64,000 nucleotides of DNA from Thermoplasmata archaeon (GTDB lineage Archaea > Thermoplasmatota > Thermoplasmata > Sysuiplasmatales > Sysuiplasmataceae), in assembly GCA_021806165.1 (NCBI GenBank), contig JAJZXY010000011.1:1-64000 (forward strand). The letters are read 5' to 3'. The notes beneath the pieces were generated by a model. That model had not been told where the DNA came from, ran no database searches, and saw only the letters and a program-made list of their open reading frames with translations. Both the position numbers and the translations under genes were made by a program. Positions 1-64,000 of this stretch are shown here, one piece after another (position 1 is the first letter of the stretch; the number at the start of each line of letters is the position of its first letter).

Positions 1-2
1 TG

Positions 3-89
3 ACCGCCGTCATTCAGGGGGTTGGATACAGGCGGCAGACATCGAAACTGGGATTCTATGAGGGCAAGCTGGGGGAACAACAAGGGTAA
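3..89 (+). pseudogene. C-terminal coding fragment (…TAVIQGVGYRRQTSKLGFYEGKLGEQQG*), origin unknown, truncated by window edge
   Basis: Open frame from window start to TAA at 87-89; adjacent to IS debris. Confidence 0.25.
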
Positions 90-133
90 CGGGGCTATTT
101 CATTTTCGAGGCGCCAGAAGCGCCTGGGTAACT

Positions 134-677
134 GGTCAGTCTGTTGAAAATGACCGCAGTTGATTAGGTTCCATATGTATGTTTGACCTCAAACGTTTTC
201 GAGTGAATGTGCATACACCCTCTCAGATGCACTCGAAGTACAGTGAAGTGTTCTCCGGCAGGATTGAGTTCCTTCTGTCCCCTGACGACAGATATCAGCC
301 TATGTCCCAGAAAGCACGGCAGGAACTGTGGAGGAAGGTGCAGGAGATGCTCGAGCACATAAGGGAGCTCTAGAAACAGGTTGAAGAGCAGAGGGAAGAG
401 CTTGAACGGACAAGAAAGCAGTTCGACGAATACAGGAAGAGACATCCCGAGATGGTCGGTGTAAAGAACGGCAGGGCGTACATCGCATCCGTCGACAGCA
501 GGAGCGGAAACAACAGGCAGACTCGCAAGCGTCATACAGACACTGGGAAAGAGGAAGATGGATCTGTTCACGGATGGTGCAAGGCTCATAAGGCCCTCAA
601 CAGGATAGCACACCGCCATCCATAATGGCGGTCCGAATGATATTCGACCAATAACATCTGTTTTCAACGGGCTGACC
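134..677. mobile_element. Putative IS remnant bounded by imperfect terminal inverted repeats
   Basis: GGTCAGTCTGTTGAAAA (134-150) and TTTTCAACGGGCTGACC (661-677; reverse complement GGTCAGCCCGTTGAAAA) match at 15/17 positions and enclose an IS66-like transposase N-terminal fragment. Confidence 0.5.
179..625 (+). pseudogene. IS66-like transposase N-terminal fragment with in-frame amber stop
   Basis: ORF 179-373 ends at TAG (371-373), but the same frame continues KQVEEQREELERTRKQFDEYRKRHPEMVGVKNGRAY… to TAA at 623-625; coiled coil plus 'KRHP..VGVKNG' resembles IS66-type N-termini; no DDE domain follows. Confidence 0.5.
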
Positions 678-770
678 TGTTACACCAAAGCCGATTATCA
701 GTATCTCCGAAGACGGTCGTAAAGACTGTACGGAGATCGTATAGAATTAGCCGATTTTTGGCTAATTCGG

Positions 771-1901
771 GTGCACACGGACCATTTCATCGATCCTGTT
801 ATAACGTTCTTCGCCAGATCACACTGCGTGCTGAACAGGGAGAGAGTGTACAGGACACTGACGACGCTCGACGCATTCGTGGACAGGACGCTCTGTCTCG
901 TCTCCAAATCAGATACACTTTCCGGCTTCCACTATAATCGGGACTTGCTGAAATCTGCCATGGCCAACACATATCTTGAAACTGTGGGCAGCAGGGCGGA
1001 CAGCATACACATGGCGATAAAGAGTGTACCCATGCCGTATGTGTACACGGAGTACATCAGGTCCGTCGGCATATTCGGTCCGAGGACAGGGTTTGCCGAA
1101 CATGACGCCGTCCTCGCATTCGACCACACGGACGAGGACTTCTATGGCAAACTGGAAGGCACATGGATACACACGTGGACGGGGGAGCATGCGGTCACAG
1201 GCAAATTCCGTTTCCTCACATGCTCGCTGGTGAGCAGCGACATGCCGCAGCGCGTGCCTCTGCTCTCGATACCGGTGCACATAGGTTACAACATAGCGAG
1301 GGACGTGTCATTCTGTCTCGAATTCGTCAGGCCGCTTTTCAAATCTGTGAGACTCTGTCTGTTCGACAGAGGGTTTTACAGCAACGAACTCATGATTGCA
1401 CTGGATAGAATGACTGTGCCCTATCTCATATTCGTTCCTAAGAATAAGGCGGTGAAGAAGGCACTGGCGCCGATGAGGTCCGGCGACACGAGGACCGTTG
1501 AACATGAGTTCAGACTCAACAGGGACAGGACGGTGATACGCAGCAGCACAACATACGCACTTCTGAGACAGATATATGCAAAAAGACTGGAGATGTGTCT
1601 GGACTGGTGTTTCGCAACCAATCAGCAGGAGATAGATCTCGACGGCATAATTCAGACATACCGCGGAAGATGGAACATCGAAACGGGTTTCAGAGTCCAG
1701 GACGAGGCGACAATCAAGTCGAAGTCAAAGGACGTCAGGATACGCTTCTTTCTCTTCGCATATGAGCAGATGCTGCAGCTCATATGGTCTGTCTTCTACA
1801 AAGAGGAGGTGACATTCAAAGGATTCCTGATAGAACTCAGCGACACATGCAGCGAGAGACTGAATCGGGCAGAGGAGAGGGCATCGAGGCACACGTCCTG
1901 A
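771..1901 (+). CDS. DDE transposase, ISH3/IS4-like
   Basis: 376 aa, GTG start; 'LCLFDRGFYSNELM' and 'YRGRWNIETGFRVQDEATIKSKSKDVRIRFFLFAYEQMLQLIW' are typical of archaeal ISH3-like transposases. Confidence 0.75.
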   Translation: MHTDHFIDPVITFFARSHCVLNRERVYRTLTTLDAFVDRTLCLVSKSDTLSGFHYNRDLLKSAMANTYLETVGSRADSIHMAIKSVPMPYVYTEYIRSVGIFGPRTGFAEHDAVLAFDHTDEDFYGKLEGTWIHTWTGEHAVTGKFRFLTCSLVSSDMPQRVPLLSIPVHIGYNIARDVSFCLEFVRPLFKSVRLCLFDRGFYSNELMIALDRMTVPYLIFVPKNKAVKKALAPMRSGDTRTVEHEFRLNRDRTVIRSSTTYALLRQIYAKRLEMCLDWCFATNQQEIDLDGIIQTYRGRWNIETGFRVQDEATIKSKSKDVRIRFFLFAYEQMLQLIWSVFYKEEVTFKGFLIELSDTCSERLNRAEERASRHTS

Positions 1902-1963
1902 GCACATGGCGCTCAAAAGACGGAAACGCTCAGGCACACAGATTCTGAAGCGGGTGCCTGCTG

Positions 1964-1991
1964 TACCGCTCCTTAGTGCAAATGAGCGGTA
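1964..1991. repeat. Inverted repeat/hairpin TACCGCTC-N12-GAGCGGTA downstream of transposase
   Basis: Perfect 8-bp arms 1964-1971 and 1984-1991. Confidence 0.5.
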
Positions 1992-2044
1992 TAAGGCAGA
2001 TCATCTACAGAAAATTTGCTTCGGATATACTGATTATTGCGAAT

Positions 2045-2056
2045 TTCTTAAATATT
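2045..2056 (+). promoter_or_regulatory. TATA box of leaderless thermopsin transcript
   Basis: TTCTTAAATATTA about 25 nt upstream of ATG 2076. Confidence 0.45.
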
Positions 2057-2075
2057 ACTCGTATAATGACCTTGC

Positions 2076-5000
2076 ATGCAGGATAGGAAGTTCGTTTTAA
2101 GCATAGCGGTAGCGGTACTAATGGTTGCATCAGGCGCATCCGTCCTCGTTTTCGCAGGCGGACAGGCGCTCCCGGCGGCACAGGGTGCTGCACCGGCCTC
2201 TTTGCCCGGAAGCAGCTCTGCGCTGTCGACTGGTTCACAGCCATTGTCTCAGCCTTCACAAACGTCTTCACCAGGCAGCGGGATGCTGTCTTCTTCTTCG
2301 TCTTATACCTCTGCGACGCCTACATCCACTTACATCTCATCGGCCAAGAATTCTGGGACGCCACTGCAGTATGTCTACATACCTGCATCTCCCTCCAGGC
2401 CCAATATACAGGGTAATGTTGTCACACCCGGATACCTTCAGAGCCCTGCCCCGTTCGGAATAGGCGCATATGGCATCAGGAACGTATCAGGCACCCTGCA
2501 GCCCTACTCCTACACGACCACAGGGTTCAGCACCACGCTGAATGTTTCCTCTTTAAGCGCGTTTGATGTGAACTCATACGACCCAAGCGGCCTCACCGTC
2601 CAGCTGAACACGGTGCTCACAAATGCGTCCATCATGGGCGTCACCGGATACACATACTGGACGCAGAATGTTATGTTCTACGACAGCTTCGCACACCAGT
2701 TCGAGATGGTGGACAACATATGGAATTTCACCAGCCCGAGCGCTGAGATGCCCTCCGGGACAATCCTTTCACACACCGCGGCCCAGCAGCCCTACCCGTA
2801 TGCTTACATCGGCGTGGGACCGGTTGTCAACAACGTCAGCACACCATTCGTCGCAACCCTCAGCCTTGAGTCGGCTGTCATCCTCGGCGTGGACACAGTC
2901 TTCTTCAACTACACAATAAACTACACCAACTCGAGCACCGGCCTCAGGCAGACAATAGGCGGCGTGTTCGATGAAGTAATGTTCAACTCTGCCTCCGGCG
3001 TACTGGGCTACCAGCCCCCGATGCCAGTCTTCCGCGTTGACGGCGGAAATGTTACCCCGACAGGCTTCATCCCGTATGATGCAGAAGTGACCATAGAGGG
3101 ACCTGGCGGCGGCAGCAACATCAACATACAGACAATAAACGGCACGCTCACACTGGACTACAAGAACCCAGCAGGGCAGTATGTCAATGTTCCAAGCGCC
3201 TATGATGTTGGCTCGGAGACGGGTGAAACATCCAGCGGCATCGCAATTGCATGGAAGCCCTCCGGCGTGGCAACACTTTCATCCGGACCATCGCTGGTAT
3301 ACGGCATGTGGAATGTTTCTGCATATACTGGGACAACTGACTACACAGGAACTATATCGCCCTCCAATGCGTTCATGTTTGTAAGCCCCGGCGCATCAGT
3401 CAGCCTTTCACAGTACGGCTATGTGCCAATGACCACCACGGGAGCGTACAATTTCTCACTCCCGACAGGGACATACGCTCAGGAGGTCTTGATGAGCTAC
3501 CACAGCATTGAAAGCGGTGCTCTCGCGGCCACCGAATCGATAACGCTCGCCTCCGATTCGGCGATGGGTGTTTACACGCCACTGTATGCCATGGACAATG
3601 CCCAGGCTGCCAACCTGTCCCTCAGCGGCACAGGGGCAAGTAACAGCCACTACCTTCTCTACAATAACGAGCCTGGTTACATCAATCCGCTGTTCGGTGA
3701 ATTCAACGACTATGGATTCACAGTATTTGATGGTGTGATGATAGCCAACACCAATGCCTATATCAACCTCAACAACTCGCCTTCATTCAGCATAATGTAC
3801 ACCAATGCCCAGACCGCATTCTACCTCGCATTCTTTCATATGCCCAACGTTGACTACCTTGGCTTTGTATTCTACAACACATCCAACCTGTCTGTCTACA
3901 ACACCAATCTCGTAACTGGCGCCCAGCCAGCCGATGCATTCGCAGGCTTCTACAATGCCAACATGATGTTCTGGAACAGCACGAATGACCTGCTTGCCAA
4001 CTCAACATTCCTTCCCTCCCCGTACTTCCCGAACCAGATTTCGGCTCTCTTCTACAACCCGGCCAATGTTCTTGCAAACAACACTGTGTTCGGCAACTAC
4101 TTCCTTGGCGGCCTCGGTTTCTTTGACGTAGGCCTATGGCTCTCCAGTTCGGGCAACCTCATCTTCAACAACTACTTCGATCTCAACAACTTCATAACGC
4201 GTGGGTCGAATGCCTACACACCAACTTCGGACCTGTACACCGGGGCGTCCGTGCTTTATGCTGACACATGGAACGTAAGCAGCGCACCCGCATCCACCTT
4301 CAGCCTCACGGCTAACGGATACGTGCTCAGTGGCAACATAGTGGGCAACTCCACAATGGGCGGAAACTACTGGACCGACTACTATCCATTCTCCAGTCCC
4401 TACCCCTTCAACGAATACGGCTTTATATCGGTTGGAGGGGACGCACTTCCGATAGTAACTCCAGGACCCTACTACCCGATGCTCTTCGAACAGACCGGCC
4501 TGCCCGCAGGCCACTCCTGGAGCATCACAATGGGCGGCGTGACAAAGACATCGACCGGCTCACTCATTGAGTTCATGGCAATGGACGGGTCCTACTCTTA
4601 CAATGTATCCACATCCGGCCAGTACATGCTCTTCTCCCCCGCCAACATGGTATCAGTGCAGGGTACCAACACAGCAGGAACAGGCTTGCTCTTCCTGCCA
4701 TACTACAATGTGACCTTCACCGCTCAGGGTCTTCCATCTGGATACACATGGTATGCTGCGAACCCCTTCAGCTATGCAGTCACCTCGAACTCAACCATCA
4801 CCCTCCCAAGCGTCACGGGCACATGGTTTATGGACTGGGGCGTGACAGGCTACTACTACAACTTCCCTGAGGACTATAGCTACGCAGGCTCGTCTGCGAG
4901 TGTCACGACCGTAAACAACACGACCGTCACCGCGCAGTTCCAGCCATTGCTCAACAACCTCACAATAGTGGCATATGGCGCAACTGCATCAGACACCTAT

Positions 5001-6065
5001 ACTGTCACGCTTTCAATGTTGCTATCCAACGGCAACACTGCAAGCATGGGCAGCTTCTCAGGCACTGGCGAATATCTCAATGTGTCAGTCCCGTACGCCT
5101 ACTATCTGTTCAATTTCACATCCAGCAGCATTCTACCTGTGGATGGCCCACTCCCATACGATATCTATTTCACACCCTACTCCTACCCTGAATACGACCT
5201 CCATGTGGCTCCTTCGACAGCGCTGACAATCAATATCCCCAACCTTCCGTCGGGGGTAACATGGGTCGCCTACCTGTACTCCAACAACTACTACTGGTAC
5301 ACCCCGCAGGGACTTCCAGGCTCAGGCAACAACATGACATTCACCGTTCCAACCGGCAGCATACACGTTGATGTGCAGTTCTCCAGTGGAAACATATACG
5401 AGTATTCCAACGACCTGATAGTCATGTCACCCACGACCGTGACTGTGCCTGTTATATACACGCCCAACACCCAGACCACAGTAACATTCAGCGAGACCGG
5501 TCTTGCGTCAGGCACTTCGTGGCAGGTCACACTGAACGGCCAGACTCAGACTTCCACAACATCCACGATAACATTCACGACCACTGTCGGAACGCAGTAC
5601 TACCAGGTATATTCCAACGGCAGCACCTCGCCACAGAGTTCAGGCTCCCTGAATGTCCAGGGCCCGATGAATGTGGGCATCACATTCTACCCAAAGACCT
5701 ACTCGGTAACATTCATTGCAGCCGGACTGCCATCAGGACAGTCATGGACCGTAACATTCGACGGCTCTTCCAGCACGACGAGCAGCGTTGCGGCACAGTT
5801 CTATGCAGTCGCTGGCAGCTATGGTTTCTCTGTCGGCAACATATCCGGATACAAGCTCGTATCCAACAGCACATCGATCAGCATTAACGGCAACACAACC
5901 GTGCTTCTGCAGTTTGCCGCATCCACGACACCAGCGAAGTCCACATCAGCCCCGTCATCTCTGCTGATGAATGTTGGCTTCCTGATCATCGGGCTTATTG
6001 TCGGCGGTGCGGTAGGCTTCGTGGCACTGAGATTTGCCGGGTCGAAGAAGGGCAAGAAGGAATAA
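2076..6065 (+). CDS. Thermopsin-family (peptidase A5) secreted protease, C-terminally membrane anchored, with PEGA-like repeats
   Basis: 1329 aa; signal peptide; 'PAPFGIGAYGIRN…YTYWTQNVMFYDS…NIWNFTSPS' thermopsin signature; repeated 'VTFxxxGLPSGxSWxVTxxG' modules; C-terminal TM followed by KKGKKE. Confidence 0.85.
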   Translation: MQDRKFVLSIAVAVLMVASGASVLVFAGGQALPAAQGAAPASLPGSSSALSTGSQPLSQPSQTSSPGSGMLSSSSSYTSATPTSTYISSAKNSGTPLQYVYIPASPSRPNIQGNVVTPGYLQSPAPFGIGAYGIRNVSGTLQPYSYTTTGFSTTLNVSSLSAFDVNSYDPSGLTVQLNTVLTNASIMGVTGYTYWTQNVMFYDSFAHQFEMVDNIWNFTSPSAEMPSGTILSHTAAQQPYPYAYIGVGPVVNNVSTPFVATLSLESAVILGVDTVFFNYTINYTNSSTGLRQTIGGVFDEVMFNSASGVLGYQPPMPVFRVDGGNVTPTGFIPYDAEVTIEGPGGGSNINIQTINGTLTLDYKNPAGQYVNVPSAYDVGSETGETSSGIAIAWKPSGVATLSSGPSLVYGMWNVSAYTGTTDYTGTISPSNAFMFVSPGASVSLSQYGYVPMTTTGAYNFSLPTGTYAQEVLMSYHSIESGALAATESITLASDSAMGVYTPLYAMDNAQAANLSLSGTGASNSHYLLYNNEPGYINPLFGEFNDYGFTVFDGVMIANTNAYINLNNSPSFSIMYTNAQTAFYLAFFHMPNVDYLGFVFYNTSNLSVYNTNLVTGAQPADAFAGFYNANMMFWNSTNDLLANSTFLPSPYFPNQISALFYNPANVLANNTVFGNYFLGGLGFFDVGLWLSSSGNLIFNNYFDLNNFITRGSNAYTPTSDLYTGASVLYADTWNVSSAPASTFSLTANGYVLSGNIVGNSTMGGNYWTDYYPFSSPYPFNEYGFISVGGDALPIVTPGPYYPMLFEQTGLPAGHSWSITMGGVTKTSTGSLIEFMAMDGSYSYNVSTSGQYMLFSPANMVSVQGTNTAGTGLLFLPYYNVTFTAQGLPSGYTWYAANPFSYAVTSNSTITLPSVTGTWFMDWGVTGYYYNFPEDYSYAGSSASVTTVNNTTVTAQFQPLLNNLTIVAYGATASDTYTVTLSMLLSNGNTASMGSFSGTGEYLNVSVPYAYYLFNFTSSSILPVDGPLPYDIYFTPYSYPEYDLHVAPSTALTINIPNLPSGVTWVAYLYSNNYYWYTPQGLPGSGNNMTFTVPTGSIHVDVQFSSGNIYEYSNDLIVMSPTTVTVPVIYTPNTQTTVTFSETGLASGTSWQVTLNGQTQTSTTSTITFTTTVGTQYYQVYSNGSTSPQSSGSLNVQGPMNVGITFYPKTYSVTFIAAGLPSGQSWTVTFDGSSSTTSSVAAQFYAVAGSYGFSVGNISGYKLVSNSTSISINGNTTVLLQFAASTTPAKSTSAPSSLLMNVGFLIIGLIVGGAVGFVALRFAGSKKGKKE

Positions 6066-6138
6066 GCGAAAACCTCTTCCAACCAATTTCTTAACTTTTT
6101 ACATTTTTCAGTTTGACGAGATGCAGTGCTCTACGCCG

Positions 6139-6915
6139 TCAGGCGGACGACCCTCTCCATTCGCGCAGCCTGCCTCCCAAACCATGCGATTCGGCCCATT
6201 CATCGAAGGCAGAGGCGACAACAGTCTCTCCATTGATCCCTTCGGCAAGCGGGGAGGAGAGGAAGGCGGCAGGCTCCCCCATGACAGCCGGGTCGAGCAG
6301 CCGCCCGAAACTCTCCTCAGGTGCATCGGCGCTCATTGACCCTGAGACAACAAAGCCGCCTGGTGTAAGGAGATTTGCAGTTATGGCGGAACCCTCCAGC
6401 TCCCTTGCCATGATCATGGTCAGGGCATTGGATGCTGCCCTGGTAGGGCTTACTGGTGAAAAGCCCCTTACAGTGAGCAGATCACTGTCCATGCCCACAT
6501 TCACAATCCTTCCCCTCCCCTGCTCAATGAACAGGGGCATGAAAGACTGCGTGACTGCGAAGTAGCCAATATAGTTCACATCCATGGCCTTCCTCAGCTG
6601 CTGGTGGGTGAATGAGTAGAATGGCATCGCACCTGTTGCATAGTCAGGATTGAAGCTCTCCATCCCCATGCCCGCAGAGTTGAACAGTATGTCGACGCCT
6701 CCCCAGTGCGACTTCAGGAGGTTTACCACTTCAGTTATTGATTCATACGACTCCACATCAAGGACGACTGCAAATACGTCCAGTCCCTCGCTTCGCAGCT
6801 GCTGTTTCGCATCCTTCAGCCTCTGGCCCGCCCTGGAGGCCATGCCCACAAATGCACCCTCCCTGGCCAGCGCCCTCACTATCTCCAGGCCGATGCCGCT
6901 GCTGCCTCCAGTCAC
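6139..6915 (-). CDS. SDR-family oxidoreductase
   Basis: TGGSSGIGLEIVRALAREG Rossmann motif, NSAGMG; true start may lie slightly upstream. Confidence 0.85.
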   Translation of the reverse strand: MTGGSSGIGLEIVRALAREGAFVGMASRAGQRLKDAKQQLRSEGLDVFAVVLDVESYESITEVVNLLKSHWGGVDILFNSAGMGMESFNPDYATGAMPFYSFTHQQLRKAMDVNYIGYFAVTQSFMPLFIEQGRGRIVNVGMDSDLLTVRGFSPVSPTRAASNALTMIMARELEGSAITANLLTPGGFVVSGSMSADAPEESFGRLLDPAVMGEPAAFLSSPLAEGINGETVVASAFDEWAESHGLGGRLREWRGSSA

Positions 6916-7035
6916 AAGGGCCCTTACCTCAGAAAGCCTCCCCTTCAGGCACTCACCGCCTCAGACAGGTTGCGGAAGGGTGCTGCAACATGATTAAGCT
7001 ACGCGCTGGATTGCTGTATGGAGCTGAGGTGGGGT

Positions 7036-8040
7036 TCAGGCCTTCTTCCCCTTCCCGTCAAGCATGAACATGCTTCTGAGCTCCCTGCCGACGTTCTCGA
7101 TCTGGTCATCCTTCGCCTCATCCCTCATCTTCCTGAGGTTGGGCATCTCCCTGTAATATTCATCCATCCATTCGTTGGCAAACGAGCCGTCCCTGATGTC
7201 ACTCAGTATCTTCTTCATGCTTTCCCGGACGTGCCCGTCAATGACCCTTGAACCCCTCGTCCTGCCGCCGTATTCAGCTGTGTTGCTGACATTCTCCCAC
7301 ATGCCCTCGATGCCGTCCTTCTGGATAAGGTCCACAATCAGCTTCAGTTCATGGAGGACTTCAAAATACGCAACCTCCGGCTGGTACCCTTCTCCGACAA
7401 GGATGCCGAATGCATTTCTTATCAGCTCCGCGACACCCCCGCACAGTACGACCTGCTCCCCGAAGTTGTCAGTCTCAGTCTCCTCCCTGAACGTTGTCTT
7501 TATCACCCCCGCCCTGGTGGCGCCTATGCCCTTTGCTATGGCAAGCGCGACATCCATCGCCCTGCCTGAGAAATCCTTCTCGACCGCCACGAGCGCCGGT
7601 GTGCCGAAGCCATTGAGGTATGTGTCCCTGACCATCGCGCCAGGCCCCTTCGGAGCGACCATTATCACGTCCACCCCGTCCGGCGGCACTATCCTGCCGA
7701 AATGTATATTGAAACCGTGGCCGAATTCCAGCGTCTGTCCCGCCTTCAGCCTTCCATGTATCTCGTTCGAGTATACATCAGACTGCACCTCGTCCGGTAT
7801 CAGTATCATAATCACGTCAGCCCCGGCCACAGCCTCGGTGACGGGGACGGGACTGAAACCGTCCTTTTCAGCCTTCTTCCAGCTTTCGCCGCCTGGACGC
7901 AGCCCGACCTTCACATCCACTCCGGAATCCCTGAGATTCAGCGCCTGTGCCCTACCCTGTATTCCGTAGCCTATCACCGATACCTTCTTTCCTTTCAGGA
8001 CGCCCACGTCCGCGTCGCCATCATGCAGTGCCTTTACCAT
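7036..8040 (-). CDS. ilvC: Ketol-acid reductoisomerase
   Basis: 334 aa; KKVSVIGYGIQGRAQALNLRDSG…, MVAPKGPG, KARI knotted C-domain; follows ilvN. Confidence 0.95.
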   Translation of the reverse strand: MVKALHDGDADVGVLKGKKVSVIGYGIQGRAQALNLRDSGVDVKVGLRPGGESWKKAEKDGFSPVPVTEAVAGADVIMILIPDEVQSDVYSNEIHGRLKAGQTLEFGHGFNIHFGRIVPPDGVDVIMVAPKGPGAMVRDTYLNGFGTPALVAVEKDFSGRAMDVALAIAKGIGATRAGVIKTTFREETETDNFGEQVVLCGGVAELIRNAFGILVGEGYQPEVAYFEVLHELKLIVDLIQKDGIEGMWENVSNTAEYGGRTRGSRVIDGHVRESMKKILSDIRDGSFANEWMDEYYREMPNLRKMRDEAKDDQIENVGRELRSMFMLDGKGKKA

Positions 8041-8044
8041 TTTT

Positions 8045-8326
8045 TCACCCGAGCATTTCCTGCGGGCTTACAATCTCCCTTACCGGAACAGTTGAACGTG
8101 TCTCAGCGAAGGTGGCATCCACCGCTGTAACCCCCCCTATCTTCCTGAGGCGCGACAGCACCCTTCCGGCGTCCGCAGCATTCCCGACAGTGATGTGGAT
8201 CTGGACATGCTCCCCCTCTTTGGAGTAGATGAGCCTCTGAATCTCTATGTTCCTCCTGCTGAACTCGAATATGGCCCTCTGCAGCGTTCCGTCCTCTTCA
8301 CATGCCGAAATTATCAATTTCACCAT
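8045..8326 (-). CDS. ilvN: Acetolactate synthase small (regulatory, ACT) subunit
   Basis: 93 aa ACT-domain sequence between ilvB and ilvC. Confidence 0.8.
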   Translation of the reverse strand: MVKLIISACEEDGTLQRAIFEFSRRNIEIQRLIYSKEGEHVQIHITVGNAADAGRVLSRLRKIGGVTAVDATFAETRSTVPVREIVSPQEMLG

Positions 8327-10007
8327 TTGTTATACTCCTCCACTTGCATCTTCCATAAACGGTGCCGTCCCTCCCCGACCATGGCGGTGTCATAGGGAGG
8401 CAGTCCTCATTGATATCCACCCTCATGTCTGCGACGAAGGGAACGTCGCTGGCAAGCCCCCTCCTGATGGCCTCTTCCACCTCTCCAGGCCTTTCGACCG
8501 TTACGCCTTTTCCACCCATCGATTCGGCGAACTTTGCGAAGTCAGGAGACCTGCTGTAGTCAACCGCGAATATGTGGTTGTTGTAAAACTGCTTCTGGAA
8601 CTGCCTGACCATTCCCAGGGTGCCATTGTTGACAACTATGACGAAGACAGGAATGTCGTTCTCCACTGCCGTGGCAAATTCCGCGAATGTCATCTGGAAT
8701 CCACCATCGCCTGTAAGGCACACGACCCTGGTTCCCGGTTCAGCAATCTTCGCACCCATGGCCGCAGGCAGGCCAAAGCCCATGGTGCCAAGCCCTCCCG
8801 AAGTTATGAATCTCCTCCGTCCTCTGACCTCGAAGAAGTGGGTTGCAAACATCTGGTGCTGACCGACGTCAGTGGTCAGTATGGCATCTTCCGGGAGGAG
8901 GCGTGAAAGGTCATGTATGATCTTCTGCGGCTTGAGCGGCAATTCCATTATATTGAAGTCGCACTGGCAGTAGTTCTTCATTGCCATGACCCTCCTGGTC
9001 CATGGTGCCCTGGCGCCGGTGCTGCGCGTTGTCATGGATGCCAGCGCCCTTACGATCTCGCCGCAGTCGCCCGTCAGGCCCACGACGTTCTTTATGTTCT
9101 TCCCGACTTCCGAGCTGTCGATGTCAACATGGATTATGCCTGCCTTCGGCACGAAGTCGCTCGTCCTTCCCGTTGTCCGGTCGCTGAATCTCGTCGCTAT
9201 GGCAAGGACCACATCCGCCTCTTCCATTATGAGTGCGGAGGAACGCCTTCCATGCATGCCCACCGTGCCCATTGCGAGGGGGTGGTCCTCAGGAACAGCG
9301 CCCTTGCCCATCACAGTCGTGACGATCGGTGCCCCAAGCATTTCAGCAAGCCGGATAATGTCATCCCCGCACCTGGCCCACTTCGCCCCTCCCCCCACGA
9401 GCAGGACGGGTCTTGAAGCGCCGTTTATCATTGCCAGAGCGTTCCTCATGCTGCCTGTGATGCCCTGGCTCTCAACCCTTGCATCTGCCGTTATTGACGC
9501 CTCGCCTGTGAATTCATTTGTAACAGTGTCTGAAGGTATGTCAATTGCCACAGGCCCAAACCTCCCGGAGGTAGCAGTCCTGTACGCCTTTGCAAACACC
9601 CCCGGAATGTCCCCGGTGTCCCTGATCTTGAAATTTCTCTTGGTGACGGGTATCATCATGTCGAAGCTGTCTGACTCCTGGAAGGCATCATTTCCCATCA
9701 TCTTGGTTGAAACCTGACCGGTCATGCAGATGACAGGTGAAGAGTCGAGGTAGGCGGTGCCGAGACCGGTGATCATGTTCGTGGCCCCCGGGCCCGAAGT
9801 GCCGAGGCAGAGACCTGGCCGGCCGGTAACCCTGGCGAAACCGTCAGCCATGTGGACCGCACTTCCCTCATGTCTTGCAAGTATGTGCCTCAGTCCACCC
9901 TCCTGCAGCTCATCATATATGGGCAGGTTTGCACCGCCCGGTATGCCGAAGACAAGGGTCGAACCGTGCTCCTTCAGCGTCTCTACAAGAATCTTTGCTC
10001 CTCTCAT
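8298..10007 (-). CDS. ilvB: Acetolactate synthase large subunit (ThDP enzyme)
   Basis: MRGAKILVETLKEHGSTLVFGIPGGANLPIYDEL; GDGGFQMTFAEFATAVENDIPVFVIVVNN; ATG at 10007 preferred over the longer ORF start 10097. Confidence 0.92.
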   Translation of the reverse strand: MRGAKILVETLKEHGSTLVFGIPGGANLPIYDELQEGGLRHILARHEGSAVHMADGFARVTGRPGLCLGTSGPGATNMITGLGTAYLDSSPVICMTGQVSTKMMGNDAFQESDSFDMMIPVTKRNFKIRDTGDIPGVFAKAYRTATSGRFGPVAIDIPSDTVTNEFTGEASITADARVESQGITGSMRNALAMINGASRPVLLVGGGAKWARCGDDIIRLAEMLGAPIVTTVMGKGAVPEDHPLAMGTVGMHGRRSSALIMEEADVVLAIATRFSDRTTGRTSDFVPKAGIIHVDIDSSEVGKNIKNVVGLTGDCGEIVRALASMTTRSTGARAPWTRRVMAMKNYCQCDFNIMELPLKPQKIIHDLSRLLPEDAILTTDVGQHQMFATHFFEVRGRRRFITSGGLGTMGFGLPAAMGAKIAEPGTRVVCLTGDGGFQMTFAEFATAVENDIPVFVIVVNNGTLGMVRQFQKQFYNNHIFAVDYSRSPDFAKFAESMGGKGVTVERPGEVEEAIRRGLASDVPFVADMRVDINEDCLPMTPPWSGRDGTVYGRCKWRSITNGEIDNFGM

Positions 10008-10026
10008 CAGAATCGCCGTCTGCCTG

Positions 10027-10110
10027 TCAGTGGATGATGCTGTCCGCCGGGTCTGGCCCGGACTCAGCAGCAGAAGTTTCGCAATGACAGCAGGCACCTT
10101 CCATGTTCAT
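10027..10110 (-). other. Possible upstream ORF/leader peptide of ilvB (27 codons)
   Basis: ATG AAC ATG … CAC TGA (MNMEGACCHCETSAAESGPDPADSIIH*) between the minus-strand TATA-like GTATTTATACG and the ilvB ATG. Confidence 0.25.
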
Positions 10111-10368
10111 GGTCCGCGTGCAGTGGTTGAAATCGTATAAATACATTGTGTCGTTTTAGCACGGCAAAAATAAGTTGGTTTTTTCGACTTTTGTCGATAG
10201 AGGCTTCGCTTAATATCGAAATGGACAATATTGCATCATACAGGCCGCTCTCCTCCTCTTTCCATGCTGGACCGTAATGACAGCGTACCCTCCACGTCAA
10301 ATTTAAAGGTTTGAGGGAAAGTGTATTAGCTCAATTCACCATATTATCAATATTGAGAGGGACGGAGC

Positions 10369-10494
10369 TTGCAGAATGAACTACTGGCAGTTGTGGCAAT
10401 AGTCTTCGCCGGCGTGCTGTTTAACATATGGTTTGCATGGGCGGTATGCTTCCATGAGGGGCGCAGGGCCACCAGGGAACGCTACCTCTACTGA
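10369..10494 (+). CDS. Small single-TM protein, 41 aa (not in ORF track)
   Basis: TTG start after GGAG: LQNELLAVVAIVFAGVLFNIWFAWAVCFHEGRRATRERYLY*; hydrophobic helix plus basic tail. Confidence 0.45.
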   Translation: MQNELLAVVAIVFAGVLFNIWFAWAVCFHEGRRATRERYLY

Positions 10495-10547
10495 CCATCC
10501 CCTCCTACACTGAGCATTTCTCTTATACCTTCCTGCCGTAGGGGGAA

Positions 10548-11402
10548 GTGATGATATACCGCGAATTCGCCCGCACAGGCTTCAGGTGTTCAGCCGTCGG
10601 TATGGGGACCTATTATGATATCAGGTGGATTGCATCAGCCAGGCTGCTGGGCCGGAGGCCCAGGGAAGATGCAATCGTCAGGTCGATACGCACCGGACTG
10701 GACAGCGGGCTGAATCTGATAGACACTGCAGAGCTATACGGTTCCGAACCTCTTGTGTCAAAGTCGCTGGAGGGGAGGGACAGGGAGTCGGTGTTCATAG
10801 CAACCAAGGTTTCGCCCACCCATCTCAGGCGGGAGAAGCTGATACGTGCATGCGAGAGGAGCCTGCGCCGTCTCAAAACTGGCTATATAGACCTTTACCA
10901 GCTGCACTTTCCTGCCATCAGGGTCCCTCTGTCGGAAACTATGGGCGCGATGGAGGAGCTGGTCGACAGGGGGATGATCAGGTACATCGGCATCAGCAAC
11001 TTCTCGTTTGAAAGGATGAAGGAGGCTGAGCAGGCGCTGAGGAAATACCCTCTCACATCCACCCAGATGCACTACAACATGTCATACAGGAAGGTGGAGG
11101 AGCAGATACTCCCCTACTGCGAGAAGAACGGGATGGCTCTCCTCCCCTACTATCCTGTTGGCCACGGCAGGCTTGCTTCAGGCGGCAGACAGCCTCCTGC
11201 CCTTGCAGCCGACCTCTGCAGGAAGTATGGCCTGAGGTCCATAGCGCAGCTTGCGCTCACATACCTTGTTTCCAGGAGCAACTGCACCTTCCCTATACCG
11301 AGAGCGAGGACACCTGAACATGTTGCAGAGAACAGCGGGATAGATGCACTCCTCGACCCGAGTGACCTGGACGCTCTTGCCTCCGCCTATCCCGAACGCT
11401 GA
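10548..11402 (+). CDS. Aldo/keto reductase
   Basis: 284 aa; LIDTAELYGSE, YIDLYQLHFP, GISNFS motifs. Confidence 0.88.
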   Translation: MMIYREFARTGFRCSAVGMGTYYDIRWIASARLLGRRPREDAIVRSIRTGLDSGLNLIDTAELYGSEPLVSKSLEGRDRESVFIATKVSPTHLRREKLIRACERSLRRLKTGYIDLYQLHFPAIRVPLSETMGAMEELVDRGMIRYIGISNFSFERMKEAEQALRKYPLTSTQMHYNMSYRKVEEQILPYCEKNGMALLPYYPVGHGRLASGGRQPPALAADLCRKYGLRSIAQLALTYLVSRSNCTFPIPRARTPEHVAENSGIDALLDPSDLDALASAYPER

Positions 11403-11457
11403 TTTCTCCGAAATACCATAAATAGCCGGTAAGCATCTTTCTGCCTCCGGGAAGAGG

Positions 11458-12552
11458 ATGAAAGCTATAGTGGTAAAGCCCGGGACGCCCGGCGTGGCGC
11501 TCTCGGACAAGAAGAAGCCCGAGAGCGACGGTAAGTCAGTAACACTGTCACCGAAGCTCGTTGGAATATGCGGCACAGACAGGGAGATAATATCGGCATA
11601 TTACGGCCAGGCTCCTGCCGGGGAGACATTTCTGACAATAGGTCATGAATCACTCTGCACGGTCGTCGACCCCGGCAATTCAGGTCTGAAGGCGGGTCAG
11701 GCTGTCGTCCCCACTGTCAGGCGCTCCTGCGGTGTATGCTGGAGCTGCCTGCACGACCAGTCGGACATGTGTTTCACAGGCAATTACACCGAGCGAGGCA
11801 TCAAGGGAAGGGACGGATACAATTCAGAGCTCGTTGTGGAGGGCCCCGAGTACATAGCGCCCGTGCCTGCCGGCATAGGCGATTTCGCAGTGCTCACCGA
11901 GCCAATGACCATCGGGGAGAAGGCGATCACGCAGTCGCTGAACCTGCAGAAGAGGGTGGAGTGGGGATGGGACTGCGATGACGGCCTGTCATGCAAGCGA
12001 GCCCTGGTCCTGGGCACCGGCCCCGTTGGCCTCCTAGCCGCGCTGATTGCGAAGCTTCGCGGCTTCCGGGTATGGGCTGCTGACAGGCATGACGGCAGCA
12101 CGCTCAGGGCATCCCTGCTCAAGTCGGCAGGCGTAACCCATGTCAACACCCAGACATCACAGCTGAAGGATATAGCAGACTCCGAGGGACGGTTTGACCT
12201 CGTGGTTGAGGCCACCGGCGATGCTGTTGTGGGTCTGGACCTCATACCGCAGCTCGGCCCCAACGGAATAATGGCGCTGACTGGCATACCCGGCGGCTCA
12301 CAGGTGTACCAGATGCCTGCGGTAGACATCATGCGCTCCATCGTGCTCAAGAACCTGATTGTTGTTGGCATAGTGAATGCGAACATAAGCTATTTCAGGG
12401 ACGCGCTGGCGGACATGGTGGAGATTGAAAAACGCTTCCCGGGAGTGCTCGGCAGGATGGTAACAAACAGGTTCTCCCCTGATGACTACTCCGCCGCATT
12501 CAGCGAGAAGGGACATGACACTGTCAAGGTCACGATAGACTGGACGAAGTGA
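11458..12552 (+). CDS. gdh: Zinc-dependent glucose 1-dehydrogenase (Entner-Doudoroff type)
   Basis: 364 aa; GICGTDREI…GHESLCTV…CGVCWSC…DMCFTGNYTERGIKGRDGY; archaeal GDH signature. Confidence 0.88.
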   Translation: MKAIVVKPGTPGVALSDKKKPESDGKSVTLSPKLVGICGTDREIISAYYGQAPAGETFLTIGHESLCTVVDPGNSGLKAGQAVVPTVRRSCGVCWSCLHDQSDMCFTGNYTERGIKGRDGYNSELVVEGPEYIAPVPAGIGDFAVLTEPMTIGEKAITQSLNLQKRVEWGWDCDDGLSCKRALVLGTGPVGLLAALIAKLRGFRVWAADRHDGSTLRASLLKSAGVTHVNTQTSQLKDIADSEGRFDLVVEATGDAVVGLDLIPQLGPNGIMALTGIPGGSQVYQMPAVDIMRSIVLKNLIVVGIVNANISYFRDALADMVEIEKRFPGVLGRMVTNRFSPDDYSAAFSEKGHDTVKVTIDWTK

Positions 12553-12556
12553 TCCA

Positions 12557-14524
12557 ATGCCCAGGGATCTGCCTCTCGGCAACCAGAAGCTGCTCGTGTC
12601 CTTTGACGGCAACTATGTCATGCGTGACATCTACTACCCCTACATAGGGAGGGAGAACCACTGTGTTGGCCACGAGTTCAGGGTGGGAATATGGGTAAAT
12701 GGCAGATTCAGCTGGACCGATGCACCCGGGTGGAACAGGACGCTGGATTACGAAAAGGACACGCTCGTCACAAACGTTACCCTCAGGAATGAGCAGCTCG
12801 GCGTAGAGCTGCACTTCAGGGATGCTGTCGATTTTGTGATAGACGCCTTCGTGAGGAGGATAGAAGTCAGGAGAATATCTGGCGGTGACACAGAGATCCG
12901 TCTGTTCTTCCACCACGACTTCCACCTGTACGGCAACGATATAGGGGACACCGCATACTTCGATCCCGAGCTCGGTGCAGTCATCCATTACAAGGACAGG
13001 CGCTACTTCCTCATGGATGCCGGGACCGATGACGGCAAGGGTGGAATTGCCCAGTTTGCATGCGGGCTCAAGGAGTTCGAAGGGAAGGAGGGGACATGGA
13101 AGGATGCGGAGGACGGCATCCTTTCAGGCAACACGATCTCGGAAGGGTCTGTCGACTCTGTAATAGGGATAACATTCATCATTCCGGCGGGCGCGAGCAG
13201 GGGCGGCTACTATTTCATGCTGGCCGGTACAGACTACAAGTCGGTGGAGAAGCTGCAGAGCATTGTCAGCACGAGGGGTGTGGAGAGGCTGATAGACAGG
13301 ACTGCAGCCTACTGGAGGCTCTGGGCCACCAAGGAGAAGAAGGATTTCAACGGGCTGGGTGCCGATATAGAGAGGCTGTACCGCAGGAGCCTCCTTTCCA
13401 TCATAACAAATGTGGATTCGGGCGGCGGCGTGATAGCAGGCAATGACACGGATCTGCTCCGTTTCAACAGGGATACATACAGCTACATATGGCCAAGGGA
13501 CGGCGCACTGGTGGCACTTGCACTGGACAACGCAGGCTACTCCGAAACGGCATCCCGGTTCTACCAGCTCTGCTCCTCCCTCATAAGCGGCAAGGGGTAC
13601 TTCCTCCAGAAGTACAACCCGGACGGCACATTTGCCAGCAGCTGGCACCCGTGGGTGCTCAACGGCAAGCCATCGCTGCCGATACAGGAGGATGAGACGG
13701 CCCTCGTCCTCCACTCACTCTGGAACCACTTCAGCCGCTACAGGGATGTGGAGCTCATCAAGCCCATGTACAGGAGGCTTGTGAAGAATGCGGCCGATTT
13801 CATGTGCTCCTATATCGACCAGGGAACAGGTCTGCCCCTCGACAGCTACGACCTCTGGGAGGAGAGGCGCGGCATATGGACATTCACATGCTCCGCAGTA
13901 TACGCCGGGCTGAAGGCCGCATCCAACTTCTGCACCTCCTTCGGCGAGGAGGAGAATGCATCGAAGTATGCCTCGGCTGCTGCATCCATCCGCGATGCAA
14001 TGGTCAGACACCTCTACAGCAGCGAGGAGGGCAGGTTCATCAGGGGGCTGCAGTTCTCGGGTGATGAGCCAAGGGTCAGGGACGACAACGTGGATGCAAG
14101 CCTCGCAGGCATCTTCTACTTCGGTGTCTTCCCTCCGGACGACCCCATGGTTGCCGGGACGATGAATGCGGTCAGGGAGAAGCTGTGGGTAGGCGGCGGT
14201 GTCGGGGGTATCGCAAGGTACGCAGGAGACTGGTACCAGCGCAACTCCGCCTACAGGGACATTCCCGGAAACCCGTGGTTCATATGCACCCTGTGGCTGG
14301 CAGACTGGTACACGGCCACGGCCAGTGACGCGCCCTTGCTGGCCAGGTCGGCGGAACTGCTTCAGTGGACGGCGAAGCACGCCCTGTCCAGCGGAATCCT
14401 GGCCGAACAGCTTGACCCGGGGAGCGGCAGCCCCGTCTCAGTCTCGCCCCTGACATGGAGCCATGCAGCATTCGTGGATGCAGTGGACAGGTACCTGGCA
14501 AAGGCTGCCGGGTTGAAGGTGTGA
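12557..14524 (+). CDS. GH15 family glucoamylase/trehalase-like glycoside hydrolase
   Basis: 655 aa; SYIWPRDGALVALALD, DLWEERRGIWTFTCSAVYAGL catalytic-region motifs. Confidence 0.87.
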   Translation: MPRDLPLGNQKLLVSFDGNYVMRDIYYPYIGRENHCVGHEFRVGIWVNGRFSWTDAPGWNRTLDYEKDTLVTNVTLRNEQLGVELHFRDAVDFVIDAFVRRIEVRRISGGDTEIRLFFHHDFHLYGNDIGDTAYFDPELGAVIHYKDRRYFLMDAGTDDGKGGIAQFACGLKEFEGKEGTWKDAEDGILSGNTISEGSVDSVIGITFIIPAGASRGGYYFMLAGTDYKSVEKLQSIVSTRGVERLIDRTAAYWRLWATKEKKDFNGLGADIERLYRRSLLSIITNVDSGGGVIAGNDTDLLRFNRDTYSYIWPRDGALVALALDNAGYSETASRFYQLCSSLISGKGYFLQKYNPDGTFASSWHPWVLNGKPSLPIQEDETALVLHSLWNHFSRYRDVELIKPMYRRLVKNAADFMCSYIDQGTGLPLDSYDLWEERRGIWTFTCSAVYAGLKAASNFCTSFGEEENASKYASAAASIRDAMVRHLYSSEEGRFIRGLQFSGDEPRVRDDNVDASLAGIFYFGVFPPDDPMVAGTMNAVREKLWVGGGVGGIARYAGDWYQRNSAYRDIPGNPWFICTLWLADWYTATASDAPLLARSAELLQWTAKHALSSGILAEQLDPGSGSPVSVSPLTWSHAAFVDAVDRYLAKAAGLKV

Positions 14525-14528
14525 TGGA

Positions 14529-15176
14529 ATGGCACAGAAGCACAGTATAATCGATGTGTCTGTCGCGCTCAGGGAGGGGATGCCCATATTCGAGGGTAAT
14601 CCGCCCTTCCAGGTGACATGGGCAATGAGCAAGAAGAGGGGAGATCAGGTCAACCTGACGGAGCTGAGAGAGGGGGTGCACACAGGAACGCACATAGACG
14701 CTCCCTACCACTTCATCGAAAGCGGGAAGCGCATCGACCAGCTGCCTCTCTCCTCATTCCTCACGCAGGTGCACCTGATTGAGAGCAGGCGTAGGACGCT
14801 CGACGAGGGAGTCATCAGGGGAAGGGGCATCAGGAAGGGGGAGGGCGTCCTCTTCAAGACAGCCAACTCCTCCATGTACGTCAGGCCTTTCACGCGCGAC
14901 TTTGTATACCTTGAGGGCGGGCTTGCATCAGCGCTCGCCGACATCGGCGTATCTCTGGTTGGCATCGACTACCTCTCCGTCGAGGCATTCGGCTCACACG
15001 ATGCTCCTGTGCACAACACCCTGCTTTCCAGGAACATCCCGATCATAGAGGGGTTGTGCTTCAAAGGTGTCAGGCCCGGCAGGTACACACTTGCCGCCTT
15101 TCCACTCCGCCTTGAAGGGCGCGAGGCCGCACCGACAAGGGCGGTGCTCATCTCACCAAGGCTGAAGGGTATATGA
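14529..15176 (+). CDS. Cyclase family protein (kynurenine formamidase-like)
   Basis: 215 aa; HTGTHIDAPYHF metal-binding motif, GIDYLSVEAFGSHDAPVH. Confidence 0.88.
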   Translation: MAQKHSIIDVSVALREGMPIFEGNPPFQVTWAMSKKRGDQVNLTELREGVHTGTHIDAPYHFIESGKRIDQLPLSSFLTQVHLIESRRRTLDEGVIRGRGIRKGEGVLFKTANSSMYVRPFTRDFVYLEGGLASALADIGVSLVGIDYLSVEAFGSHDAPVHNTLLSRNIPIIEGLCFKGVRPGRYTLAAFPLRLEGREAAPTRAVLISPRLKGI

Positions 15177-15375
15177 CCTGGTATGCCGGAGGCAGCAAGG
15201 GCCTACGGAAAAGTTTAATCTCGGTTGCCATCAATCACGATCCGGTGTTCCAACGAGAACATATTCATTTTGTCAGGCGACATTGCAGGCATGCTTCCAG
15301 ACCCGGGGCGGCAGTCAGCAGCACCACCTCCCTACAGGCATCTGTCGGGACTGCGCTTCGGAATGAAATGATCGC

Positions 15376-17079
15376 ATGAACTCTGTCACATTCACATTTG
15401 ACGGCAGGCAGCTGAGCGCCGAAGAGGGTTTGACCATCGCAGAGGCGCTCAAGTCCAACGGCATCAGGCTCGGGGGAAGGAGCATGAGGCTCCGCGTCTG
15501 GAGGGATGAATACCATCCTCTGAAGGAGGTTCCGTCCGCATGGGTGACAGTTGACGGCGTCGCAAACATCAATGCCTACAGGATGAAGATATGCAGCGGA
15601 ATGCGCATAGCGGCGCAGACCAGGCGCAGCCTGCTTGCATACATAGGCAGGTATTCAGGCACAGGTTTCTACTACAGGAATTTCACCCGTTCTGAGACCG
15701 CCCGCAACTTCTTCTTCGAACGCGTGAAGCGCACGAACGACTACGGGGGCCCGATGGACCCTGAAGCCTCTGCCGCCAGCTCCATCGGCGAACTCGACTT
15801 CAGGCCATCAGCGTCCCACTCGCCCGACATACTCATCGTGGGGGCCGGGAGGTCGGGACTTTCAGCCCTGATGGCATGCGCCCCGTCTGCGAAGGTCATT
15901 GTAGTCGACGCCCTTCCGGGGGAGAAGGTGGAGGAGAATTTCAAGCAGCTCAAACTCGACCTGTCTTCTGCAGAATATGCAGGCGCTTCCAGTTTCGCGG
16001 AAGGGTCGGAGTCGCTTGATTCACTGCTCAAATCCCGGAATGCGACCCTTCTCGACAACACGAGGGTATTCGGGGCATTTGACGGCCTCTTCACAGCCGT
16101 AAGCGGCTATTCACAGGTGCACCTTATCAGGCCGCGGACGGTGATACTGGCCACCGGGTGCGAGGAGGTGAAGCCCCTATTCAGGCGGAACGACATACCC
16201 GGCATAATGACCGGCAGGACGCTCCTCACACTTCCGGGGAAGATGGCCAGCGGCGCAAGGCGTGCCGTACTTCTCATCGACTCACCAGTCTCCCCTGCAT
16301 ACCTCACAAGGATATCCGCCGCCGCCCGCCCGGCCTCCGTCTACCTTTCATACACCCCCGGCAGGGCAGGGAGGGAGGCAATTCTTTCTTCAACCGGAAT
16401 TGATTCTTCGGCCCTCAGGGTTGGCGTCCCGCTCGAAGCCGGAGGGGCGCTCCGGGTGGAAAACATCACAGTGCAGCTGCAAGGGGGAGCGCGGGAAAGC
16501 GTCGCCGCAGACATGATAATATGCGCAGGCAGGCGGCAGCCCAGGATGGAGATTGCATCGCTCCTTTCACTGGAGACGGGCATGGGGGAGGAAGGAATGC
16601 CAGTACCCGAAGCGGACGGCAGCATGCGCTGCGTTGAGGGTGTGTACGCATGCGGCTCACTCCTTCATCCGTCACCAGTGGCTTCTGTCGCTTCAGGGAT
16701 GGCAGCGGGGATTGCCGCAGGCGCCTCCCTTTCAGGCATCGGTGCGCAGCCGCCGGCGGCACTGACCTCATTGCTCAGGCACGAGCCTGCCCGGAGGATG
16801 GAGACGGAGCATGACGGCAGGACGGTTGTCTGCCCATGCCTCGACGTCACTCTCGCGGACATGCGTAAACTCTATTCTGAAGGGTATGACACAATCAACA
16901 GGATGCGCAGGTTCTCGGGCCTTTTCATGGGCCCCTGTCAGGGGGCGCGCTGCTACAGGAACACCTTCGAGGAATTCATGAAGCTCTCGGGCGGGAAGCT
17001 GGACCTTCCCACGGTGAGGCCTCCCCTGGTCCCCGTCTACCTCGGTGCTCTGGCGCTGACCGACATGGAGGATGAGTGA
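15376..17079 (+). CDS. FAD-dependent oxidoreductase, sarcosine/opine oxidase alpha-like with BFD-type [2Fe-2S] region
   Basis: 567 aa; ILIVGAGRSGLSALMA, ATGCEEVKPLFRRNDIPGIMTGRTLL, C-terminal CPCLDVTLADMRKLYSEG…GPCQGARC. Confidence 0.75.
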   Translation: MNSVTFTFDGRQLSAEEGLTIAEALKSNGIRLGGRSMRLRVWRDEYHPLKEVPSAWVTVDGVANINAYRMKICSGMRIAAQTRRSLLAYIGRYSGTGFYYRNFTRSETARNFFFERVKRTNDYGGPMDPEASAASSIGELDFRPSASHSPDILIVGAGRSGLSALMACAPSAKVIVVDALPGEKVEENFKQLKLDLSSAEYAGASSFAEGSESLDSLLKSRNATLLDNTRVFGAFDGLFTAVSGYSQVHLIRPRTVILATGCEEVKPLFRRNDIPGIMTGRTLLTLPGKMASGARRAVLLIDSPVSPAYLTRISAAARPASVYLSYTPGRAGREAILSSTGIDSSALRVGVPLEAGGALRVENITVQLQGGARESVAADMIICAGRRQPRMEIASLLSLETGMGEEGMPVPEADGSMRCVEGVYACGSLLHPSPVASVASGMAAGIAAGASLSGIGAQPPAALTSLLRHEPARRMETEHDGRTVVCPCLDVTLADMRKLYSEGYDTINRMRRFSGLFMGPCQGARCYRNTFEEFMKLSGGKLDLPTVRPPLVPVYLGALALTDMEDE

Positions 17080-18233
17080 TGGAGGGGAAGGTCGACGTCG
17101 CCGTCATCGGTGCAGGCATATACGGTCTGATGACTGCTCACAAGCTGCTTCTAAGAGGTGTCAGGAACGTTGCTGTGTTCGAGCGCCTCTTCATTGGCAG
17201 CGGCCAGTCGAGCAGGAATGCGGGCGGCATCAGGGCTCAGTTCGCAAACGGTGCAACGATAAGATTCATGGTTGAGGCGGAGCGGCAGTGGAAGTGCATT
17301 TCAAGGGAGCTCGGCTACAACATTCTGTTCACGCGGGACGGCTACCTCTTCTCATGCTTCAGCGACGAGGACGAGGGGCTGTACGCTCTCCACAGGAAGA
17401 TACAGAACGAGAACGGCGTCAACTCCGTATGGCTGGAGCCGGGGCAGGTTGCGGAGCTCGTCCCGGGAATAAACCGCGACGGGCTCGTGGGTGCCAACTT
17501 CAGCTCGCAGGACGGCATACTGCATCATGATGCCGTCATTTCAGGCCTCATGTTCGAGATCAGGAGGAATGGCGGGAAGATATTCGAATACACTCCGGTT
17601 GAAAGGGTGGAGAGGGGCGCCTCGGGCGGCTTCCTTGTCCACACCCGGTCAGGGGTGTTTTCGGCATCCTACGTGGTGAACGCAGCGGCAGCCTGCGCCC
17701 CCGGCATAGCATCGCAGCTCGGCACAACGCTGCCCATAAAGCCGGTGCGCAGGGAGCTGATTGCCACGGAGCCGATGCGCCACTTCATGAAACCCATGCT
17801 CGTTTCACTGAAGTACGGCATAACAATCCACCAGTCGCTGAGGGGTGAATTCATTGGCCACACGAGCGCAAATGAGCCTGAGAATTTCGATCTGCGCGCA
17901 GGCTTCGGTTTCATGGTGCAGTACGCTAAGGATATCACGAAACTCCTGCCTTTCATGAAGAATGTGAGGATCGTTAGGCAGTGGGCTGGCACCTATGACA
18001 TGACGCCAGACAACTCCCCCGTCCTCGGCCCCGCCCCCGGCATGCCCAACTTCATCAACGCAGCAGGGAGCAGCGGCCACGGTTTCATGATGTCGCCCGC
18101 GGTGGGCAGCATGATAGCGGATTACATCGGCACCGGTCGCATCGACGACCTGATGAAACCATTCCGCCTGGAGCGCTTTGAAACGGGCGAGCTGCTCACC
18201 GAGCTAGTCCTGAGCAACCGCGGCGTCCTCTGA
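17076..18233 (+). CDS. FAD-dependent oxidoreductase (DAO family, sarcosine oxidase beta-like)
   Basis: 385 aa; VAVIGAGIYGLMTAHKLL, SSRNAGGIRAQF; overlaps upstream alpha-like gene. Confidence 0.82.
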   Translation: MMEGKVDVAVIGAGIYGLMTAHKLLLRGVRNVAVFERLFIGSGQSSRNAGGIRAQFANGATIRFMVEAERQWKCISRELGYNILFTRDGYLFSCFSDEDEGLYALHRKIQNENGVNSVWLEPGQVAELVPGINRDGLVGANFSSQDGILHHDAVISGLMFEIRRNGGKIFEYTPVERVERGASGGFLVHTRSGVFSASYVVNAAAACAPGIASQLGTTLPIKPVRRELIATEPMRHFMKPMLVSLKYGITIHQSLRGEFIGHTSANEPENFDLRAGFGFMVQYAKDITKLLPFMKNVRIVRQWAGTYDMTPDNSPVLGPAPGMPNFINAAGSSGHGFMMSPAVGSMIADYIGTGRIDDLMKPFRLERFETGELLTELVLSNRGVL

Positions 18234-18273
18234 CAGCCGGGTGCGCAAAGGATTAATTCATTGTATCCCTTCC

Positions 18274-18927
18274 ATGCTCCCTGTCCGTGATATGGTTTAC
18301 ACCGAACCAACAAAGATAATCTGCGTCGGAAGGAACTACGCGCAGCATGCGAAGGAGCTCAACAATGCTGTCCCGGACGAGCCAATGTTCTTTCTCAAGC
18401 CGCCGAGCTCAGTGATACATGACGGCCAGGACATTGTGCTGCCAAGGGGTGCGGGCAGGGTGGACTTCGAGGCCGAGCTCGGCGTAGTCATCGCCGACAG
18501 GGTCAGGGGCGTCTCTGAAGCCGGGGCGATGGAACATGTGCTCGGCTATCTCGTCTGCAACGACGTCACCGCGAGGGACCTGCAGGAGAAGGCCAAGCGC
18601 ACAGGCTATCCGTGGTCTGTAAGCAAGGGATTTGACACATTCTTTCCCATCTCGCCAATAAGGATGGCCGCGGATGCGGGTGACCCTTCGGCGCTCGACA
18701 TCGAGCTCAGGCTCAATGGCGAACTGAAGCAGAAGGGCAACACCTCTGGCATGATATTCCCAATACTCAGGCTGATAAGCGCAGCATCATCCTTCATGAC
18801 GCTTGAGCGCGGCGATGTGATAGCCACTGGGACGCCCGCAGGAATATCACAGCTGCATGCAGGCGACAGGGTGGAGATAACGGTAGAATCTGTCGGAAGT
18901 CTGACCAACGGCGTAGTCGAGGGCTAA
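18274..18927 (+). CDS. Fumarylacetoacetate hydrolase family protein
   Basis: KIICVGRNYAQHAKELNNAVPDEPMFFLKPPSSVI, DFEAELGVVI, GYLVCNDVTARDLQ. Confidence 0.9.
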   Translation: MLPVRDMVYTEPTKIICVGRNYAQHAKELNNAVPDEPMFFLKPPSSVIHDGQDIVLPRGAGRVDFEAELGVVIADRVRGVSEAGAMEHVLGYLVCNDVTARDLQEKAKRTGYPWSVSKGFDTFFPISPIRMAADAGDPSALDIELRLNGELKQKGNTSGMIFPILRLISAASSFMTLERGDVIATGTPAGISQLHAGDRVEITVESVGSLTNGVVEG

Positions 18928-21695
18928 TCCCAGAACCTCTTTGTCCTGGCGAATACAATCTCCTGCTCAAGCACCTCCTTGAGCAGCTGCTCCTCGTCAT
19001 TGCCGTGCCTCGCAAGCATCTTTGCGGCGCTGTCCGGCCCTATCCCCCTTCCGGCAAGGACAAGGAGCGCCCTCTGCCCGTACTCCATAACAAGGTTTGC
19101 ATTCTTCCTCAGCTTCCTGAGATCCTTCTGGGGCACCTCCTCCTTCCCCTTCAGGACCTCGCCCGCCTCATACTTGCTCAGCGCAGCGACCATCCTGCTG
19201 CCGCACTTCCAGCACTTGATCCTCCTCTCCTCCCTTGCTGCCCTCGTCTTCTTCTTCGCCCTGCAGTAGAGGCACAGCAGCGTGAACTCCTCGTCCATCA
19301 GCCTTCTCTGCAGAGCCTCCAGTATTCCCCTGTCCGCCCTTGCAGGCCTGTACAGCTCCTTTGTGGTGTCGATGCCCTTCTCCCCTACCGGGGATATGGG
19401 CGCATAGACAATCTCAATCTCTCCCGAGGCTATCATCGACAGCACCCCTTCCGTGAGATCTATGTCCATGCTCTCCCAGATTGTCTTGTCGATAGTCTCG
19501 TCCATCACAGGTGTGTGCTCATAGCCAGTCATCAGCCTGGGGAGATTCAGCTCCCTGTAGTCAGCATCCTTCCTGATGATTCCGAACTTCTTTCCGACGA
19601 ACAGGAACTGCCACTTCGCATAGGAGACATTTGACACGATCTTCCTCATGAATGTGTCAAGCGCCCCGGGCTGAATGGAGCGCAGCGCCTCCTCTATCCA
19701 TTCCTTCCTGAATCCCCTCGGCATGTCAAGCACAATCCTGTAGGGGTCGATGTCTATGCCGACGCTCTCCCCAGACCTCGCCGATATGATTGCTGCAACC
19801 ATCCTTGAGAGTGTTTCGTTTACGCGCGTGCCGAAGCAGGCGTTGACAACAGCCTTCCTGCCGGAGACCTCTATCACGATCCTCCTGTCAGTGGCAAGAA
19901 TGAACGGTTCCTTCATGCTGTCCAGATATTCGGAAAGCCTCCTCCTGGCCTCAGCATCCAGCGGATAGTCCTCGAAATTCCTCTGCGACCTGAGGCGGCC
20001 GACCTCCTGGGCGACCTCGTACGGCACAGGTATCTCCTCCCCAACCCACGAGGGCAGGGCGCCGAAGACGCTGATGGGCTCAACCAGTATTTCGCTCTCC
20101 CTTAGCTCGACTATGCGCCAGCTCCTGCCGTGCGTGATGAATACAGCTCCCTCGACGGCGAATGAGACCACAAACCCCTCGTCTAGGGTGGCTATGATCT
20201 TCCTTGTCCCTATATCCCTGACGCTGAATGTCTTCTCATCCCTTATCATCGATATGTTCTCGTAGAAGTAGTGGAGGCCGCGCATGGATCGTTTCACATA
20301 ACCCTCATCCACCTTCACCAGCCTGTACTCCAGAGAGAATTTGAAGAGCTCATTGAACCTCTGCTCTGTCAGATCGCTGAATGGATAGCTCCTCTTCAGC
20401 GTCCTGAACATCTCCTCCCTGGTGTACGTCCCCTCTGAGGACATGGCGACAATCTGGTTCGAGAGGACGGTCAGCGGCATCTTCCTGACCACCTGCCTTT
20501 CAAGCTCCTCCGCCATCCCCATCCTGCTTATCACCGCACCCTCGAGCAACTCATCCTCGTCATAGGCGATGATGCCTCCCCTGCTCACAGCGCCCGCCCT
20601 GTGCCCTGCCCTTCCAAGGCGCTGCAGCAGCCTTGTCACCTGCCTCGGCGAGTTGAACTGAATGGAATAGTCTGCGGAGCCTATGTCGATGCCGAGCTCA
20701 AGCGAGGAGGTGCATATCATGCACTTCAGCTTCTTCGCCTTGAACTCCTCCTCCATCTGCATCCTGAGCTCCTTTGACAGCGAGCCGTGGTGGACGCCCA
20801 CAGGATAGTCGGGCATCCATAAGTGGAAGCGGGATGAGATTGCCTCCGCCAGGTCCCTGGTGTTGACAAAAAGGAGTGTGCTCGTGTGGCTGTCTATGAT
20901 ATCCCTCCCCATTTCAAGGGCGGAGGCGAATCCCTCGTCCACCTGAAGGTTGGCCGAAATCTTCTTGGTGCCCTCCTCAGGGACCGGACACATGACCTCC
21001 ACCTCCCTGAGCTTCTCCACCGGTATTTTCGCTATGGACACATCCCTCCCTGATGCAAGCAGCCTTGCCACCTCCTCAGGCGTGCCCACCGTGGCAGAAA
21101 GGCCAATCCTCTGGAATTCGCCTGCAATCTTCACAAGCCTCTCCAGGGCGACAGCCAGCTGAGCTCCCCGTTCCCCGCTCACCAGCTCATGTATTTCGTC
21201 CACGACGACATACTTGACCCCCCTGAGCGAATTCCTCAGCCTCTTGCCTACGAGCAGTATCTGGACCGTCTCAGGCGTTGTTATGAGTATCTGTGGCGGG
21301 TTTGCAGACTGCTTCACCCTCTCATACTGCGATGTGTCACCATGCCTGACGGCAGCCCTGAGCCCTACAGCCGATGCAAGCTCCTCGAGCCTCAGCAGCA
21401 TATCCCTGTTGAGCGCCCTCAGGGGTGTGATGTACAGGCAGACAATCCCATCGGGATCACGCATCTCAGCCATCCTTTCAAGGATGGGAAGCATGGCGGC
21501 CTCCGTCTTGCCTATGCCCGTCGGGGCGCATACAAGCACATGCTTTCCGCCATAAACCGGTCCGAAAACATTCTCCTGGACCGGATGGAGCTGCAGTATG
21601 TTCCTCTCCCGCAGCGCCTTCCTGAGCCTGGGGTCAAGCTTCCCAATCAGCCCGGGGCCGTCCCCGGCCCCATCGTCCAGGACCGCCTCTTCCAT
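18924..21695 (-). CDS. Lhr-like DEAD/DEAH-box superfamily 2 helicase
   Basis: 923 aa; APTGIGKTEAAMLPI, VVDEIHEL, SATVGTPEEVA, RLLQRLGRAGHR; Zn-ribbon-like CLYCRAKKK…CWKCGSR. Confidence 0.9.
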   Translation of the reverse strand: MEEAVLDDGAGDGPGLIGKLDPRLRKALRERNILQLHPVQENVFGPVYGGKHVLVCAPTGIGKTEAAMLPILERMAEMRDPDGIVCLYITPLRALNRDMLLRLEELASAVGLRAAVRHGDTSQYERVKQSANPPQILITTPETVQILLVGKRLRNSLRGVKYVVVDEIHELVSGERGAQLAVALERLVKIAGEFQRIGLSATVGTPEEVARLLASGRDVSIAKIPVEKLREVEVMCPVPEEGTKKISANLQVDEGFASALEMGRDIIDSHTSTLLFVNTRDLAEAISSRFHLWMPDYPVGVHHGSLSKELRMQMEEEFKAKKLKCMICTSSLELGIDIGSADYSIQFNSPRQVTRLLQRLGRAGHRAGAVSRGGIIAYDEDELLEGAVISRMGMAEELERQVVRKMPLTVLSNQIVAMSSEGTYTREEMFRTLKRSYPFSDLTEQRFNELFKFSLEYRLVKVDEGYVKRSMRGLHYFYENISMIRDEKTFSVRDIGTRKIIATLDEGFVVSFAVEGAVFITHGRSWRIVELRESEILVEPISVFGALPSWVGEEIPVPYEVAQEVGRLRSQRNFEDYPLDAEARRRLSEYLDSMKEPFILATDRRIVIEVSGRKAVVNACFGTRVNETLSRMVAAIISARSGESVGIDIDPYRIVLDMPRGFRKEWIEEALRSIQPGALDTFMRKIVSNVSYAKWQFLFVGKKFGIIRKDADYRELNLPRLMTGYEHTPVMDETIDKTIWESMDIDLTEGVLSMIASGEIEIVYAPISPVGEKGIDTTKELYRPARADRGILEALQRRLMDEEFTLLCLYCRAKKKTRAAREERRIKCWKCGSRMVAALSKYEAGEVLKGKEEVPQKDLRKLRKNANLVMEYGQRALLVLAGRGIGPDSAAKMLARHGNDEEQLLKEVLEQEIVFARTKRFWD

Positions 21696-21745
21696 CTCTC
21701 CTCTCTATACTGCCCAATGTCCTAAAACAGGTCCGCTGCCGGCGC

Positions 21746-21997
21746 TCACACGGCCTTCTGCTTCAGCATGCCGACTATTTCCGCATTCTCGGGGAATCTC
21801 CCCTTCTCCTCCTTGGAGAATGCGAGAGCCTCGTCAATGACAATATCGAATATGCCGTGGTCGCCTGGTTCGAGTGCGACGCTGAGCTTCTTGTTGTATG
21901 CCATTCCGTGCGCATCCAGTATGCTCTTGGCGAGCTCGAATGCACGTGGCATGTAGCCGCAGGGCTGGCAATACTTTATCCTTACAGTCTTCACCAT
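21746..21997 (-). CDS. Rdx/SelW-like thioredoxin-fold protein
   Basis: 83 aa; VRIKYCQPCGYMPRAFELAKSIL CxxC motif. Confidence 0.75.
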   Translation of the reverse strand: MVKTVRIKYCQPCGYMPRAFELAKSILDAHGMAYNKKLSVALEPGDHGIFDIVIDEALAFSKEEKGRFPENAEIVGMLKQKAV

Positions 21998-22058
21998 GCC
22001 CCGGATTTACTTTATCTACATTGATATACGTTTCTGAATCTAGGGAGAAAGAAGTCAG

Positions 22059-23795
22059 ATGGATCCGGCCAACGGCCCCATTGTCAGCATGCTCAATGAG
22101 ATTGCAGACATACTGGAAATAACCGGGAGCGACAGATTCCGCCCCATTGCATACAGGCGGGCCGCGAGAACGGTGGAGGCACTTCCACGCCCGGTCCATG
22201 ACTACATCAGGGAGGGGAGCATTTCAGAGCTTCCCGGTGTCGGGGAGGCAATAAGCCAGAAGATATCAGAATACGCATCAACCGGGCGCCTTGAGTACCT
22301 GGAGAAGCTGAGGAGCGGAATTCCGCCCGGCCTTCTCGAACTGCTCAACCTGCAGGAGGTTGGGCCCAAGACGGTCGGGAGGCTCTATCTTGAGCTTAAA
22401 ATCACATCCCTGGACGAGCTGCAGAAGGCCTGCGAAGAGCACAGGGTCAGCAAGCTCAAGGGATTCGGAGACAAGACAGAGGAGCGCATTCTTCAGAGCA
22501 TCGCGTTCTACAGGGGCAGCAGCAAACGCTTCCTGCTTTCAGAGGGGGACGAGGTTGCGGCGGAGATGATAAGGCATCTCTCCGGCCAGGCACACAGGAT
22601 AATGGCGGCAGGCTCCCTGAGACGGAGGAGGGAAACTATCGGTGACCTTGACATCATAGTCGCATCCGACACGCCTGAGAGCGTCATGGACCGGTTCGTG
22701 ACCTATCCTGGCATAAGCATAGTATACAGCAGGGGTGAGACAAAGTCGAGCATTCTGCTGAAGTCGGGGCTTCAGGTGGACCTCAGGGTTGTGGAGGATC
22801 GCAGTTACGGTGCCGCCCTTCTCTACTTCACAGGATCCAAGGACCATAACGTCGAACTGCGCAATCGCGCAATTGACAGGGGGCTGAAGCTCAATGAATA
22901 TTCACTCTCCACCAGGGATGGAGAGAAGGATGTTGCAGGTGAAAGCGAGGAGCAGGTCTACAGTGCTCTCGGGCTGCAGTTCATCGAACCGGAGCTTCGG
23001 GAGGCAAGGGGGGAGATTGATGCTGCATCAGCCGGGAGGCTGCCGCACCTTGTTGAAGAGGGTGATATAAGGGGGGATATGCACTGCCACACCAACTGGA
23101 CCGACGGCAGCAGCCCCATCGAGGCCATGATAGAGGCGGCTGAGGCGCGCAACTACTCGTACATAGGCATTTCAGACCACTCCAGGAGCTCCAGGGTCGC
23201 CAGGGGCCTGAGTGAGGAAAAGATGGAGAGACAGATAGAGCGTATAGAAAAAATAAACGCATCGGGGAAATATGACATAACCGTCCTCTGCGGCAGCGAA
23301 GTGGACATTCTCCCTGACGGAAAGCTGGATTACCGGGATGAGCTCCTCTCCAGGCTCGACTACGTCATAGGCTCTGTCCATTCCAGGTTCAATATGGATT
23401 CCGGGCAGATGACGGAACGCCTCCTCACCGCAATGTCTGATGAACACCTGACCATACTCGGCCATCCGACGGGAAGGGAGCTTGGGCGAAGGGAAGCGTA
23501 CTCGTTCAGCACAGATTCTGTGTTCGAGGAGGCCAGGTCAAAGGGGATTCTGCTGGAAATCAACGGATCTCCTGAGAGGCTGGATTTGAATGACCAGCTG
23601 GTGATGGAGGCACGCAGGCATGGCTGCGCCTTTGTGCTGAGCACCGATTCCCACCACTTCACACAGCTCTCCAACATGAAGTACGCCGTGGCCATGGCAA
23701 GGCGCGGCTGGCTCGAAGCAGCCGATGTTGCCAACGCGTGCAGCGAGCCTCCTGTGGCAAGACGTGCAGGGCGCATAGGGGTACGCGGGCAATAA
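22059..23795 (+). CDS. polX: DNA polymerase X family protein with C-terminal PHP domain
   Basis: 578 aa; HhH 'LPGVGEAISQKI', GSLRRRRETIGDLDIIV, PHP 'DMHCHTNWTDGSSPIEAMI'. Confidence 0.92.
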   Translation: MDPANGPIVSMLNEIADILEITGSDRFRPIAYRRAARTVEALPRPVHDYIREGSISELPGVGEAISQKISEYASTGRLEYLEKLRSGIPPGLLELLNLQEVGPKTVGRLYLELKITSLDELQKACEEHRVSKLKGFGDKTEERILQSIAFYRGSSKRFLLSEGDEVAAEMIRHLSGQAHRIMAAGSLRRRRETIGDLDIIVASDTPESVMDRFVTYPGISIVYSRGETKSSILLKSGLQVDLRVVEDRSYGAALLYFTGSKDHNVELRNRAIDRGLKLNEYSLSTRDGEKDVAGESEEQVYSALGLQFIEPELREARGEIDAASAGRLPHLVEEGDIRGDMHCHTNWTDGSSPIEAMIEAAEARNYSYIGISDHSRSSRVARGLSEEKMERQIERIEKINASGKYDITVLCGSEVDILPDGKLDYRDELLSRLDYVIGSVHSRFNMDSGQMTERLLTAMSDEHLTILGHPTGRELGRREAYSFSTDSVFEEARSKGILLEINGSPERLDLNDQLVMEARRHGCAFVLSTDSHHFTQLSNMKYAVAMARRGWLEAADVANACSEPPVARRAGRIGVRGQ

Positions 23796-23935
23796 TCCAT
23801 GCTGTTATCCCAACAACGGCGTAATATTAATATTTCCACAGACCGATTCAGTGAAAATCGAGCTCAATGTGGGTTAACTATTCATATCCACAACGCATTA
23901 TGCCAATGGCAGCCTTATCCGGGGGAAGTGAACTT

Positions 23936-24175
23936 ATGACAGACCTTAAGCTTTACAAGACAATCGACGCAACCTCCGAAAATTGCGCCGGCCCCATCGG
24001 TGAACTGTCCTCTGCCCTCAATGACGCATACGTGGGCGAAGCGGTGGCCATAATTCTTGGCGATGATGCCACACGCGACGACATACTTGTCTGGGCGAAG
24101 AGGACGGGCAACGAAGTGGTGGAAAACACCTCGGAGGAAGGCAGGCACAGACTCGTTTTGAAAAAGGTGAAATGA
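23936..24175 (+). CDS. TusA-like sulfur carrier protein (atypical CAGP motif)
   Basis: ATG 23936 after GGGGGAAGTG; TIDATSENCAGPIGELSSAL…GDDATRDDILVWAKRTGNEVV. Confidence 0.7.
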   Translation: MTDLKLYKTIDATSENCAGPIGELSSALNDAYVGEAVAIILGDDATRDDILVWAKRTGNEVVENTSEEGRHRLVLKKVK

Positions 24176-24176
24176 A

Positions 24177-25331
24177 ATGAAGAATGTCCTCGTAGCAGGC
24201 GGAGGCCTTGGTGGTACTATTGTTGCGAACAGAATCGCTCAGAAACTTTCGAACGAAATAGAAAACGGAGAGGCGAGCGTTACAGTCTTCGACAAGAGTG
24301 ACATGCACTTCTACCAGCCCGGTTTCCTCCTTGTTTCAATGGGGGCTATGGAACCCCAGGATACACAGATAATGGAGAGGAGCGTCCTCGACAGGCGCGT
24401 GAAATTCCTTTCAGGAGACAGCGGAAGCATCACAAAGATAGATGCCGACAACAGGTCGCTTACCACAGCCGACGGGAAGAGCCATGGCTACGACCAGCTC
24501 GTCCTCTCTACTGGGTCTCATCTTCAGTTCGACGAAATACCAGGTTTTGCTGCCGGCGCCGACACATTCTTCAACCTGGAGAAGGCGAAGGAGATGTGGC
24601 AGAAGGTCCGCTCCTTCGAGGGCGGAAAGATCGTTGTGGACACAGCCATGATGCCGCACAAGTGCCCCGTCGCACCTCTTGAGATAACGCTGATGCTTGA
24701 CGATTATTTCAGGAAGAAGGGGATAAGGGACAAGGTTCAGATTGATTACTGCTATCCAGTGCCAGGCGTCTTCGGCATACCCAATGTCAACAAAATGATG
24801 ACAAAGATATTCGCCGAGCGCGGCATCAACGTCCACAGCCAGTTTGCACTCGCCTCGGTCGACACCTCCGCCAGGAAGATCACCTCGAAGGAGGGGGAGT
24901 CGGTGGACTACGACCTGCTAGTCAGCATCCCTCCCCACAAGGGGGCGCAGGTGATAGGCGATTCTGGCCTCGGCGACAGGCGGAACTGGGTTTCCACGGA
25001 CAAGTTCACACTGCTGGTTAAGGGGCACGATGACATACATGCAATGGGCGACACGACGGACATAGCCATATCGAAGGCAGGCTCGACAGCCGACTACGAG
25101 TCCTATGTTGTCAGCCACAACGTTGCAGCCGAGGTTGCAGGCACGGGCGGCATGAAGACGTACCCGGGCTCTGTATTCTGCTTCATCGCGACAGGGATGG
25201 ACCAGGCGACATACATAAAGTTCGACTACAGCCACCCCCCTGTCCCTCCTACACCGTCGCAGGTCTACTGGTGGAGCAAGCTTGCCTACAACAAGCTCTA
25301 CTGGAGTCTGCACGCCAGGACCATGATCTGA
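24177..25331 (+). CDS. Sulfide:quinone oxidoreductase-like FAD protein
   Basis: 384 aa; KNVLVAGGGLGGTIVANRIA, MMPHKCPVAPLEITLML, DYCYPVPG, FCFIATGMDQATYIKFDY; three Cys in SQR-like contexts. Confidence 0.8.
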   Translation: MKNVLVAGGGLGGTIVANRIAQKLSNEIENGEASVTVFDKSDMHFYQPGFLLVSMGAMEPQDTQIMERSVLDRRVKFLSGDSGSITKIDADNRSLTTADGKSHGYDQLVLSTGSHLQFDEIPGFAAGADTFFNLEKAKEMWQKVRSFEGGKIVVDTAMMPHKCPVAPLEITLMLDDYFRKKGIRDKVQIDYCYPVPGVFGIPNVNKMMTKIFAERGINVHSQFALASVDTSARKITSKEGESVDYDLLVSIPPHKGAQVIGDSGLGDRRNWVSTDKFTLLVKGHDDIHAMGDTTDIAISKAGSTADYESYVVSHNVAAEVAGTGGMKTYPGSVFCFIATGMDQATYIKFDYSHPPVPPTPSQVYWWSKLAYNKLYWSLHARTMI

Positions 25332-25341
25332 GGATGGCCCG

Positions 25342-25725
25342 ATGAAGCTGGCCATCGTTCTCGGCTCCAATCATCTCGACAGGGTGGAGTTCGCCTCCAT
25401 GACAGCATTCCTGGCATCAAGCATGGGGGATGAAGTCCTCCTCTTTGCCACCATGGGTGGCGTCCAGGCGCTGAAGAGGGAGCCGGACACTGTATCGGAG
25501 TCGGATGCATCCAGGAAGATCGCAGACACGGAGAACGGGGGCAAATTTCTTGATTACCTCAGGAAGGCGAAGGGAACGGGGAAGGTGAGCATTACGGCAT
25601 GCAGCATGGCATCCAGGCTGTTCGGCCTGAAGAAGGAGGATTTCTCCGATCTGGTTGACGGCATAGGGGGCCTTACCTCATTCCTGGATATGACCGAAGG
25701 AAGCAGACTTATGAATATATGGTGA
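25342..25725 (+). CDS. DsrE-family (DsrE2-like) protein
   Basis: 127 aa; MKLAIVLGSNHLDRVEFA…EVLLFATMGGVQAL…ITACSMASRLFGL. Confidence 0.72.
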   Translation: MKLAIVLGSNHLDRVEFASMTAFLASSMGDEVLLFATMGGVQALKREPDTVSESDASRKIADTENGGKFLDYLRKAKGTGKVSITACSMASRLFGLKKEDFSDLVDGIGGLTSFLDMTEGSRLMNIW

Positions 25726-26621
25726 TTGACTTGACAAGTGAAAACGCAGACAATGTTAAGGGGCTGGCCCTTAGTGCCGATGATGAGAAGCAGCTGCACG
25801 ATTTCATAGCAAACATACCGCGCTTCAACAGCGTCATGGGTGAGCTCTCAAGGATGATGGACGAGGGGCAGCTCGATGCTCTGTCGCATGCACTTTCGGC
25901 CCTCCGTTTCCTGAAGGAGGGTCTCAACGACGAGGCTGTGGAATCGCTGTCCACGCTTGGCGGCAGGATAGCGGAGGCCGCATCCGCCCTCTCGTCCGGA
26001 GAGGCCAAGAAGGTTCTTGAAAGCGTGGGGACGCAGGGAGGGGAGCTTTCAGCCCTGATTGAGCAGGTGGGCAGGATGCACAGGGACGGCGTGTTCGACT
26101 CGCTTGTGAGCGCATCCTATGCCGTCAAGTTCCTGAAGGACGGCCTGAATGACGAGGCGGTCGAGAACATGGCTTCCAGCATTGGCGGCATGTTGGCGGT
26201 CTGGCGCCAGTACTCATCGCTCGTGTCCAACAGTGAACTGATGTCCGCGCTGACCAAGATTTCGAAGCTGGAGAATGATGGCGGGCTGGATGCGGTCATT
26301 GAGGCAGCGTACGTGATGAAGTTCCTGAGGGATGGAATGAACGACGAGGCGCTCACCAACCTTGCCTCCATATTCTCGCAGCTGCTTACCCAGTGGAATT
26401 CTCTCCACCGCTTCATAGAAATGATGTCCTCCCCAACAGCAGAGAGGGTGCTTAGGATGCTGACAGATGAGAACGTGCAGGAGAGGCTGGAGAATGCACC
26501 TGCCAGGAAGGGCGGCATGTCACTGCTTTCAATCTCGGACCCGGATGTCAAGAAGGGAATGGGCGTTGCGTTCGAAATGCTCAAGATCCTGGGGGAGGAG
26601 TTCAGGAAGGATGACAAGTAG
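25719..26621 (+). CDS. DUF1641-like protein with three internal repeats
   Basis: 300 aa; repeated 'LRFLKEGLNDEAVESL', 'VKFLKDGLNDEAVENM', 'MKFLRDGMNDEALTNL'. Confidence 0.75.
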   Translation: MVIDLTSENADNVKGLALSADDEKQLHDFIANIPRFNSVMGELSRMMDEGQLDALSHALSALRFLKEGLNDEAVESLSTLGGRIAEAASALSSGEAKKVLESVGTQGGELSALIEQVGRMHRDGVFDSLVSASYAVKFLKDGLNDEAVENMASSIGGMLAVWRQYSSLVSNSELMSALTKISKLENDGGLDAVIEAAYVMKFLRDGMNDEALTNLASIFSQLLTQWNSLHRFIEMMSSPTAERVLRMLTDENVQERLENAPARKGGMSLLSISDPDVKKGMGVAFEMLKILGEEFRKDDK

Positions 26622-26645
26622 GCACCGACACTGTCATGGCGGCCC

Positions 26646-26673
26646 GATTCAAGGGATTAGATTCAAGGGATTA
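26646..26673 (+). repeat. Perfect 14-bp tandem direct repeat (GATTCAAGGGATTA x2) at tusA promoter
   Basis: 26646-26659 and 26660-26673 identical; runs into TTATATAG. Confidence 0.85.
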
Positions 26674-26680
26674 TATAGTG
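26671..26680 (+). promoter_or_regulatory. TATA box of tusA
   Basis: TTATATAGTG about 27 nt upstream of ATG 26700. Confidence 0.5.
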
Positions 26681-26699
26681 ATAAGGGGATATACCGGAC

Positions 26700-26936
26700 A
26701 TGGACCAGGAGCAGCAGAATTTGCGTGATATGAGGGGCATGCAGTGCCCCATGCCAATAATGGAGACGGCCAAGGCGATCAAGGAAGTGCAGGTGAACGA
26801 GGTTCTGACGGTTCTAGCCGACGACCCCGCTGCAAAATCCGACTTTGAGGCATGGTCGAGAAGGACGGGCCATACGCTTGTGGCTGTCAATGACAAGGGG
26901 AGCTACAACGAATTCGTAATAAGGAAGACGCACTGA
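26700..26936 (+). CDS. tusA: TusA-family sulfurtransferase
   Basis: 78 aa; DMRGMQCPMPIMETAKAIKEVQVNEVLTVLADDPAAKSDFEAWSRRTGH, canonical CPxP. Confidence 0.88.
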   Translation: MDQEQQNLRDMRGMQCPMPIMETAKAIKEVQVNEVLTVLADDPAAKSDFEAWSRRTGHTLVAVNDKGSYNEFVIRKTH

Positions 26937-26946
26937 GCGGTTCCGC

Positions 26947-27213
26947 TCAGATGCTTATCACCTTTTTTGCCCCGGCGAGCGCGGCTGCGAATTCGGATGC
27001 ATCCATCGCCTTCACGCCAGCCGGCACGCTGAATCCGATGCGCAGGACTGTTGTATCCAGCCCCCCGGCGGCTTCAGCCAGCCATCCTTCAGCAGCCATG
27101 TAGGCTGCCGACCCTGTGAGTATTATGCCTGCATCCAGTCCGCGCGAAGCAGCCCCGATTGCACCCCACCAGGATGAATCCCTCCCCAGGAGGTGCGTTA
27201 TGATGAAAATCAC
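26947..27213 (-). CDS. DsrH/TusB-like small protein of the DsrE superfamily
   Basis: 88 aa; last gene of long minus-strand operon after two DsrE/F-like genes. Confidence 0.5.
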   Translation of the reverse strand: MIFIITHLLGRDSSWWGAIGAASRGLDAGIILTGSAAYMAAEGWLAEAAGGLDTTVLRIGFSVPAGVKAMDASEFAAALAGAKKVISI

Positions 27214-27224
27214 ATCGCTACCGC

Positions 27225-27554
27225 TCAGAAGACCACCACCTTTGATTCCAGCAGCATTTGCGCAAATGCGCCGTCATCTATTATTTCCACGCCCGCGGTG
27301 CCTGCGCCCGGGATCAGGCGCCTGCACGAACTCTCCAGTGCAAAGACCCTGAGGCCGTCAATGCCGGACAGCCTTCCAAGCTTCCTGAGCCCGAACGCAT
27401 AACCCTCCCCTTCAAGGAGGGAGAGGACGCCGTCATCGAGCAGTACGAACGATACCTCGTGGCCCAGGCCGCTGAACATCATCGCGCTCCTCTGCGCCTC
27501 CTGGAAATAGGCACCCTGGAGCTGTGCATGCGTCAGCACTATCACGACCTTCAT
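27225..27554 (-). CDS. DsrE/DsrF-like protein
   Basis: MKVVIVLTHAQLQGAYFQEAQRSAMMFSGLGHEVSFVLLDDGV; ATG 27554 overlaps the upstream gene end. Confidence 0.65.
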   Translation of the reverse strand: MKVVIVLTHAQLQGAYFQEAQRSAMMFSGLGHEVSFVLLDDGVLSLLEGEGYAFGLRKLGRLSGIDGLRVFALESSCRRLIPGAGTAGVEIIDDGAFAQMLLESKVVVF

Positions 27555-27558
27555 CCGC

Positions 27559-27900
27559 TCACCCCTCCGATGTGAAGTTAAGCAGTATGTCGCACCCCTC
27601 CACAATCTCGGTGAAATCCTCCAGTGTCCCGAGCCCCGACCCTTTGATTACTCTGTCAACACCCCTGTACGTCGCGCAGGTAGTGCAGGCAGTCATCTCC
27701 AGCCCCTCCGACTGCATCTCGCCGACAACGGTCTCCACCTTGTCCGAAAGGAGGTGAGCGGATGCATTGTAGACGCCGTCCCCGAGAAGGAAGATGCGCA
27801 CGCGGTGGCCCGCGGACTTCAGCGCCCTTGCTATCTCGAGCACCTGGGCGCTGTTCTCATGCTGCACCGGTGAGGTGAACAGCAGGATGGCGACAATCAT
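27559..27900 (-). CDS. DsrE-like protein
   Basis: MIVAILLFTSPVQHENSAQVLEIARALKSAGHRVRIFLLGDGVYNA…MTACTTCATYRGV. Confidence 0.72.
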   Translation of the reverse strand: MIVAILLFTSPVQHENSAQVLEIARALKSAGHRVRIFLLGDGVYNASAHLLSDKVETVVGEMQSEGLEMTACTTCATYRGVDRVIKGSGLGTLEDFTEIVEGCDILLNFTSEG

Positions 27901-28094
27901 TTCAGCACCTCCCCCCACCCCTGCTGGGTGCACACGTAGCGAACGCCGTCAACCTCGACCAGGCCGCCGAGGTCGACAGCACCCTCGAAGAACAGTTTGT
28001 TGAGGAGGGCCATGACATGCTGCGGAACAGTCTCCATGTCGCACTCGGGAAGGCCGAGAGGGTTTCCAGTTCTTGCTATAACCCTCACCTGCAT
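27897..28094 (-). CDS. Uncharacterised 65-aa protein in sHdr operon
   Basis: MQVRVIARTGNPLGLPECDMETVPQHVMALLNKLFFEGAVDLGGLVEVDGVRYVCTQQGWGEVLK; 4-nt overlap with the downstream gene and abuts mrp. Confidence 0.65.
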   Translation of the reverse strand: MQVRVIARTGNPLGLPECDMETVPQHVMALLNKLFFEGAVDLGGLVEVDGVRYVCTQQGWGEVLK

Positions 28095-29195
28095 TCAGGC
28101 ACCACCGTAAATCGCCTTCTTCCTTCCACCCGTGGAAAGCATCCTGAACCTGACGCTCCTGGCGACATCAAACAGTTCCTGCCTCCTGTAGAGCTCAATC
28201 TCCCCCCTGTCCGCCAGAGCGGATATTGCAGGGTCAAGGGGCATTGAGCCCAGGTAGCCGATTCCCAGCCTCCTGCTTATCTCCTCCGCCCCGAGCCTGC
28301 CGAACACATTGATCCTCTGCCCTCCGGGAAGCTGCAGGTATGACATATTCTCCACAACACCCAGCACGGGCGCCTTCAGCTCGTTTGCCATCTGGACAGC
28401 CCTTGCCACGACTGTGTTAGCAACCAGCTGCGGGCTCGTGACAAACAGGACGCCGTCCGGCCTCAGCGACTGGAATACCGTGAGCGGTGCGTCGGATGTG
28501 CCCGGGGGGAGATCGACAAGAAGGTAGTGCAGATCCCCCCAGTCCGTTTCCGAAAAGAGACCCCTTATGGCGCTGTTGATCAGTGGACCCCTCCAGACCA
28601 GCGGTGTTTCGAACCTGTCCATTATCAGGTCGATTGACATTATTTTCACACCCATGGCGGATGTGAGCGGCTCCATCATCTTGTCCTCCCTAAGCCTGGG
28701 CATTCCAGACAGACCGAACATCCTCGAGATGCTTGGTCCCGTGATGTCCGCGTCAAGTATGCCGACCCTGTAGCCCGAGAGTGCGAGGTGGGTTGCAGTC
28801 GCGGCGGTAATGAAACTTTTTCCCACGCCCCCCTTGCCGGAGGCAACCGCTATCACCGACCGAATCCCCCTCCTGCCCAGAGCATCTATGCCTGTGGCCT
28901 TCTCCTCCCCCACAACATTGAGCTCCACCCTCTCCTTTACGGCAGTCACGACCTTTCCAGCGCTGAATCCGACCTCGGCCCTGAGCCCTGCCGAGCGCGC
29001 GGCTGCCTCTATGTCCGAGCGCAGGACGTTCAGCAGCGCGTAGTCCAGCGAGTTGACTGTAACCTGCACGCTGACCGAATCACCCTTCACGCTCAGCTCC
29101 CTGACCATTCCCAGCTCAGTGATTGGTATGTTGACCTCCGGATGAGGCACCTTTGAGAGGACCTCCATCATGCCATCAGCGCCACCGGCAGGCAT
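28095..29195 (-). CDS. Mrp/NBP35-type P-loop ATPase (Fe-S carrier) with N-terminal DUF59-like domain
   Basis: 366 aa; VIAVASGKGGVGKSFITAATATHLALSGYRVGILDADITGPS, LLVDLPPGTSD. Confidence 0.92.
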   Translation of the reverse strand: MPAGGADGMMEVLSKVPHPEVNIPITELGMVRELSVKGDSVSVQVTVNSLDYALLNVLRSDIEAAARSAGLRAEVGFSAGKVVTAVKERVELNVVGEEKATGIDALGRRGIRSVIAVASGKGGVGKSFITAATATHLALSGYRVGILDADITGPSISRMFGLSGMPRLREDKMMEPLTSAMGVKIMSIDLIMDRFETPLVWRGPLINSAIRGLFSETDWGDLHYLLVDLPPGTSDAPLTVFQSLRPDGVLFVTSPQLVANTVVARAVQMANELKAPVLGVVENMSYLQLPGGQRINVFGRLGAEEISRRLGIGYLGSMPLDPAISALADRGEIELYRRQELFDVARSVRFRMLSTGGRKKAIYGGA

Positions 29196-29198
29196 TGC

Positions 29199-30317
29199 TC
29201 ACCCCGCAGGCACTACGATGGGGTGCTCCAGGGCCTCCGCCACGGCCGTGGCTATGTCTCGCGCAGATGCACCTATCATTGTGACGCCGTCGCCCCTCAG
29301 GAGGGCGGCGGCCGCGTTCTCCACGTCCCTCTTCGCCGCCCTGACTCCCTTCAGCGCATCCTCGAGCCTTGAGATGCGCCATTCAACAGGGAGCGAGAAG
29401 AAGTCGCCCGATATTGTTATGTCAGATATTACCCCGTTATCCACAAGCACAGTAACCCTCACAAGCTTCTGGCCCTTCCAGTCATGCCTGCAGAGGAACA
29501 TCCCTTCCCTTATCTTGACAATCCTGCGCTCCACGTCGCCGATTGCCCTGTGCATCTCCCTCCTCTCGAAAATCCAGTCATCCCTTCCCCGCTCCTCAAC
29601 CAGCTCATCCACCCTCTCCCGCTCTGCGGAGGAGAGCGATGAGCGCTCCATGCCTCCGTAATCGTATGAGAATTCGGCAGCCAGCGCCTCCGCCACCCTC
29701 GCCCTGTCAGCCTCTGCGCCAGTCTGCTCCCTGATAGAGGTGAGGTAACCTGCCATGCTCCCCGCAACCTTGTCCCTGAATTTCTCGTCGGGGACGCGCA
29801 GGATGGAGGACATCATATCCACGTTGAGGTCCATCAGCACATCACCCGTCAGGACCCTTGCACCCTCTATGTCCACCGCACCGTTGGCGCTTATCTTCCT
29901 GCCTCCGACGGCAAGATCGTTGAGGCCCTGCCTCTCTGCCCTGACGCCCAGCCTGAGGAGTGCGCGCCTCACAGGCTCTAGCATCCTGACGTAGTAGTCC
30001 TGAATGCTCCCCCTGGTAATGTCCGAGTCGAGCGGTGTTATGTGGAAATAGTCCTCCTCCCAGGGGCCGTCCGCAATCGCCCCGCCGCCGATAACCCTCC
30101 TGACGACCTGAATCCCCCTCCTCCTGCAGTATTCCAGTGATATTTCCCTCTCCACCTCCTGGTGGACTCCCGCATTTGCAAACGGCGCCGAAGGGTGGCA
30201 AATGACAAGCGTATCGCCCCTCTCCCCCCGGTTTACAGACTCAGCCAGCGCTACGAACGCATTTGTCATCACCAGGCCGTCGACCCCGCCCAGTTCTATC
30301 ACGGACAGGTGGGGCAA
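29199..30317 (-). CDS. Lipoate-protein ligase-like protein with C-terminal accessory domain (sLpl(AB)-like)
   Basis: 372 aa; 'VVRRVIGGGAIADGPWEEDYFHI', 'LNDLAVGGRKISANGAVDIEGARVLTGDVLMDLN' (LplA) plus C-terminal 'VTVLVDNGVISDITISGDFFSLPVEWRISRLEDAL' (LplB/LplA C-domain-like). Confidence 0.82.
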   Translation of the reverse strand: MPHLSVIELGGVDGLVMTNAFVALAESVNRGERGDTLVICHPSAPFANAGVHQEVEREISLEYCRRRGIQVVRRVIGGGAIADGPWEEDYFHITPLDSDITRGSIQDYYVRMLEPVRRALLRLGVRAERQGLNDLAVGGRKISANGAVDIEGARVLTGDVLMDLNVDMMSSILRVPDEKFRDKVAGSMAGYLTSIREQTGAEADRARVAEALAAEFSYDYGGMERSSLSSAERERVDELVEERGRDDWIFERREMHRAIGDVERRIVKIREGMFLCRHDWKGQKLVRVTVLVDNGVISDITISGDFFSLPVEWRISRLEDALKGVRAAKRDVENAAAALLRGDGVTMIGASARDIATAVAEALEHPIVVPAG

Positions 30318-30325
30318 GCAACCAC

Positions 30326-30706
30326 CTAGAAGCTCACTACAGAATCAGCATCCAGCGCAAGGTCAGCCAGTGTTGAGGTGCCCACAACCTTCACCCCTTC
30401 TATCACATCATCCGGCTCTATGTTGCACAAATCCCTCAGGCTCTCCTCGCACACGTAGAACTTGACGCCGTTCTCAAGAGCCATGTCGATGAACTGCTTC
30501 AGGCTCCCCCCCTTCTTCAGCGCAACCTTCTCCGCAGCCCCCTTCCGGAGCAGCTCGGCCGCGTGCATGAGGAAGTACATCGATGTGTCTATCTCCATTG
30601 CAGCAGACAGGGCTGCCGTGTATATGGGTGCATATGTCTTGTCTGGATTCTCAGGCCCGTTCGTCATGACGTAAAGAAGCTTCTTTGTCTCCTCAGCCAT
30701 ATTCAT
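30326..30706 (-). CDS. DsrE-family (DsrE3-like) protein
   Basis: KLLYVMTNGPENPDKTYAPIYTAALSAAMEIDTSMYFLMHAAELLRKG…VKFYVCEESLRDLCNI. Confidence 0.72.
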   Translation of the reverse strand: MNMAEETKKLLYVMTNGPENPDKTYAPIYTAALSAAMEIDTSMYFLMHAAELLRKGAAEKVALKKGGSLKQFIDMALENGVKFYVCEESLRDLCNIEPDDVIEGVKVVGTSTLADLALDADSVVSF

Positions 30707-31155
30707 CACTTCTGGCATCTGATGCACTTGACATTGTCCCTTGCAATGATTTCATTGAATTTCGCCTGCGCCTGCTCCCCGCGCAGGAGTCCTGAGAGCT
30801 CCGACTGATCCGTTATCTTGATCTGTGCTATCCACCCTTCCCCGTAGGGGTCGTCATTGATGAGCACCGGCCTGATTTCGAGCTGCTCGTTTGCCTTCAT
30901 GACAGTCCCCCCCATCGGGAAATGCACAGGCCCGGCCCACTTGCCGCTTTCAATGGTAGCGAGTGGTTTTCCGCGCTCCCTCGTTGTGCCCACAGCCTTG
31001 ATCCTGACATGAAGAATCCTGCCTGCCCTCGTCTGGGCAGGGTCTGTCAGTCCAAGCGTAGCGTTCTCCCCCTCCAGCCTAATCCATGTCATCTGGCTCC
31101 CCTCAAGATAGTAGTATAGATCGTCCGGTATCTCGCATCCGTTCAGTATTGCCAT
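30706..31155 (-). CDS. lbpA: Lipoate-binding protein LbpA (GcvH-like) of sHdr system
   Basis: 149 aa; GcvH-like fold with 'LATIESGKWAGPVHFPMGGTVMKANEQLE' lipoyl-lysine motif; flanked by hdrB2 and lipoate ligase; C-terminal CIRC. Confidence 0.85.
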   Translation of the reverse strand: MAILNGCEIPDDLYYYLEGSQMTWIRLEGENATLGLTDPAQTRAGRILHVRIKAVGTTRERGKPLATIESGKWAGPVHFPMGGTVMKANEQLEIRPVLINDDPYGEGWIAQIKITDQSELSGLLRGEQAQAKFNEIIARDNVKCIRCQK

Positions 31156-31165
31156 AGAACCACCC

Positions 31166-32080
31166 TCAGTACCCCATTCTTTTCAGAACCCCGTTAGCAT
31201 CGGAAATGTTCTCGTGCAGCGCCATCTCCCTCCTGGAATGGCCGAATGAGAGGCCCAGCAGCTGGGTGAAATAGACCACGGGCCTTATTATCTCTGCCCC
31301 GTACTGCTCTGTGATCTTCGATATATTCATTTCAATGTTGACCTGCCCCAGCGGGCACATGGTTGCCACCAGGTCTGCCCCGGCCCTTGCAGCTTCATTG
31401 AGTATTGCTGCACTGAAGCCGACTGAGACCTCCCTGTCAGCTATTGTGTGGCCACCCCCGCAGCATATTGTCTTGACCGGATATTCCACCGTTGTCGCTC
31501 CGGCCGCCTGCAGCAGGTCATCCATGAAATGCGGGTGCTCGGGGTTGTCCTTCCCCTCCTTCATCCCGGCACCGGTGTATGTCTTCGGCCTTGTGTAAAG
31601 GCAGCCGTAATAGCAAGCAACCTTCAGGCCGCTCAAAGGTCTGCTCACCCTTGCCTTCACCGCATCCAGTCCGACCGAGTGCCTTATCACCTCCAGCACG
31701 TGCTTAACCTCCACGTCCCCGCTGTACTGGGGCACGCCAGCCTCCTGAAGGTAGCCACTCAGCCTCTGCCTGGACGAGGCGTCCTCGCTGATGGACTTGT
31801 TCGCCCTTGCAAGCGCATAAACACAGCCGTTGCAGGGTGCTATGACCGTCCCCGCGCCCATGCTCTCGGCAAGCGCCAGGTTCCTTGTTGGCAGAAACAC
31901 TGACAGGTCGTAGCTTATATTCTTGACCTCGGTGGCGCCGCAGCAGTTGTAATCCTTTATCCTGTTCATTGGTATGTCCAGATCCCTGAATACAACTTCT
32001 GTCGACTTCTGGTACGCCTTGCCCAGCCCGTCCATGGAACAGCCCGGATAGTAAGCCATCTTCTCATTTTGCCGAGGCAT
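31166..32080 (-). CDS. hdrB2: sHdrB2, heterodisulfide reductase subunit B-like (CCG domains)
   Basis: AYYPGCSMDGLGKAYQKS…DYNCCGATE…CYYGCLYTRP…KTICCGGGHTIAD. Confidence 0.85.
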   Translation of the reverse strand: MPRQNEKMAYYPGCSMDGLGKAYQKSTEVVFRDLDIPMNRIKDYNCCGATEVKNISYDLSVFLPTRNLALAESMGAGTVIAPCNGCVYALARANKSISEDASSRQRLSGYLQEAGVPQYSGDVEVKHVLEVIRHSVGLDAVKARVSRPLSGLKVACYYGCLYTRPKTYTGAGMKEGKDNPEHPHFMDDLLQAAGATTVEYPVKTICCGGGHTIADREVSVGFSAAILNEAARAGADLVATMCPLGQVNIEMNISKITEQYGAEIIRPVVYFTQLLGLSFGHSRREMALHENISDANGVLKRMGY

Positions 32081-32789
32081 AGCCGTCCCTCTCAAGTATA
32101 TCCTCTGCCACCTTTTTCATTTTCTTCCAACCCCTGGTTCTCCTCCTTATTGGACCGGTCCTTATGTTGCCGTTCCTGATGATCTTGACAGCCATCCGCG
32201 CCATGAATCCGCGCGTGAAATCCTCGGGTTTTTCAGCCCTGACATACTTGAGCGTCAGCCCGAGCTCGTCAAGCACGCCTGTCGCCATGATGTTGTCAAG
32301 GTATGTCCTGTCCCACCTGGAACCGGGGGTATCCTCAGTCACTCCCCTTCTCCTGAGTACCTCGTCTATGTTGTGGACAACCTCCTCCACCTTGACACCC
32401 TTCGGGCACCGCTCAACGCACTTGTTGCAGCTAATACATCTCCATATGACATCCCCGTACTTCTTCAGCTCATCCACATTGCCAATCTGCGCGAGATAGA
32501 TGAAATACCTGGGGTTGAACTCCCTGAGCCCATAGTCCGTGTGCAGGCAGCAGCCGGATGTGCATGTGCCGCACTGCCAGCAGTTTGTTACAGTCCTGCC
32601 GCCCGGAAGGGATTTTACCTCCTCAACGAAATCCTCATGGTAGTCACTTAGAAGTCTTTCCCTGATGAAGGTGTTCCACCTGCCCGATACGTCGACGCCG
32701 TCCACGACGGCTTTCTCCTTCTCGAGCAGGTCCTCCTTCTCAATGAGATTCTTCTCATGTATGGGCAATGATCTCCCTCCTGATCCCAA
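32064..32789 (-). CDS. hdrC2: sHdrC2, [4Fe-4S] HdrC-like subunit
   Basis: TNCWQCGTCTSGCC…WRCISCNKCVERCPKGVKVEEVV. Confidence 0.83.
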   Translation of the reverse strand: MGSGGRSLPIHEKNLIEKEDLLEKEKAVVDGVDVSGRWNTFIRERLLSDYHEDFVEEVKSLPGGRTVTNCWQCGTCTSGCCLHTDYGLREFNPRYFIYLAQIGNVDELKKYGDVIWRCISCNKCVERCPKGVKVEEVVHNIDEVLRRRGVTEDTPGSRWDRTYLDNIMATGVLDELGLTLKYVRAEKPEDFTRGFMARMAVKIIRNGNIRTGPIRRRTRGWKKMKKVAEDILERDGYASAK

Positions 32790-33486
32790 GTATCATGGCC
32801 GCGAGGACGGTGCTGTTAGGGAAGAGCGCCTCCATCCCCCCCGAATTCATTGACGAGTCCTTTGCACCCATTATGCCTGATGCATATGCAAGCGAACATG
32901 CGATGTCAAGCGGGTAGAACGAGTCGGAACCGTATCCTGCGGCGTCAAGGGCGCTCTTCGCCTCGCGCAGCAGCGCCTGCCTGGAGTCCCAGGTGCCATC
33001 AACATTTCCCCTCACAGCGGCCGAGAGAGCCCCCTTGCCAGTCCCGGGGTTGAAGACCCATCTCGTGCACAGTCCGTATATGTCCGGGTTGAGAAAATGG
33101 ATGGCCTCGAACGCCACATCCTCCAGCACCGCGGCGGGAGCGCCGGACAGGGAGGTGAAGCGCCTTATGGCGATCGCCGGCTCCATCCTGGAAACCCTGA
33201 GTGATTTTATCGCAGCAGCAATGTCGCCGCCGCCGTTTGCCGCCATGACGGCGGCGTGATGCCTCCTCGATGAAAGAAAGATGCCGAAGAATTCCCTGAA
33301 ATCGCCCTCACCTAGCTCCTCCCTGTCCTTGACAAGGGAGAGCAGCTTCGCTGACTTGGAACCAAGGGCCGCTTCAAATGCAGCCCTTTCCGCTTCCGTG
33401 AGGGAGCCTACGGTAGCCTCGGCCATTGAAACAAGCGCCCCCTTCTCAAGCTCTGGCCTGTACCTTGATACTTCTCTTCCTGACAT
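32755..33486 (-). CDS. sHdr-associated hypothetical protein (Hyp)
   Basis: 243 aa; located between hdrA and hdrC2 as in the sHdr C1-B1-A-hyp-C2-B2 order. Confidence 0.7.
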   Translation of the reverse strand: MSGREVSRYRPELEKGALVSMAEATVGSLTEAERAAFEAALGSKSAKLLSLVKDREELGEGDFREFFGIFLSSRRHHAAVMAANGGGDIAAAIKSLRVSRMEPAIAIRRFTSLSGAPAAVLEDVAFEAIHFLNPDIYGLCTRWVFNPGTGKGALSAAVRGNVDGTWDSRQALLREAKSALDAAGYGSDSFYPLDIACSLAYASGIMGAKDSSMNSGGMEALFPNSTVLAAMILGIRREIIAHT

Positions 33487-34513
33487 AGTTGAGTGCCTTG
33501 ATGGCCGCGGCAGAACCCTCTGTTATGGAATCGGGTATGGCCTTTGGCCCGGTTGCCGTGCCGCATACAAAGACGCCCGGGACGGCGGTGCTCACGGGCA
33601 TCGAGTCAGACTCAAGGGGCTTGACAAAACCATGCTCCTCCAGCTCAAGCCCGAGCATGGCAGCAGTTTCGCGCGTCCCTTCGCTTGCCTCCATTCCGGT
33701 TGCAAGGACAACCATGTCCAGCGGGACCTCGCTCGGCCTCTGCAGTATGGTGTCCTCAGCCATGGCAATTAGCCTGCCGTCCTCTCCACGGTTGATTGAA
33801 CCTATTCTCCCTCTGATGTACTTGACGCCGAATTCCTCCATCGACTTCCAGTAGAGCTTGTCCTCCCAGAAGCCGTATGTTCTGATGTCCATGTAGTAGA
33901 CGTAGGTGTCTATTGCCGGGTTTATGCGCCTGACCTCCATCGCCTGTTTGATGGACACAGCACATCCGAGCCTGCAGCAGTAGAACTTGCCGACCTGCCT
34001 GTCCCTCGAGCCGACGCAGAGGAGCCAGGCCACCCTCCTGGGCACCTGTCCGTTTGACGGCCTGACGATATTGCCGTCGCTCAGCATCTTCTCAAAATCC
34101 TTGAAATCAATAACATCGGGGTAGACGCCATATGCATACTCGTACTTCTTGTGCGGATCCCAGTGGGCAAATCCTGTCGCGACCACCACAGCATCCACCT
34201 TCTCCTCCACCTTCTTTCCTCCTCCGGAGATTGTAACTGTGAAGCCGTTCCTTCCACTGTTCACCGACTCGACCTTTGCGCCCGTCATGCATCTGGCCCC
34301 CGACTGCTGCACGCTGTCGATCAGAGGGTCAAGCACCTCCTCCACCGGTTTCAGGTCGGGGGCAAGGAGACTGTAGTGCAGCCTCTTGGGAGTCCCGCCC
34401 AGGAATCCCTCCTGTTCGACCAGTATGGCCTCTCCGCCCGCGTCCGTTATGTCCTGTGCCGCGCTCAGTCCCGCAGGTCCGCCGCCTATTATCAGTATCT
34501 TTGGGGAAGCCAA
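33446..34513 (-). CDS. hdrA: sHdrA, FAD-containing heterodisulfide reductase subunit A-like
   Basis: 355 aa; KILIIGGGPAGLSAAQDITDAGGEAILVEQEGFLGGTPKRL, FYCCRLGCAVSIKQAM. Confidence 0.85.
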   Translation of the reverse strand: MASPKILIIGGGPAGLSAAQDITDAGGEAILVEQEGFLGGTPKRLHYSLLAPDLKPVEEVLDPLIDSVQQSGARCMTGAKVESVNSGRNGFTVTISGGGKKVEEKVDAVVVATGFAHWDPHKKYEYAYGVYPDVIDFKDFEKMLSDGNIVRPSNGQVPRRVAWLLCVGSRDRQVGKFYCCRLGCAVSIKQAMEVRRINPAIDTYVYYMDIRTYGFWEDKLYWKSMEEFGVKYIRGRIGSINRGEDGRLIAMAEDTILQRPSEVPLDMVVLATGMEASEGTRETAAMLGLELEEHGFVKPLESDSMPVSTAVPGVFVCGTATGPKAIPDSITEGSAAAIKALNYVRKRSIKVQARA

Positions 34514-34526
34514 ATCATCTTCCTCC

Positions 34527-35780
34527 TCAGTTGTCCATTATCACATGGCCCTTGTTAACTGCAAAGTACTTCTCCATCTCGTCATGGGGCTTGTAGAGCA
34601 TGTCAGGCTCCCTCCCCCTCTGCAGCTCCTCTATGTAGCTGTTGAAATCCTTCTTGTAATAGGCAACGTCAAAACCCATCTTCTCAAGCAGACTGTCAGT
34701 CGGGGAGCTGTGCCAGTGTATCTGCACTATCTTGTACGGGTGCGCACCCGCAGCCAGGGCTGCAAGCTGCACGTCCGCGAGCACAGGAAGCATGTAATCC
34801 ATGCCATGGCTCTTCCCAATCCACTGGCTCTTGTCGAGCGTTGTGACGCACCCCGTGTCGGTGGTTATGGCAACATCTGCGTGCGCCTCCTCGACCATGG
34901 GCTTGATCTTCCTGAGTGTTGCAAATGACCTGCTGAACTCCCTCTCGGTCAGTATGTGCCTGAAGCCGAAGCCGCAGCAGTCGTACCATGTGCTGTAGTC
35001 GGCCACCTTTGCCCCGAGTGCCTGGATGAGTGCGGTGGGCGGAGCTGGGCGCTGGCCCCCGTTTGTGTCCTTCTCGTATATGGCGTCCTCAGGCACCATC
35101 TTGTAGTAATGGCAGGGCTCATGCACTGCGGCAGTGATGCCGTCGAGCTTCATCTTCACCATGCCGGCCATATCGTTCCTTTTCACATGCACCCATTCGC
35201 TGTAATGCACAATCTCTTCGGGGATGGCCAGTTCCTTCCCCATATGGTGCATTATGTCCCTGACCTTCTCCCTGACCTCCCTGTTCTCTATGAGAAGTTT
35301 CCTCATCTCCTTGTAGTCGCCGTAGCTCGTACCGCAGTGGATCAGCGGGAAGGTACCTGTCTCATATGCCCTGTGCCAGTTCCTGACAGCGACCGCCGCC
35401 AGAGCCACCGGGTTGGATGTTCCTGACCCGTGGTAGTTCCAGGCGGTGCAGGAAGTCTGATGCGGCTCGTTGAGATAATGGGTCTTGAACTGGTTCATGA
35501 ACCAGAGAAGCGATGCGGGGTAGCCCGGTATGTTGCCGCACTGTCCGCATGACTTGTGATGCCAGAGGTAGTCAGTGGGTATTCTCTTCTTCCAGCCGAA
35601 GAGCGTCTCGACCTCAACAGGCCTGTTCTTCTTCTCTATCGGAATCACCACAAGCTCGCCCTTGTCGTGCAGTCTCCACATCTCCTCCCTGACGTCATGG
35701 ACCTTCTTGTCCGAGAAGGTCCTTGCCTGCGCCCTCTGATTTATTACATCCCTGATCTGGTCAGCATTCAGCATATTCAA
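34527..35780 (-). CDS. hdrB1: sHdrB1, heterodisulfide reductase subunit B-like
   Basis: 417 aa; HKSCGQCGNIPGYPASLLWFM, HEPCHYYKM, YDCCGFGFRHIL. Confidence 0.85.
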   Translation of the reverse strand: MNMLNADQIRDVINQRAQARTFSDKKVHDVREEMWRLHDKGELVVIPIEKKNRPVEVETLFGWKKRIPTDYLWHHKSCGQCGNIPGYPASLLWFMNQFKTHYLNEPHQTSCTAWNYHGSGTSNPVALAAVAVRNWHRAYETGTFPLIHCGTSYGDYKEMRKLLIENREVREKVRDIMHHMGKELAIPEEIVHYSEWVHVKRNDMAGMVKMKLDGITAAVHEPCHYYKMVPEDAIYEKDTNGGQRPAPPTALIQALGAKVADYSTWYDCCGFGFRHILTEREFSRSFATLRKIKPMVEEAHADVAITTDTGCVTTLDKSQWIGKSHGMDYMLPVLADVQLAALAAGAHPYKIVQIHWHSSPTDSLLEKMGFDVAYYKKDFNSYIEELQRGREPDMLYKPHDEMEKYFAVNKGHVIMDN

Positions 35781-36556
35781 GCCTCACCCACACCGTATTT
35801 CGCCTTCATCTCCTCGAATTCATCCTTCCACTCATCGACAATATCCTCGATCATTTCCACAAGGTCCGGGTCGATGGATTTAAGCATGTCAACGACCCCT
35901 GACTCAGTGTATATCTGGAAGAGTTCCAGCGAGGTCTGCATTGACACCTCCCACGATGAATCTGTAACCTGCAGCACGTCTATCGGTATGGCCTTCCTCA
36001 GCGTTTTGATGTCTGTCTGTTTGGCAACTGCAAAAGGTCCCCAGTCTGCAAAAAAGTCAGGCTGGATCATGTCAGGCGAAACCTGCGTCCCATTTGTCAT
36101 GACCGCAAGAAGTATCCTGCTGTATGGCTTGAGGACCTCCTTCGCGCTGTCGAGCCCGTTCCTGACCGCAAGCTCCCTCATCACGCTGATTATGCCAGCA
36201 ATATCATTCCCGAACCTGCACCTCATGTTGCAGGTGTAGCACTGGCAGCACGCCCATATCTTCTCCTGCATCGCGTCAAGCAGGACAAGCGGGTCGTCCT
36301 GGTACGCTATCTGGAGCATCTCCCTGGGGCTGAAGTTGTAGAAACGGGCCGCAGGGCAGCCCGTTGTGCACTCGCCGCAGTTGATGCATCCGAGCACATA
36401 CTCCTTGTACCTGAAGTCAGACTTAAATTCACTGAAAATCTTTGCAGCGAGCTCCTCGGTCTTTTCATCCCTCGGTCTTGCTCCGCCGATTACCATCGAT
36501 GGTTCTGTGCCCTTGGGCCCTCTTCTGGGCAGATTTTGTAGCACTGTCATAGCCAC
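35777..36556 (-). CDS. hdrC1: sHdrC1, [4Fe-4S] HdrC-like subunit
   Basis: 259 aa; LGCINCGECTTGCPAARFYNFSPREML, WACCQCYTCNMRCRFGNDIAGI; first gene of operon. Confidence 0.83.
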   Translation of the reverse strand: MAMTVLQNLPRRGPKGTEPSMVIGGARPRDEKTEELAAKIFSEFKSDFRYKEYVLGCINCGECTTGCPAARFYNFSPREMLQIAYQDDPLVLLDAMQEKIWACCQCYTCNMRCRFGNDIAGIISVMRELAVRNGLDSAKEVLKPYSRILLAVMTNGTQVSPDMIQPDFFADWGPFAVAKQTDIKTLRKAIPIDVLQVTDSSWEVSMQTSLELFQIYTESGVVDMLKSIDPDLVEMIEDIVDEWKDEFEEMKAKYGVGEA

Positions 36557-36589
36557 TGCTCACCGTGCATACCAGACATTCGTTCGGGG

Positions 36590-36613
36590 AATTCAGCCCG
36601 TGCGGACTGAATT
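36590..36613. promoter_or_regulatory. Inverted repeat AATTCAG-N10-CTGAATT upstream of shdrC1 (candidate operator)
   Basis: Perfect 7-bp arms 36590-36596 / 36607-36613, 34 nt upstream of the hdrC1 start. Confidence 0.35.
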
Positions 36614-36650
36614 GATTGCCGTACAATAAGGTGGCCTTCCTATAATATAC

Positions 36651-36666
36651 TTTGGAAATAATAATG
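36651..36666 (+). repeat. 16-bp direct repeat copy 1 (TTTGGAAATAATAATG)
   Basis: Identical to 38841-38856; flanks the tnpB + metallophosphoesterase segment. Confidence 0.6.
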
Positions 36667-36680
36667 ATCGCAATTCAGGG

Positions 36681-36713
36681 AGCATGCCGGGACCAGTTCA
36701 GGCGAGGCATGCT
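36681..36713 (-). other. Hairpin AGCATGCC-N17-GGCATGCT at 3' end of tnpB-like gene
   Basis: Perfect 8-bp arms 36681-36688 / 36706-36713; overlaps the tnpB stop codon (36712-36714). Confidence 0.5.
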
Positions 36714-37944
36714 ACGATGGGCGCGCACCCCTGTCGTGCATTATTTCGGTTCTGCCTGCCGGAACTGAGCCTGCAAGCTTCGAGGCATCGACTTTGAGGA
36801 CCGGGGGCCGTCGCCCCCCTTCCTCCACCATCGCTTCACCTGCCCCGCCTTTCACCACTAGGTGCGGCAGTGACTGTGCGAACCTCACCCAGCCACTCTC
36901 CGAGAGCTGCAACGCCCTCAGGAACGAGTTTTCAATCCTGGAACCGCAGCGCTGGCAGACTGCGTTCGACTGGCCGCCGTCCCTTTGTCTTGGGAGTCTC
37001 TCCCCGCATGCGGGACATGCGATATCCCTGTCCAGCTGAGAACGCCTGAGGCGGAGAACGACGATTCCGTTCCACCTTGCCTTATACTCTATCTGCCTCC
37101 TCACTTCACCGAACTGCCACGCATTGGTCCACTTGTTCATGTAACCGGAGCGCTTTGCGCCGCTCCCCTGCGATTCGGCAAAAACAATGACCTGTCCTTC
37201 CCTTTTCGCATTTTCAATGACATTCCTGCTCACGGAGTGCAGGAGGGTTGCCGTCCTGTTTACCCTCCTGCGCGTATACTTTTCCGTGATCTTCCTCCTT
37301 ATCCTCTCATCCCTTCGCCTGAATGATGATATGATCTCCGAACTAGTCTTTCTGATTCGCAGAGCCTTGCTCAGGTCGTAATGCACCATCCCCTGCTTCG
37401 CCGCAACGAGAAGCCCCTTTGGGTTGCCGTCGACCCCTGCCGCGCCCCTGAAGGGTGCAGCGTCAACAACGTTCTTGGTGATGCAGAGTGAGAGAGAGTC
37501 TCCTGAAAGGCTGAACGAATTGACCTTTACGCCCTCCTTCCATATCTGCTCCAGCGTGTGCCTGTTCAGCTCAATCTCCTCATACACCCTGTTGTCGATG
37601 GGGATGCGCAGCTTCCCGTCATCCGTGATGAGGAAACCGTAGCATGAAACAAGGTTGGGTGATGCCATGTACGGATTCTTCGTCGGCACTCCGCGGCTTA
37701 TGGACTTCTTCCTTGATGCAAGAATTCCGGCGGCCTTTGATATGGCGCAGAGGCGGTAGTATGAAGGGACCTGGTATTTCCTGAGCTCCCCGTAGGTTAG
37801 TTTGGACAGTCTCCTGAGGGTGGAGCAGTCATTCAGAATGCCTGCCTGTATGCAGTCGTTCACCATGGAATTGAAGTCCACCATCAGCGCCCTTATCCTC
37901 CGTGAGGGGGCGTAACGCTGTCTGACGCATTTTCTGGCTAGCAT
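36712..37944 (-). CDS. TnpB-like (IS200/IS605 OrfB) protein, possibly RuvC-degenerate
   Basis: 410 aa; 'AAGVDGNPKGLLVA' (RuvC I-like), 'VIVFAESQGSGAKRSG' (RuvC II-like), 'CPACGERLPRQRDGGQSNAVCQRCGSR' zinc finger; the expected D-x-N-A motif after the finger is not evident. Confidence 0.72.
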   Translation of the reverse strand: MLARKCVRQRYAPSRRIRALMVDFNSMVNDCIQAGILNDCSTLRRLSKLTYGELRKYQVPSYYRLCAISKAAGILASRKKSISRGVPTKNPYMASPNLVSCYGFLITDDGKLRIPIDNRVYEEIELNRHTLEQIWKEGVKVNSFSLSGDSLSLCITKNVVDAAPFRGAAGVDGNPKGLLVAAKQGMVHYDLSKALRIRKTSSEIISSFRRRDERIRRKITEKYTRRRVNRTATLLHSVSRNVIENAKREGQVIVFAESQGSGAKRSGYMNKWTNAWQFGEVRRQIEYKARWNGIVVLRLRRSQLDRDIACPACGERLPRQRDGGQSNAVCQRCGSRIENSFLRALQLSESGWVRFAQSLPHLVVKGGAGEAMVEEGGRRPPVLKVDASKLAGSVPAGRTEIMHDRGARPS

Positions 37945-38052
37945 CCGCGTTCCGTGACTCGTATGGTCTGCGCCGTTATTAATTCATCCCCGTCCCCGGG
38001 TGTCAAAATCTATAATACGGGCAGGCTTTTCACGGGAATATCCGGTGCTTGA

Positions 38053-38796
38053 ATGAGGATTGCGCTAATATCAGACATCCATGGCAACTTTGTCTCCCTT
38101 GAGGCGGTGCTCCGTGACATCGGCGGGAAGCGGGTAGACAGCATCATCTGCCTCGGCGATGTCATTGCAACAGGGCCCAGGCCAGTCGAGTGCCTCGAAC
38201 GGGTGAGGGATCTCAAGTGCCCTGTCATCATGGGCAACACCGACGAGCGGTTCCTGACAGGCGGGAAGGCGAGGGGGAAGGCGGGCGGGAAGGAGGTGCA
38301 CATGCTCGAGGACATGGACAGGTGGACCGCATCGCAGCTGTCTGGCGAGCACCTTTCATTCATTCGCACCTTCGAGGCCACATGTGATATAGAAATCAGC
38401 CCGGGAGTGGGTATGCTCTGCTACCACGGCTCTCCCAGGTCAAACACGGAGATGGTCAGCTCATCTGCAGATGACTCCAAGCTGCGCACCATATTTGCAG
38501 ACCATGGCGGCAGGCGCCTCTATGCTGGGGGGCACACCCATGCACAGTTGTTCAGGAAATTCGGCACATCCACCATTTTCAACCCAGGAAGCGTCGGCCT
38601 GCCGTTCGAGAATCTGCCTGACGGAACAGCTGTCAACGTTCCCAGGGGGGAATATGCAGTGCTCGAGTCGGAAGGTCCGCACCTTTCCATTGAGTTCTGC
38701 CATGTCCCCGTGGATGTGCGCAGGGTGGTGGAGGATGCGCTGTCAAGCGGCCTGCCCCATGCAGAGGTGTGGGCAGGGGACTGGCAGACAGGCTGA
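38053..38796 (+). CDS. Metallophosphoesterase (YfcE/MJ0936-like)
   Basis: 247 aa; MRIALISDIHGNFVSLEAVL, CLGDVIATGP, MGNTDE, YAGGHTHAQL, NPGSVGLP. Confidence 0.9.
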   Translation: MRIALISDIHGNFVSLEAVLRDIGGKRVDSIICLGDVIATGPRPVECLERVRDLKCPVIMGNTDERFLTGGKARGKAGGKEVHMLEDMDRWTASQLSGEHLSFIRTFEATCDIEISPGVGMLCYHGSPRSNTEMVSSSADDSKLRTIFADHGGRRLYAGGHTHAQLFRKFGTSTIFNPGSVGLPFENLPDGTAVNVPRGEYAVLESEGPHLSIEFCHVPVDVRRVVEDALSSGLPHAEVWAGDWQTG

Positions 38797-38840
38797 GCAG
38801 GCGCACAAAAAATTATAACCGCATATTGCATAAACCTGAA

Positions 38841-38856
38841 TTTGGAAATAATAATG
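38841..38856 (+). repeat. 16-bp direct repeat copy 2 (TTTGGAAATAATAATG)
   Basis: Identical to 36651-36666; overlaps the start of the Apr membrane-subunit gene. Confidence 0.6.
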
Positions 38857-39606
38857 TGGTCAGTTAATCCGTTCACGAACCTGACTGTATTTCTCTCGCC
38901 GCTCGTGATGCAGATTTACATAGTCCTGATGATCCTTGCAGTGGCTATCGGGACAATCTATGACCTGCTGCATGGCAGCAAGACCAAGTTCTTCACGAGA
39001 CAACGCAGGAAATCCAGGGCTTATGCAAAACGCGAAATCAGCGGCGGGGAGGCTGCTGGGATTGCGGCAAAGACGCTGGTGACCAATGTTGCCACATCCG
39101 GGGAGTTCCACAGCAGGGAGAGACGCATTTCCCATCTGCTGATGCTCTACGGCTTCGTCATATACCTGCTGACGACCATAGCCATGATATTCCTCTATGT
39201 CAGGGGGAGCACACCTCTCGCCGTGCCTGTCCTCTGGAACTTGGGTGCGCTCATGCTCCTTGCGGGAGGCTACTGGTTCTTCTTCTTCCTGAGGGTCAAT
39301 GTTTCGCACGACGGGCATTCGAGGTTCAGTCTCGTAAGGGCGGACCTTTTTGTCTTCTCCCTCCTGGCGAGCGTCACATTTGCACTGATTATGGAGGCTG
39401 TGGAGACCGCCCAGAGCACCGCCGCCACGGCTGTCCTCTTCTCCTTCTACATATTCTTCACAACCATCCTGTTCGTTTCGGTCCCGTGGTCCAAGTTCTC
39501 CCACATGTTTTACAAACCGGGTGTCGCGATACAGAAGAAGATTGAGGAGGCAAGCGGCTCATCAGACCTCCCGTCTCCTGCAGACGGCCCCCATGGCGGT
39601 GCGTGA
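38842..39606 (+). CDS. Polytopic membrane protein, HdrE/NarI/DsrM-like; candidate membrane anchor for AprBA
   Basis: 254 aa, ~5 TM; 'PWSKFSHMFYKPG' motif typical of the b-type-cytochrome gamma-subunit family; overlaps aprB by 4 nt. Confidence 0.7.
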   Translation: MEIIMWSVNPFTNLTVFLSPLVMQIYIVLMILAVAIGTIYDLLHGSKTKFFTRQRRKSRAYAKREISGGEAAGIAAKTLVTNVATSGEFHSRERRISHLLMLYGFVIYLLTTIAMIFLYVRGSTPLAVPVLWNLGALMLLAGGYWFFFFLRVNVSHDGHSRFSLVRADLFVFSLLASVTFALIMEAVETAQSTAATAVLFSFYIFFTTILFVSVPWSKFSHMFYKPGVAIQKKIEEASGSSDLPSPADGPHGGA

Positions 39607-40061
39607 TAAAGATGCCTACATTCGTCTACATGACAAAATGCGATGGCTGCGGCAAGTGCGTCGACATATGCCCCTCAGACATAATGCACATAGACCCCGT
39701 ATACAGGAGGGCGCTGAATATAGAGCCCAACTTCTGCTGGGAGTGCTATTCGTGCGTCAAGGAATGCCCGCAGAATGCCATTGATGTGCGCGGATATGCC
39801 GATTTTGCTCCACTGGGGCACAGCGTAAGGGTGCTCAGGGAGCCTGAGAAGGGGATGATCTCCTGGAAGATAAGATACAGGGACGGCAGACTGAAGGAGT
39901 TCAGATTCCCCATCAGGACAACAAGCTGGGGAAGCATCAAGCCGCCCTCACAGTATGAGCTGCCCGACACGGACAGCATTTCATCACAGCTGCTTGCGCA
40001 TGAACCGGATGCACTCAAGATTGACAAGCTGCCCGACCTTCCCAAAAGGAAGAAGGCCTGA
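39603..40061 (+). CDS. aprB: Adenylylsulfate (APS) reductase beta subunit
   Basis: 152 aa; MPTFVYMTKCDGCGKCVDICPSDIMHIDP…NFCWECYSCVKECPQNAIDVRGYADFAPLG. Confidence 0.93.
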   Translation: MIKMPTFVYMTKCDGCGKCVDICPSDIMHIDPVYRRALNIEPNFCWECYSCVKECPQNAIDVRGYADFAPLGHSVRVLREPEKGMISWKIRYRDGRLKEFRFPIRTTSWGSIKPPSQYELPDTDSISSQLLAHEPDALKIDKLPDLPKRKKA

Positions 40062-40073
40062 GGAGGTGTTGTT

Positions 40074-41909
40074 TTGCCAGGAAGAAAAACCAGGTTCATC
40101 GATTCAGACATACTCGTGATAGGAGGGGGCTTCGGCGGCTGCGGTGCCGCATACGAATCCAGGTACTGGGGACGGAACCTGAAGATTGTGGTGGTGGAGA
40201 AGGCAAACATAGAGCGCAGCGGGGCTGTCGCACACGGCCTTTCCGCCATAAACTGCTACATGGGAATGCAGTGGGGGGAGAACCAGCCCGAGGATTTCGT
40301 CCGGTACGCAAGGGGCGACCTGCTCGGCCTAGTGAGGGAAGACCTGCTGTTCGACATTGCAAGGCATGTCGACTCAACTGTCCACAAGTTCGAGGAATGG
40401 GGACTGCCCATCATGAAGGATCCCAAGACAGGTCACTACCAGAGGGAGGGGCGGTGGCAGATAATGATCCATGGCGAAAGCTACAAACCAATAGTTGCCG
40501 AGGCCGCAAGGAAGTCCGCCGACGAGGTGCTCAACAGGGTGATGGTCACACACCTGCTGATGGACAGGACAAAACCCAACAGGGTTGCAGGCGCCGTGGG
40601 CTTCGATGTCAGGGACGGGACATTCTATGTGTTCCGCTCGAAGGCCGTCATTGTAACTGCCGGCGGGGCATCACACATATTCAGGCCCAGGTCGATCGGC
40701 GAGGGTGCGGGAAGAACATGGTACTCGCCCTGGAGCACAGCCTCAGCCTACACGCTCCTCATACAGGCGGGAGCAAAGATGATACAGATGGAGAACAGGA
40801 TTGTTCTCACCAGGTTCAAGGACGGCTACGGCCCGGTGGGTGCCTGGTTCCTTCTGCTGAAGACATATGCCACCAACGCCTACGGGGAGAAGTACGAGGC
40901 GGCACGGTTTGACGAGATAAAGGGCCTTGTGGGCAAGTATGCCGAAACCAAGCCGATGCCCACCTGCCTCAGAAACCACTCCATGCTTCAGGAGATGAAG
41001 GCGGGCAAGGGCCCGATATACATGCATACTCAGGAGTCCCTGGACACGAAGGAGAAGGAGGAGATTGGCTGGGAGGATTTCCTGGACATGACAATAGACC
41101 AGGCAGTGGTCTGGGCATCCCAGAATATTGATCCGAAGGAAAAGCCATCCGAGCTGATAGCCTCGGAGCCGTATGTCATGGGCTCTCACGCCACATGCTC
41201 CGGAGCATGGGCAAGCGGCCCCGAGGATTTCGCACCATCGGATTACCAGTGGGGGTACAACAGGATGACCTCAGTTGAGGGTCTATTCGGAGCAGGCGAC
41301 ACGATAGGGGGTTCCGCGCACAAGTTCAGCTCAGGCTCATTCACCGAGGGGAGGATTGCAGGCAAGTCGGCCGTCCGCTATGTCACAGACCTTGCAGGGA
41401 ACAACCCACAGGCTGACGAGGGGCAGATTGAACAGTTCAAGGAGCTCATATTCCGCCCGCTCGAGAATTACGAGGTGGGAAGGAATGAGATTGTTGCGGG
41501 GAGCGTCGCGCCTGGATACATATACCCTATACACGGCCTGCAGAGGCTCGAGAAGATCATGGATGAGTATGCGGGAGGAGTCAGCACATTCTATGTAACC
41601 AATGAGCCGATGCTCAACCGCGGTCTGGAGCTCATAGGAATGCTCAAGGAGGATCTTGCGCACATAGGTGCAGAGGACCTTCACCAGCTGCAGCGGGCAT
41701 GGGAGCTTAACCACAGGGTGTGGACCGCGGAGGCTGTCATAAGGCACACGCTGTTCAGGCAGGAGACCAGGTGGCCCGGCTACTACTACCGCGGCGACCA
41801 CCCCAAGCTGGATGATGACAACTGGCATGTTTTTGCCTGCTCACAGTATGACCCGAAGAGCGGTGAGTGGACCATGTCCAAGATGCCCGTGCACCATATA
41901 ATCGACTGA
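40074..41909 (+). CDS. aprA: Adenylylsulfate (APS) reductase alpha subunit
   Basis: 611 aa; FIDSDILVIGGGFGGCGAAYESRYW, ERSGAVAHGLSAINCYMG, FRPRSIGEGAGRTWYSPWSTASAY. Confidence 0.95.
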   Translation: MPGRKTRFIDSDILVIGGGFGGCGAAYESRYWGRNLKIVVVEKANIERSGAVAHGLSAINCYMGMQWGENQPEDFVRYARGDLLGLVREDLLFDIARHVDSTVHKFEEWGLPIMKDPKTGHYQREGRWQIMIHGESYKPIVAEAARKSADEVLNRVMVTHLLMDRTKPNRVAGAVGFDVRDGTFYVFRSKAVIVTAGGASHIFRPRSIGEGAGRTWYSPWSTASAYTLLIQAGAKMIQMENRIVLTRFKDGYGPVGAWFLLLKTYATNAYGEKYEAARFDEIKGLVGKYAETKPMPTCLRNHSMLQEMKAGKGPIYMHTQESLDTKEKEEIGWEDFLDMTIDQAVVWASQNIDPKEKPSELIASEPYVMGSHATCSGAWASGPEDFAPSDYQWGYNRMTSVEGLFGAGDTIGGSAHKFSSGSFTEGRIAGKSAVRYVTDLAGNNPQADEGQIEQFKELIFRPLENYEVGRNEIVAGSVAPGYIYPIHGLQRLEKIMDEYAGGVSTFYVTNEPMLNRGLELIGMLKEDLAHIGAEDLHQLQRAWELNHRVWTAEAVIRHTLFRQETRWPGYYYRGDHPKLDDDNWHVFACSQYDPKSGEWTMSKMPVHHIID

Positions 41910-41918
41910 GGTCCCGCA

Positions 41919-43070
41919 ATGATTCCGGAGCCTTATGGGGGAAGACTGGTCAGCCTCCTACGTCCCGCCGGTGCAGGCGAAGACTTCTCGTCGATGCAGC
42001 GCATAGTGCTCAACGAGGAGGAGAGCTATGATGCCGAAAAGCTGGGGATAGGCGCCTACAGCCCGCTTGAAGGGTTCACATCGAGCGGCGAGTTCGAGAG
42101 TATAACGTCCAGGACCATGCTAGAAAACGGACTGCCGTGGAGCATGCCTGTCGTGCTTGCACCTTCAGGCAGTGAGAATGAATCGGCCGTCGGAAGCATC
42201 CGCGCCGGGGACGAAATACTTCTTGTGGATTTCACAGGCAAACCGCTCGCCACGATGAGCGTCTCTGAAAAGTATGCGCTCAGGAAGGATGTTTTTGCGC
42301 GCAGCGTCTATGGCACAACGGACAGCACCCACCCCAATGTTGAGGAGATAGGGCAGATGGGTCCCACGGCGCTGTCGGGCGGAATAAGACTGCTCAGGCG
42401 CCTGGAATCACCCTTCAGCCGTTACGAGCTGACGCCGGCAGAGAGCAGGGAGCAATTCAGCAGGAAGGGGTGGAAGAGCGTTGCCGCCTACCAGGCACGC
42501 AACCCTCCGCACCTCGCCCACGAGTACATACAGCGGATAACGCTTGAAAGGGATGATGTCGACGGCATCTTCATTCAGCCCGTGGTCGGCAAGCTAAAAC
42601 GTGGCGACTACAGGCCGGAAGTCATAATGGAGGCATACGACGTTTTTGTATCAAAATACTACAGGGAGGAATGCGCCCTTCTCGGCTCCCTCTCCATATC
42701 TATGCGCTACGCAGGTCCGAAGGCTGTGCTCTTCTACGCCATAGTGAGAAGGAACTATGGATGCTCTCACTACATTGTCGGGCGTGACCAGGCGGGGGTG
42801 GGGAGTTACTACGACCCATATGCGGGCCACAGGATATTCGACCAATTCGATGTGGGGGTCAGGCCAATACTCTACAAGGAGACATTCTACTGCTCCATAT
42901 GCAGGGGAATGACTTCCGTCAAGGTCTGCCCCCATCCCGAGTCTGCGAGGGTCAACACCAGCCAGACACGCATCCGCCGCATACTCTCCGAGGGGGGCGA
43001 GATTCCGCATGAAATCATCAGGCCCGAGGTTGCAGCCATCCTCTCCAGGGGAGACGTAACAATATCCTGA
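41919..43070 (+). CDS. sat: Sulfate adenylyltransferase (ATP sulfurylase)
   Basis: 383 aa; AAYQARNPPHLAHEYIQRITLE, HYIVGRDQAGVGSYYDPYAGHRIF. Confidence 0.94.
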   Translation: MIPEPYGGRLVSLLRPAGAGEDFSSMQRIVLNEEESYDAEKLGIGAYSPLEGFTSSGEFESITSRTMLENGLPWSMPVVLAPSGSENESAVGSIRAGDEILLVDFTGKPLATMSVSEKYALRKDVFARSVYGTTDSTHPNVEEIGQMGPTALSGGIRLLRRLESPFSRYELTPAESREQFSRKGWKSVAAYQARNPPHLAHEYIQRITLERDDVDGIFIQPVVGKLKRGDYRPEVIMEAYDVFVSKYYREECALLGSLSISMRYAGPKAVLFYAIVRRNYGCSHYIVGRDQAGVGSYYDPYAGHRIFDQFDVGVRPILYKETFYCSICRGMTSVKVCPHPESARVNTSQTRIRRILSEGGEIPHEIIRPEVAAILSRGDVTIS

Positions 43071-43095
43071 CAGGTTCATGCAGCATTCAGCAAGA

Positions 43096-43580
43096 TCATT
43101 GAGGGGAAGGCGGCCCTGAAAGCGTCTCAAGGCTTGTCTGCCACCCGGTGCAGGTCCTCACCAGGGTTGCCCATTCTGTTATACCATCATGCCTCAGCGT
43201 CAGCCTCGTCCCACCTTCGGCGCTGTGCAGCAGGCAGGTGACAATGGAACCGCCCGGGCCAGGTCCGCTCCTCCATGTGTGTATGAGTTTGCGCAGTGCA
43301 TCCACCTCCACGAACTCCCCCTCTGGAGTATAGGGGTGGCCCCTTCCCGTCCCCGCGGCATGCCACTTCCCGCCGGGCCGAACATCCGCATTCCACTCGG
43401 TTGTGCCGAATACTCCGGGATTCACCCACCATTTCCCGACCTCCTGCCCCGTGAGCGCCTGAAGATGCGCTCTGCCTCCGCTGGAATTTCCGCAGCTACG
43501 GGCATCCTTCCCTCTGTCAGGTCGTAAACAGCCCTGGCCCTTCTGTCCTCTATTGCATCATCCAGGCCGTTTCAGAGCAG
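43096..43580 (-). pseudogene. SRPBCC/AHSA1-like protein, frameshifted
   Basis: Two adjacent frames join as RAVYDLTEGRMPVAAEIPAEAERIF | QALTGQEVGKWWVNPGVFGTTEWNADVRPGGKWHA…; frameshift about 43455-43466; no good start codon upstream. Confidence 0.5.
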
Positions 43581-43687
43581 GCAGTGCATGTATGCATCTT
43601 CCGTTATTTTACTGAGCTAAGGAATCGGATCATACCGTTCAGTCGTCGGCGCAGAGTCTTGTAAAGTGCTCCACCATCAGGCTGCAG

Positions 43688-44110
43688 ATGCTTGAAAGTG
43701 ATGAGGTGATAGGCTGTCCCGCGATGGAGTCGCTTGGTCTCTTCGGGCAGAAGTGGGCTCTCCTCATCATCAGGGATCTTGCCCTCTACCCCGGAATTAC
43801 ATTCGGGCAGCTATCCAGCCGCAGCCAGGGGATTACGCAGCGAACCCTGTTCATACGCCTCGGAGAGCTGCGCAGCGAGGGGCCGGCTCTGAGAACCGCC
43901 GGCGGGTCGGACAGCCGGGTGCTCCGCTGCGATCTCACTGAAAAGGGGAAGGATGTCATCCCCATAATGATGGCAAAGGCGTCATACTGCTTCAGGCATC
44001 TTTCAGGCAGTATGTTCCAGGACGGAGAGCCGCGCATGCTTTCTGTGCTCTTCCCCGGCAGGGCAAGGGAGGTGCTGCGCCAGCTCGCCGATTTTGCCTC
44101 GTCCGGGTAG
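43688..44110 (+). CDS. HxlR-family wHTH transcriptional regulator
   Basis: 140 aa; GCPAMESLGLFGQKWALLIIRDLALYPGITFGQLSS, ITQRTLFIRLGEL. Confidence 0.85.
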   Translation: MLESDEVIGCPAMESLGLFGQKWALLIIRDLALYPGITFGQLSSRSQGITQRTLFIRLGELRSEGPALRTAGGSDSRVLRCDLTEKGKDVIPIMMAKASYCFRHLSGSMFQDGEPRMLSVLFPGRAREVLRQLADFASSG

Positions 44111-44148
44111 GGCCGGCGCACGGCTGCATCCATGCCCACACCCCGCTA

Positions 44149-44646
44149 TCAGAAGGTGACGTTCCTTGTCGCCCTCTTGTAGGCCCTCTTCACCATTTCA
44201 TCAAGCTCCTCCATCGTTTCGGCATATGCCTTCTCTTCCATCCCCTCCATTTTCGAAATGTCCGCGCCCATGAGTGAATATTCCGAGAGCGTGTATATCA
44301 CCGCCTCCGGCTTCCTGAAGAGGAGCATTCCCTTGATCCCCATGTTCATTGTAATTGTGAGCTGATTCTCGTCGCACATGCCGTCATAGAACTTTCTGCT
44401 CCTGAAACCCGAGGCGTCCACACCCTTCGATTCCAGGAACCTTGCCGCCCTTGCGCTTATCTCCAGCCCGTCCTCGGCCCAGATGCCTGCAGAAGTAGCT
44501 GTGACCTTGCCGCCGCCTTCAGCCCCGCTGGTGCTGTTCATCAGGACCGCAGCGGCGGCGCTGGCATCCCTGTTCTTCTCCCCGACGAAGAGGATGGAGT
44601 CGACCGGCTTGCCGAATATGAACCTGCGAAGTACATTTTCTGCCAG
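44149..44646 (-). CDS. LMW-phosphatase/ArsC-like fold protein lacking the catalytic P-loop; start uncertain
   Basis: VDSILFVGEKNRDASAAAAVLMN…TATSAGIWAEDGLEISARAARFLESKGVDASGFRSRKF; C-x5-R motif absent. Confidence 0.5.
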   Translation of the reverse strand: MAENVLRRFIFGKPVDSILFVGEKNRDASAAAAVLMNSTSGAEGGGKVTATSAGIWAEDGLEISARAARFLESKGVDASGFRSRKFYDGMCDENQLTITMNMGIKGMLLFRKPEAVIYTLSEYSLMGADISKMEGMEEKAYAETMEELDEMVKRAYKRATRNVTF

Positions 44647-44656
44647 GGAAGCACCC

Positions 44657-44938
44657 TCAGATCTCCACGTCCTTCCTCTCCAGTATATCCTCCTTCCTAA
44701 TCGGGAGTATATTCCTGTATGCGGGGAACATGTCGCGGCCGTATCTCTCCGCAACCTTGCCATTGTCTTCAATGACCGCCCTCTCACCCAGAAAGAGCGT
44801 CTCCTCATCCTCCCTGATAAGGAGTCCGGCTGCGCTGAATATCATCCTGTGGAACCTTGAATCGAGCCTCTTGCCCGGATCCTCGCTGAAGGGCATCGGG
44901 TCGGAGTACCTCACATAGACTATCTTCAGTGGTACCAC
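44657..44938 (-). CDS. Conserved-looking hypothetical protein (93 aa), upstream partner of LMW-phosphatase-like gene
   Basis: MVPLKIVYVRYSDPMPFSEDPGKRLDSRFHRMIFSAAGLLIREDEETLFLGERAVIEDNGK…; tight spacing. Confidence 0.5.
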   Translation of the reverse strand: MVPLKIVYVRYSDPMPFSEDPGKRLDSRFHRMIFSAAGLLIREDEETLFLGERAVIEDNGKVAERYGRDMFPAYRNILPIRKEDILERKDVEI

Positions 44939-44956
44939 GACCGACCCGGGGCCGCC

Positions 44957-45433
44957 TCAGAGGAACAGTGTCACGGCGTCAGGGTCGGTCGCCCAGTCGA
45001 GGAACGTTGCCGCCCCGCAGATCTCCAGTCCTTTGTATGCCAGATTCTCCTTCGTCGTCCCGAACAGGTTCATTGTCGGAGAGCAGGCAAAGACATGTAC
45101 GCCCGCATCGATTGCCATGTTCATCATCTGCTCTATGGAGGGCATGCCACCCTTGCTTATCAGGCCGATCATCTGCTCCTTGGTCATTCCCAGGTCATGG
45201 CTGGGTGCCACTGTCTCAGTCTGCCCCTTCGTCAGGAGTTTCATCCCTCCAAAGGTGAAGTACATGAATACCTCCATTCCCTGCGACACGGCCGTGGTGG
45301 CCATGATCAGCGCCGGATATGCTGTATCCATTGTTCCCTTGCTTACGACCATTACAAGCTTGTTCTTCTTTCTCGCTTCCTGCGTGGATGCTGTCTGCTG
45401 TATTTGTGCTCCTTCCATCTCCAGAACCCTCAT
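44957..45433 (-). CDS. DsrE-family (DsrE2-like) protein
   Basis: 158 aa; KNKLVMVVSKGTMDTAYPALIMATTAVSQGMEVFMYFTFGGMKLL…VHVFACSPTMNLFG. Confidence 0.82.
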   Translation of the reverse strand: MRVLEMEGAQIQQTASTQEARKKNKLVMVVSKGTMDTAYPALIMATTAVSQGMEVFMYFTFGGMKLLTKGQTETVAPSHDLGMTKEQMIGLISKGGMPSIEQMMNMAIDAGVHVFACSPTMNLFGTTKENLAYKGLEICGAATFLDWATDPDAVTLFL

Positions 45434-45563
45434 AGTTATTATTTCCAGAGTATTTTACGATTTTGCAGAAGGCTGTATATGAGCAGGCGCCGGTCCGCGA
45501 GGCGGATAGGGTTAAAGCTTCAGCCTTGCTGATACATACACATGGGAGCTGTCTGGTGATAAA

Positions 45564-46589
45564 ATGAAGGCTGCAGTTCTGAGGGAATTCAATTCTGTCC
45601 CTGGTCTGGAGGAGCGGGCTGAACCGGTGCCGGGTGCGGGCGAGGTGGTGATAAGGCAGAAGTATACAGGCATCTGCTACAGGGACATTCTGACGCTGAA
45701 GGGGCGATTCCCCCGCACAAGGCTGCCAGTGGTTCCCGGGCATGAGGTCGCCGGGACTGTTGTGAGCATCGGGGAGGGCGTCGAATCCGTCTCCCCTGGA
45801 GACAGGGTCGCCTCGCTCATCTATGTGCCGTGCGGGGTGTGCAGATTCTGCACCGGCGGCAGGGAGAATCTGTGCAGAAGCAAGGTCACCCTCGGTGAGG
45901 GCGCTGACGGCTCATATGCACCTCTTGTCAGGACACATCAGAGGAGTCTTGTCAGGGTACCGCCTTCAGTCGACGAGGAGTCTGCAGTCATATCCGCCTG
46001 CGTGACTGGAATGATCATACAGGCGCTGAAAGGCAGGGGAAGGCTCTCGGAGGGAGAAACAGTGCTTGTGACAGGGGCGGGAGGCGGCGCAGGCTCACAC
46101 GCCGTTCAGATAGCCAAGGCACTCGGGGCTAAGGTAATTGCAGCCACAGGCAGCAGCTGGAAGGAGGAGGGGATATATGCCCTGGGGGCAGACAGCGTCG
46201 TGGCCAACCGGAGCCTGTCCGGCAAGGTGAAGGAACTCACCGGTGGCGAGGGAGCAGACGTTGCGGTCGATACTGTCGGGGGGCCGACATTCAGAGAAGC
46301 GCTGAAGTCAATGAATTTCGGAGGGAGGCTGGTTGTGATAGGGAACGTGGATTCGGCCACTGTGGACCTTCCACTGGGCTACATGATACTCAAGGGGCTT
46401 GAACTCATAGGCAGCGTCAGCTCCACAAGGAAGAACGTGGCTGAGGCGCTGGAAATGGCCGGGACCGGCAGGATCAGGGCGGTTGTCGACAGGAAAATCG
46501 GCCTGGGGAGCGTAGGGAGCGCATATGCCGACATGGAGAAGAGATCGACCTTCGGAAGAGTCCTGATAGACCTTTCCGCCGGCCAGTGA
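45564..46589 (+). CDS. Zinc-binding alcohol dehydrogenase/MDR family oxidoreductase
   Basis: 341 aa; GICYRDILTLKGRFPRTRLPVVPGHEVAGTV, VTGAGGGAGSHAVQIAKALGAKVIA. Confidence 0.88.
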   Translation: MKAAVLREFNSVPGLEERAEPVPGAGEVVIRQKYTGICYRDILTLKGRFPRTRLPVVPGHEVAGTVVSIGEGVESVSPGDRVASLIYVPCGVCRFCTGGRENLCRSKVTLGEGADGSYAPLVRTHQRSLVRVPPSVDEESAVISACVTGMIIQALKGRGRLSEGETVLVTGAGGGAGSHAVQIAKALGAKVIAATGSSWKEEGIYALGADSVVANRSLSGKVKELTGGEGADVAVDTVGGPTFREALKSMNFGGRLVVIGNVDSATVDLPLGYMILKGLELIGSVSSTRKNVAEALEMAGTGRIRAVVDRKIGLGSVGSAYADMEKRSTFGRVLIDLSAGQ

Positions 46590-46647
46590 CCCGCTTTCCG
46601 GGCAATGCTTAAATTACCATTGACTTTCATCTCGTTCCGTTAGACCG

Positions 46648-48177
46648 GTGAATCAGGGCATGACTGGCGGAAACGAAGCGCAGGCGGACGACACAGACAG
46701 GCTTGTGAGGATCAGGCTTGAGAAGCTCAATGAGCAGATCAGCAGGGGAGAGGAACCATTCGCATACTCCTACCAGAGGAACACCGATGCCTCATCCATC
46801 AAAGCCAGATATGCGGACGCAGGGCATGAACCTGGCGGTGAAACTGTCAGAATTGCGGGCAGGATCATGGTCATCAGGGACCATGGAAAATCATGTTTCA
46901 TGAATCTCAAGGACAGGAGCGGCACAATACAGCTGTATGGCCGTATGGATGTCATGGGCGAGGAGCGTTACCGCCGCTTCAGCAGCATCGACGCGGGCGA
47001 CATAGTGGGAGTCGAAGGGAATGTGTTCAAGACAAAGAAGGGGGAGATTACGGTGCAGGTCAATTCATTCACGCCCCTTGCAAAGTCACTTCGTCCCCTC
47101 CCTGAAAAGTACCACGGCCTGAAGGACATCGAGGCAAGATACAGAATGCGCTACGTCGACCTCGCAGTCAATGACAGCGTCATGGACACATTCATCGCGC
47201 GCGCCAGGTACATCTCGCTTGTAAGGCAGTGGCTGGACAGGAGAGGGTATATCGAGGTCGAGACGCCCGTTCTGACGCCAATGCCTAGCGGTGCGATGGC
47301 CAGGCCATTCAGGACGCATTACAATTACCTGGACCAGGATTTCTTCCTGCGTATTGCGACCGAACTCTACCTGAAAAGACTGATCGTCGGCGGGATGGAG
47401 AAGGTGTATGAGATCGGGAAGGACTTCAGGAATGAGGACATGGATACAACGCACAATCCCGAGTTCACCATGCTTGAGCTGTATGAGGCATATTCAGACT
47501 ACAGGGATATGATGGATCTCACCGAGTCCCTTGTCAGCGACACTGTCTTCTCGCTGCTTGGCACACATGATGTTGTCTACGGTGACAGGACAATCAGCTT
47601 CAAACCGCCGTGGCGCAGACTGACCATGACCGACGCGATAAGGGAAATCGGGGAGATAGAAATCGGGGGCCCCTCTGACAGGGAGGAACTCGAGGCAGCA
47701 GCAAGGCAGCTGAAACTTGAGGATCTGAAGGAAGGGCTTACAGCCGGTGAGCTTATTGCAGAGATATTCGACCAGAAGGTCCAGCCGCTGATCGTGCAAC
47801 CGACATTCGTCTATGACTACCCCGTGGAAATATCACCGCTGGCAAAGAGGAGGAGGGGCAACAGCATGCTCGCCGAGCGGTTCGAGGTATTTGTCAACGG
47901 GTTCGAGATTGCAAACGCATTCTCCGAGCTGAACAGCCCGATTGAGCAGCGGCAGAATTTCGAGGCACAGGCGGTCAGGAGGACAAAAGGTGACGAGGAG
48001 GCCCATCCGATGGATGAGGATTATATCAACGCACTTGAATACGGAATGCCTCCCACAGGCGGCCTCGGAGTGGGGATTGACCGCATCATCATGCTTGTCA
48101 CCAACTCCACATCAATCAAGGACGTAATGCTCTTCCCCCAGCTGAGGCCAAGGCTGGACACGGACGACCGGGAGTGA
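46648..48177 (+). CDS. lysS: Lysyl-tRNA synthetase, class II
   Basis: 509 aa; OB-fold, class II motifs FRNEDMDTTHNPEFTMLE, GGLGVGIDRIIMLVTN. Confidence 0.95.
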   Translation: MNQGMTGGNEAQADDTDRLVRIRLEKLNEQISRGEEPFAYSYQRNTDASSIKARYADAGHEPGGETVRIAGRIMVIRDHGKSCFMNLKDRSGTIQLYGRMDVMGEERYRRFSSIDAGDIVGVEGNVFKTKKGEITVQVNSFTPLAKSLRPLPEKYHGLKDIEARYRMRYVDLAVNDSVMDTFIARARYISLVRQWLDRRGYIEVETPVLTPMPSGAMARPFRTHYNYLDQDFFLRIATELYLKRLIVGGMEKVYEIGKDFRNEDMDTTHNPEFTMLELYEAYSDYRDMMDLTESLVSDTVFSLLGTHDVVYGDRTISFKPPWRRLTMTDAIREIGEIEIGGPSDREELEAAARQLKLEDLKEGLTAGELIAEIFDQKVQPLIVQPTFVYDYPVEISPLAKRRRGNSMLAERFEVFVNGFEIANAFSELNSPIEQRQNFEAQAVRRTKGDEEAHPMDEDYINALEYGMPPTGGLGVGIDRIIMLVTNSTSIKDVMLFPQLRPRLDTDDRE

Positions 48178-48331
48178 AGTCGGCGCAGCCCCCGCGCGGG
48201 CCGGACATGCTGAAGGGGCTATTTGGCTGTCAGAACGTGTTCAGGTTCGGCCGCACAATCCTCTCCCCGGAGTCCGACTACAAAGGCATAAATAGTATCC
48301 TGCAGCATAATCGCACCGAAGGTAACGCTCC

Positions 48332-48499
48332 ATGGCTAAGAAGAAGGGAGATGGTTTCCAGTCTGCCGCCGGTCTCATCAGGTATTTCGACTCCGAGGAT
48401 GAGAAGGCACTGAAGCTCAGCCCGTGGCTTGTCGTCGGCCTGATTATTGCAACGGTTGTAATCATATCCTGGCTGTCCTATTCCTTCCCGGCAGGGTAA
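48332..48499 (+). CDS. secG: Preprotein translocase SecG/Sec61-beta (55 aa; not in ORF track)
   Basis: MAKKKGDGFQSAAGLIRYFDSEDEKALKLSPWLVVGLIIATVVIISWLSYSFPAG; upstream TATA GGCATAAATAG. Confidence 0.9.
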   Translation: MAKKKGDGFQSAAGLIRYFDSEDEKALKLSPWLVVGLIIATVVIISWLSYSFPAG

Positions 48500-48550
48500 G
48501 GCGCGGCAGCAGTATGGGCCGGATGCAGGCGGCGGCGGGACGTGGCTGCA

Positions 48551-49081
48551 ATGAGCAAAGGCATTCTGATAGTTGACATGATAAACGACTTCGTATACGG
48601 CAAGTTCGGTTCACCGCGGGCGCAGCGCATAATCCCGTCTGTCGGGAGGCTCTGCAGCATGGGGAGGCAGGCTGGTGTGTCCGTGTTCTATGTGAGGGAC
48701 GCACACCATGCTGATGACCCGGAGCTACGTGTCTGGGGGGAGCATGCAATGGCTGGCACCTGGGGATCGGAGATAGTCCCGGAGCTGAAGCCTGAAAAGG
48801 GGGACAGGGTTTTCGACAAGAGACAGTACTCAGGCTTCCTCAACACATCCCTCCACCGGGCACTGAAGGCGAAGGGCGTTCTGACCCTCTTCGTTGCTGG
48901 CGTGAGCACCGACATCTGCGTGCAGCACAATGTTGCCGATGCATTCTTCAGGGGATACAGGACAGTTGTTCCAAGGGAATGCGTCGAAAGCATTGAGCCG
49001 CGCAGGAAGGCAAAAGCGCTAAAGTACATGGAGGACATGTACGGAAGCAGAATCGAGGAACTGGACAAGGTGAAATTCTGA
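48551..49081 (+). CDS. Isochorismatase-family cysteine hydrolase (nicotinamidase-like)
   Basis: KGILIVDMINDFVYGKFG…DKRQYSGFLNTSLHRALKAKGVLTLFVAGVSTDICVQHNVADAFFRGY. Confidence 0.87.
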   Translation: MSKGILIVDMINDFVYGKFGSPRAQRIIPSVGRLCSMGRQAGVSVFYVRDAHHADDPELRVWGEHAMAGTWGSEIVPELKPEKGDRVFDKRQYSGFLNTSLHRALKAKGVLTLFVAGVSTDICVQHNVADAFFRGYRTVVPRECVESIEPRRKAKALKYMEDMYGSRIEELDKVKF

Positions 49082-49176
49082 AGGAGTTTTTTTCTGCCAC
49101 ATCCAGGGAGATAGCTGAAGGGGAGACAACGGACACATACTTCCTCCTGACAAGGAAGATACTTCATGAAAACGGC

Positions 49177-50262
49177 ATGGATGGAGTGGGCGTAAGCGCG
49201 GAGATCACCGCCTCCGAGCTGCCTTCACAGTGGCCATGGGGCATATTCGCCGGGCTGGAGGAGTCACTGCGCCTTCTTGAGGGGCTGCCTCTTACGGTCA
49301 GGGCCATGAGGGAAGGGACGCTGTTCAGGGCCAGGTCCAGGCAGGGCATCCCCGTTCCGGTTATGTGCATCGAAGGTGCCTACGCCTCCTTCTCCATCTA
49401 CGAGACTCCGCTGCTCGGCTTCCTGTGCCAGTCATCAGGTGTCGCCACCATGTCTGCCAGGTACAGGAGGGCAGCAGGCGACAGGAGGCTGCTCTCATTC
49501 GGCATCAGGAGGGCCCATCCAGCGATAGCGCCCATGATAGACAGATCGTCGTTCATAGGAGGATGTGATGCAGTCTCCTCCGTCATCGGCGGGAGGACAA
49601 TTGGTCATCCACCGGAGGGGACGATGCCTCACGCCGAGGTCCTTCTCTTCGGCGATTCCCGCCGGGCCTTTGATGCATATTCACGATCAGTTCCTCCTGG
49701 TGTGAAGAAGATAGCCCTTGTCGATACATTTGCAGACGAAAAGAGCGAGGCGGTCGCGGCTGCCGAGACCATACCGGACCTCTACGCTGTGCGGCTGGAC
49801 ACGCCACGGTCGAGAAGGGGCTCATTTCCCTCAATCATCTCCGAGGTCAGGTGGGAGCTTGATGCCAGGGGCTTTGCGGATGTGCGCATCTTTGTTTCGG
49901 GCGGCCTCAGGGAGGAGGAGCTGCCACAGCTTGCAAGGGCCGGTGCGGATGGTTTTGGCGTCGGGACTGCAATAAGCAACGCCCCGGTGATAGACTATGC
50001 CCTCGACATTGTGAATGTCGGCGGCAGGAGCTACGCGAAGCGAGGCAAGTACTCGGGAGCAAAATCTGTCTTCAGGTGCCCCTCATGCATGGAGTTTGAC
50101 GTGCTTCATGCGGGAAACGAGGTGCCTGCATGCCCCTCATGCGGCAGCAGGGAGGAGAACATACTTCATACTCTCATCGACGGAGGGCGCAGGACCGCCG
50201 CCGCTGAAAGTCCGGACGCAATCAGGGAAAGGGTTCTGGCCGAGCTCGGCCGACTTCCCTGA
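49177..50262 (+). CDS. Nicotinate phosphoribosyltransferase; coding likely extends upstream to about 49080
   Basis: LLSFGIRRAHPAIAPMIDRSSFIGGCDAVSS; upstream in-frame KEFFSATSREIAEGETTDTYFLLTRKILHENG is typical NAPRTase N-terminus. Confidence 0.85.
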   Translation: MDGVGVSAEITASELPSQWPWGIFAGLEESLRLLEGLPLTVRAMREGTLFRARSRQGIPVPVMCIEGAYASFSIYETPLLGFLCQSSGVATMSARYRRAAGDRRLLSFGIRRAHPAIAPMIDRSSFIGGCDAVSSVIGGRTIGHPPEGTMPHAEVLLFGDSRRAFDAYSRSVPPGVKKIALVDTFADEKSEAVAAAETIPDLYAVRLDTPRSRRGSFPSIISEVRWELDARGFADVRIFVSGGLREEELPQLARAGADGFGVGTAISNAPVIDYALDIVNVGGRSYAKRGKYSGAKSVFRCPSCMEFDVLHAGNEVPACPSCGSREENILHTLIDGGRRTAAAESPDAIRERVLAELGRLP

Positions 50263-50300
50263 ATGTCAGGCAGCCTCGTGGCTGCGACGCCCTTTTATTC

Positions 50301-50543
50301 ATGTGCACACTTCACCAGCCGATGGCAGCTAATCCGGACGGCAGGATCGCAGGCAGGAGCCTTGAGGACGGGCATATCACCTGGTCGCACAAGTATGACC
50401 TCAATGTCACATTCACACCGCCCGGCGACGGGCAGAGGTGTGACGGCTGCGGCTGTGAACTCGTTGCTCTGGACGGCCGGTGGCACCCAGTCGAGGTCCG
50501 CGGCGGGCGCTACTACTGCGAGAAGTGCCCCTCGTCCAGGTGA
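50301..50543 (+). CDS. Small zinc-ribbon protein
   Basis: …PGDGQRCDGCGCELVALDGRWHPVEVRGGRYYCEKCPSSR; two CxxC pairs; upstream TTTTATT. Confidence 0.5.
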   Translation: MCTLHQPMAANPDGRIAGRSLEDGHITWSHKYDLNVTFTPPGDGQRCDGCGCELVALDGRWHPVEVRGGRYYCEKCPSSR

Positions 50544-50544
50544 G

Positions 50545-51246
50545 TCAGTTTCTGCCCCTTCCATGCCCTGCAGCCGCAGCAGAAGCAGCGGCGGGCAGCG
50601 TATGCCTGGAGGGAAAATCTATGAACCCGAGGAAGAGCAGGATTATGCCTGCAAATTCAGCGTAGTAAAGAGTCGCTGGAAAGCTCCTCAGCACGAAGAG
50701 GGTGCCTGCAATCGATATCACGATGCCTCCAGCCGCTATGAACAGCGTTCCCGGCTTCCTTGTCCTCCAGGTGGAATAGAGGGCAAGCGCTATAACCGCG
50801 GTGGCGGCCGGCGCCGTTACCAGGGTGGATGATATGATGTCATTGAGCGGAAAGGCACCGAGTATGACCCCCCCTACCACAACATCCCTGCTCACTGGCG
50901 TTGTGAAGCTGAAGTATGCCGTGGCTATGCTCATGAGCGTTATGTAACCGAGCCATGTCCCCCTGACCCATTCGCTCCTGAGGAGATTGACCGAGCCTAT
51001 GGAGAGGAAGCCGACCAGCAGTGCAACCATGAATATGTACGACTGTATCAGCGGCTGGGACCAGTAGCCGAAATAGATGAACGCCTCCTGTATTATGGTG
51101 ACAAAGCCCAGAAATATGCCAGCCCCCCACCAGAGGTAGCTGTTTGCTCCACGCCTGTACTTGCGCAGGACTATCATAGCAAGATAGAGAGTCACGAGCG
51201 CAAGCAGTATAAGCGATGCGCCAACAGCAGCATCCCCCGTCGACAT
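50545..51246 (-). CDS. Polytopic membrane protein (~7 TM), unknown function
   Basis: 233 aa with regularly spaced hydrophobic segments. Confidence 0.7.
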   Translation of the reverse strand: MSTGDAAVGASLILLALVTLYLAMIVLRKYRRGANSYLWWGAGIFLGFVTIIQEAFIYFGYWSQPLIQSYIFMVALLVGFLSIGSVNLLRSEWVRGTWLGYITLMSIATAYFSFTTPVSRDVVVGGVILGAFPLNDIISSTLVTAPAATAVIALALYSTWRTRKPGTLFIAAGGIVISIAGTLFVLRSFPATLYYAEFAGIILLFLGFIDFPSRHTLPAAASAAAAGHGRGRN

Positions 51247-51255
51247 AGCAGCCTC

Positions 51256-52224
51256 TCAGACGCCAAGCTCATCCATGAAAGGTGTGATGTCGGCTATTGG
51301 CTTTTTCCTGTTATCTGATATGCGCTGCTTCGCGGGTGGAACATCCATGTATTCGGGCACGCGGTGGTGCATCCTCTCCTCGTATGTCGGTATTTCGTCA
51401 TTGCTGTAGAAGACGCCTATGGGTATCCTGTCACCCCACTCGACAGCCCTCCTCATCGCCTCAAGCATGACCTTTTCCGAATCCCTTCCCTTTGCAGTGT
51501 CAACATGTCCGTCATAGCCGTCAGCCTCAATGCTGTATACCCTTGGCAGAGCCTTGCCGCTGTTCTCCTCCGCCCTGTCCTCTCCGTTGTACCACTCCTT
51601 GCTGTTTATGTCATTGTATGTCGGGCACGGCTGGAGGACATCTATGAATGCTGAGCCATTGTGCTCAATACCCTCCCTTATCAGCTTCTTCAGGTGCTGC
51701 ACGTTGAAGGAATATCCCCTGGCTACGAAGGTGTATCCGCAGGCCATTGCCAGTACAAGCGGGTTGATGCTGCTTGTGATGTTGGGGTAGACAAGGCTCT
51801 TCGTCTGCTCGCCCAGCTTGAGCGTGGGTGACGCCTGCCCCTTTGTCAGGCCGTAAACGCCATTGTCATGGATTATGTAGAGCATGTCAACATTCCTTCT
51901 GCCGCCGTTGACGAAGTGGCCGGCCCCAATACCCAGGCCATCCCCATCCCCTCCGACAACAACCACGTTCAGGTGGGGATTAGCCAGCTTGACACCGGTT
52001 GCGAACGGGAGCGGCCTTCCGTGCAGTGTGTGTATGCCTGTGACATTTGTATAGTGCACAAGCTTTGCCGAGCAGCCGATGCCGCTCACCACGACCGAGT
52101 CCTCCCTGTTGAGGCCCATGTCGGCCAGCGCCATCTGAACGGCGCTGAGTATGCCGAAATCCCCGCATCCGGGGCACCAGTCATTATGCACTTCAGTCCT
52201 CATGTCTGCCAGTTTAAGCGCCAT
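51256..52224 (-). CDS. 2-oxoacid:ferredoxin oxidoreductase, beta subunit
   Basis: VHNDWCPGCGDFGILSAVQMALADMGL, GGDGDGLGIGAGHFVNGGRRNVD ThDP motif. Confidence 0.93.
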   Translation of the reverse strand: MALKLADMRTEVHNDWCPGCGDFGILSAVQMALADMGLNREDSVVVSGIGCSAKLVHYTNVTGIHTLHGRPLPFATGVKLANPHLNVVVVGGDGDGLGIGAGHFVNGGRRNVDMLYIIHDNGVYGLTKGQASPTLKLGEQTKSLVYPNITSSINPLVLAMACGYTFVARGYSFNVQHLKKLIREGIEHNGSAFIDVLQPCPTYNDINSKEWYNGEDRAEENSGKALPRVYSIEADGYDGHVDTAKGRDSEKVMLEAMRRAVEWGDRIPIGVFYSNDEIPTYEERMHHRVPEYMDVPPAKQRISDNRKKPIADITPFMDELGV

Positions 52225-54148
52225 ATGTGAGCACCACCCTTTTCTCGGATTTTCCTTCCACAATTTGCTTCATGGACCTGTACGCCTCATCCACGGTAAT
52301 CGGCCTTCCGTTGAACTTCACAATCCTGTATTCAGCAAGGTGTCCGGTGTATTCCGCCATTATGTCTGCAAGCTGGCCGACATAGTTCATCTCCATGACG
52401 GCTACCCTGCCTGCCGATTTGATTATCCTGGTGACTGCCTCGCTGGGGAATGGCCTTATGAGCCTTATCTGCAGGAATCCAATCTTCTTTCCCTCGAGCT
52501 TCCCCATCGCTTCCAGTATGCTCCCCTTGGTCGAGCCCCAGCTGACCACCAGCAGGTCAGGATTCTCCTGGCCATAGTAGTGGAACTGTTCATCCTCCGG
52601 TATCTCCTTCAGCGCAAGATCCAGCTTTCCCATCCTCTTGTCCATCATCCTGTCCCTGAGGATGGGGTCCTCAGTGATGTGCCCCAGTTCGGTGTGCTCA
52701 TCACCCGTGTTCCAGAAGATGCCGCCCGGGGTGCCTATCGGGACCCTGGGGGAGATGCCGTTCTCTGTGATCTTGAAGCGTTCGTACTCCTTCCCCTCCT
52801 CGATGACAAAGGGGGTTCCGTCCCCGAGGAAGAGCCCCCTGTCTATATTCATCCTCGCCGGGTCGAAGTAAGGGAGTGTCATGGTGGTGTTTGCCATCGC
52901 CTTGTCCACTATGTGGATCACGGGCAGCTGGTAGCGTTCCGCGAAGTTGAATGCGTGGTTGGCATCATAGAACGACTCCTCCAAGTCCCCAGAAGCAAGG
53001 ACGATCTTTGGAAAGTCTCCATGCCCCCCGTAGAGCGCGAACTTCAAATCACCCTGCTCATGCCTGGTCGGCATGCCTGTTGAGGGTCCTGCTCTCTGGT
53101 AGTCGGTTATGACCACAGGGACCTCGTTGATTCCAGCCCAGCCTATTCCCTCTGCCATCAGTGAGAAGCCTGGTCCCGATGTGCAGGTCGACGACCGCGC
53201 GCCTGAGAGGGCGCCGCCTATCGCCATTGTTATGGCTGATATCTCATCTTCAGTCTGGACGACCATGAGGTTCCCCTTTTCATCGCTGTCGTTCATGGAA
53301 AAGCGTTCGAACTTCTCCAGATACATGCTTTCGTCTGCCGCCGGTGTTATCGGGTAGTATGTCTGGAAGCGCAGGCCGCTCGCGAGCTTGCCCAGGGCTA
53401 TAGCCTGGTTGCCGTTGAGGAGCATCCTCTTCTCCTTCTTCTCAACCTTCCTGAGCCTGTATTCAGCGCTCTCCTTGAAGTTCCCCTTCATGTATTCGTA
53501 GGCTACAGCTGCGGCAACCTTGTTTGGTTCCGAAAGCTTCTTCCTTCCGCCGAACACATGCTCTATTGAGGAATTCAGCTCATCCAGGTCGTAGTGAAGC
53601 AGCCAGAAGGAGGCGGAGACAGCCAGCACATTGACCATCCTCCCCAGAATTGCCTGCCTCCTCTCCCCTGTCCTGGAGGATATTGAATTGAGGAGCGTGC
53701 CGTACGGCACAGGGTATACGTTCACACCCCTTGCCGCCGCATCATCCAGCAGCGTCTTGATGGTGACGCCGCCCTCCTGCCTGAACCTCTCGGCGAGCTC
53801 CAGCTTGATCCTTGCATCAAGCGTGTGAATGTCATCCGTCTTCTTCTGGGAGAGGGAAGGGTCGTAGATTATTGCTCCGCCCTTCCTCACCTCGTCGAAG
53901 TGCCTCGCAACAGTCTCCTCGTCGAAGGTGGCGAGTATGTCAATGCCTTCCAGCATCGCCTCGACCATCGTGTCGCTCACCCTGACAACGAAGTAGCTGT
54001 GCTCTCCCTTGATGTTTGAATAGTACTCTCTCTTCCCTGCGACCCAGAGACCCCCTTCAGCACATGCACGGGAGAAGATGTTGGCCGACGTGTCAACGCC
54101 GCTCCCCTGGGCGCCACCTATACACCATTGCAACCTGTTCTCTTTCAA
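52214..54148 (-). CDS. 2-oxoacid:ferredoxin oxidoreductase, fused gamma-alpha subunit
   Basis: LQWCIGGAQGSGVDTSANIFSRACAEGG; YYPITPAADESMYLE; TTG start at 54148 proposed. Confidence 0.9.
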   Translation of the reverse strand: MKENRLQWCIGGAQGSGVDTSANIFSRACAEGGLWVAGKREYYSNIKGEHSYFVVRVSDTMVEAMLEGIDILATFDEETVARHFDEVRKGGAIIYDPSLSQKKTDDIHTLDARIKLELAERFRQEGGVTIKTLLDDAAARGVNVYPVPYGTLLNSISSRTGERRQAILGRMVNVLAVSASFWLLHYDLDELNSSIEHVFGGRKKLSEPNKVAAAVAYEYMKGNFKESAEYRLRKVEKKEKRMLLNGNQAIALGKLASGLRFQTYYPITPAADESMYLEKFERFSMNDSDEKGNLMVVQTEDEISAITMAIGGALSGARSSTCTSGPGFSLMAEGIGWAGINEVPVVITDYQRAGPSTGMPTRHEQGDLKFALYGGHGDFPKIVLASGDLEESFYDANHAFNFAERYQLPVIHIVDKAMANTTMTLPYFDPARMNIDRGLFLGDGTPFVIEEGKEYERFKITENGISPRVPIGTPGGIFWNTGDEHTELGHITEDPILRDRMMDKRMGKLDLALKEIPEDEQFHYYGQENPDLLVVSWGSTKGSILEAMGKLEGKKIGFLQIRLIRPFPSEAVTRIIKSAGRVAVMEMNYVGQLADIMAEYTGHLAEYRIVKFNGRPITVDEAYRSMKQIVEGKSEKRVVLTYGA

Positions 54149-54372
54149 TTTACCACCATAACATAAGCCGGCCCGGTAAACTGCTGCGGGCAACCGCCCG
54201 CCTGCTGGATAGTCGTGGCTGAATCACTCTCCGAAAAATTCCTGCTTCGTTCAGCCGGTTCCTCTTCGTTCATATTCAGATTTAGCTCCGGGTCAGGAGA
54301 TATCTCACTTATGAGCCTTGTACTTGGGTCTGTTTTATATACTCTTCCCTTCAAGCATGCATCTGCCTTACC

Positions 54373-54888
54373 CTACTGATCAGGACTCATCGACCAGTAG
54401 ACGGTTGCACCGCTTGAAATCTTTTCAAGCTGCACGCCGTACTGTGCCGGCTGCCCGTTGACAGTATACTGCCAGAAGAGTGTGTTGGTATTGGCCACAC
54501 CCTCTATGGCAGTAATCTGGAATTCACCGAATTCGCGGAAGTGTACCTTTGTGAGCGAAAGGTTGCTTCCCGTGGTTTTCTGAAGTATTGAGGAGCATGC
54601 CTGCATGAGCGACCACACAGTGTTGTTGCCGAATGTAACGTTCGAGAATATGAATTCGGTTTGGCTGCTGTTTGCAGTTGTGTAGTGCCACCCGCCATCG
54701 TAGCTCCAGTTTACAATGTGACCGGCCAGCAGGTCCGGCGTCCTGCTGCCAAAGTCTATCATTAGCGTTGCAGTGTAACTCCCGCTGGCCGCAGGGGCCG
54801 GGTGCATGGCAAACTGCATCACCGCCAGCACAACCACGGCACCTGCCGCAAGGAGGGCAAGAAGCATCCTCCGCCTAGCTGCAGACAA
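54373..54888 (-). CDS. Membrane-anchored extracytoplasmic protein with DUF4430/transcobalamin-C-like domain
   Basis: N-terminal TM LLALLAAGAVVVLAVM; FWQYTVNGQPAQYGVQLEKISSGATVYWSM. Confidence 0.6.
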   Translation of the reverse strand: MSAARRRMLLALLAAGAVVVLAVMQFAMHPAPAASGSYTATLMIDFGSRTPDLLAGHIVNWSYDGGWHYTTANSSQTEFIFSNVTFGNNTVWSLMQACSSILQKTTGSNLSLTKVHFREFGEFQITAIEGVANTNTLFWQYTVNGQPAQYGVQLEKISSGATVYWSMSPDQ

Positions 54889-54898
54889 GACTCATCCC

Positions 54899-55708
54899 CT
54901 ACAGGTAGGCCGGTGTCCTGTCCGTCGGGCCGAGCTCGGCCCTGGGAGTGGTCTTCGACAGCGATTCCCTTATAGCATTCTCAATTTCTGCAGCCCTGGC
55001 ATACAGCGGACTCGGATCGAGCTTTATAAGTGGCAGCATCTTGTCAAGCACTTCTATCGTCCTTGCCGCCGAGCGCGCTGCAGGGTAATTTGCAGGCGCC
55101 TCGGCGAGCAGTGATACTACATTTATCCTGTCAACGGAGGCCTTGTGCAGCAGCACGCCCGAAACACCGCCAACCATCCCATCAGACATCTGCTGCAAAT
55201 CAAACTCCTTCAGCATGTGTCTCGCCTCGACAGTGCTGCCAACGGTTATTATCTCAGGCGCACCGGCGCCGTCTGATGATGAGTTGAATCCCTCCAGCGT
55301 CACCATCATGGACACATTGTTCCTTGCAGACCAGGCGAGTATTGCATCCACCAGGGGCTCCACAACCTCGGGCGGAGGTGTGAACTCGGAGGTAATGACA
55401 ACAACCTGCTGGCATCTCTTTCCAGGCCCGCAGAGATGGTCGCCTGCATAAATTCTCACAGGTGGGTTGGGCACACCGCCGATGACCACCGATGTGGGTG
55501 CAAAGTATCTGGAGGAGAAGTAACCAATGCGCCTCAGGCCCAGCTGCCTGATCACATGGCTGGCAACTATCGAACCCACAAGGCCGATTGTTGGAAAGCC
55601 GACAAGAACAAGCGCATCCGTGATTTCCATCGGTGTTTCGGATATCACAGAGACATCCTCAGTTTCGTAAATTACGGACCCAGGTCCGGGGCCCCTCTTT
55701 GCCGACAT
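54899..55708 (-). CDS. Proteasome assembly chaperone (PAC2) family protein
   Basis: 269 aa; LVGFPTIGLVGSIVASHVIRQLGLRRIGYFSS, GEGHL-like GDHLCGPGKRC. Confidence 0.85.
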   Translation of the reverse strand: MSAKRGPGPGSVIYETEDVSVISETPMEITDALVLVGFPTIGLVGSIVASHVIRQLGLRRIGYFSSRYFAPTSVVIGGVPNPPVRIYAGDHLCGPGKRCQQVVVITSEFTPPPEVVEPLVDAILAWSARNNVSMMVTLEGFNSSSDGAGAPEIITVGSTVEARHMLKEFDLQQMSDGMVGGVSGVLLHKASVDRINVVSLLAEAPANYPAARSAARTIEVLDKMLPLIKLDPSPLYARAAEIENAIRESLSKTTPRAELGPTDRTPAYL

Positions 55709-55732
55709 GCAGAATAGATCATTTTCCGTGCT

Positions 55733-56284
55733 TTAATCTGTTTGCCCTTCTCCCTCAGCCGCGGGGGAGAGCAGCATGCCGAGAAGAGATTCGAGCCTGG
55801 ACAGCTGGGCCGGGGACAGTTTTCGCATCTTCCTCATGACAAGTTCATCCTCATTCACGAGGGCCCTGCTGAGCACCCTGCCGCCGAGAGGGGTCAGATA
55901 GACAAACACAACTCTCCCCTCGTCCTGCATCCTTCTCTTCCTTACAAACCCCCTCGACTCTATGCCGCCGACAAGGAACGGTATTCCCGCCCTTGTGAGC
56001 GTGAGCTCCTTTGCTATGTTCGCCATTGTAGAGGGGCCGTTCTTCTTCAGGTGTGCAAGTATCTGGAATTCGATCAGCTTCAGCCCGGACGGCTCAAGCT
56101 CCTTTTCCAGCTCCCTCCTCAGCTCCCTGACAAGGTTGCGCATGACATTCCATACTCTAACCTGCTTCCTTTCGGCCGCCGTAATATCCGCCGCCTGATC
56201 CTGTGTTACAGTCCCCCCATCACCGCCGGGGCATTCGCCCTTTCCGCGCCTCTTCTGAAGCGTATGGTCGGTTGAACTGTGCAA
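55733..56284 (-). CDS. MarR-family transcriptional regulator
   Basis: LKLIEFQILAHLKKNGPSTMANIAKELTLTRAGIPFLVGGIESRGFVRKRRMQDEGRVVFVYLTPLG. Confidence 0.87.
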   Translation of the reverse strand: MHSSTDHTLQKRRGKGECPGGDGGTVTQDQAADITAAERKQVRVWNVMRNLVRELRRELEKELEPSGLKLIEFQILAHLKKNGPSTMANIAKELTLTRAGIPFLVGGIESRGFVRKRRMQDEGRVVFVYLTPLGGRVLSRALVNEDELVMRKMRKLSPAQLSRLESLLGMLLSPAAEGEGQTD

Positions 56285-56327
56285 TAAATCTATTTCACAG
56301 TAGTTAATACTTCCAATCTGTCTGCCA

Positions 56328-57551
56328 CTACATACGGCTTATAACTGTCTTTCTCTCGTTTGCCTGCGGCATTTTGCCAAAGAATCTGTAGTAGAGATAG
56401 ACGTTGACAGCGTTCATGAGGAATGACAGCTCAAATGGTATCACAAAGCTGAGGAAGTCCTGGATGATGCCTGAGGATGATGATGCAGCTGCCGAGGGGA
56501 CGAGCCTTGCAGCCTGGTTTGTCCCGGAGGCATACGCCCTCGTCTCCTCATCCACCACGTTCATCATCAGTGAGGCCTGCGAAGGCAGAGATATCGACCT
56601 GAGTGTCGTGAATGCTATGTATGCCGCGGATGCCAGCAGCGCCCCGGATGCAAAGGGGAAGTAAAGCAGGAACGCGGATGCAACCGATCTAGTCGACATG
56701 ATGAACCTGACGAAGCCAAGCCTGCCCGTGAGATAGGGTGTTGCGAGCATGAAGAACGCGCTCATGAGGCCCCCTATGGCAAACAGGTCGCCTATGGAAC
56801 CCCTCGACATGTGCATGTTGTACTGCAGTATTATCGGGAGGAATGGTATTATCAGACCCTGTGCTGCGCCATTCAGCGTACCAGTGGCCATGAACTTGTA
56901 GATGATGCGCATGTTATCCCTCCACTTCTTGTCCTTCGGGTTGCGCCGTCCTCTGCTGCCCGCCTCTACCTTCACAGGCCTGTAAGTCTCATGTATCGGG
57001 AGGGCAACAAGGAATGAGAATGCGGAGAAGAGAAGCGAGAGGTAGAAGAGCGACTGGAAGTCACCCAGGTTTGAGAAGAGAGCTCCCACGGCACCCGTAA
57101 TGCTCGACATCATTGTGAAAAGTGTGAATACCCTCGTCCTGTCCCCCGTGTGGGTCTTCTCCGCCAGGAGTGCGGACTGCATGGGCACAACCGAAGCGCC
57201 AACTCCTCCGCCGACGAGACCGCCTGCTATGCCGAATCCACCCAGAGCTGACGAGAGGAGCAGCACGTAGTAGTTGTCTGTCAGGAGCAGCATTCCTATG
57301 GCGGCAGGCAGGAACGAGAGTGTGAGCAGCAGCAGCTTCTTCCTGCCGTACCTGTCGGCAAGCCTGCCGGTGGCGAACGAAAGTATCGGAACGCCGATGG
57401 CGCCCGCTCCGAACAGGAACCCTATTGGTGCGACCGAATGGTAGATTGAATGGTAGTAGAGGCTGATTATTACTGAGAGTATTCCCCCCGCAAAGCTCCT
57501 GGTCCCTCTGGAGGCAACGAGGAGGATCAGGTCTCTCCTGTCCGGGTCCAT
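56328..57551 (-). CDS. MFS transporter
   Basis: 407 aa, 12-TM pattern; GRLADRYGRKKLLLL motif A. Confidence 0.88.
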   Translation of the reverse strand: MDPDRRDLILLVASRGTRSFAGGILSVIISLYYHSIYHSVAPIGFLFGAGAIGVPILSFATGRLADRYGRKKLLLLTLSFLPAAIGMLLLTDNYYVLLLSSALGGFGIAGGLVGGGVGASVVPMQSALLAEKTHTGDRTRVFTLFTMMSSITGAVGALFSNLGDFQSLFYLSLLFSAFSFLVALPIHETYRPVKVEAGSRGRRNPKDKKWRDNMRIIYKFMATGTLNGAAQGLIIPFLPIILQYNMHMSRGSIGDLFAIGGLMSAFFMLATPYLTGRLGFVRFIMSTRSVASAFLLYFPFASGALLASAAYIAFTTLRSISLPSQASLMMNVVDEETRAYASGTNQAARLVPSAAASSSSGIIQDFLSFVIPFELSFLMNAVNVYLYYRFFGKMPQANERKTVISRM

Positions 57552-57655
57552 ACGCAGACCGCCTCAGGCAGCTCCGGTCATATACCCTCCAGACATTTAC
57601 ATGACCTGCCCCGCGACCGACTCAACCCTGCACACGGATGTGCTGCCTGCGTTCC

Positions 57656-58468
57656 TCACTTCAGCGTCCTTGAATAGAATGTGAGTACCCTTGCCCAGGC
57701 ATCCTTTGCGGCCTCCTCTCTGTAGTTGTTGGCTGCGGTATCATTGAAGAATGCGTGAGGTGCACCCGGGTATATGCACATCTCGAACGCCTTCTCACGT
57801 TCAGCCATCGCGCGAACGAGTTCCGGGAGACCTTCATTTATCCTCTTGTCCATCCCGCCGTATATGCCAAGGACTGCACCCCTGATGTTCTCCACACTCT
57901 CGATCGGTTCAGGGTTGGAGCCGTAGAAAATAACTGAAGCGTCTGTCTTGCCTGTACATGCAAGCCTTCCGGACATTGCACCGCCAAAGCAGAATCCGAC
58001 GCTTCCGATCCTGCCGTTGACATATTCAAGCCCGTTGAGGTAGTCCACTCCAAGCGAGAGCTCCTCCGTGAGTTCTTCATGAGGCATGTTGAAGACCTTC
58101 TCCATGAGCGAGCCCACCTCATTTCTCTCCTGCTCAGGCAGTTTGGCAAGCTCCGCCTGCACATATTGACTGTCACGCTGCTTCTCAGGAGGGATAGTGG
58201 CAAAGAAGGCTATTACCCTCCTGATTTTCTGCTCCGTCAGGCCCGGTGGAACATGGCCGCTCGAAAAGAGCTGCGGCGCAAGAACAACGTATCCTTCGGC
58301 AGCCAGCCTGTTGGCCACATCCTTGATATGGTCATTCAATCCCCATATCTCGTGCACCATCACTATTCCCGGATGCTTTCCCCCTTCGGGACGGGCAAGA
58401 TATGCATCTATCTTCCCCATTGTCCCTTCATATTGCACGTCCTCGCCCAATGTCTTTTCTCTTGCCAT
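57656..58468 (-). CDS. Dienelactone hydrolase family protein
   Basis: GTMGKIDAYLARPEGGKHPGIVMVHEIWGLNDHIKDVANRLA, GFCFGG, GAPHAFFND. Confidence 0.9.
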   Translation of the reverse strand: MAREKTLGEDVQYEGTMGKIDAYLARPEGGKHPGIVMVHEIWGLNDHIKDVANRLAAEGYVVLAPQLFSSGHVPPGLTEQKIRRVIAFFATIPPEKQRDSQYVQAELAKLPEQERNEVGSLMEKVFNMPHEELTEELSLGVDYLNGLEYVNGRIGSVGFCFGGAMSGRLACTGKTDASVIFYGSNPEPIESVENIRGAVLGIYGGMDKRINEGLPELVRAMAEREKAFEMCIYPGAPHAFFNDTAANNYREEAAKDAWARVLTFYSRTLK

Positions 58469-58589
58469 CAAAACACAGTCTCCTCCTAATCCGCATCTGA
58501 TATTAATCGCTTGATCATCGTCCGGCACGGCGCTAATGCAGGAGGACCCGGGAGTATTGTTTTATCCGCCGCCCCCGATCCACTTCTTC

Positions 58590-59687
58590 ATGACTCTGGA
58601 CGAGAAAAGGGTGAAATTCCTCGGGGAACTGTCAGAATCATTTGGGCCTTCAGGCTTTGAACGAGAGACTGCTGCCATGCTGAAGAGGAATGTTTCAGCA
58701 TATGCGGATGAGGTCACGCATGACCGCCTCGGCTCCCTGATATGCAGGAAGGAGGGCAGTTCGAGGTCCCCCAGGATTCTCCTCGCCGGACACATGGATG
58801 AAGTAGGCTTCGTGATCACCGGCATAGACAGGGAGACTGGATTCCTGAGCTTCGGTCCGCTCGGCGGATGGTTTGATCAGGTCCTGCTGGGCCACAGGGT
58901 GAGGATACGGACTTCGGCAGGTGACGTCCCCGGCGTCATCGCGTCCAAGCCTCCGCACCTTCTGGGTGAGGAGGAAAGGGAAAAGGTGGTAAAGCTCAAC
59001 CGGATGTATATCGACGTTGGGGCCACAAGCGGCGACATGGTGAGGGAGCAGTTTGGCGTGAAAATAGGCGACCCTGTTTCCCCCTCCGCCCCCTTCTACA
59101 CGACAATGAATGGCAGGGTTGCGGTCGGAAAGGCGTTTGATGACAGGGTTGGAACATTTGTGGGCGTGGAGGTGCTCAGAAGGCTCAAGGAGGGGACTAT
59201 TGCTCATCCCAACACGGTATACCTTGCATGCACCGTACAGGAGGAGGTTGGGCTGAGGGGCGCCCAGACAGTAGCAAACATTGTCCAGCCGGACGTTGCC
59301 ATCGTGCTTGAAGTGGACATTGCAGGCGACGTCCCTGGTATAAAGGCGGACGAGGCGCCTGCCAGGATGGGCGGGGGGACATCTGTACTGACTTATGATG
59401 CGAGCATGATTCCGAACCAGCCCCTGAAGCAGTTCGTCATCAAGACGGCAGAGGATGAGGGGTTGCGCTATCAGCTGTCGACCGTCGGCAGGGGAGGTAC
59501 CGACGGAGGTAAATTCCACCTCGCGGGCCCGGGATGTCCGACTATTGTGCTGAGCGTCCCTGCAAGACACATACACTCCCACTCGTCTTCAGTTGACCTG
59601 GAGGATGTCGACACAACCGTAAGGCTCGTGCTCTCCGTTCTGAAGAAGCTCGACGTCTCAGCAGCAGAAAGCTTTGTCAGCTCCTGA
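58590..59687 (+). CDS. M42 family metallopeptidase (deblocking aminopeptidase/glutamyl aminopeptidase)
   Basis: LLAGHMDEVGFVI, GKAFDDRVGTFV, VQEEVGLRGAQT. Confidence 0.92.
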   Translation: MTLDEKRVKFLGELSESFGPSGFERETAAMLKRNVSAYADEVTHDRLGSLICRKEGSSRSPRILLAGHMDEVGFVITGIDRETGFLSFGPLGGWFDQVLLGHRVRIRTSAGDVPGVIASKPPHLLGEEEREKVVKLNRMYIDVGATSGDMVREQFGVKIGDPVSPSAPFYTTMNGRVAVGKAFDDRVGTFVGVEVLRRLKEGTIAHPNTVYLACTVQEEVGLRGAQTVANIVQPDVAIVLEVDIAGDVPGIKADEAPARMGGGTSVLTYDASMIPNQPLKQFVIKTAEDEGLRYQLSTVGRGGTDGGKFHLAGPGCPTIVLSVPARHIHSHSSSVDLEDVDTTVRLVLSVLKKLDVSAAESFVSS

Positions 59688-59704
59688 GCCGGGTGGAGGG
59701 AACA

Positions 59705-60166
59705 TCACTGAGTACCTGACTTCTTTCGCTGAATGAATGCAGTGACTGCGGATACGATGGCAAATACAAGAATCAGGACGACGGCAAGGGACGTTGCAAA
59801 GACGGAGCCTGAATTGTGTATGTAGCCGAAGCCGAAAAGGTAGTCCCAGCCGCTGTATGGCCCCCCTCCGGAGAATGAGCTGAGCGCAAGCCCGCTCGCA
59901 GCATCTCCCAGAATGGCCGCAATGCCGACGACAGACCAGACACCTGATGCCACCTTCGCCCCCCTGACCATCCCGGCTGCCAGCAGCCCTGTGAGCAGCA
60001 CGTTTACAACTGTGAACACAAGCAGCCCGTACCAGTGGAGGCTGTTTCCTGAAAGCTTGAGGTACTTGTCAGAAGTCAGCAGGTATATTCCCGCCACCTC
60101 CTCGACAAGCAGTGAGAGGAGCAGCGGATACCGCCTGCTGCTCTCCCGCGCCTCCTCAGCAGACAT
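59705..60166 (-). CDS. Small polytopic membrane protein, unknown
   Basis: 153 aa, ~4 TM. Confidence 0.65.
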   Translation of the reverse strand: MSAEEARESSRRYPLLLSLLVEEVAGIYLLTSDKYLKLSGNSLHWYGLLVFTVVNVLLTGLLAAGMVRGAKVASGVWSVVGIAAILGDAASGLALSSFSGGGPYSGWDYLFGFGYIHNSGSVFATSLAVVLILVFAIVSAVTAFIQRKKSGTQ

Positions 60167-60370
60167 TGTGCACAGAAATGTGTCTGTTCATATTAAGTTG
60201 CCGAAATTCGTGAAGCGGGTCCCTGCACACAGTCCGGAGGACTTTCTGGCACAGGTTCACTTTTGATGCTTACAGGTAACTTCGTGTTTCGAAATGAAGG
60301 CGTGTAGTTTTGTAAGATCATCAAGATTTAAGTATTAATCAGAGATCATGTCAACATACAGGAAGCCATG

Positions 60371-60410
60371 CTCCCGCCGTGCTTGCGGGGCGAATGATGC
60401 CTTAGGCGTC
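60371..60410 (+). other. Two tandem hairpins in 5' leader of B12/radical-SAM gene
   Basis: CCCGC-N7-GCGGG (60373-60389) and GATGCC-TTA-GGCGTC (60396-60410); TATA ATTTAAGTATT about 60329, start ATG 60468. Confidence 0.35.
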
Positions 60411-60467
60411 AAAGTGAAATATCAATTGGCTATAGTGCTGAGTGCAAAGTGATTGAGGAACCAAAAT

Positions 60468-62144
60468 ATGACCAAGTTTGTCCTTATCCCTGACGCAACG
60501 CTCAACTATGATTACAGGAATTTCCCGCTGCTCGATTTCATGCCCTGCGCACCGTCGAACGTCCTGCCTGAGATGGTGTATTCCTTTTTGAGGGGCTCGT
60601 CCTCACCGCCGCTGCCAGACGGGAGGGCCAAGTACGCACCATATTCGCTCAGGAAGATCGAAGCAGCACTCCTCATGAAGTACGGACCGGGGGATGTGGT
60701 TGTCGCACATGAGGACCACATACAGGATTTCATTAAGGATGACACGGAGGTAATAGGTGTCACCACGATGGACCCTCTGGGCGCTGGTCCGCTCACTATG
60801 TCCTACTCCATCCTTTTCGAGACCACCGCCCATCCTTGGGTGAGGAAGGAGTGGTACCGCCTCATGGACAGGATAAACACGGCCAGGAAGGGGAAGAAGG
60901 CGAAGCTTGTTGTCGGCGGTCCGGGCGTCTGGGAGTTCATGCTATTCCCGGAGGAGCTGGAGAGGTGCGGCATAGATTACGCATTCCAGGGGGAGGCGGA
61001 CGACATAGCCCCTGCCATCTTCGAGCAGCTGGGAGACGGGGATGTGGACAGCAGCATGTTCTATCACGGCTACATGAGCTTCGATGAAAATTTCAGGAGG
61101 GCATACAAGGACTCGGACAGGTTCGTCACAAGAAAACCCGGGTCGCCCAACTACCCCTCCCTTGAGCAGATACCTCTGATACAGGGAGCGACTATGAAGG
61201 GCATGGCAGAGGTCATGCGCGGCTGTGGCGTCGGATGCGACTTCTGTGAGGTGACTCTCCGTCCCTCCAGATATTATACCCACGAGATGGTGCGGAAGGA
61301 GGTGGAGGTCAATGCTCGGAACGGCTGGGACAACGCGTGGCTCCACTCCGATGAGATATTCGCCTACAAGCACGGCAGGCTCTTCGAGCCTAATGAGGAG
61401 GCGCTGACCAGCCTCCTCTCGACCGTGATGTCCATACCCGGTATAAAGAGCGCAAATCCAACGCACGGCAGGATATCGATTCCGGCCGCCTACCCTGAGC
61501 TGATAGGAAAGCTGAGCGGGATACTGCGCGCCGACCCCTCCAACTGGATAGGAATCCAGGTAGGCGTTGAGACGGGCAGCGAAAGGCTTGCAAAGATGCA
61601 TATGCCCAACAAAACGCTCCCGTTACGCATAGGCTCCGACGGCTCCTGGCAGGATATAGTCTGGTGGGGTGTGCACAACTTCAACAGGCATTTCTGGAGA
61701 CCAGCCTTTACCGTCCAGGTCGGGCAGAGAGGTGAGGAGGAGGAGGACAACTGGGAGACCGTCGAGATGATAAACAGAATGAGCAACTCCTACGTCGACG
61801 GGAGGCCTTTCGAGTTCACAATAACGCCGATGCAGAATGTTCCGCTCGGCCTCATAAAGAACAGGAAGTTCGATTCACTCAACCTGTCGGAGTCGCAGCT
61901 CGCCGTCTACTATGCAGCCTACAGGCATCTGGCAAAGATGGCCGCGAGGGATTCCACTTCCGTCGCATCGGGAGGACTGCTTGGCAGGGTCGGGACATCA
62001 TCACTGATTTCAATTGGCGGCTGGCTGATGCTTAAAGGGGTTGAAAGGATATGCCGGAGGCGCGGCCTCGATGTTGAAAAGGTCAAGCACTACGGGATTG
62101 ATGAACAGAGGTCAGACATCAAGCCTGCCCCTGTCCACGCCTGA
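60468..62144 (+). CDS. B12-binding-domain/radical SAM protein
   Basis: GVTTMDPLGAGPLTMSY…EVMRGCGVGCDFCEVTLRPSRYYTHEMVRKEVEVN. Confidence 0.87.
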   Translation: MTKFVLIPDATLNYDYRNFPLLDFMPCAPSNVLPEMVYSFLRGSSSPPLPDGRAKYAPYSLRKIEAALLMKYGPGDVVVAHEDHIQDFIKDDTEVIGVTTMDPLGAGPLTMSYSILFETTAHPWVRKEWYRLMDRINTARKGKKAKLVVGGPGVWEFMLFPEELERCGIDYAFQGEADDIAPAIFEQLGDGDVDSSMFYHGYMSFDENFRRAYKDSDRFVTRKPGSPNYPSLEQIPLIQGATMKGMAEVMRGCGVGCDFCEVTLRPSRYYTHEMVRKEVEVNARNGWDNAWLHSDEIFAYKHGRLFEPNEEALTSLLSTVMSIPGIKSANPTHGRISIPAAYPELIGKLSGILRADPSNWIGIQVGVETGSERLAKMHMPNKTLPLRIGSDGSWQDIVWWGVHNFNRHFWRPAFTVQVGQRGEEEEDNWETVEMINRMSNSYVDGRPFEFTITPMQNVPLGLIKNRKFDSLNLSESQLAVYYAAYRHLAKMAARDSTSVASGGLLGRVGTSSLISIGGWLMLKGVERICRRRGLDVEKVKHYGIDEQRSDIKPAPVHA

Positions 62145-62154
62145 CACCGCATGT

Positions 62155-62168
62155 CAGCCGGCCGGCTG
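62155..62168. repeat. 14-bp perfect palindrome CAGCCGGCCGGCTG downstream of radical SAM gene
   Basis: Direct reading; 11 nt after the stop codon. Confidence 0.5.
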
Positions 62169-62229
62169 CAGTGTATATTATCTGCCTAAGATCAGCTTAA
62201 ATAAATGCTCCTGTTAATTCGAAATCGTA

Positions 62230-64000
62230 ATGTTCGAGAACTCGTTCGAGTCGATGGGAAGGATCGCCGAGAAGCACAGCGGCAAACTCATCATAGCTTG
62301 GATTGTCATTATAGTGGTGCTCGCTCCCTTTGCCAGCCTCCTTTTCGGCATGACCTCGTATGATGTGGGCTCGGGCATAGTCCCTTCCAATTCAATGGCT
62401 GTCCGGGCCGGGAATCTGCTGGCACAGTACTTCCCTGGAAGTGCGCCCAGCAGCAATTCCAGCTCCAACCTGGTTGTAGTTACAACAGGGACGAACATCA
62501 ATGACGCGAGCGTCATTTCATCCTATCTCAACACCGAATCGGTCCTTGCGAAATATCTGAGCGGCCAGGGAATCAGCGGCAATGTCACATCCGTCATTAC
62601 AGTGGAGAACAGCACCCTGAATGCATTCGCATCAGGAGCCAGGGAGGAGTTGAACGGCACATATTCGCTCATAGGCCAGCTCAATGGCGAGACCGCACTC
62701 CTCAATTCATCTCTCAACCAGACGCTGCAGATGCTTTACGGCCTTCCTGCACTCTACCTTTCTTATCTCACGGCGAGCGGCTCTCCCTCTTATGCGTACA
62801 ACATGACTGCGCTGGATGCATCATCATCCCCGGTATCAGCCGTCTATTTCAGCTCATTCGCCTTCTTCTTCAATTCCACCATTGTCAACGATACAATGCT
62901 CAGGGCATCCTCTTCAATTGTCAGCGCGGTCACAAACTCAACTTCCCCATACCACTCACTACTGTCCTCAAATCCACCACTGCAGGGCATGTCCTACTCC
63001 ATCATACAGAACTTCACACTTGGCAACTTTCGGTTCTCCACTCCAGGCGATCGTGCTCACTACGATTCATTCGCTTACAACTATTCCTTTGCCGCAGTCG
63101 TCCCCTCCCTTCAGTCCAATACGACTGTAAACACCTTCATAACAGACCAGCTCAACACAACGGTGGCCTCATTCTTTGAGCAGGCTTATGCCGGGGGGAA
63201 TGCAGCCCCGGCGGGTCTGGTTCAGCAGATGTCCGTGTCTCTGACAGGCCATGGTCTTGAGTCGTCGCTGTTCGCCAATCCGCTGATACAGGTCAACAGC
63301 GCATCAATGCAGGGTTTCCTCTCCCTCCTGCAGGCCAGCAGCGACAGCACCACCCAGCTGATGTGGAGGGTGATGCAGTATTCAGGCTTCTCAGGATACC
63401 CGGTTGTACCGACGCCCTATGTGATGAGGAGCTTCGTAGGCTATGACAACTCCACCACCATCATGGTTGTCGGTACGTCGCAGAATCTGACCTCAGGGCA
63501 GACAAGCATGGTGCAGGCAATCATCACATCAGGCTTTTCCACGATAGGCGGGAGCCGTGTCTACATCTCAGGCAACAACGTGATGAACTCGCAGCTTGCA
63601 ACGCAGACCATCGACGGCATGGTAAGGGCACTTATCATCGGCATAGTGCTTTCCATCATCATTGTGGGGATATTCTTCAGGTCGGTCGTCGCTGCATTCC
63701 TCCCGCTTGCCATGTTTGCAGTCTCAGCCATGACTGCCTTCTCTATCAATGCACTGCTCTACAAGTATGTGCTGAGGTCGAGCATCTCGTTCATCACTCC
63801 GACTCTCCTCCTGATACTGCTGCTCGGCCTTTCCACCGATTACGTTGTTTACATAATGTCCAGATACAGAAACGAACTCAGGAAGGGAAATCCCAACCCT
63901 GTCATTGTTTCAAGCAAGTGGGCGGGTCACGCCGTCTTCACCTCGGGCCTCACCGTTTCGATGTCATACATCGCGCTGTGGGTGTCAAATGTCCCGATTT
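62230..64000 (+). CDS. MMPL/RND-superfamily membrane transporter, truncated by window end
   Basis: ATG 62230, open through 64000: MFENSFESMGRIAEKHSGKLIIAWIVIIVVLAPFASLLFG…LIIGIVLSIIIVGIFFRSVVAAFLPL…LLGLSTDYVVYIMSRYRNELRKG. Confidence 0.87.
   Translation, partial: MFENSFESMGRIAEKHSGKLIIAWIVIIVVLAPFASLLFGMTSYDVGSGIVPSNSMAVRAGNLLAQYFPGSAPSSNSSSNLVVVTTGTNINDASVISSYLNTESVLAKYLSGQGISGNVTSVITVENSTLNAFASGAREELNGTYSLIGQLNGETALLNSSLNQTLQMLYGLPALYLSYLTASGSPSYAYNMTALDASSSPVSAVYFSSFAFFFNSTIVNDTMLRASSSIVSAVTNSTSPYHSLLSSNPPLQGMSYSIIQNFTLGNFRFSTPGDRAHYDSFAYNYSFAAVVPSLQSNTTVNTFITDQLNTTVASFFEQAYAGGNAAPAGLVQQMSVSLTGHGLESSLFANPLIQVNSASMQGFLSLLQASSDSTTQLMWRVMQYSGFSGYPVVPTPYVMRSFVGYDNSTTIMVVGTSQNLTSGQTSMVQAIITSGFSTIGGSRVYISGNNVMNSQLATQTIDGMVRALIIGIVLSIIIVGIFFRSVVAAFLPLAMFAVSAMTAFSINALLYKYVLRSSISFITPTLLLILLLGLSTDYVVYIMSRYRNELRKGNPNPVIVSSKWAGHAVFTSGLTVSMSYIALWVSNVPI

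What the first reader, a model, noticed from the sequence alone, without database searches (positions are those of the whole stretch)
23936..43070. Complete-looking dissimilatory sulfur-oxidation island (TusA/DsrE/SQR-like + sHdr + AprBA + Sat) in a Thermoplasmata-like chromosome
Seen: ~19 kb encodes two TusA-like carriers, an SQR-like protein, DsrE paralogs, all six sHdr-type subunits with LbpA and a lipoate ligase, then AprB, AprA and Sat. Established knowledge: sHdr with LbpA oxidises carrier-bound sulfane sulfur toward sulfite; AprBA plus Sat run in reverse convert sulfite to APS and then sulfate with ATP formation. Inference: the window holds a contiguous route from sulfide/sulfane sulfur to sulfate with substrate-level ATP formation. 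I do not know of it as a standard feature of Thermoplasmata, but I cannot verify novelty here.
Basis: partly seen in the sequence, partly recalled or inferred. Interest (0 to 1): 0.85.

Follow-up and report, generated by a model that had tools for sequence, protein, structure and literature searches.

The report
Archaeal sulfur-to-sulfate oxidation gene island
An uncultured acid-mine-type archaeon (relative of Candidatus Sysuiplasma) carries, in one 19-kb block, the genes to burn sulfide-derived sulfur to sulfate for energy, and its last oxidation enzyme (AprMBA) is the closest sampled relative of the version used by sulfur-oxidizing Proteobacteria, so the two groups must have shared it by gene transfer.

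Summary
HMMs find sHdr C1-B1-A-H-C2-B2, LbpA, DsrE3 and a fused lipoate ligase, then AprB, AprA and Sat, plus TusA, SQR and DsrE proteins. The host is a 1.88-Mb, 96%-complete Sysuiplasmataceae MAG, a sister genus to Ca. Sysuiplasma. It has no DsrAB or other siroheme sulfite reductase, and it has a haem-copper oxidase and LipA. AprB lacks the sulfate-reducer loop. The sHdr + apr + sat core is syntenic in other MAGs of both genera, so a chimera is unlikely. In 200 class genomes, all 17 with sHdrB1 also have AprA. RISC oxidation in Sysuiplasmatales was, to my memory, reported in 2021, so the pathway is a new member of a known kind. What looks new: proteobacterial lineage-I aprMBA is sister to this genus' aprMBA (100/100), while sHdr and Sat follow the archaeal relatives. 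Vertical inheritance of aprMBA is rejected (AU p <= 0.005 each). The most economical reading is transfer from archaea to Proteobacteria, but Thermoproteota could not be sampled.

The parts
23867..24175 (+). TusA-like carrier 1 (motif CAGPI instead of CPxP)
   Evidence: PF01206 E 8e-14; sequence
24177..25331 (+). Sulfide:quinone oxidoreductase-like flavoprotein (type III)
   Evidence: NF049943 343.6 bits, below its 525-bit cut-off; both redox Cys align with human SQOR, PDB 6oi5
25342..25725 (+). DsrE-family protein
   Evidence: PF13686/PF02635
25719..26621 (+). DUF1641 protein
   Evidence: PF07849 E 1e-6
26700..26936 (+). TusA carrier 2 (CPMP motif)
   Evidence: PF01206 E 1e-23
26947..27213 (-). 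DsrH/TusB-like small protein (tentative)
   Evidence: position after DsrE/DsrF-like ORFs; no family hit; same-genus homolog at the same place
27225..27605 (-). DsrF/TusC-like protein (tentative)
   Evidence: no family hit, but conserved in synteny in g1, g2 and FK5
27559..27933 (-). DsrE/TusD-like protein
   Evidence: PF02635 E 6e-14; TIGR03012 33.7 bits, below cut-off
28095..29195 (-). Mrp/ApbC-type Fe-S carrier ATPase
   Evidence: NF041136 262 bits, PF10609 E 1e-78; near sHdr or apr in the relatives seen
29199..30317 (-). Fused LplA+LplB lipoate:protein ligase, sLpl(AB)-like
   Evidence: PF21948 E 4e-33, LplB domain NF053749
30326..30727 (-). DsrE3-type sulfurtransferase
   Evidence: PF02635 E 1.5e-17; placed next to sHdr as in sHdr operons
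30706..31155 (-). LbpA-type lipoate-binding protein (GcvH-like)
   Evidence: PF01597 E 3e-34; lipoyl-Lys aligned with GcvH
31166..32095 (-). sHdrB2
   Evidence: two CCG domains PF02754; HdrB family
32064..32789 (-). sHdrC2
   Evidence: 4Fe-4S dicluster, HdrC/QmoC family
32755..33486 (-). sHdrH, hypothetical protein of sHdr operons
   Evidence: no family hit; conserved position A-Hyp-C2 in the relatives
33446..34513 (-). sHdrA (short, no inserted ferredoxin domain)
   Evidence: best PDB match 6tjr, E 1.3e-79 full length
34527..35780 (-). sHdrB1
   Evidence: CCG domain; 67-91% identical orthologs only in families f1 and f9 of 200 class genomes
35777..36556 (-). sHdrC1
   Evidence: HdrC family, 4Fe-4S
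38842..39606 (+). AprM, membrane partner of APS reductase (5 predicted TM segments)
   Evidence: 51-64% identical to proteins directly upstream of aprB in Betaproteobacteria; 5 TM-like segments; weak QmoC match
39603..40061 (+). AprB, lineage I type (no docking loop)
   Evidence: TIGR02060 over cut-off; loop test
40074..41909 (+). AprA
   Evidence: TIGR02061 988 bits over cut-off; residues N74, E141, W234, R265, H398 conserved (A. fulgidus numbering)
41919..43070 (+). Sat, ATP sulfurylase
   Evidence: PRK04149 over cut-off, PF01747+PF14306
44957..45433 (-). DsrE2-like sulfur carrier
   Evidence: PF13686 E 3e-26

Best explanation
The island encodes a cytoplasmic pathway that oxidizes sulfane sulfur to sulfate in a facultatively aerobic Sysuiplasmataceae archaeon. 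Proposed route (inferred from homologs, not shown here): SQR oxidizes sulfide at the quinone pool. TusA, DsrE and DsrE3 carry the resulting sulfane sulfur to the sHdr complex. sHdr with lipoylated LbpA oxidizes it to sulfite. AprBA converts sulfite + AMP to APS and passes electrons through AprM to quinone and a haem-copper oxidase. Sat turns APS + PPi into ATP + sulfate. LbpA is probably lipoylated by the fused ligase with LipA encoded elsewhere, because LipS2 was not found.
For: Complete gene sets in canonical order. sHdrA is of the Hyphomicrobium sHdr type. The AprB loop that marks the Qmo-linked reductive/lineage II type is absent and aprM is present (criterion from PMC2211403). AprA falls with oxidative lineage I and apart from the looped type, 100/99. 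No NIR_SIR domain in the own genome while 11 of 14 controls rang, so neither dissimilatory nor assimilatory siroheme sulfite reductase was found. COX1 present, LipA present in all 11 genomes tested. All 17 genomes with sHdrB1, of 200 in the class, also have AprA. Synteny is conserved in g1, g2 (Sysuiplasma) and the FK5/YP4 MAGs.
Against: No expression, activity or growth data. The MAG is about 4% incomplete. SQR scores below the curated cut-off of its best family. TusA1 lacks the CPxP motif. The SOR search had no positive control. SoxB, thiosulfate:quinone oxidoreductase and autotrophy were not searched. Apr and Sat are reversible in principle.
Confidence: 0.85

Rival explanations
1. Reductive use: Sat and AprBA reduce sulfate to sulfite for respiration or assimilation, and sHdr works in another direction.
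For: Both enzymes are reversible. Another family of the class (f26) carries the looped, reducer-like AprA beside HdrA-like genes.
Against: No siroheme sulfite reductase in the own genome. AprB is loop-less with AprM. AprA lies outside the reducer/lineage II clade. A COX1 oxidase is present.
Confidence: 0.05
2. Assembly or binning chimera: a bacterial sulfur-oxidation fragment in an archaeal bin.
For: AprMBA are closer to Betaproteobacteria than to the sister genus.
Against: The same order sHdr-TnpB-aprMBA-sat is found in other same-genus MAGs, one of them public (G020, G040, G056 = DBS2-5.bin48). sHdr and Sat in the same block are archaeal. GC3 is uniform. Flanks include archaeal-type KorAB.
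Confidence: 0.03
3. aprMBA was imported from a proteobacterium into this archaeal genus and replaced the native aprMBA upstream of the native sat (bacteria to archaea). This concerns the origin of the genes and is compatible with the best explanation of function.
For: Sat and sHdr follow the archaeal relatives while AprMBA groups with bacteria. With AprA alone, nesting of g1 beside Thiobacillus/Hydrogenophilaceae is not rejected (p 0.28), nor is bacteria+g1 as sister to all other archaea (p 0.15).
Against: With AprM+AprB+AprA together the bacteria are one clade without g1 (100/99), and nesting with Thiobacillus/Hydrogenophilaceae is rejected (p 0.004). It needs an unsampled stem bacterium as donor and a second exchange.
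Confidence: 0.4
4. Sulfur disproportionation rather than aerobic oxidation.
For: Sat, Apr, TusA and DsrE proteins also occur in disproportionators (general knowledge; PMC12998232 is on disproportionation, only its abstract was seen).
Against: No sulfite reductase found; COX1 present.
Confidence: 0.05

Closest known systems
sHdr-LbpA sulfur oxidation system (Hyphomicrobium denitrificans type)
   Same: Gene set and order C1-B1-A-H-C2-B2 with LbpA and DsrE3; a lipoate ligase in the cluster; sHdrA like PDB 6tjr
   Different: No LipS2 found; LipA instead. Sulfite is handled by AprMBA-Sat in the same island, whereas H. denitrificans excretes sulfite (PMC12423496). Archaeal host.
SOB Apr lineage I, sat-aprMBA (Allochromatium vinosum, Thiobacillus)
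   Same: aprM-aprB-aprA order with sat linked; loop-less AprB; AprM with five TM segments (PMC3779200, PMC2211403)
   Different: Sits beside sHdr in an archaeon; sat follows aprA instead of preceding aprM; AprMBA is sister to all sampled proteobacterial ones; Sat is of a distinct archaeal clade.
Ca. Sysuiplasmatales RISC oxidation (Yuan et al. 2021, doi 10.1128/aem.01065-21; not held, known from memory and from the citation in PMC12220078)
   Same: Same family; sister genus Sysuiplasma has the same sHdr + aprMBA-sat core (L087)
   Different: A different genus with a TusA-SQR-DsrE-DUF1641 block and TnpB not seen in the Sysuiplasma loci fetched, and aprMBA of the proteobacterial-sister type.
Reductive Sat-AprBA-Qmo of sulfate reducers and lineage II oxidizers
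   Same: Same enzymes AprA, AprB, Sat
   Different: 47-51% identity in Pseudomonadota, looped AprB, no AprM; excluded from the window's clade at 100/99.

Membership tests
sHdr system | Six-gene set C1-B1-A-H-C2-B2 in order | tested here: met
sHdr system | Short HdrA of sHdr type, not methanogen type | tested here: met
   6tjr full-length E 1e-79 versus partial HdrA matches
sHdr system | Adjacent LbpA with lipoyl lysine | tested here: met
sHdr system | Lipoate assembly: sLpl(AB) with LipS1/LipS2 | tested here: inconclusive
   Fused LplAB present; LipS2 not found with one bacterial query, LipS1 not searched; LipA present
SOB Apr lineage I | AprB without the K-G-x-D/E-K/R loop | tested here: met
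   KCDGCGKC in window; loop seen in reducer types
SOB Apr lineage I | aprM linked to aprBA | tested here: met
   38842-39606, homolog of betaproteobacterial AprM
SOB Apr lineage I | AprA phylogenetically with lineage I | tested here: met
   100/100 with the bacterial lineage I clade, as its sister
Sulfate-reducing pathway | DsrAB | tested here: not met
   no NIR_SIR in own genome
Sulfate-reducing pathway | Looped AprB with QmoABC | tested here: not met
   loop absent; no QmoAB in the island; Qmo elsewhere in the genome not searched
sHdr + Apr oxidation | Sulfur-dependent sulfate formation | not testable with these tools
   needs culture, transcripts or enzyme assay

The most novel reading that the evidence does not exclude
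The oxidative APS reductase of sulfur-oxidizing Proteobacteria (Apr lineage I with AprM) came from Thermoplasmata archaea, through a single transfer from the lineage leading to this Sysuiplasmataceae genus. Loop-less AprBA and AprM would then have arisen in sHdr-type archaeal sulfur oxidizers.
Probability: 0.45. Interest if true: 0.8.

Novelty: new member of a known kind. Interest (0 to 1): 0.55.

Why it matters
It shows a compact, contiguous sulfane-sulfur-to-sulfate pathway as a conserved core trait of an acid-mine archaeal family and of another Thermoplasmata family (f9), so these archaea are candidates for acid generation in mine wastes. It also gives a concrete, testable answer to where the AprM-type oxidative APS reductase of sulfur-oxidizing Proteobacteria may have come from: only Thermoplasmata branch outside it in the present sampling.

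Tried and rejected
16S placement: no archaeal SSU in the MAG, so taxonomy rests on group codes and the named relative Ca. Sysuiplasma superficiale. The reductive reading was rejected by the absence of NIR_SIR, the loop-less AprB, AprM and the tree. The chimera reading was rejected by synteny and uniform GC3. Simple import of aprMBA from a Thiobacillus-like donor: allowed by AprA alone (p 0.28) but rejected by AprMBA together (p 0.004). The test with a wider betaproteobacterial set did not finish. SOR absence: not claimed, since no control rang. A PDB relative for AprM: none. The 2021 Sysuiplasmatales paper is not held. Papers on Lutacidiplasmatales and Tengchong Thermoplasmata do not describe this island in the passages read. 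A term search for aprM with Thermoplasmata gave nothing relevant by title and abstract.

Full report
WHAT IS THERE. On the + strand from 23.9 kb: TusA, SQR-like, DsrE, DUF1641, TusA. On the - strand from 36.6 down to 26.9 kb: sHdrC1, B1, A, H (hypothetical), C2, B2, LbpA, DsrE3, fused lipoate ligase, Mrp/ApbC, DsrE/F/H-like. On the + strand from 38.8 kb: AprM, AprB, AprA, Sat. AprA (988 bits) and AprB (189 bits) exceed their curated cut-offs. sHdrA aligns full length to the solved sHdrA of Hyphomicrobium denitrificans (6tjr, E 1e-79), against partial matches to methanogen HdrA (that 6tjr is the H. denitrificans sHdrA is my own knowledge, the entry title is generic). SQR keeps both redox cysteines of human SQOR. 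LbpA keeps the lipoyl lysine. AprA keeps the active-site residues N74, E141, W234, R265 and H398 in A. fulgidus numbering (residue list from general knowledge).

HOST. The window is 64,000 of 66,845 bases of contig C21 of a 1.88-Mb MAG, 95.9% complete with 1.06% contamination. Its family, f1, contains Ca. Sysuiplasma superficiale: contig JAGVSJ010000001.1 of 227,735 bases is taken to be G049:C1, by equal length and matching gene order. The window belongs to the other genus, g1, with public relative DBS2-5.bin48 (L041 = G056:C8, same length and gene hits). All 8 held genomes of the order carry AprA.

DIRECTION. AprB of sulfate reducers and lineage II oxidizers has a loop K-G-x-D/E-K/R after Cys-B13 that goes with Qmo; lineage I oxidizers lack it and carry aprM (PMC2211403). 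The window reads KCDGCGKC, with no loop, while looped sequences among Pseudomonadota are 47-51% identical and have no AprM. AprM has five TM-like segments, as described for A. vinosum AprM (PMC3779200). The own genome has no NIR_SIR domain and has COX1. LipA is present in all relatives tested; LipS2 was not found in this family. So the oxidative reading stands, but no activity is shown.

NOT A CHIMERA. The same order is found in same-genus MAGs G020, G040 and G056, and the core in g2 and in the MAGs FK5.bin12 and YP4.bin50. GC3 is uniform across island and flanks. Among 200 genomes of the class, sHdrB1 orthologs (67-91% identity) occur only in 7 f1 and 10 f9 genomes, and all 17 also have AprA (25 of 200 do; nominal hypergeometric 6e-19, which ignores relatedness). 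The 5' TusA-SQR-DsrE-DUF1641 block was seen in g1, was not seen in the g2 loci fetched, and has only a distant SQR counterpart (46-47%) in f9.

RELATION TO PROTEOBACTERIA. Window versus Betaproteobacteria: AprA 78-84%, AprB 73-81%, AprM 51-60% by best full match (up to 64% on a partial one). Versus sister genus Sysuiplasma: 73-74, 69-73 and 33-38%. For sHdr and Sat the sister genus is close (HdrB1 80-82%, Sat 57-59%) and bacteria are far (Sat 39%; HdrB1 54% in a Woeseiaceae). In AprA trees rooted on reducers and lineage II, the loop-less clade is made of Thermoplasmata lineages (f17/f31, Maxine3, f9, g2+FK5) and one further clade, g1 + Proteobacteria, at 100/100; Proteobacteria alone have 76/87 or 93/93 depending on rows. 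The AU test rejects g1+g2 as a clade for AprA (p 4e-5 to 1e-4), AprM (4e-4) and AprB (0.005), and rejects all archaea as one clade apart from bacteria (0.005). These groups were partly chosen after seeing the first tree, so the p-values are somewhat optimistic. Concatenated AprMBA puts g1 outside a bacterial clade at 100/99 and rejects g1 beside Thiobacillus/Hydrogenophilaceae (p 0.004). sHdr proteins and Sat group g1 with g2/FK5. Transfer between the domains is therefore well supported. The direction is less so: archaea to bacteria needs one event, while bacteria to g1 needs an unsampled stem donor; AprA alone does not exclude two alternatives (p 0.15 and 0.28). Thermoproteota and most other bacterial phyla were not sampled, and the collection scan kept only the best 80 of at least 592 relatives.

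NOVELTY. Both modules meet the tested defining features of known systems, so the pathway is a new member of a known kind. RISC oxidation in Sysuiplasmatales is, from my memory of the abstract, reported by Yuan et al. 2021 (not held; cited in PMC12220078). New here, as far as the searched literature shows, is the complete sHdr + aprMBA-sat island with LipA in place of LipS2, its spread to family f9, and the sister relation of its aprMBA to proteobacterial lineage I.

Noticed in passing
window 36712-37944 (-): TnpB-family protein without TnpA, kept at the same site between sHdr and apr in all four g1 genomes (67-71% identity), absent in g2. The third RuvC acidic residue seems replaced (S/P/A), so it may be a nuclease-dead, domesticated RNA-guided protein.
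   Followed up: partly
L021 (G095:C4): Another Thermoplasmata family (f26) carries a looped, reducer-like AprB/AprA next to HdrA-like genes, with an Archaeoglobus-like AprA.
   Followed up: partly
family f9 genomes, e.g. L037 and L034: f9 has sHdr, LbpA and AprBA (in G160 two AprA copies flanking sHdr) but no detectable AprM; its electron acceptor for APS reductase is unknown.
   Followed up: partly
loci L030-L036 (f9): A second, divergent LbpA/GcvH-like and lipoate ligase-like pair is encoded close to the sHdr operon (about 29-42% identity to the window's).
   Followed up: no
window 46648-48177 (+): Bacterial-type class II LysRS beside the island, also present in g2 (66%).
   Followed up: no
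window 2076-6065 (+): A 1329-aa protein with a thermopsin domain, possibly a large secreted acid protease.
   Followed up: no
window 21746-21997 (-): SelW/Rdx-family small protein with a CxxC motif next to the island.
   Followed up: no
G1028:C254:6634-7347: An f9 genome holds an AprA fragment at 76% identity to the window, higher than other f9 copies (about 63-70%); possible contamination or a further transfer.
   Followed up: no
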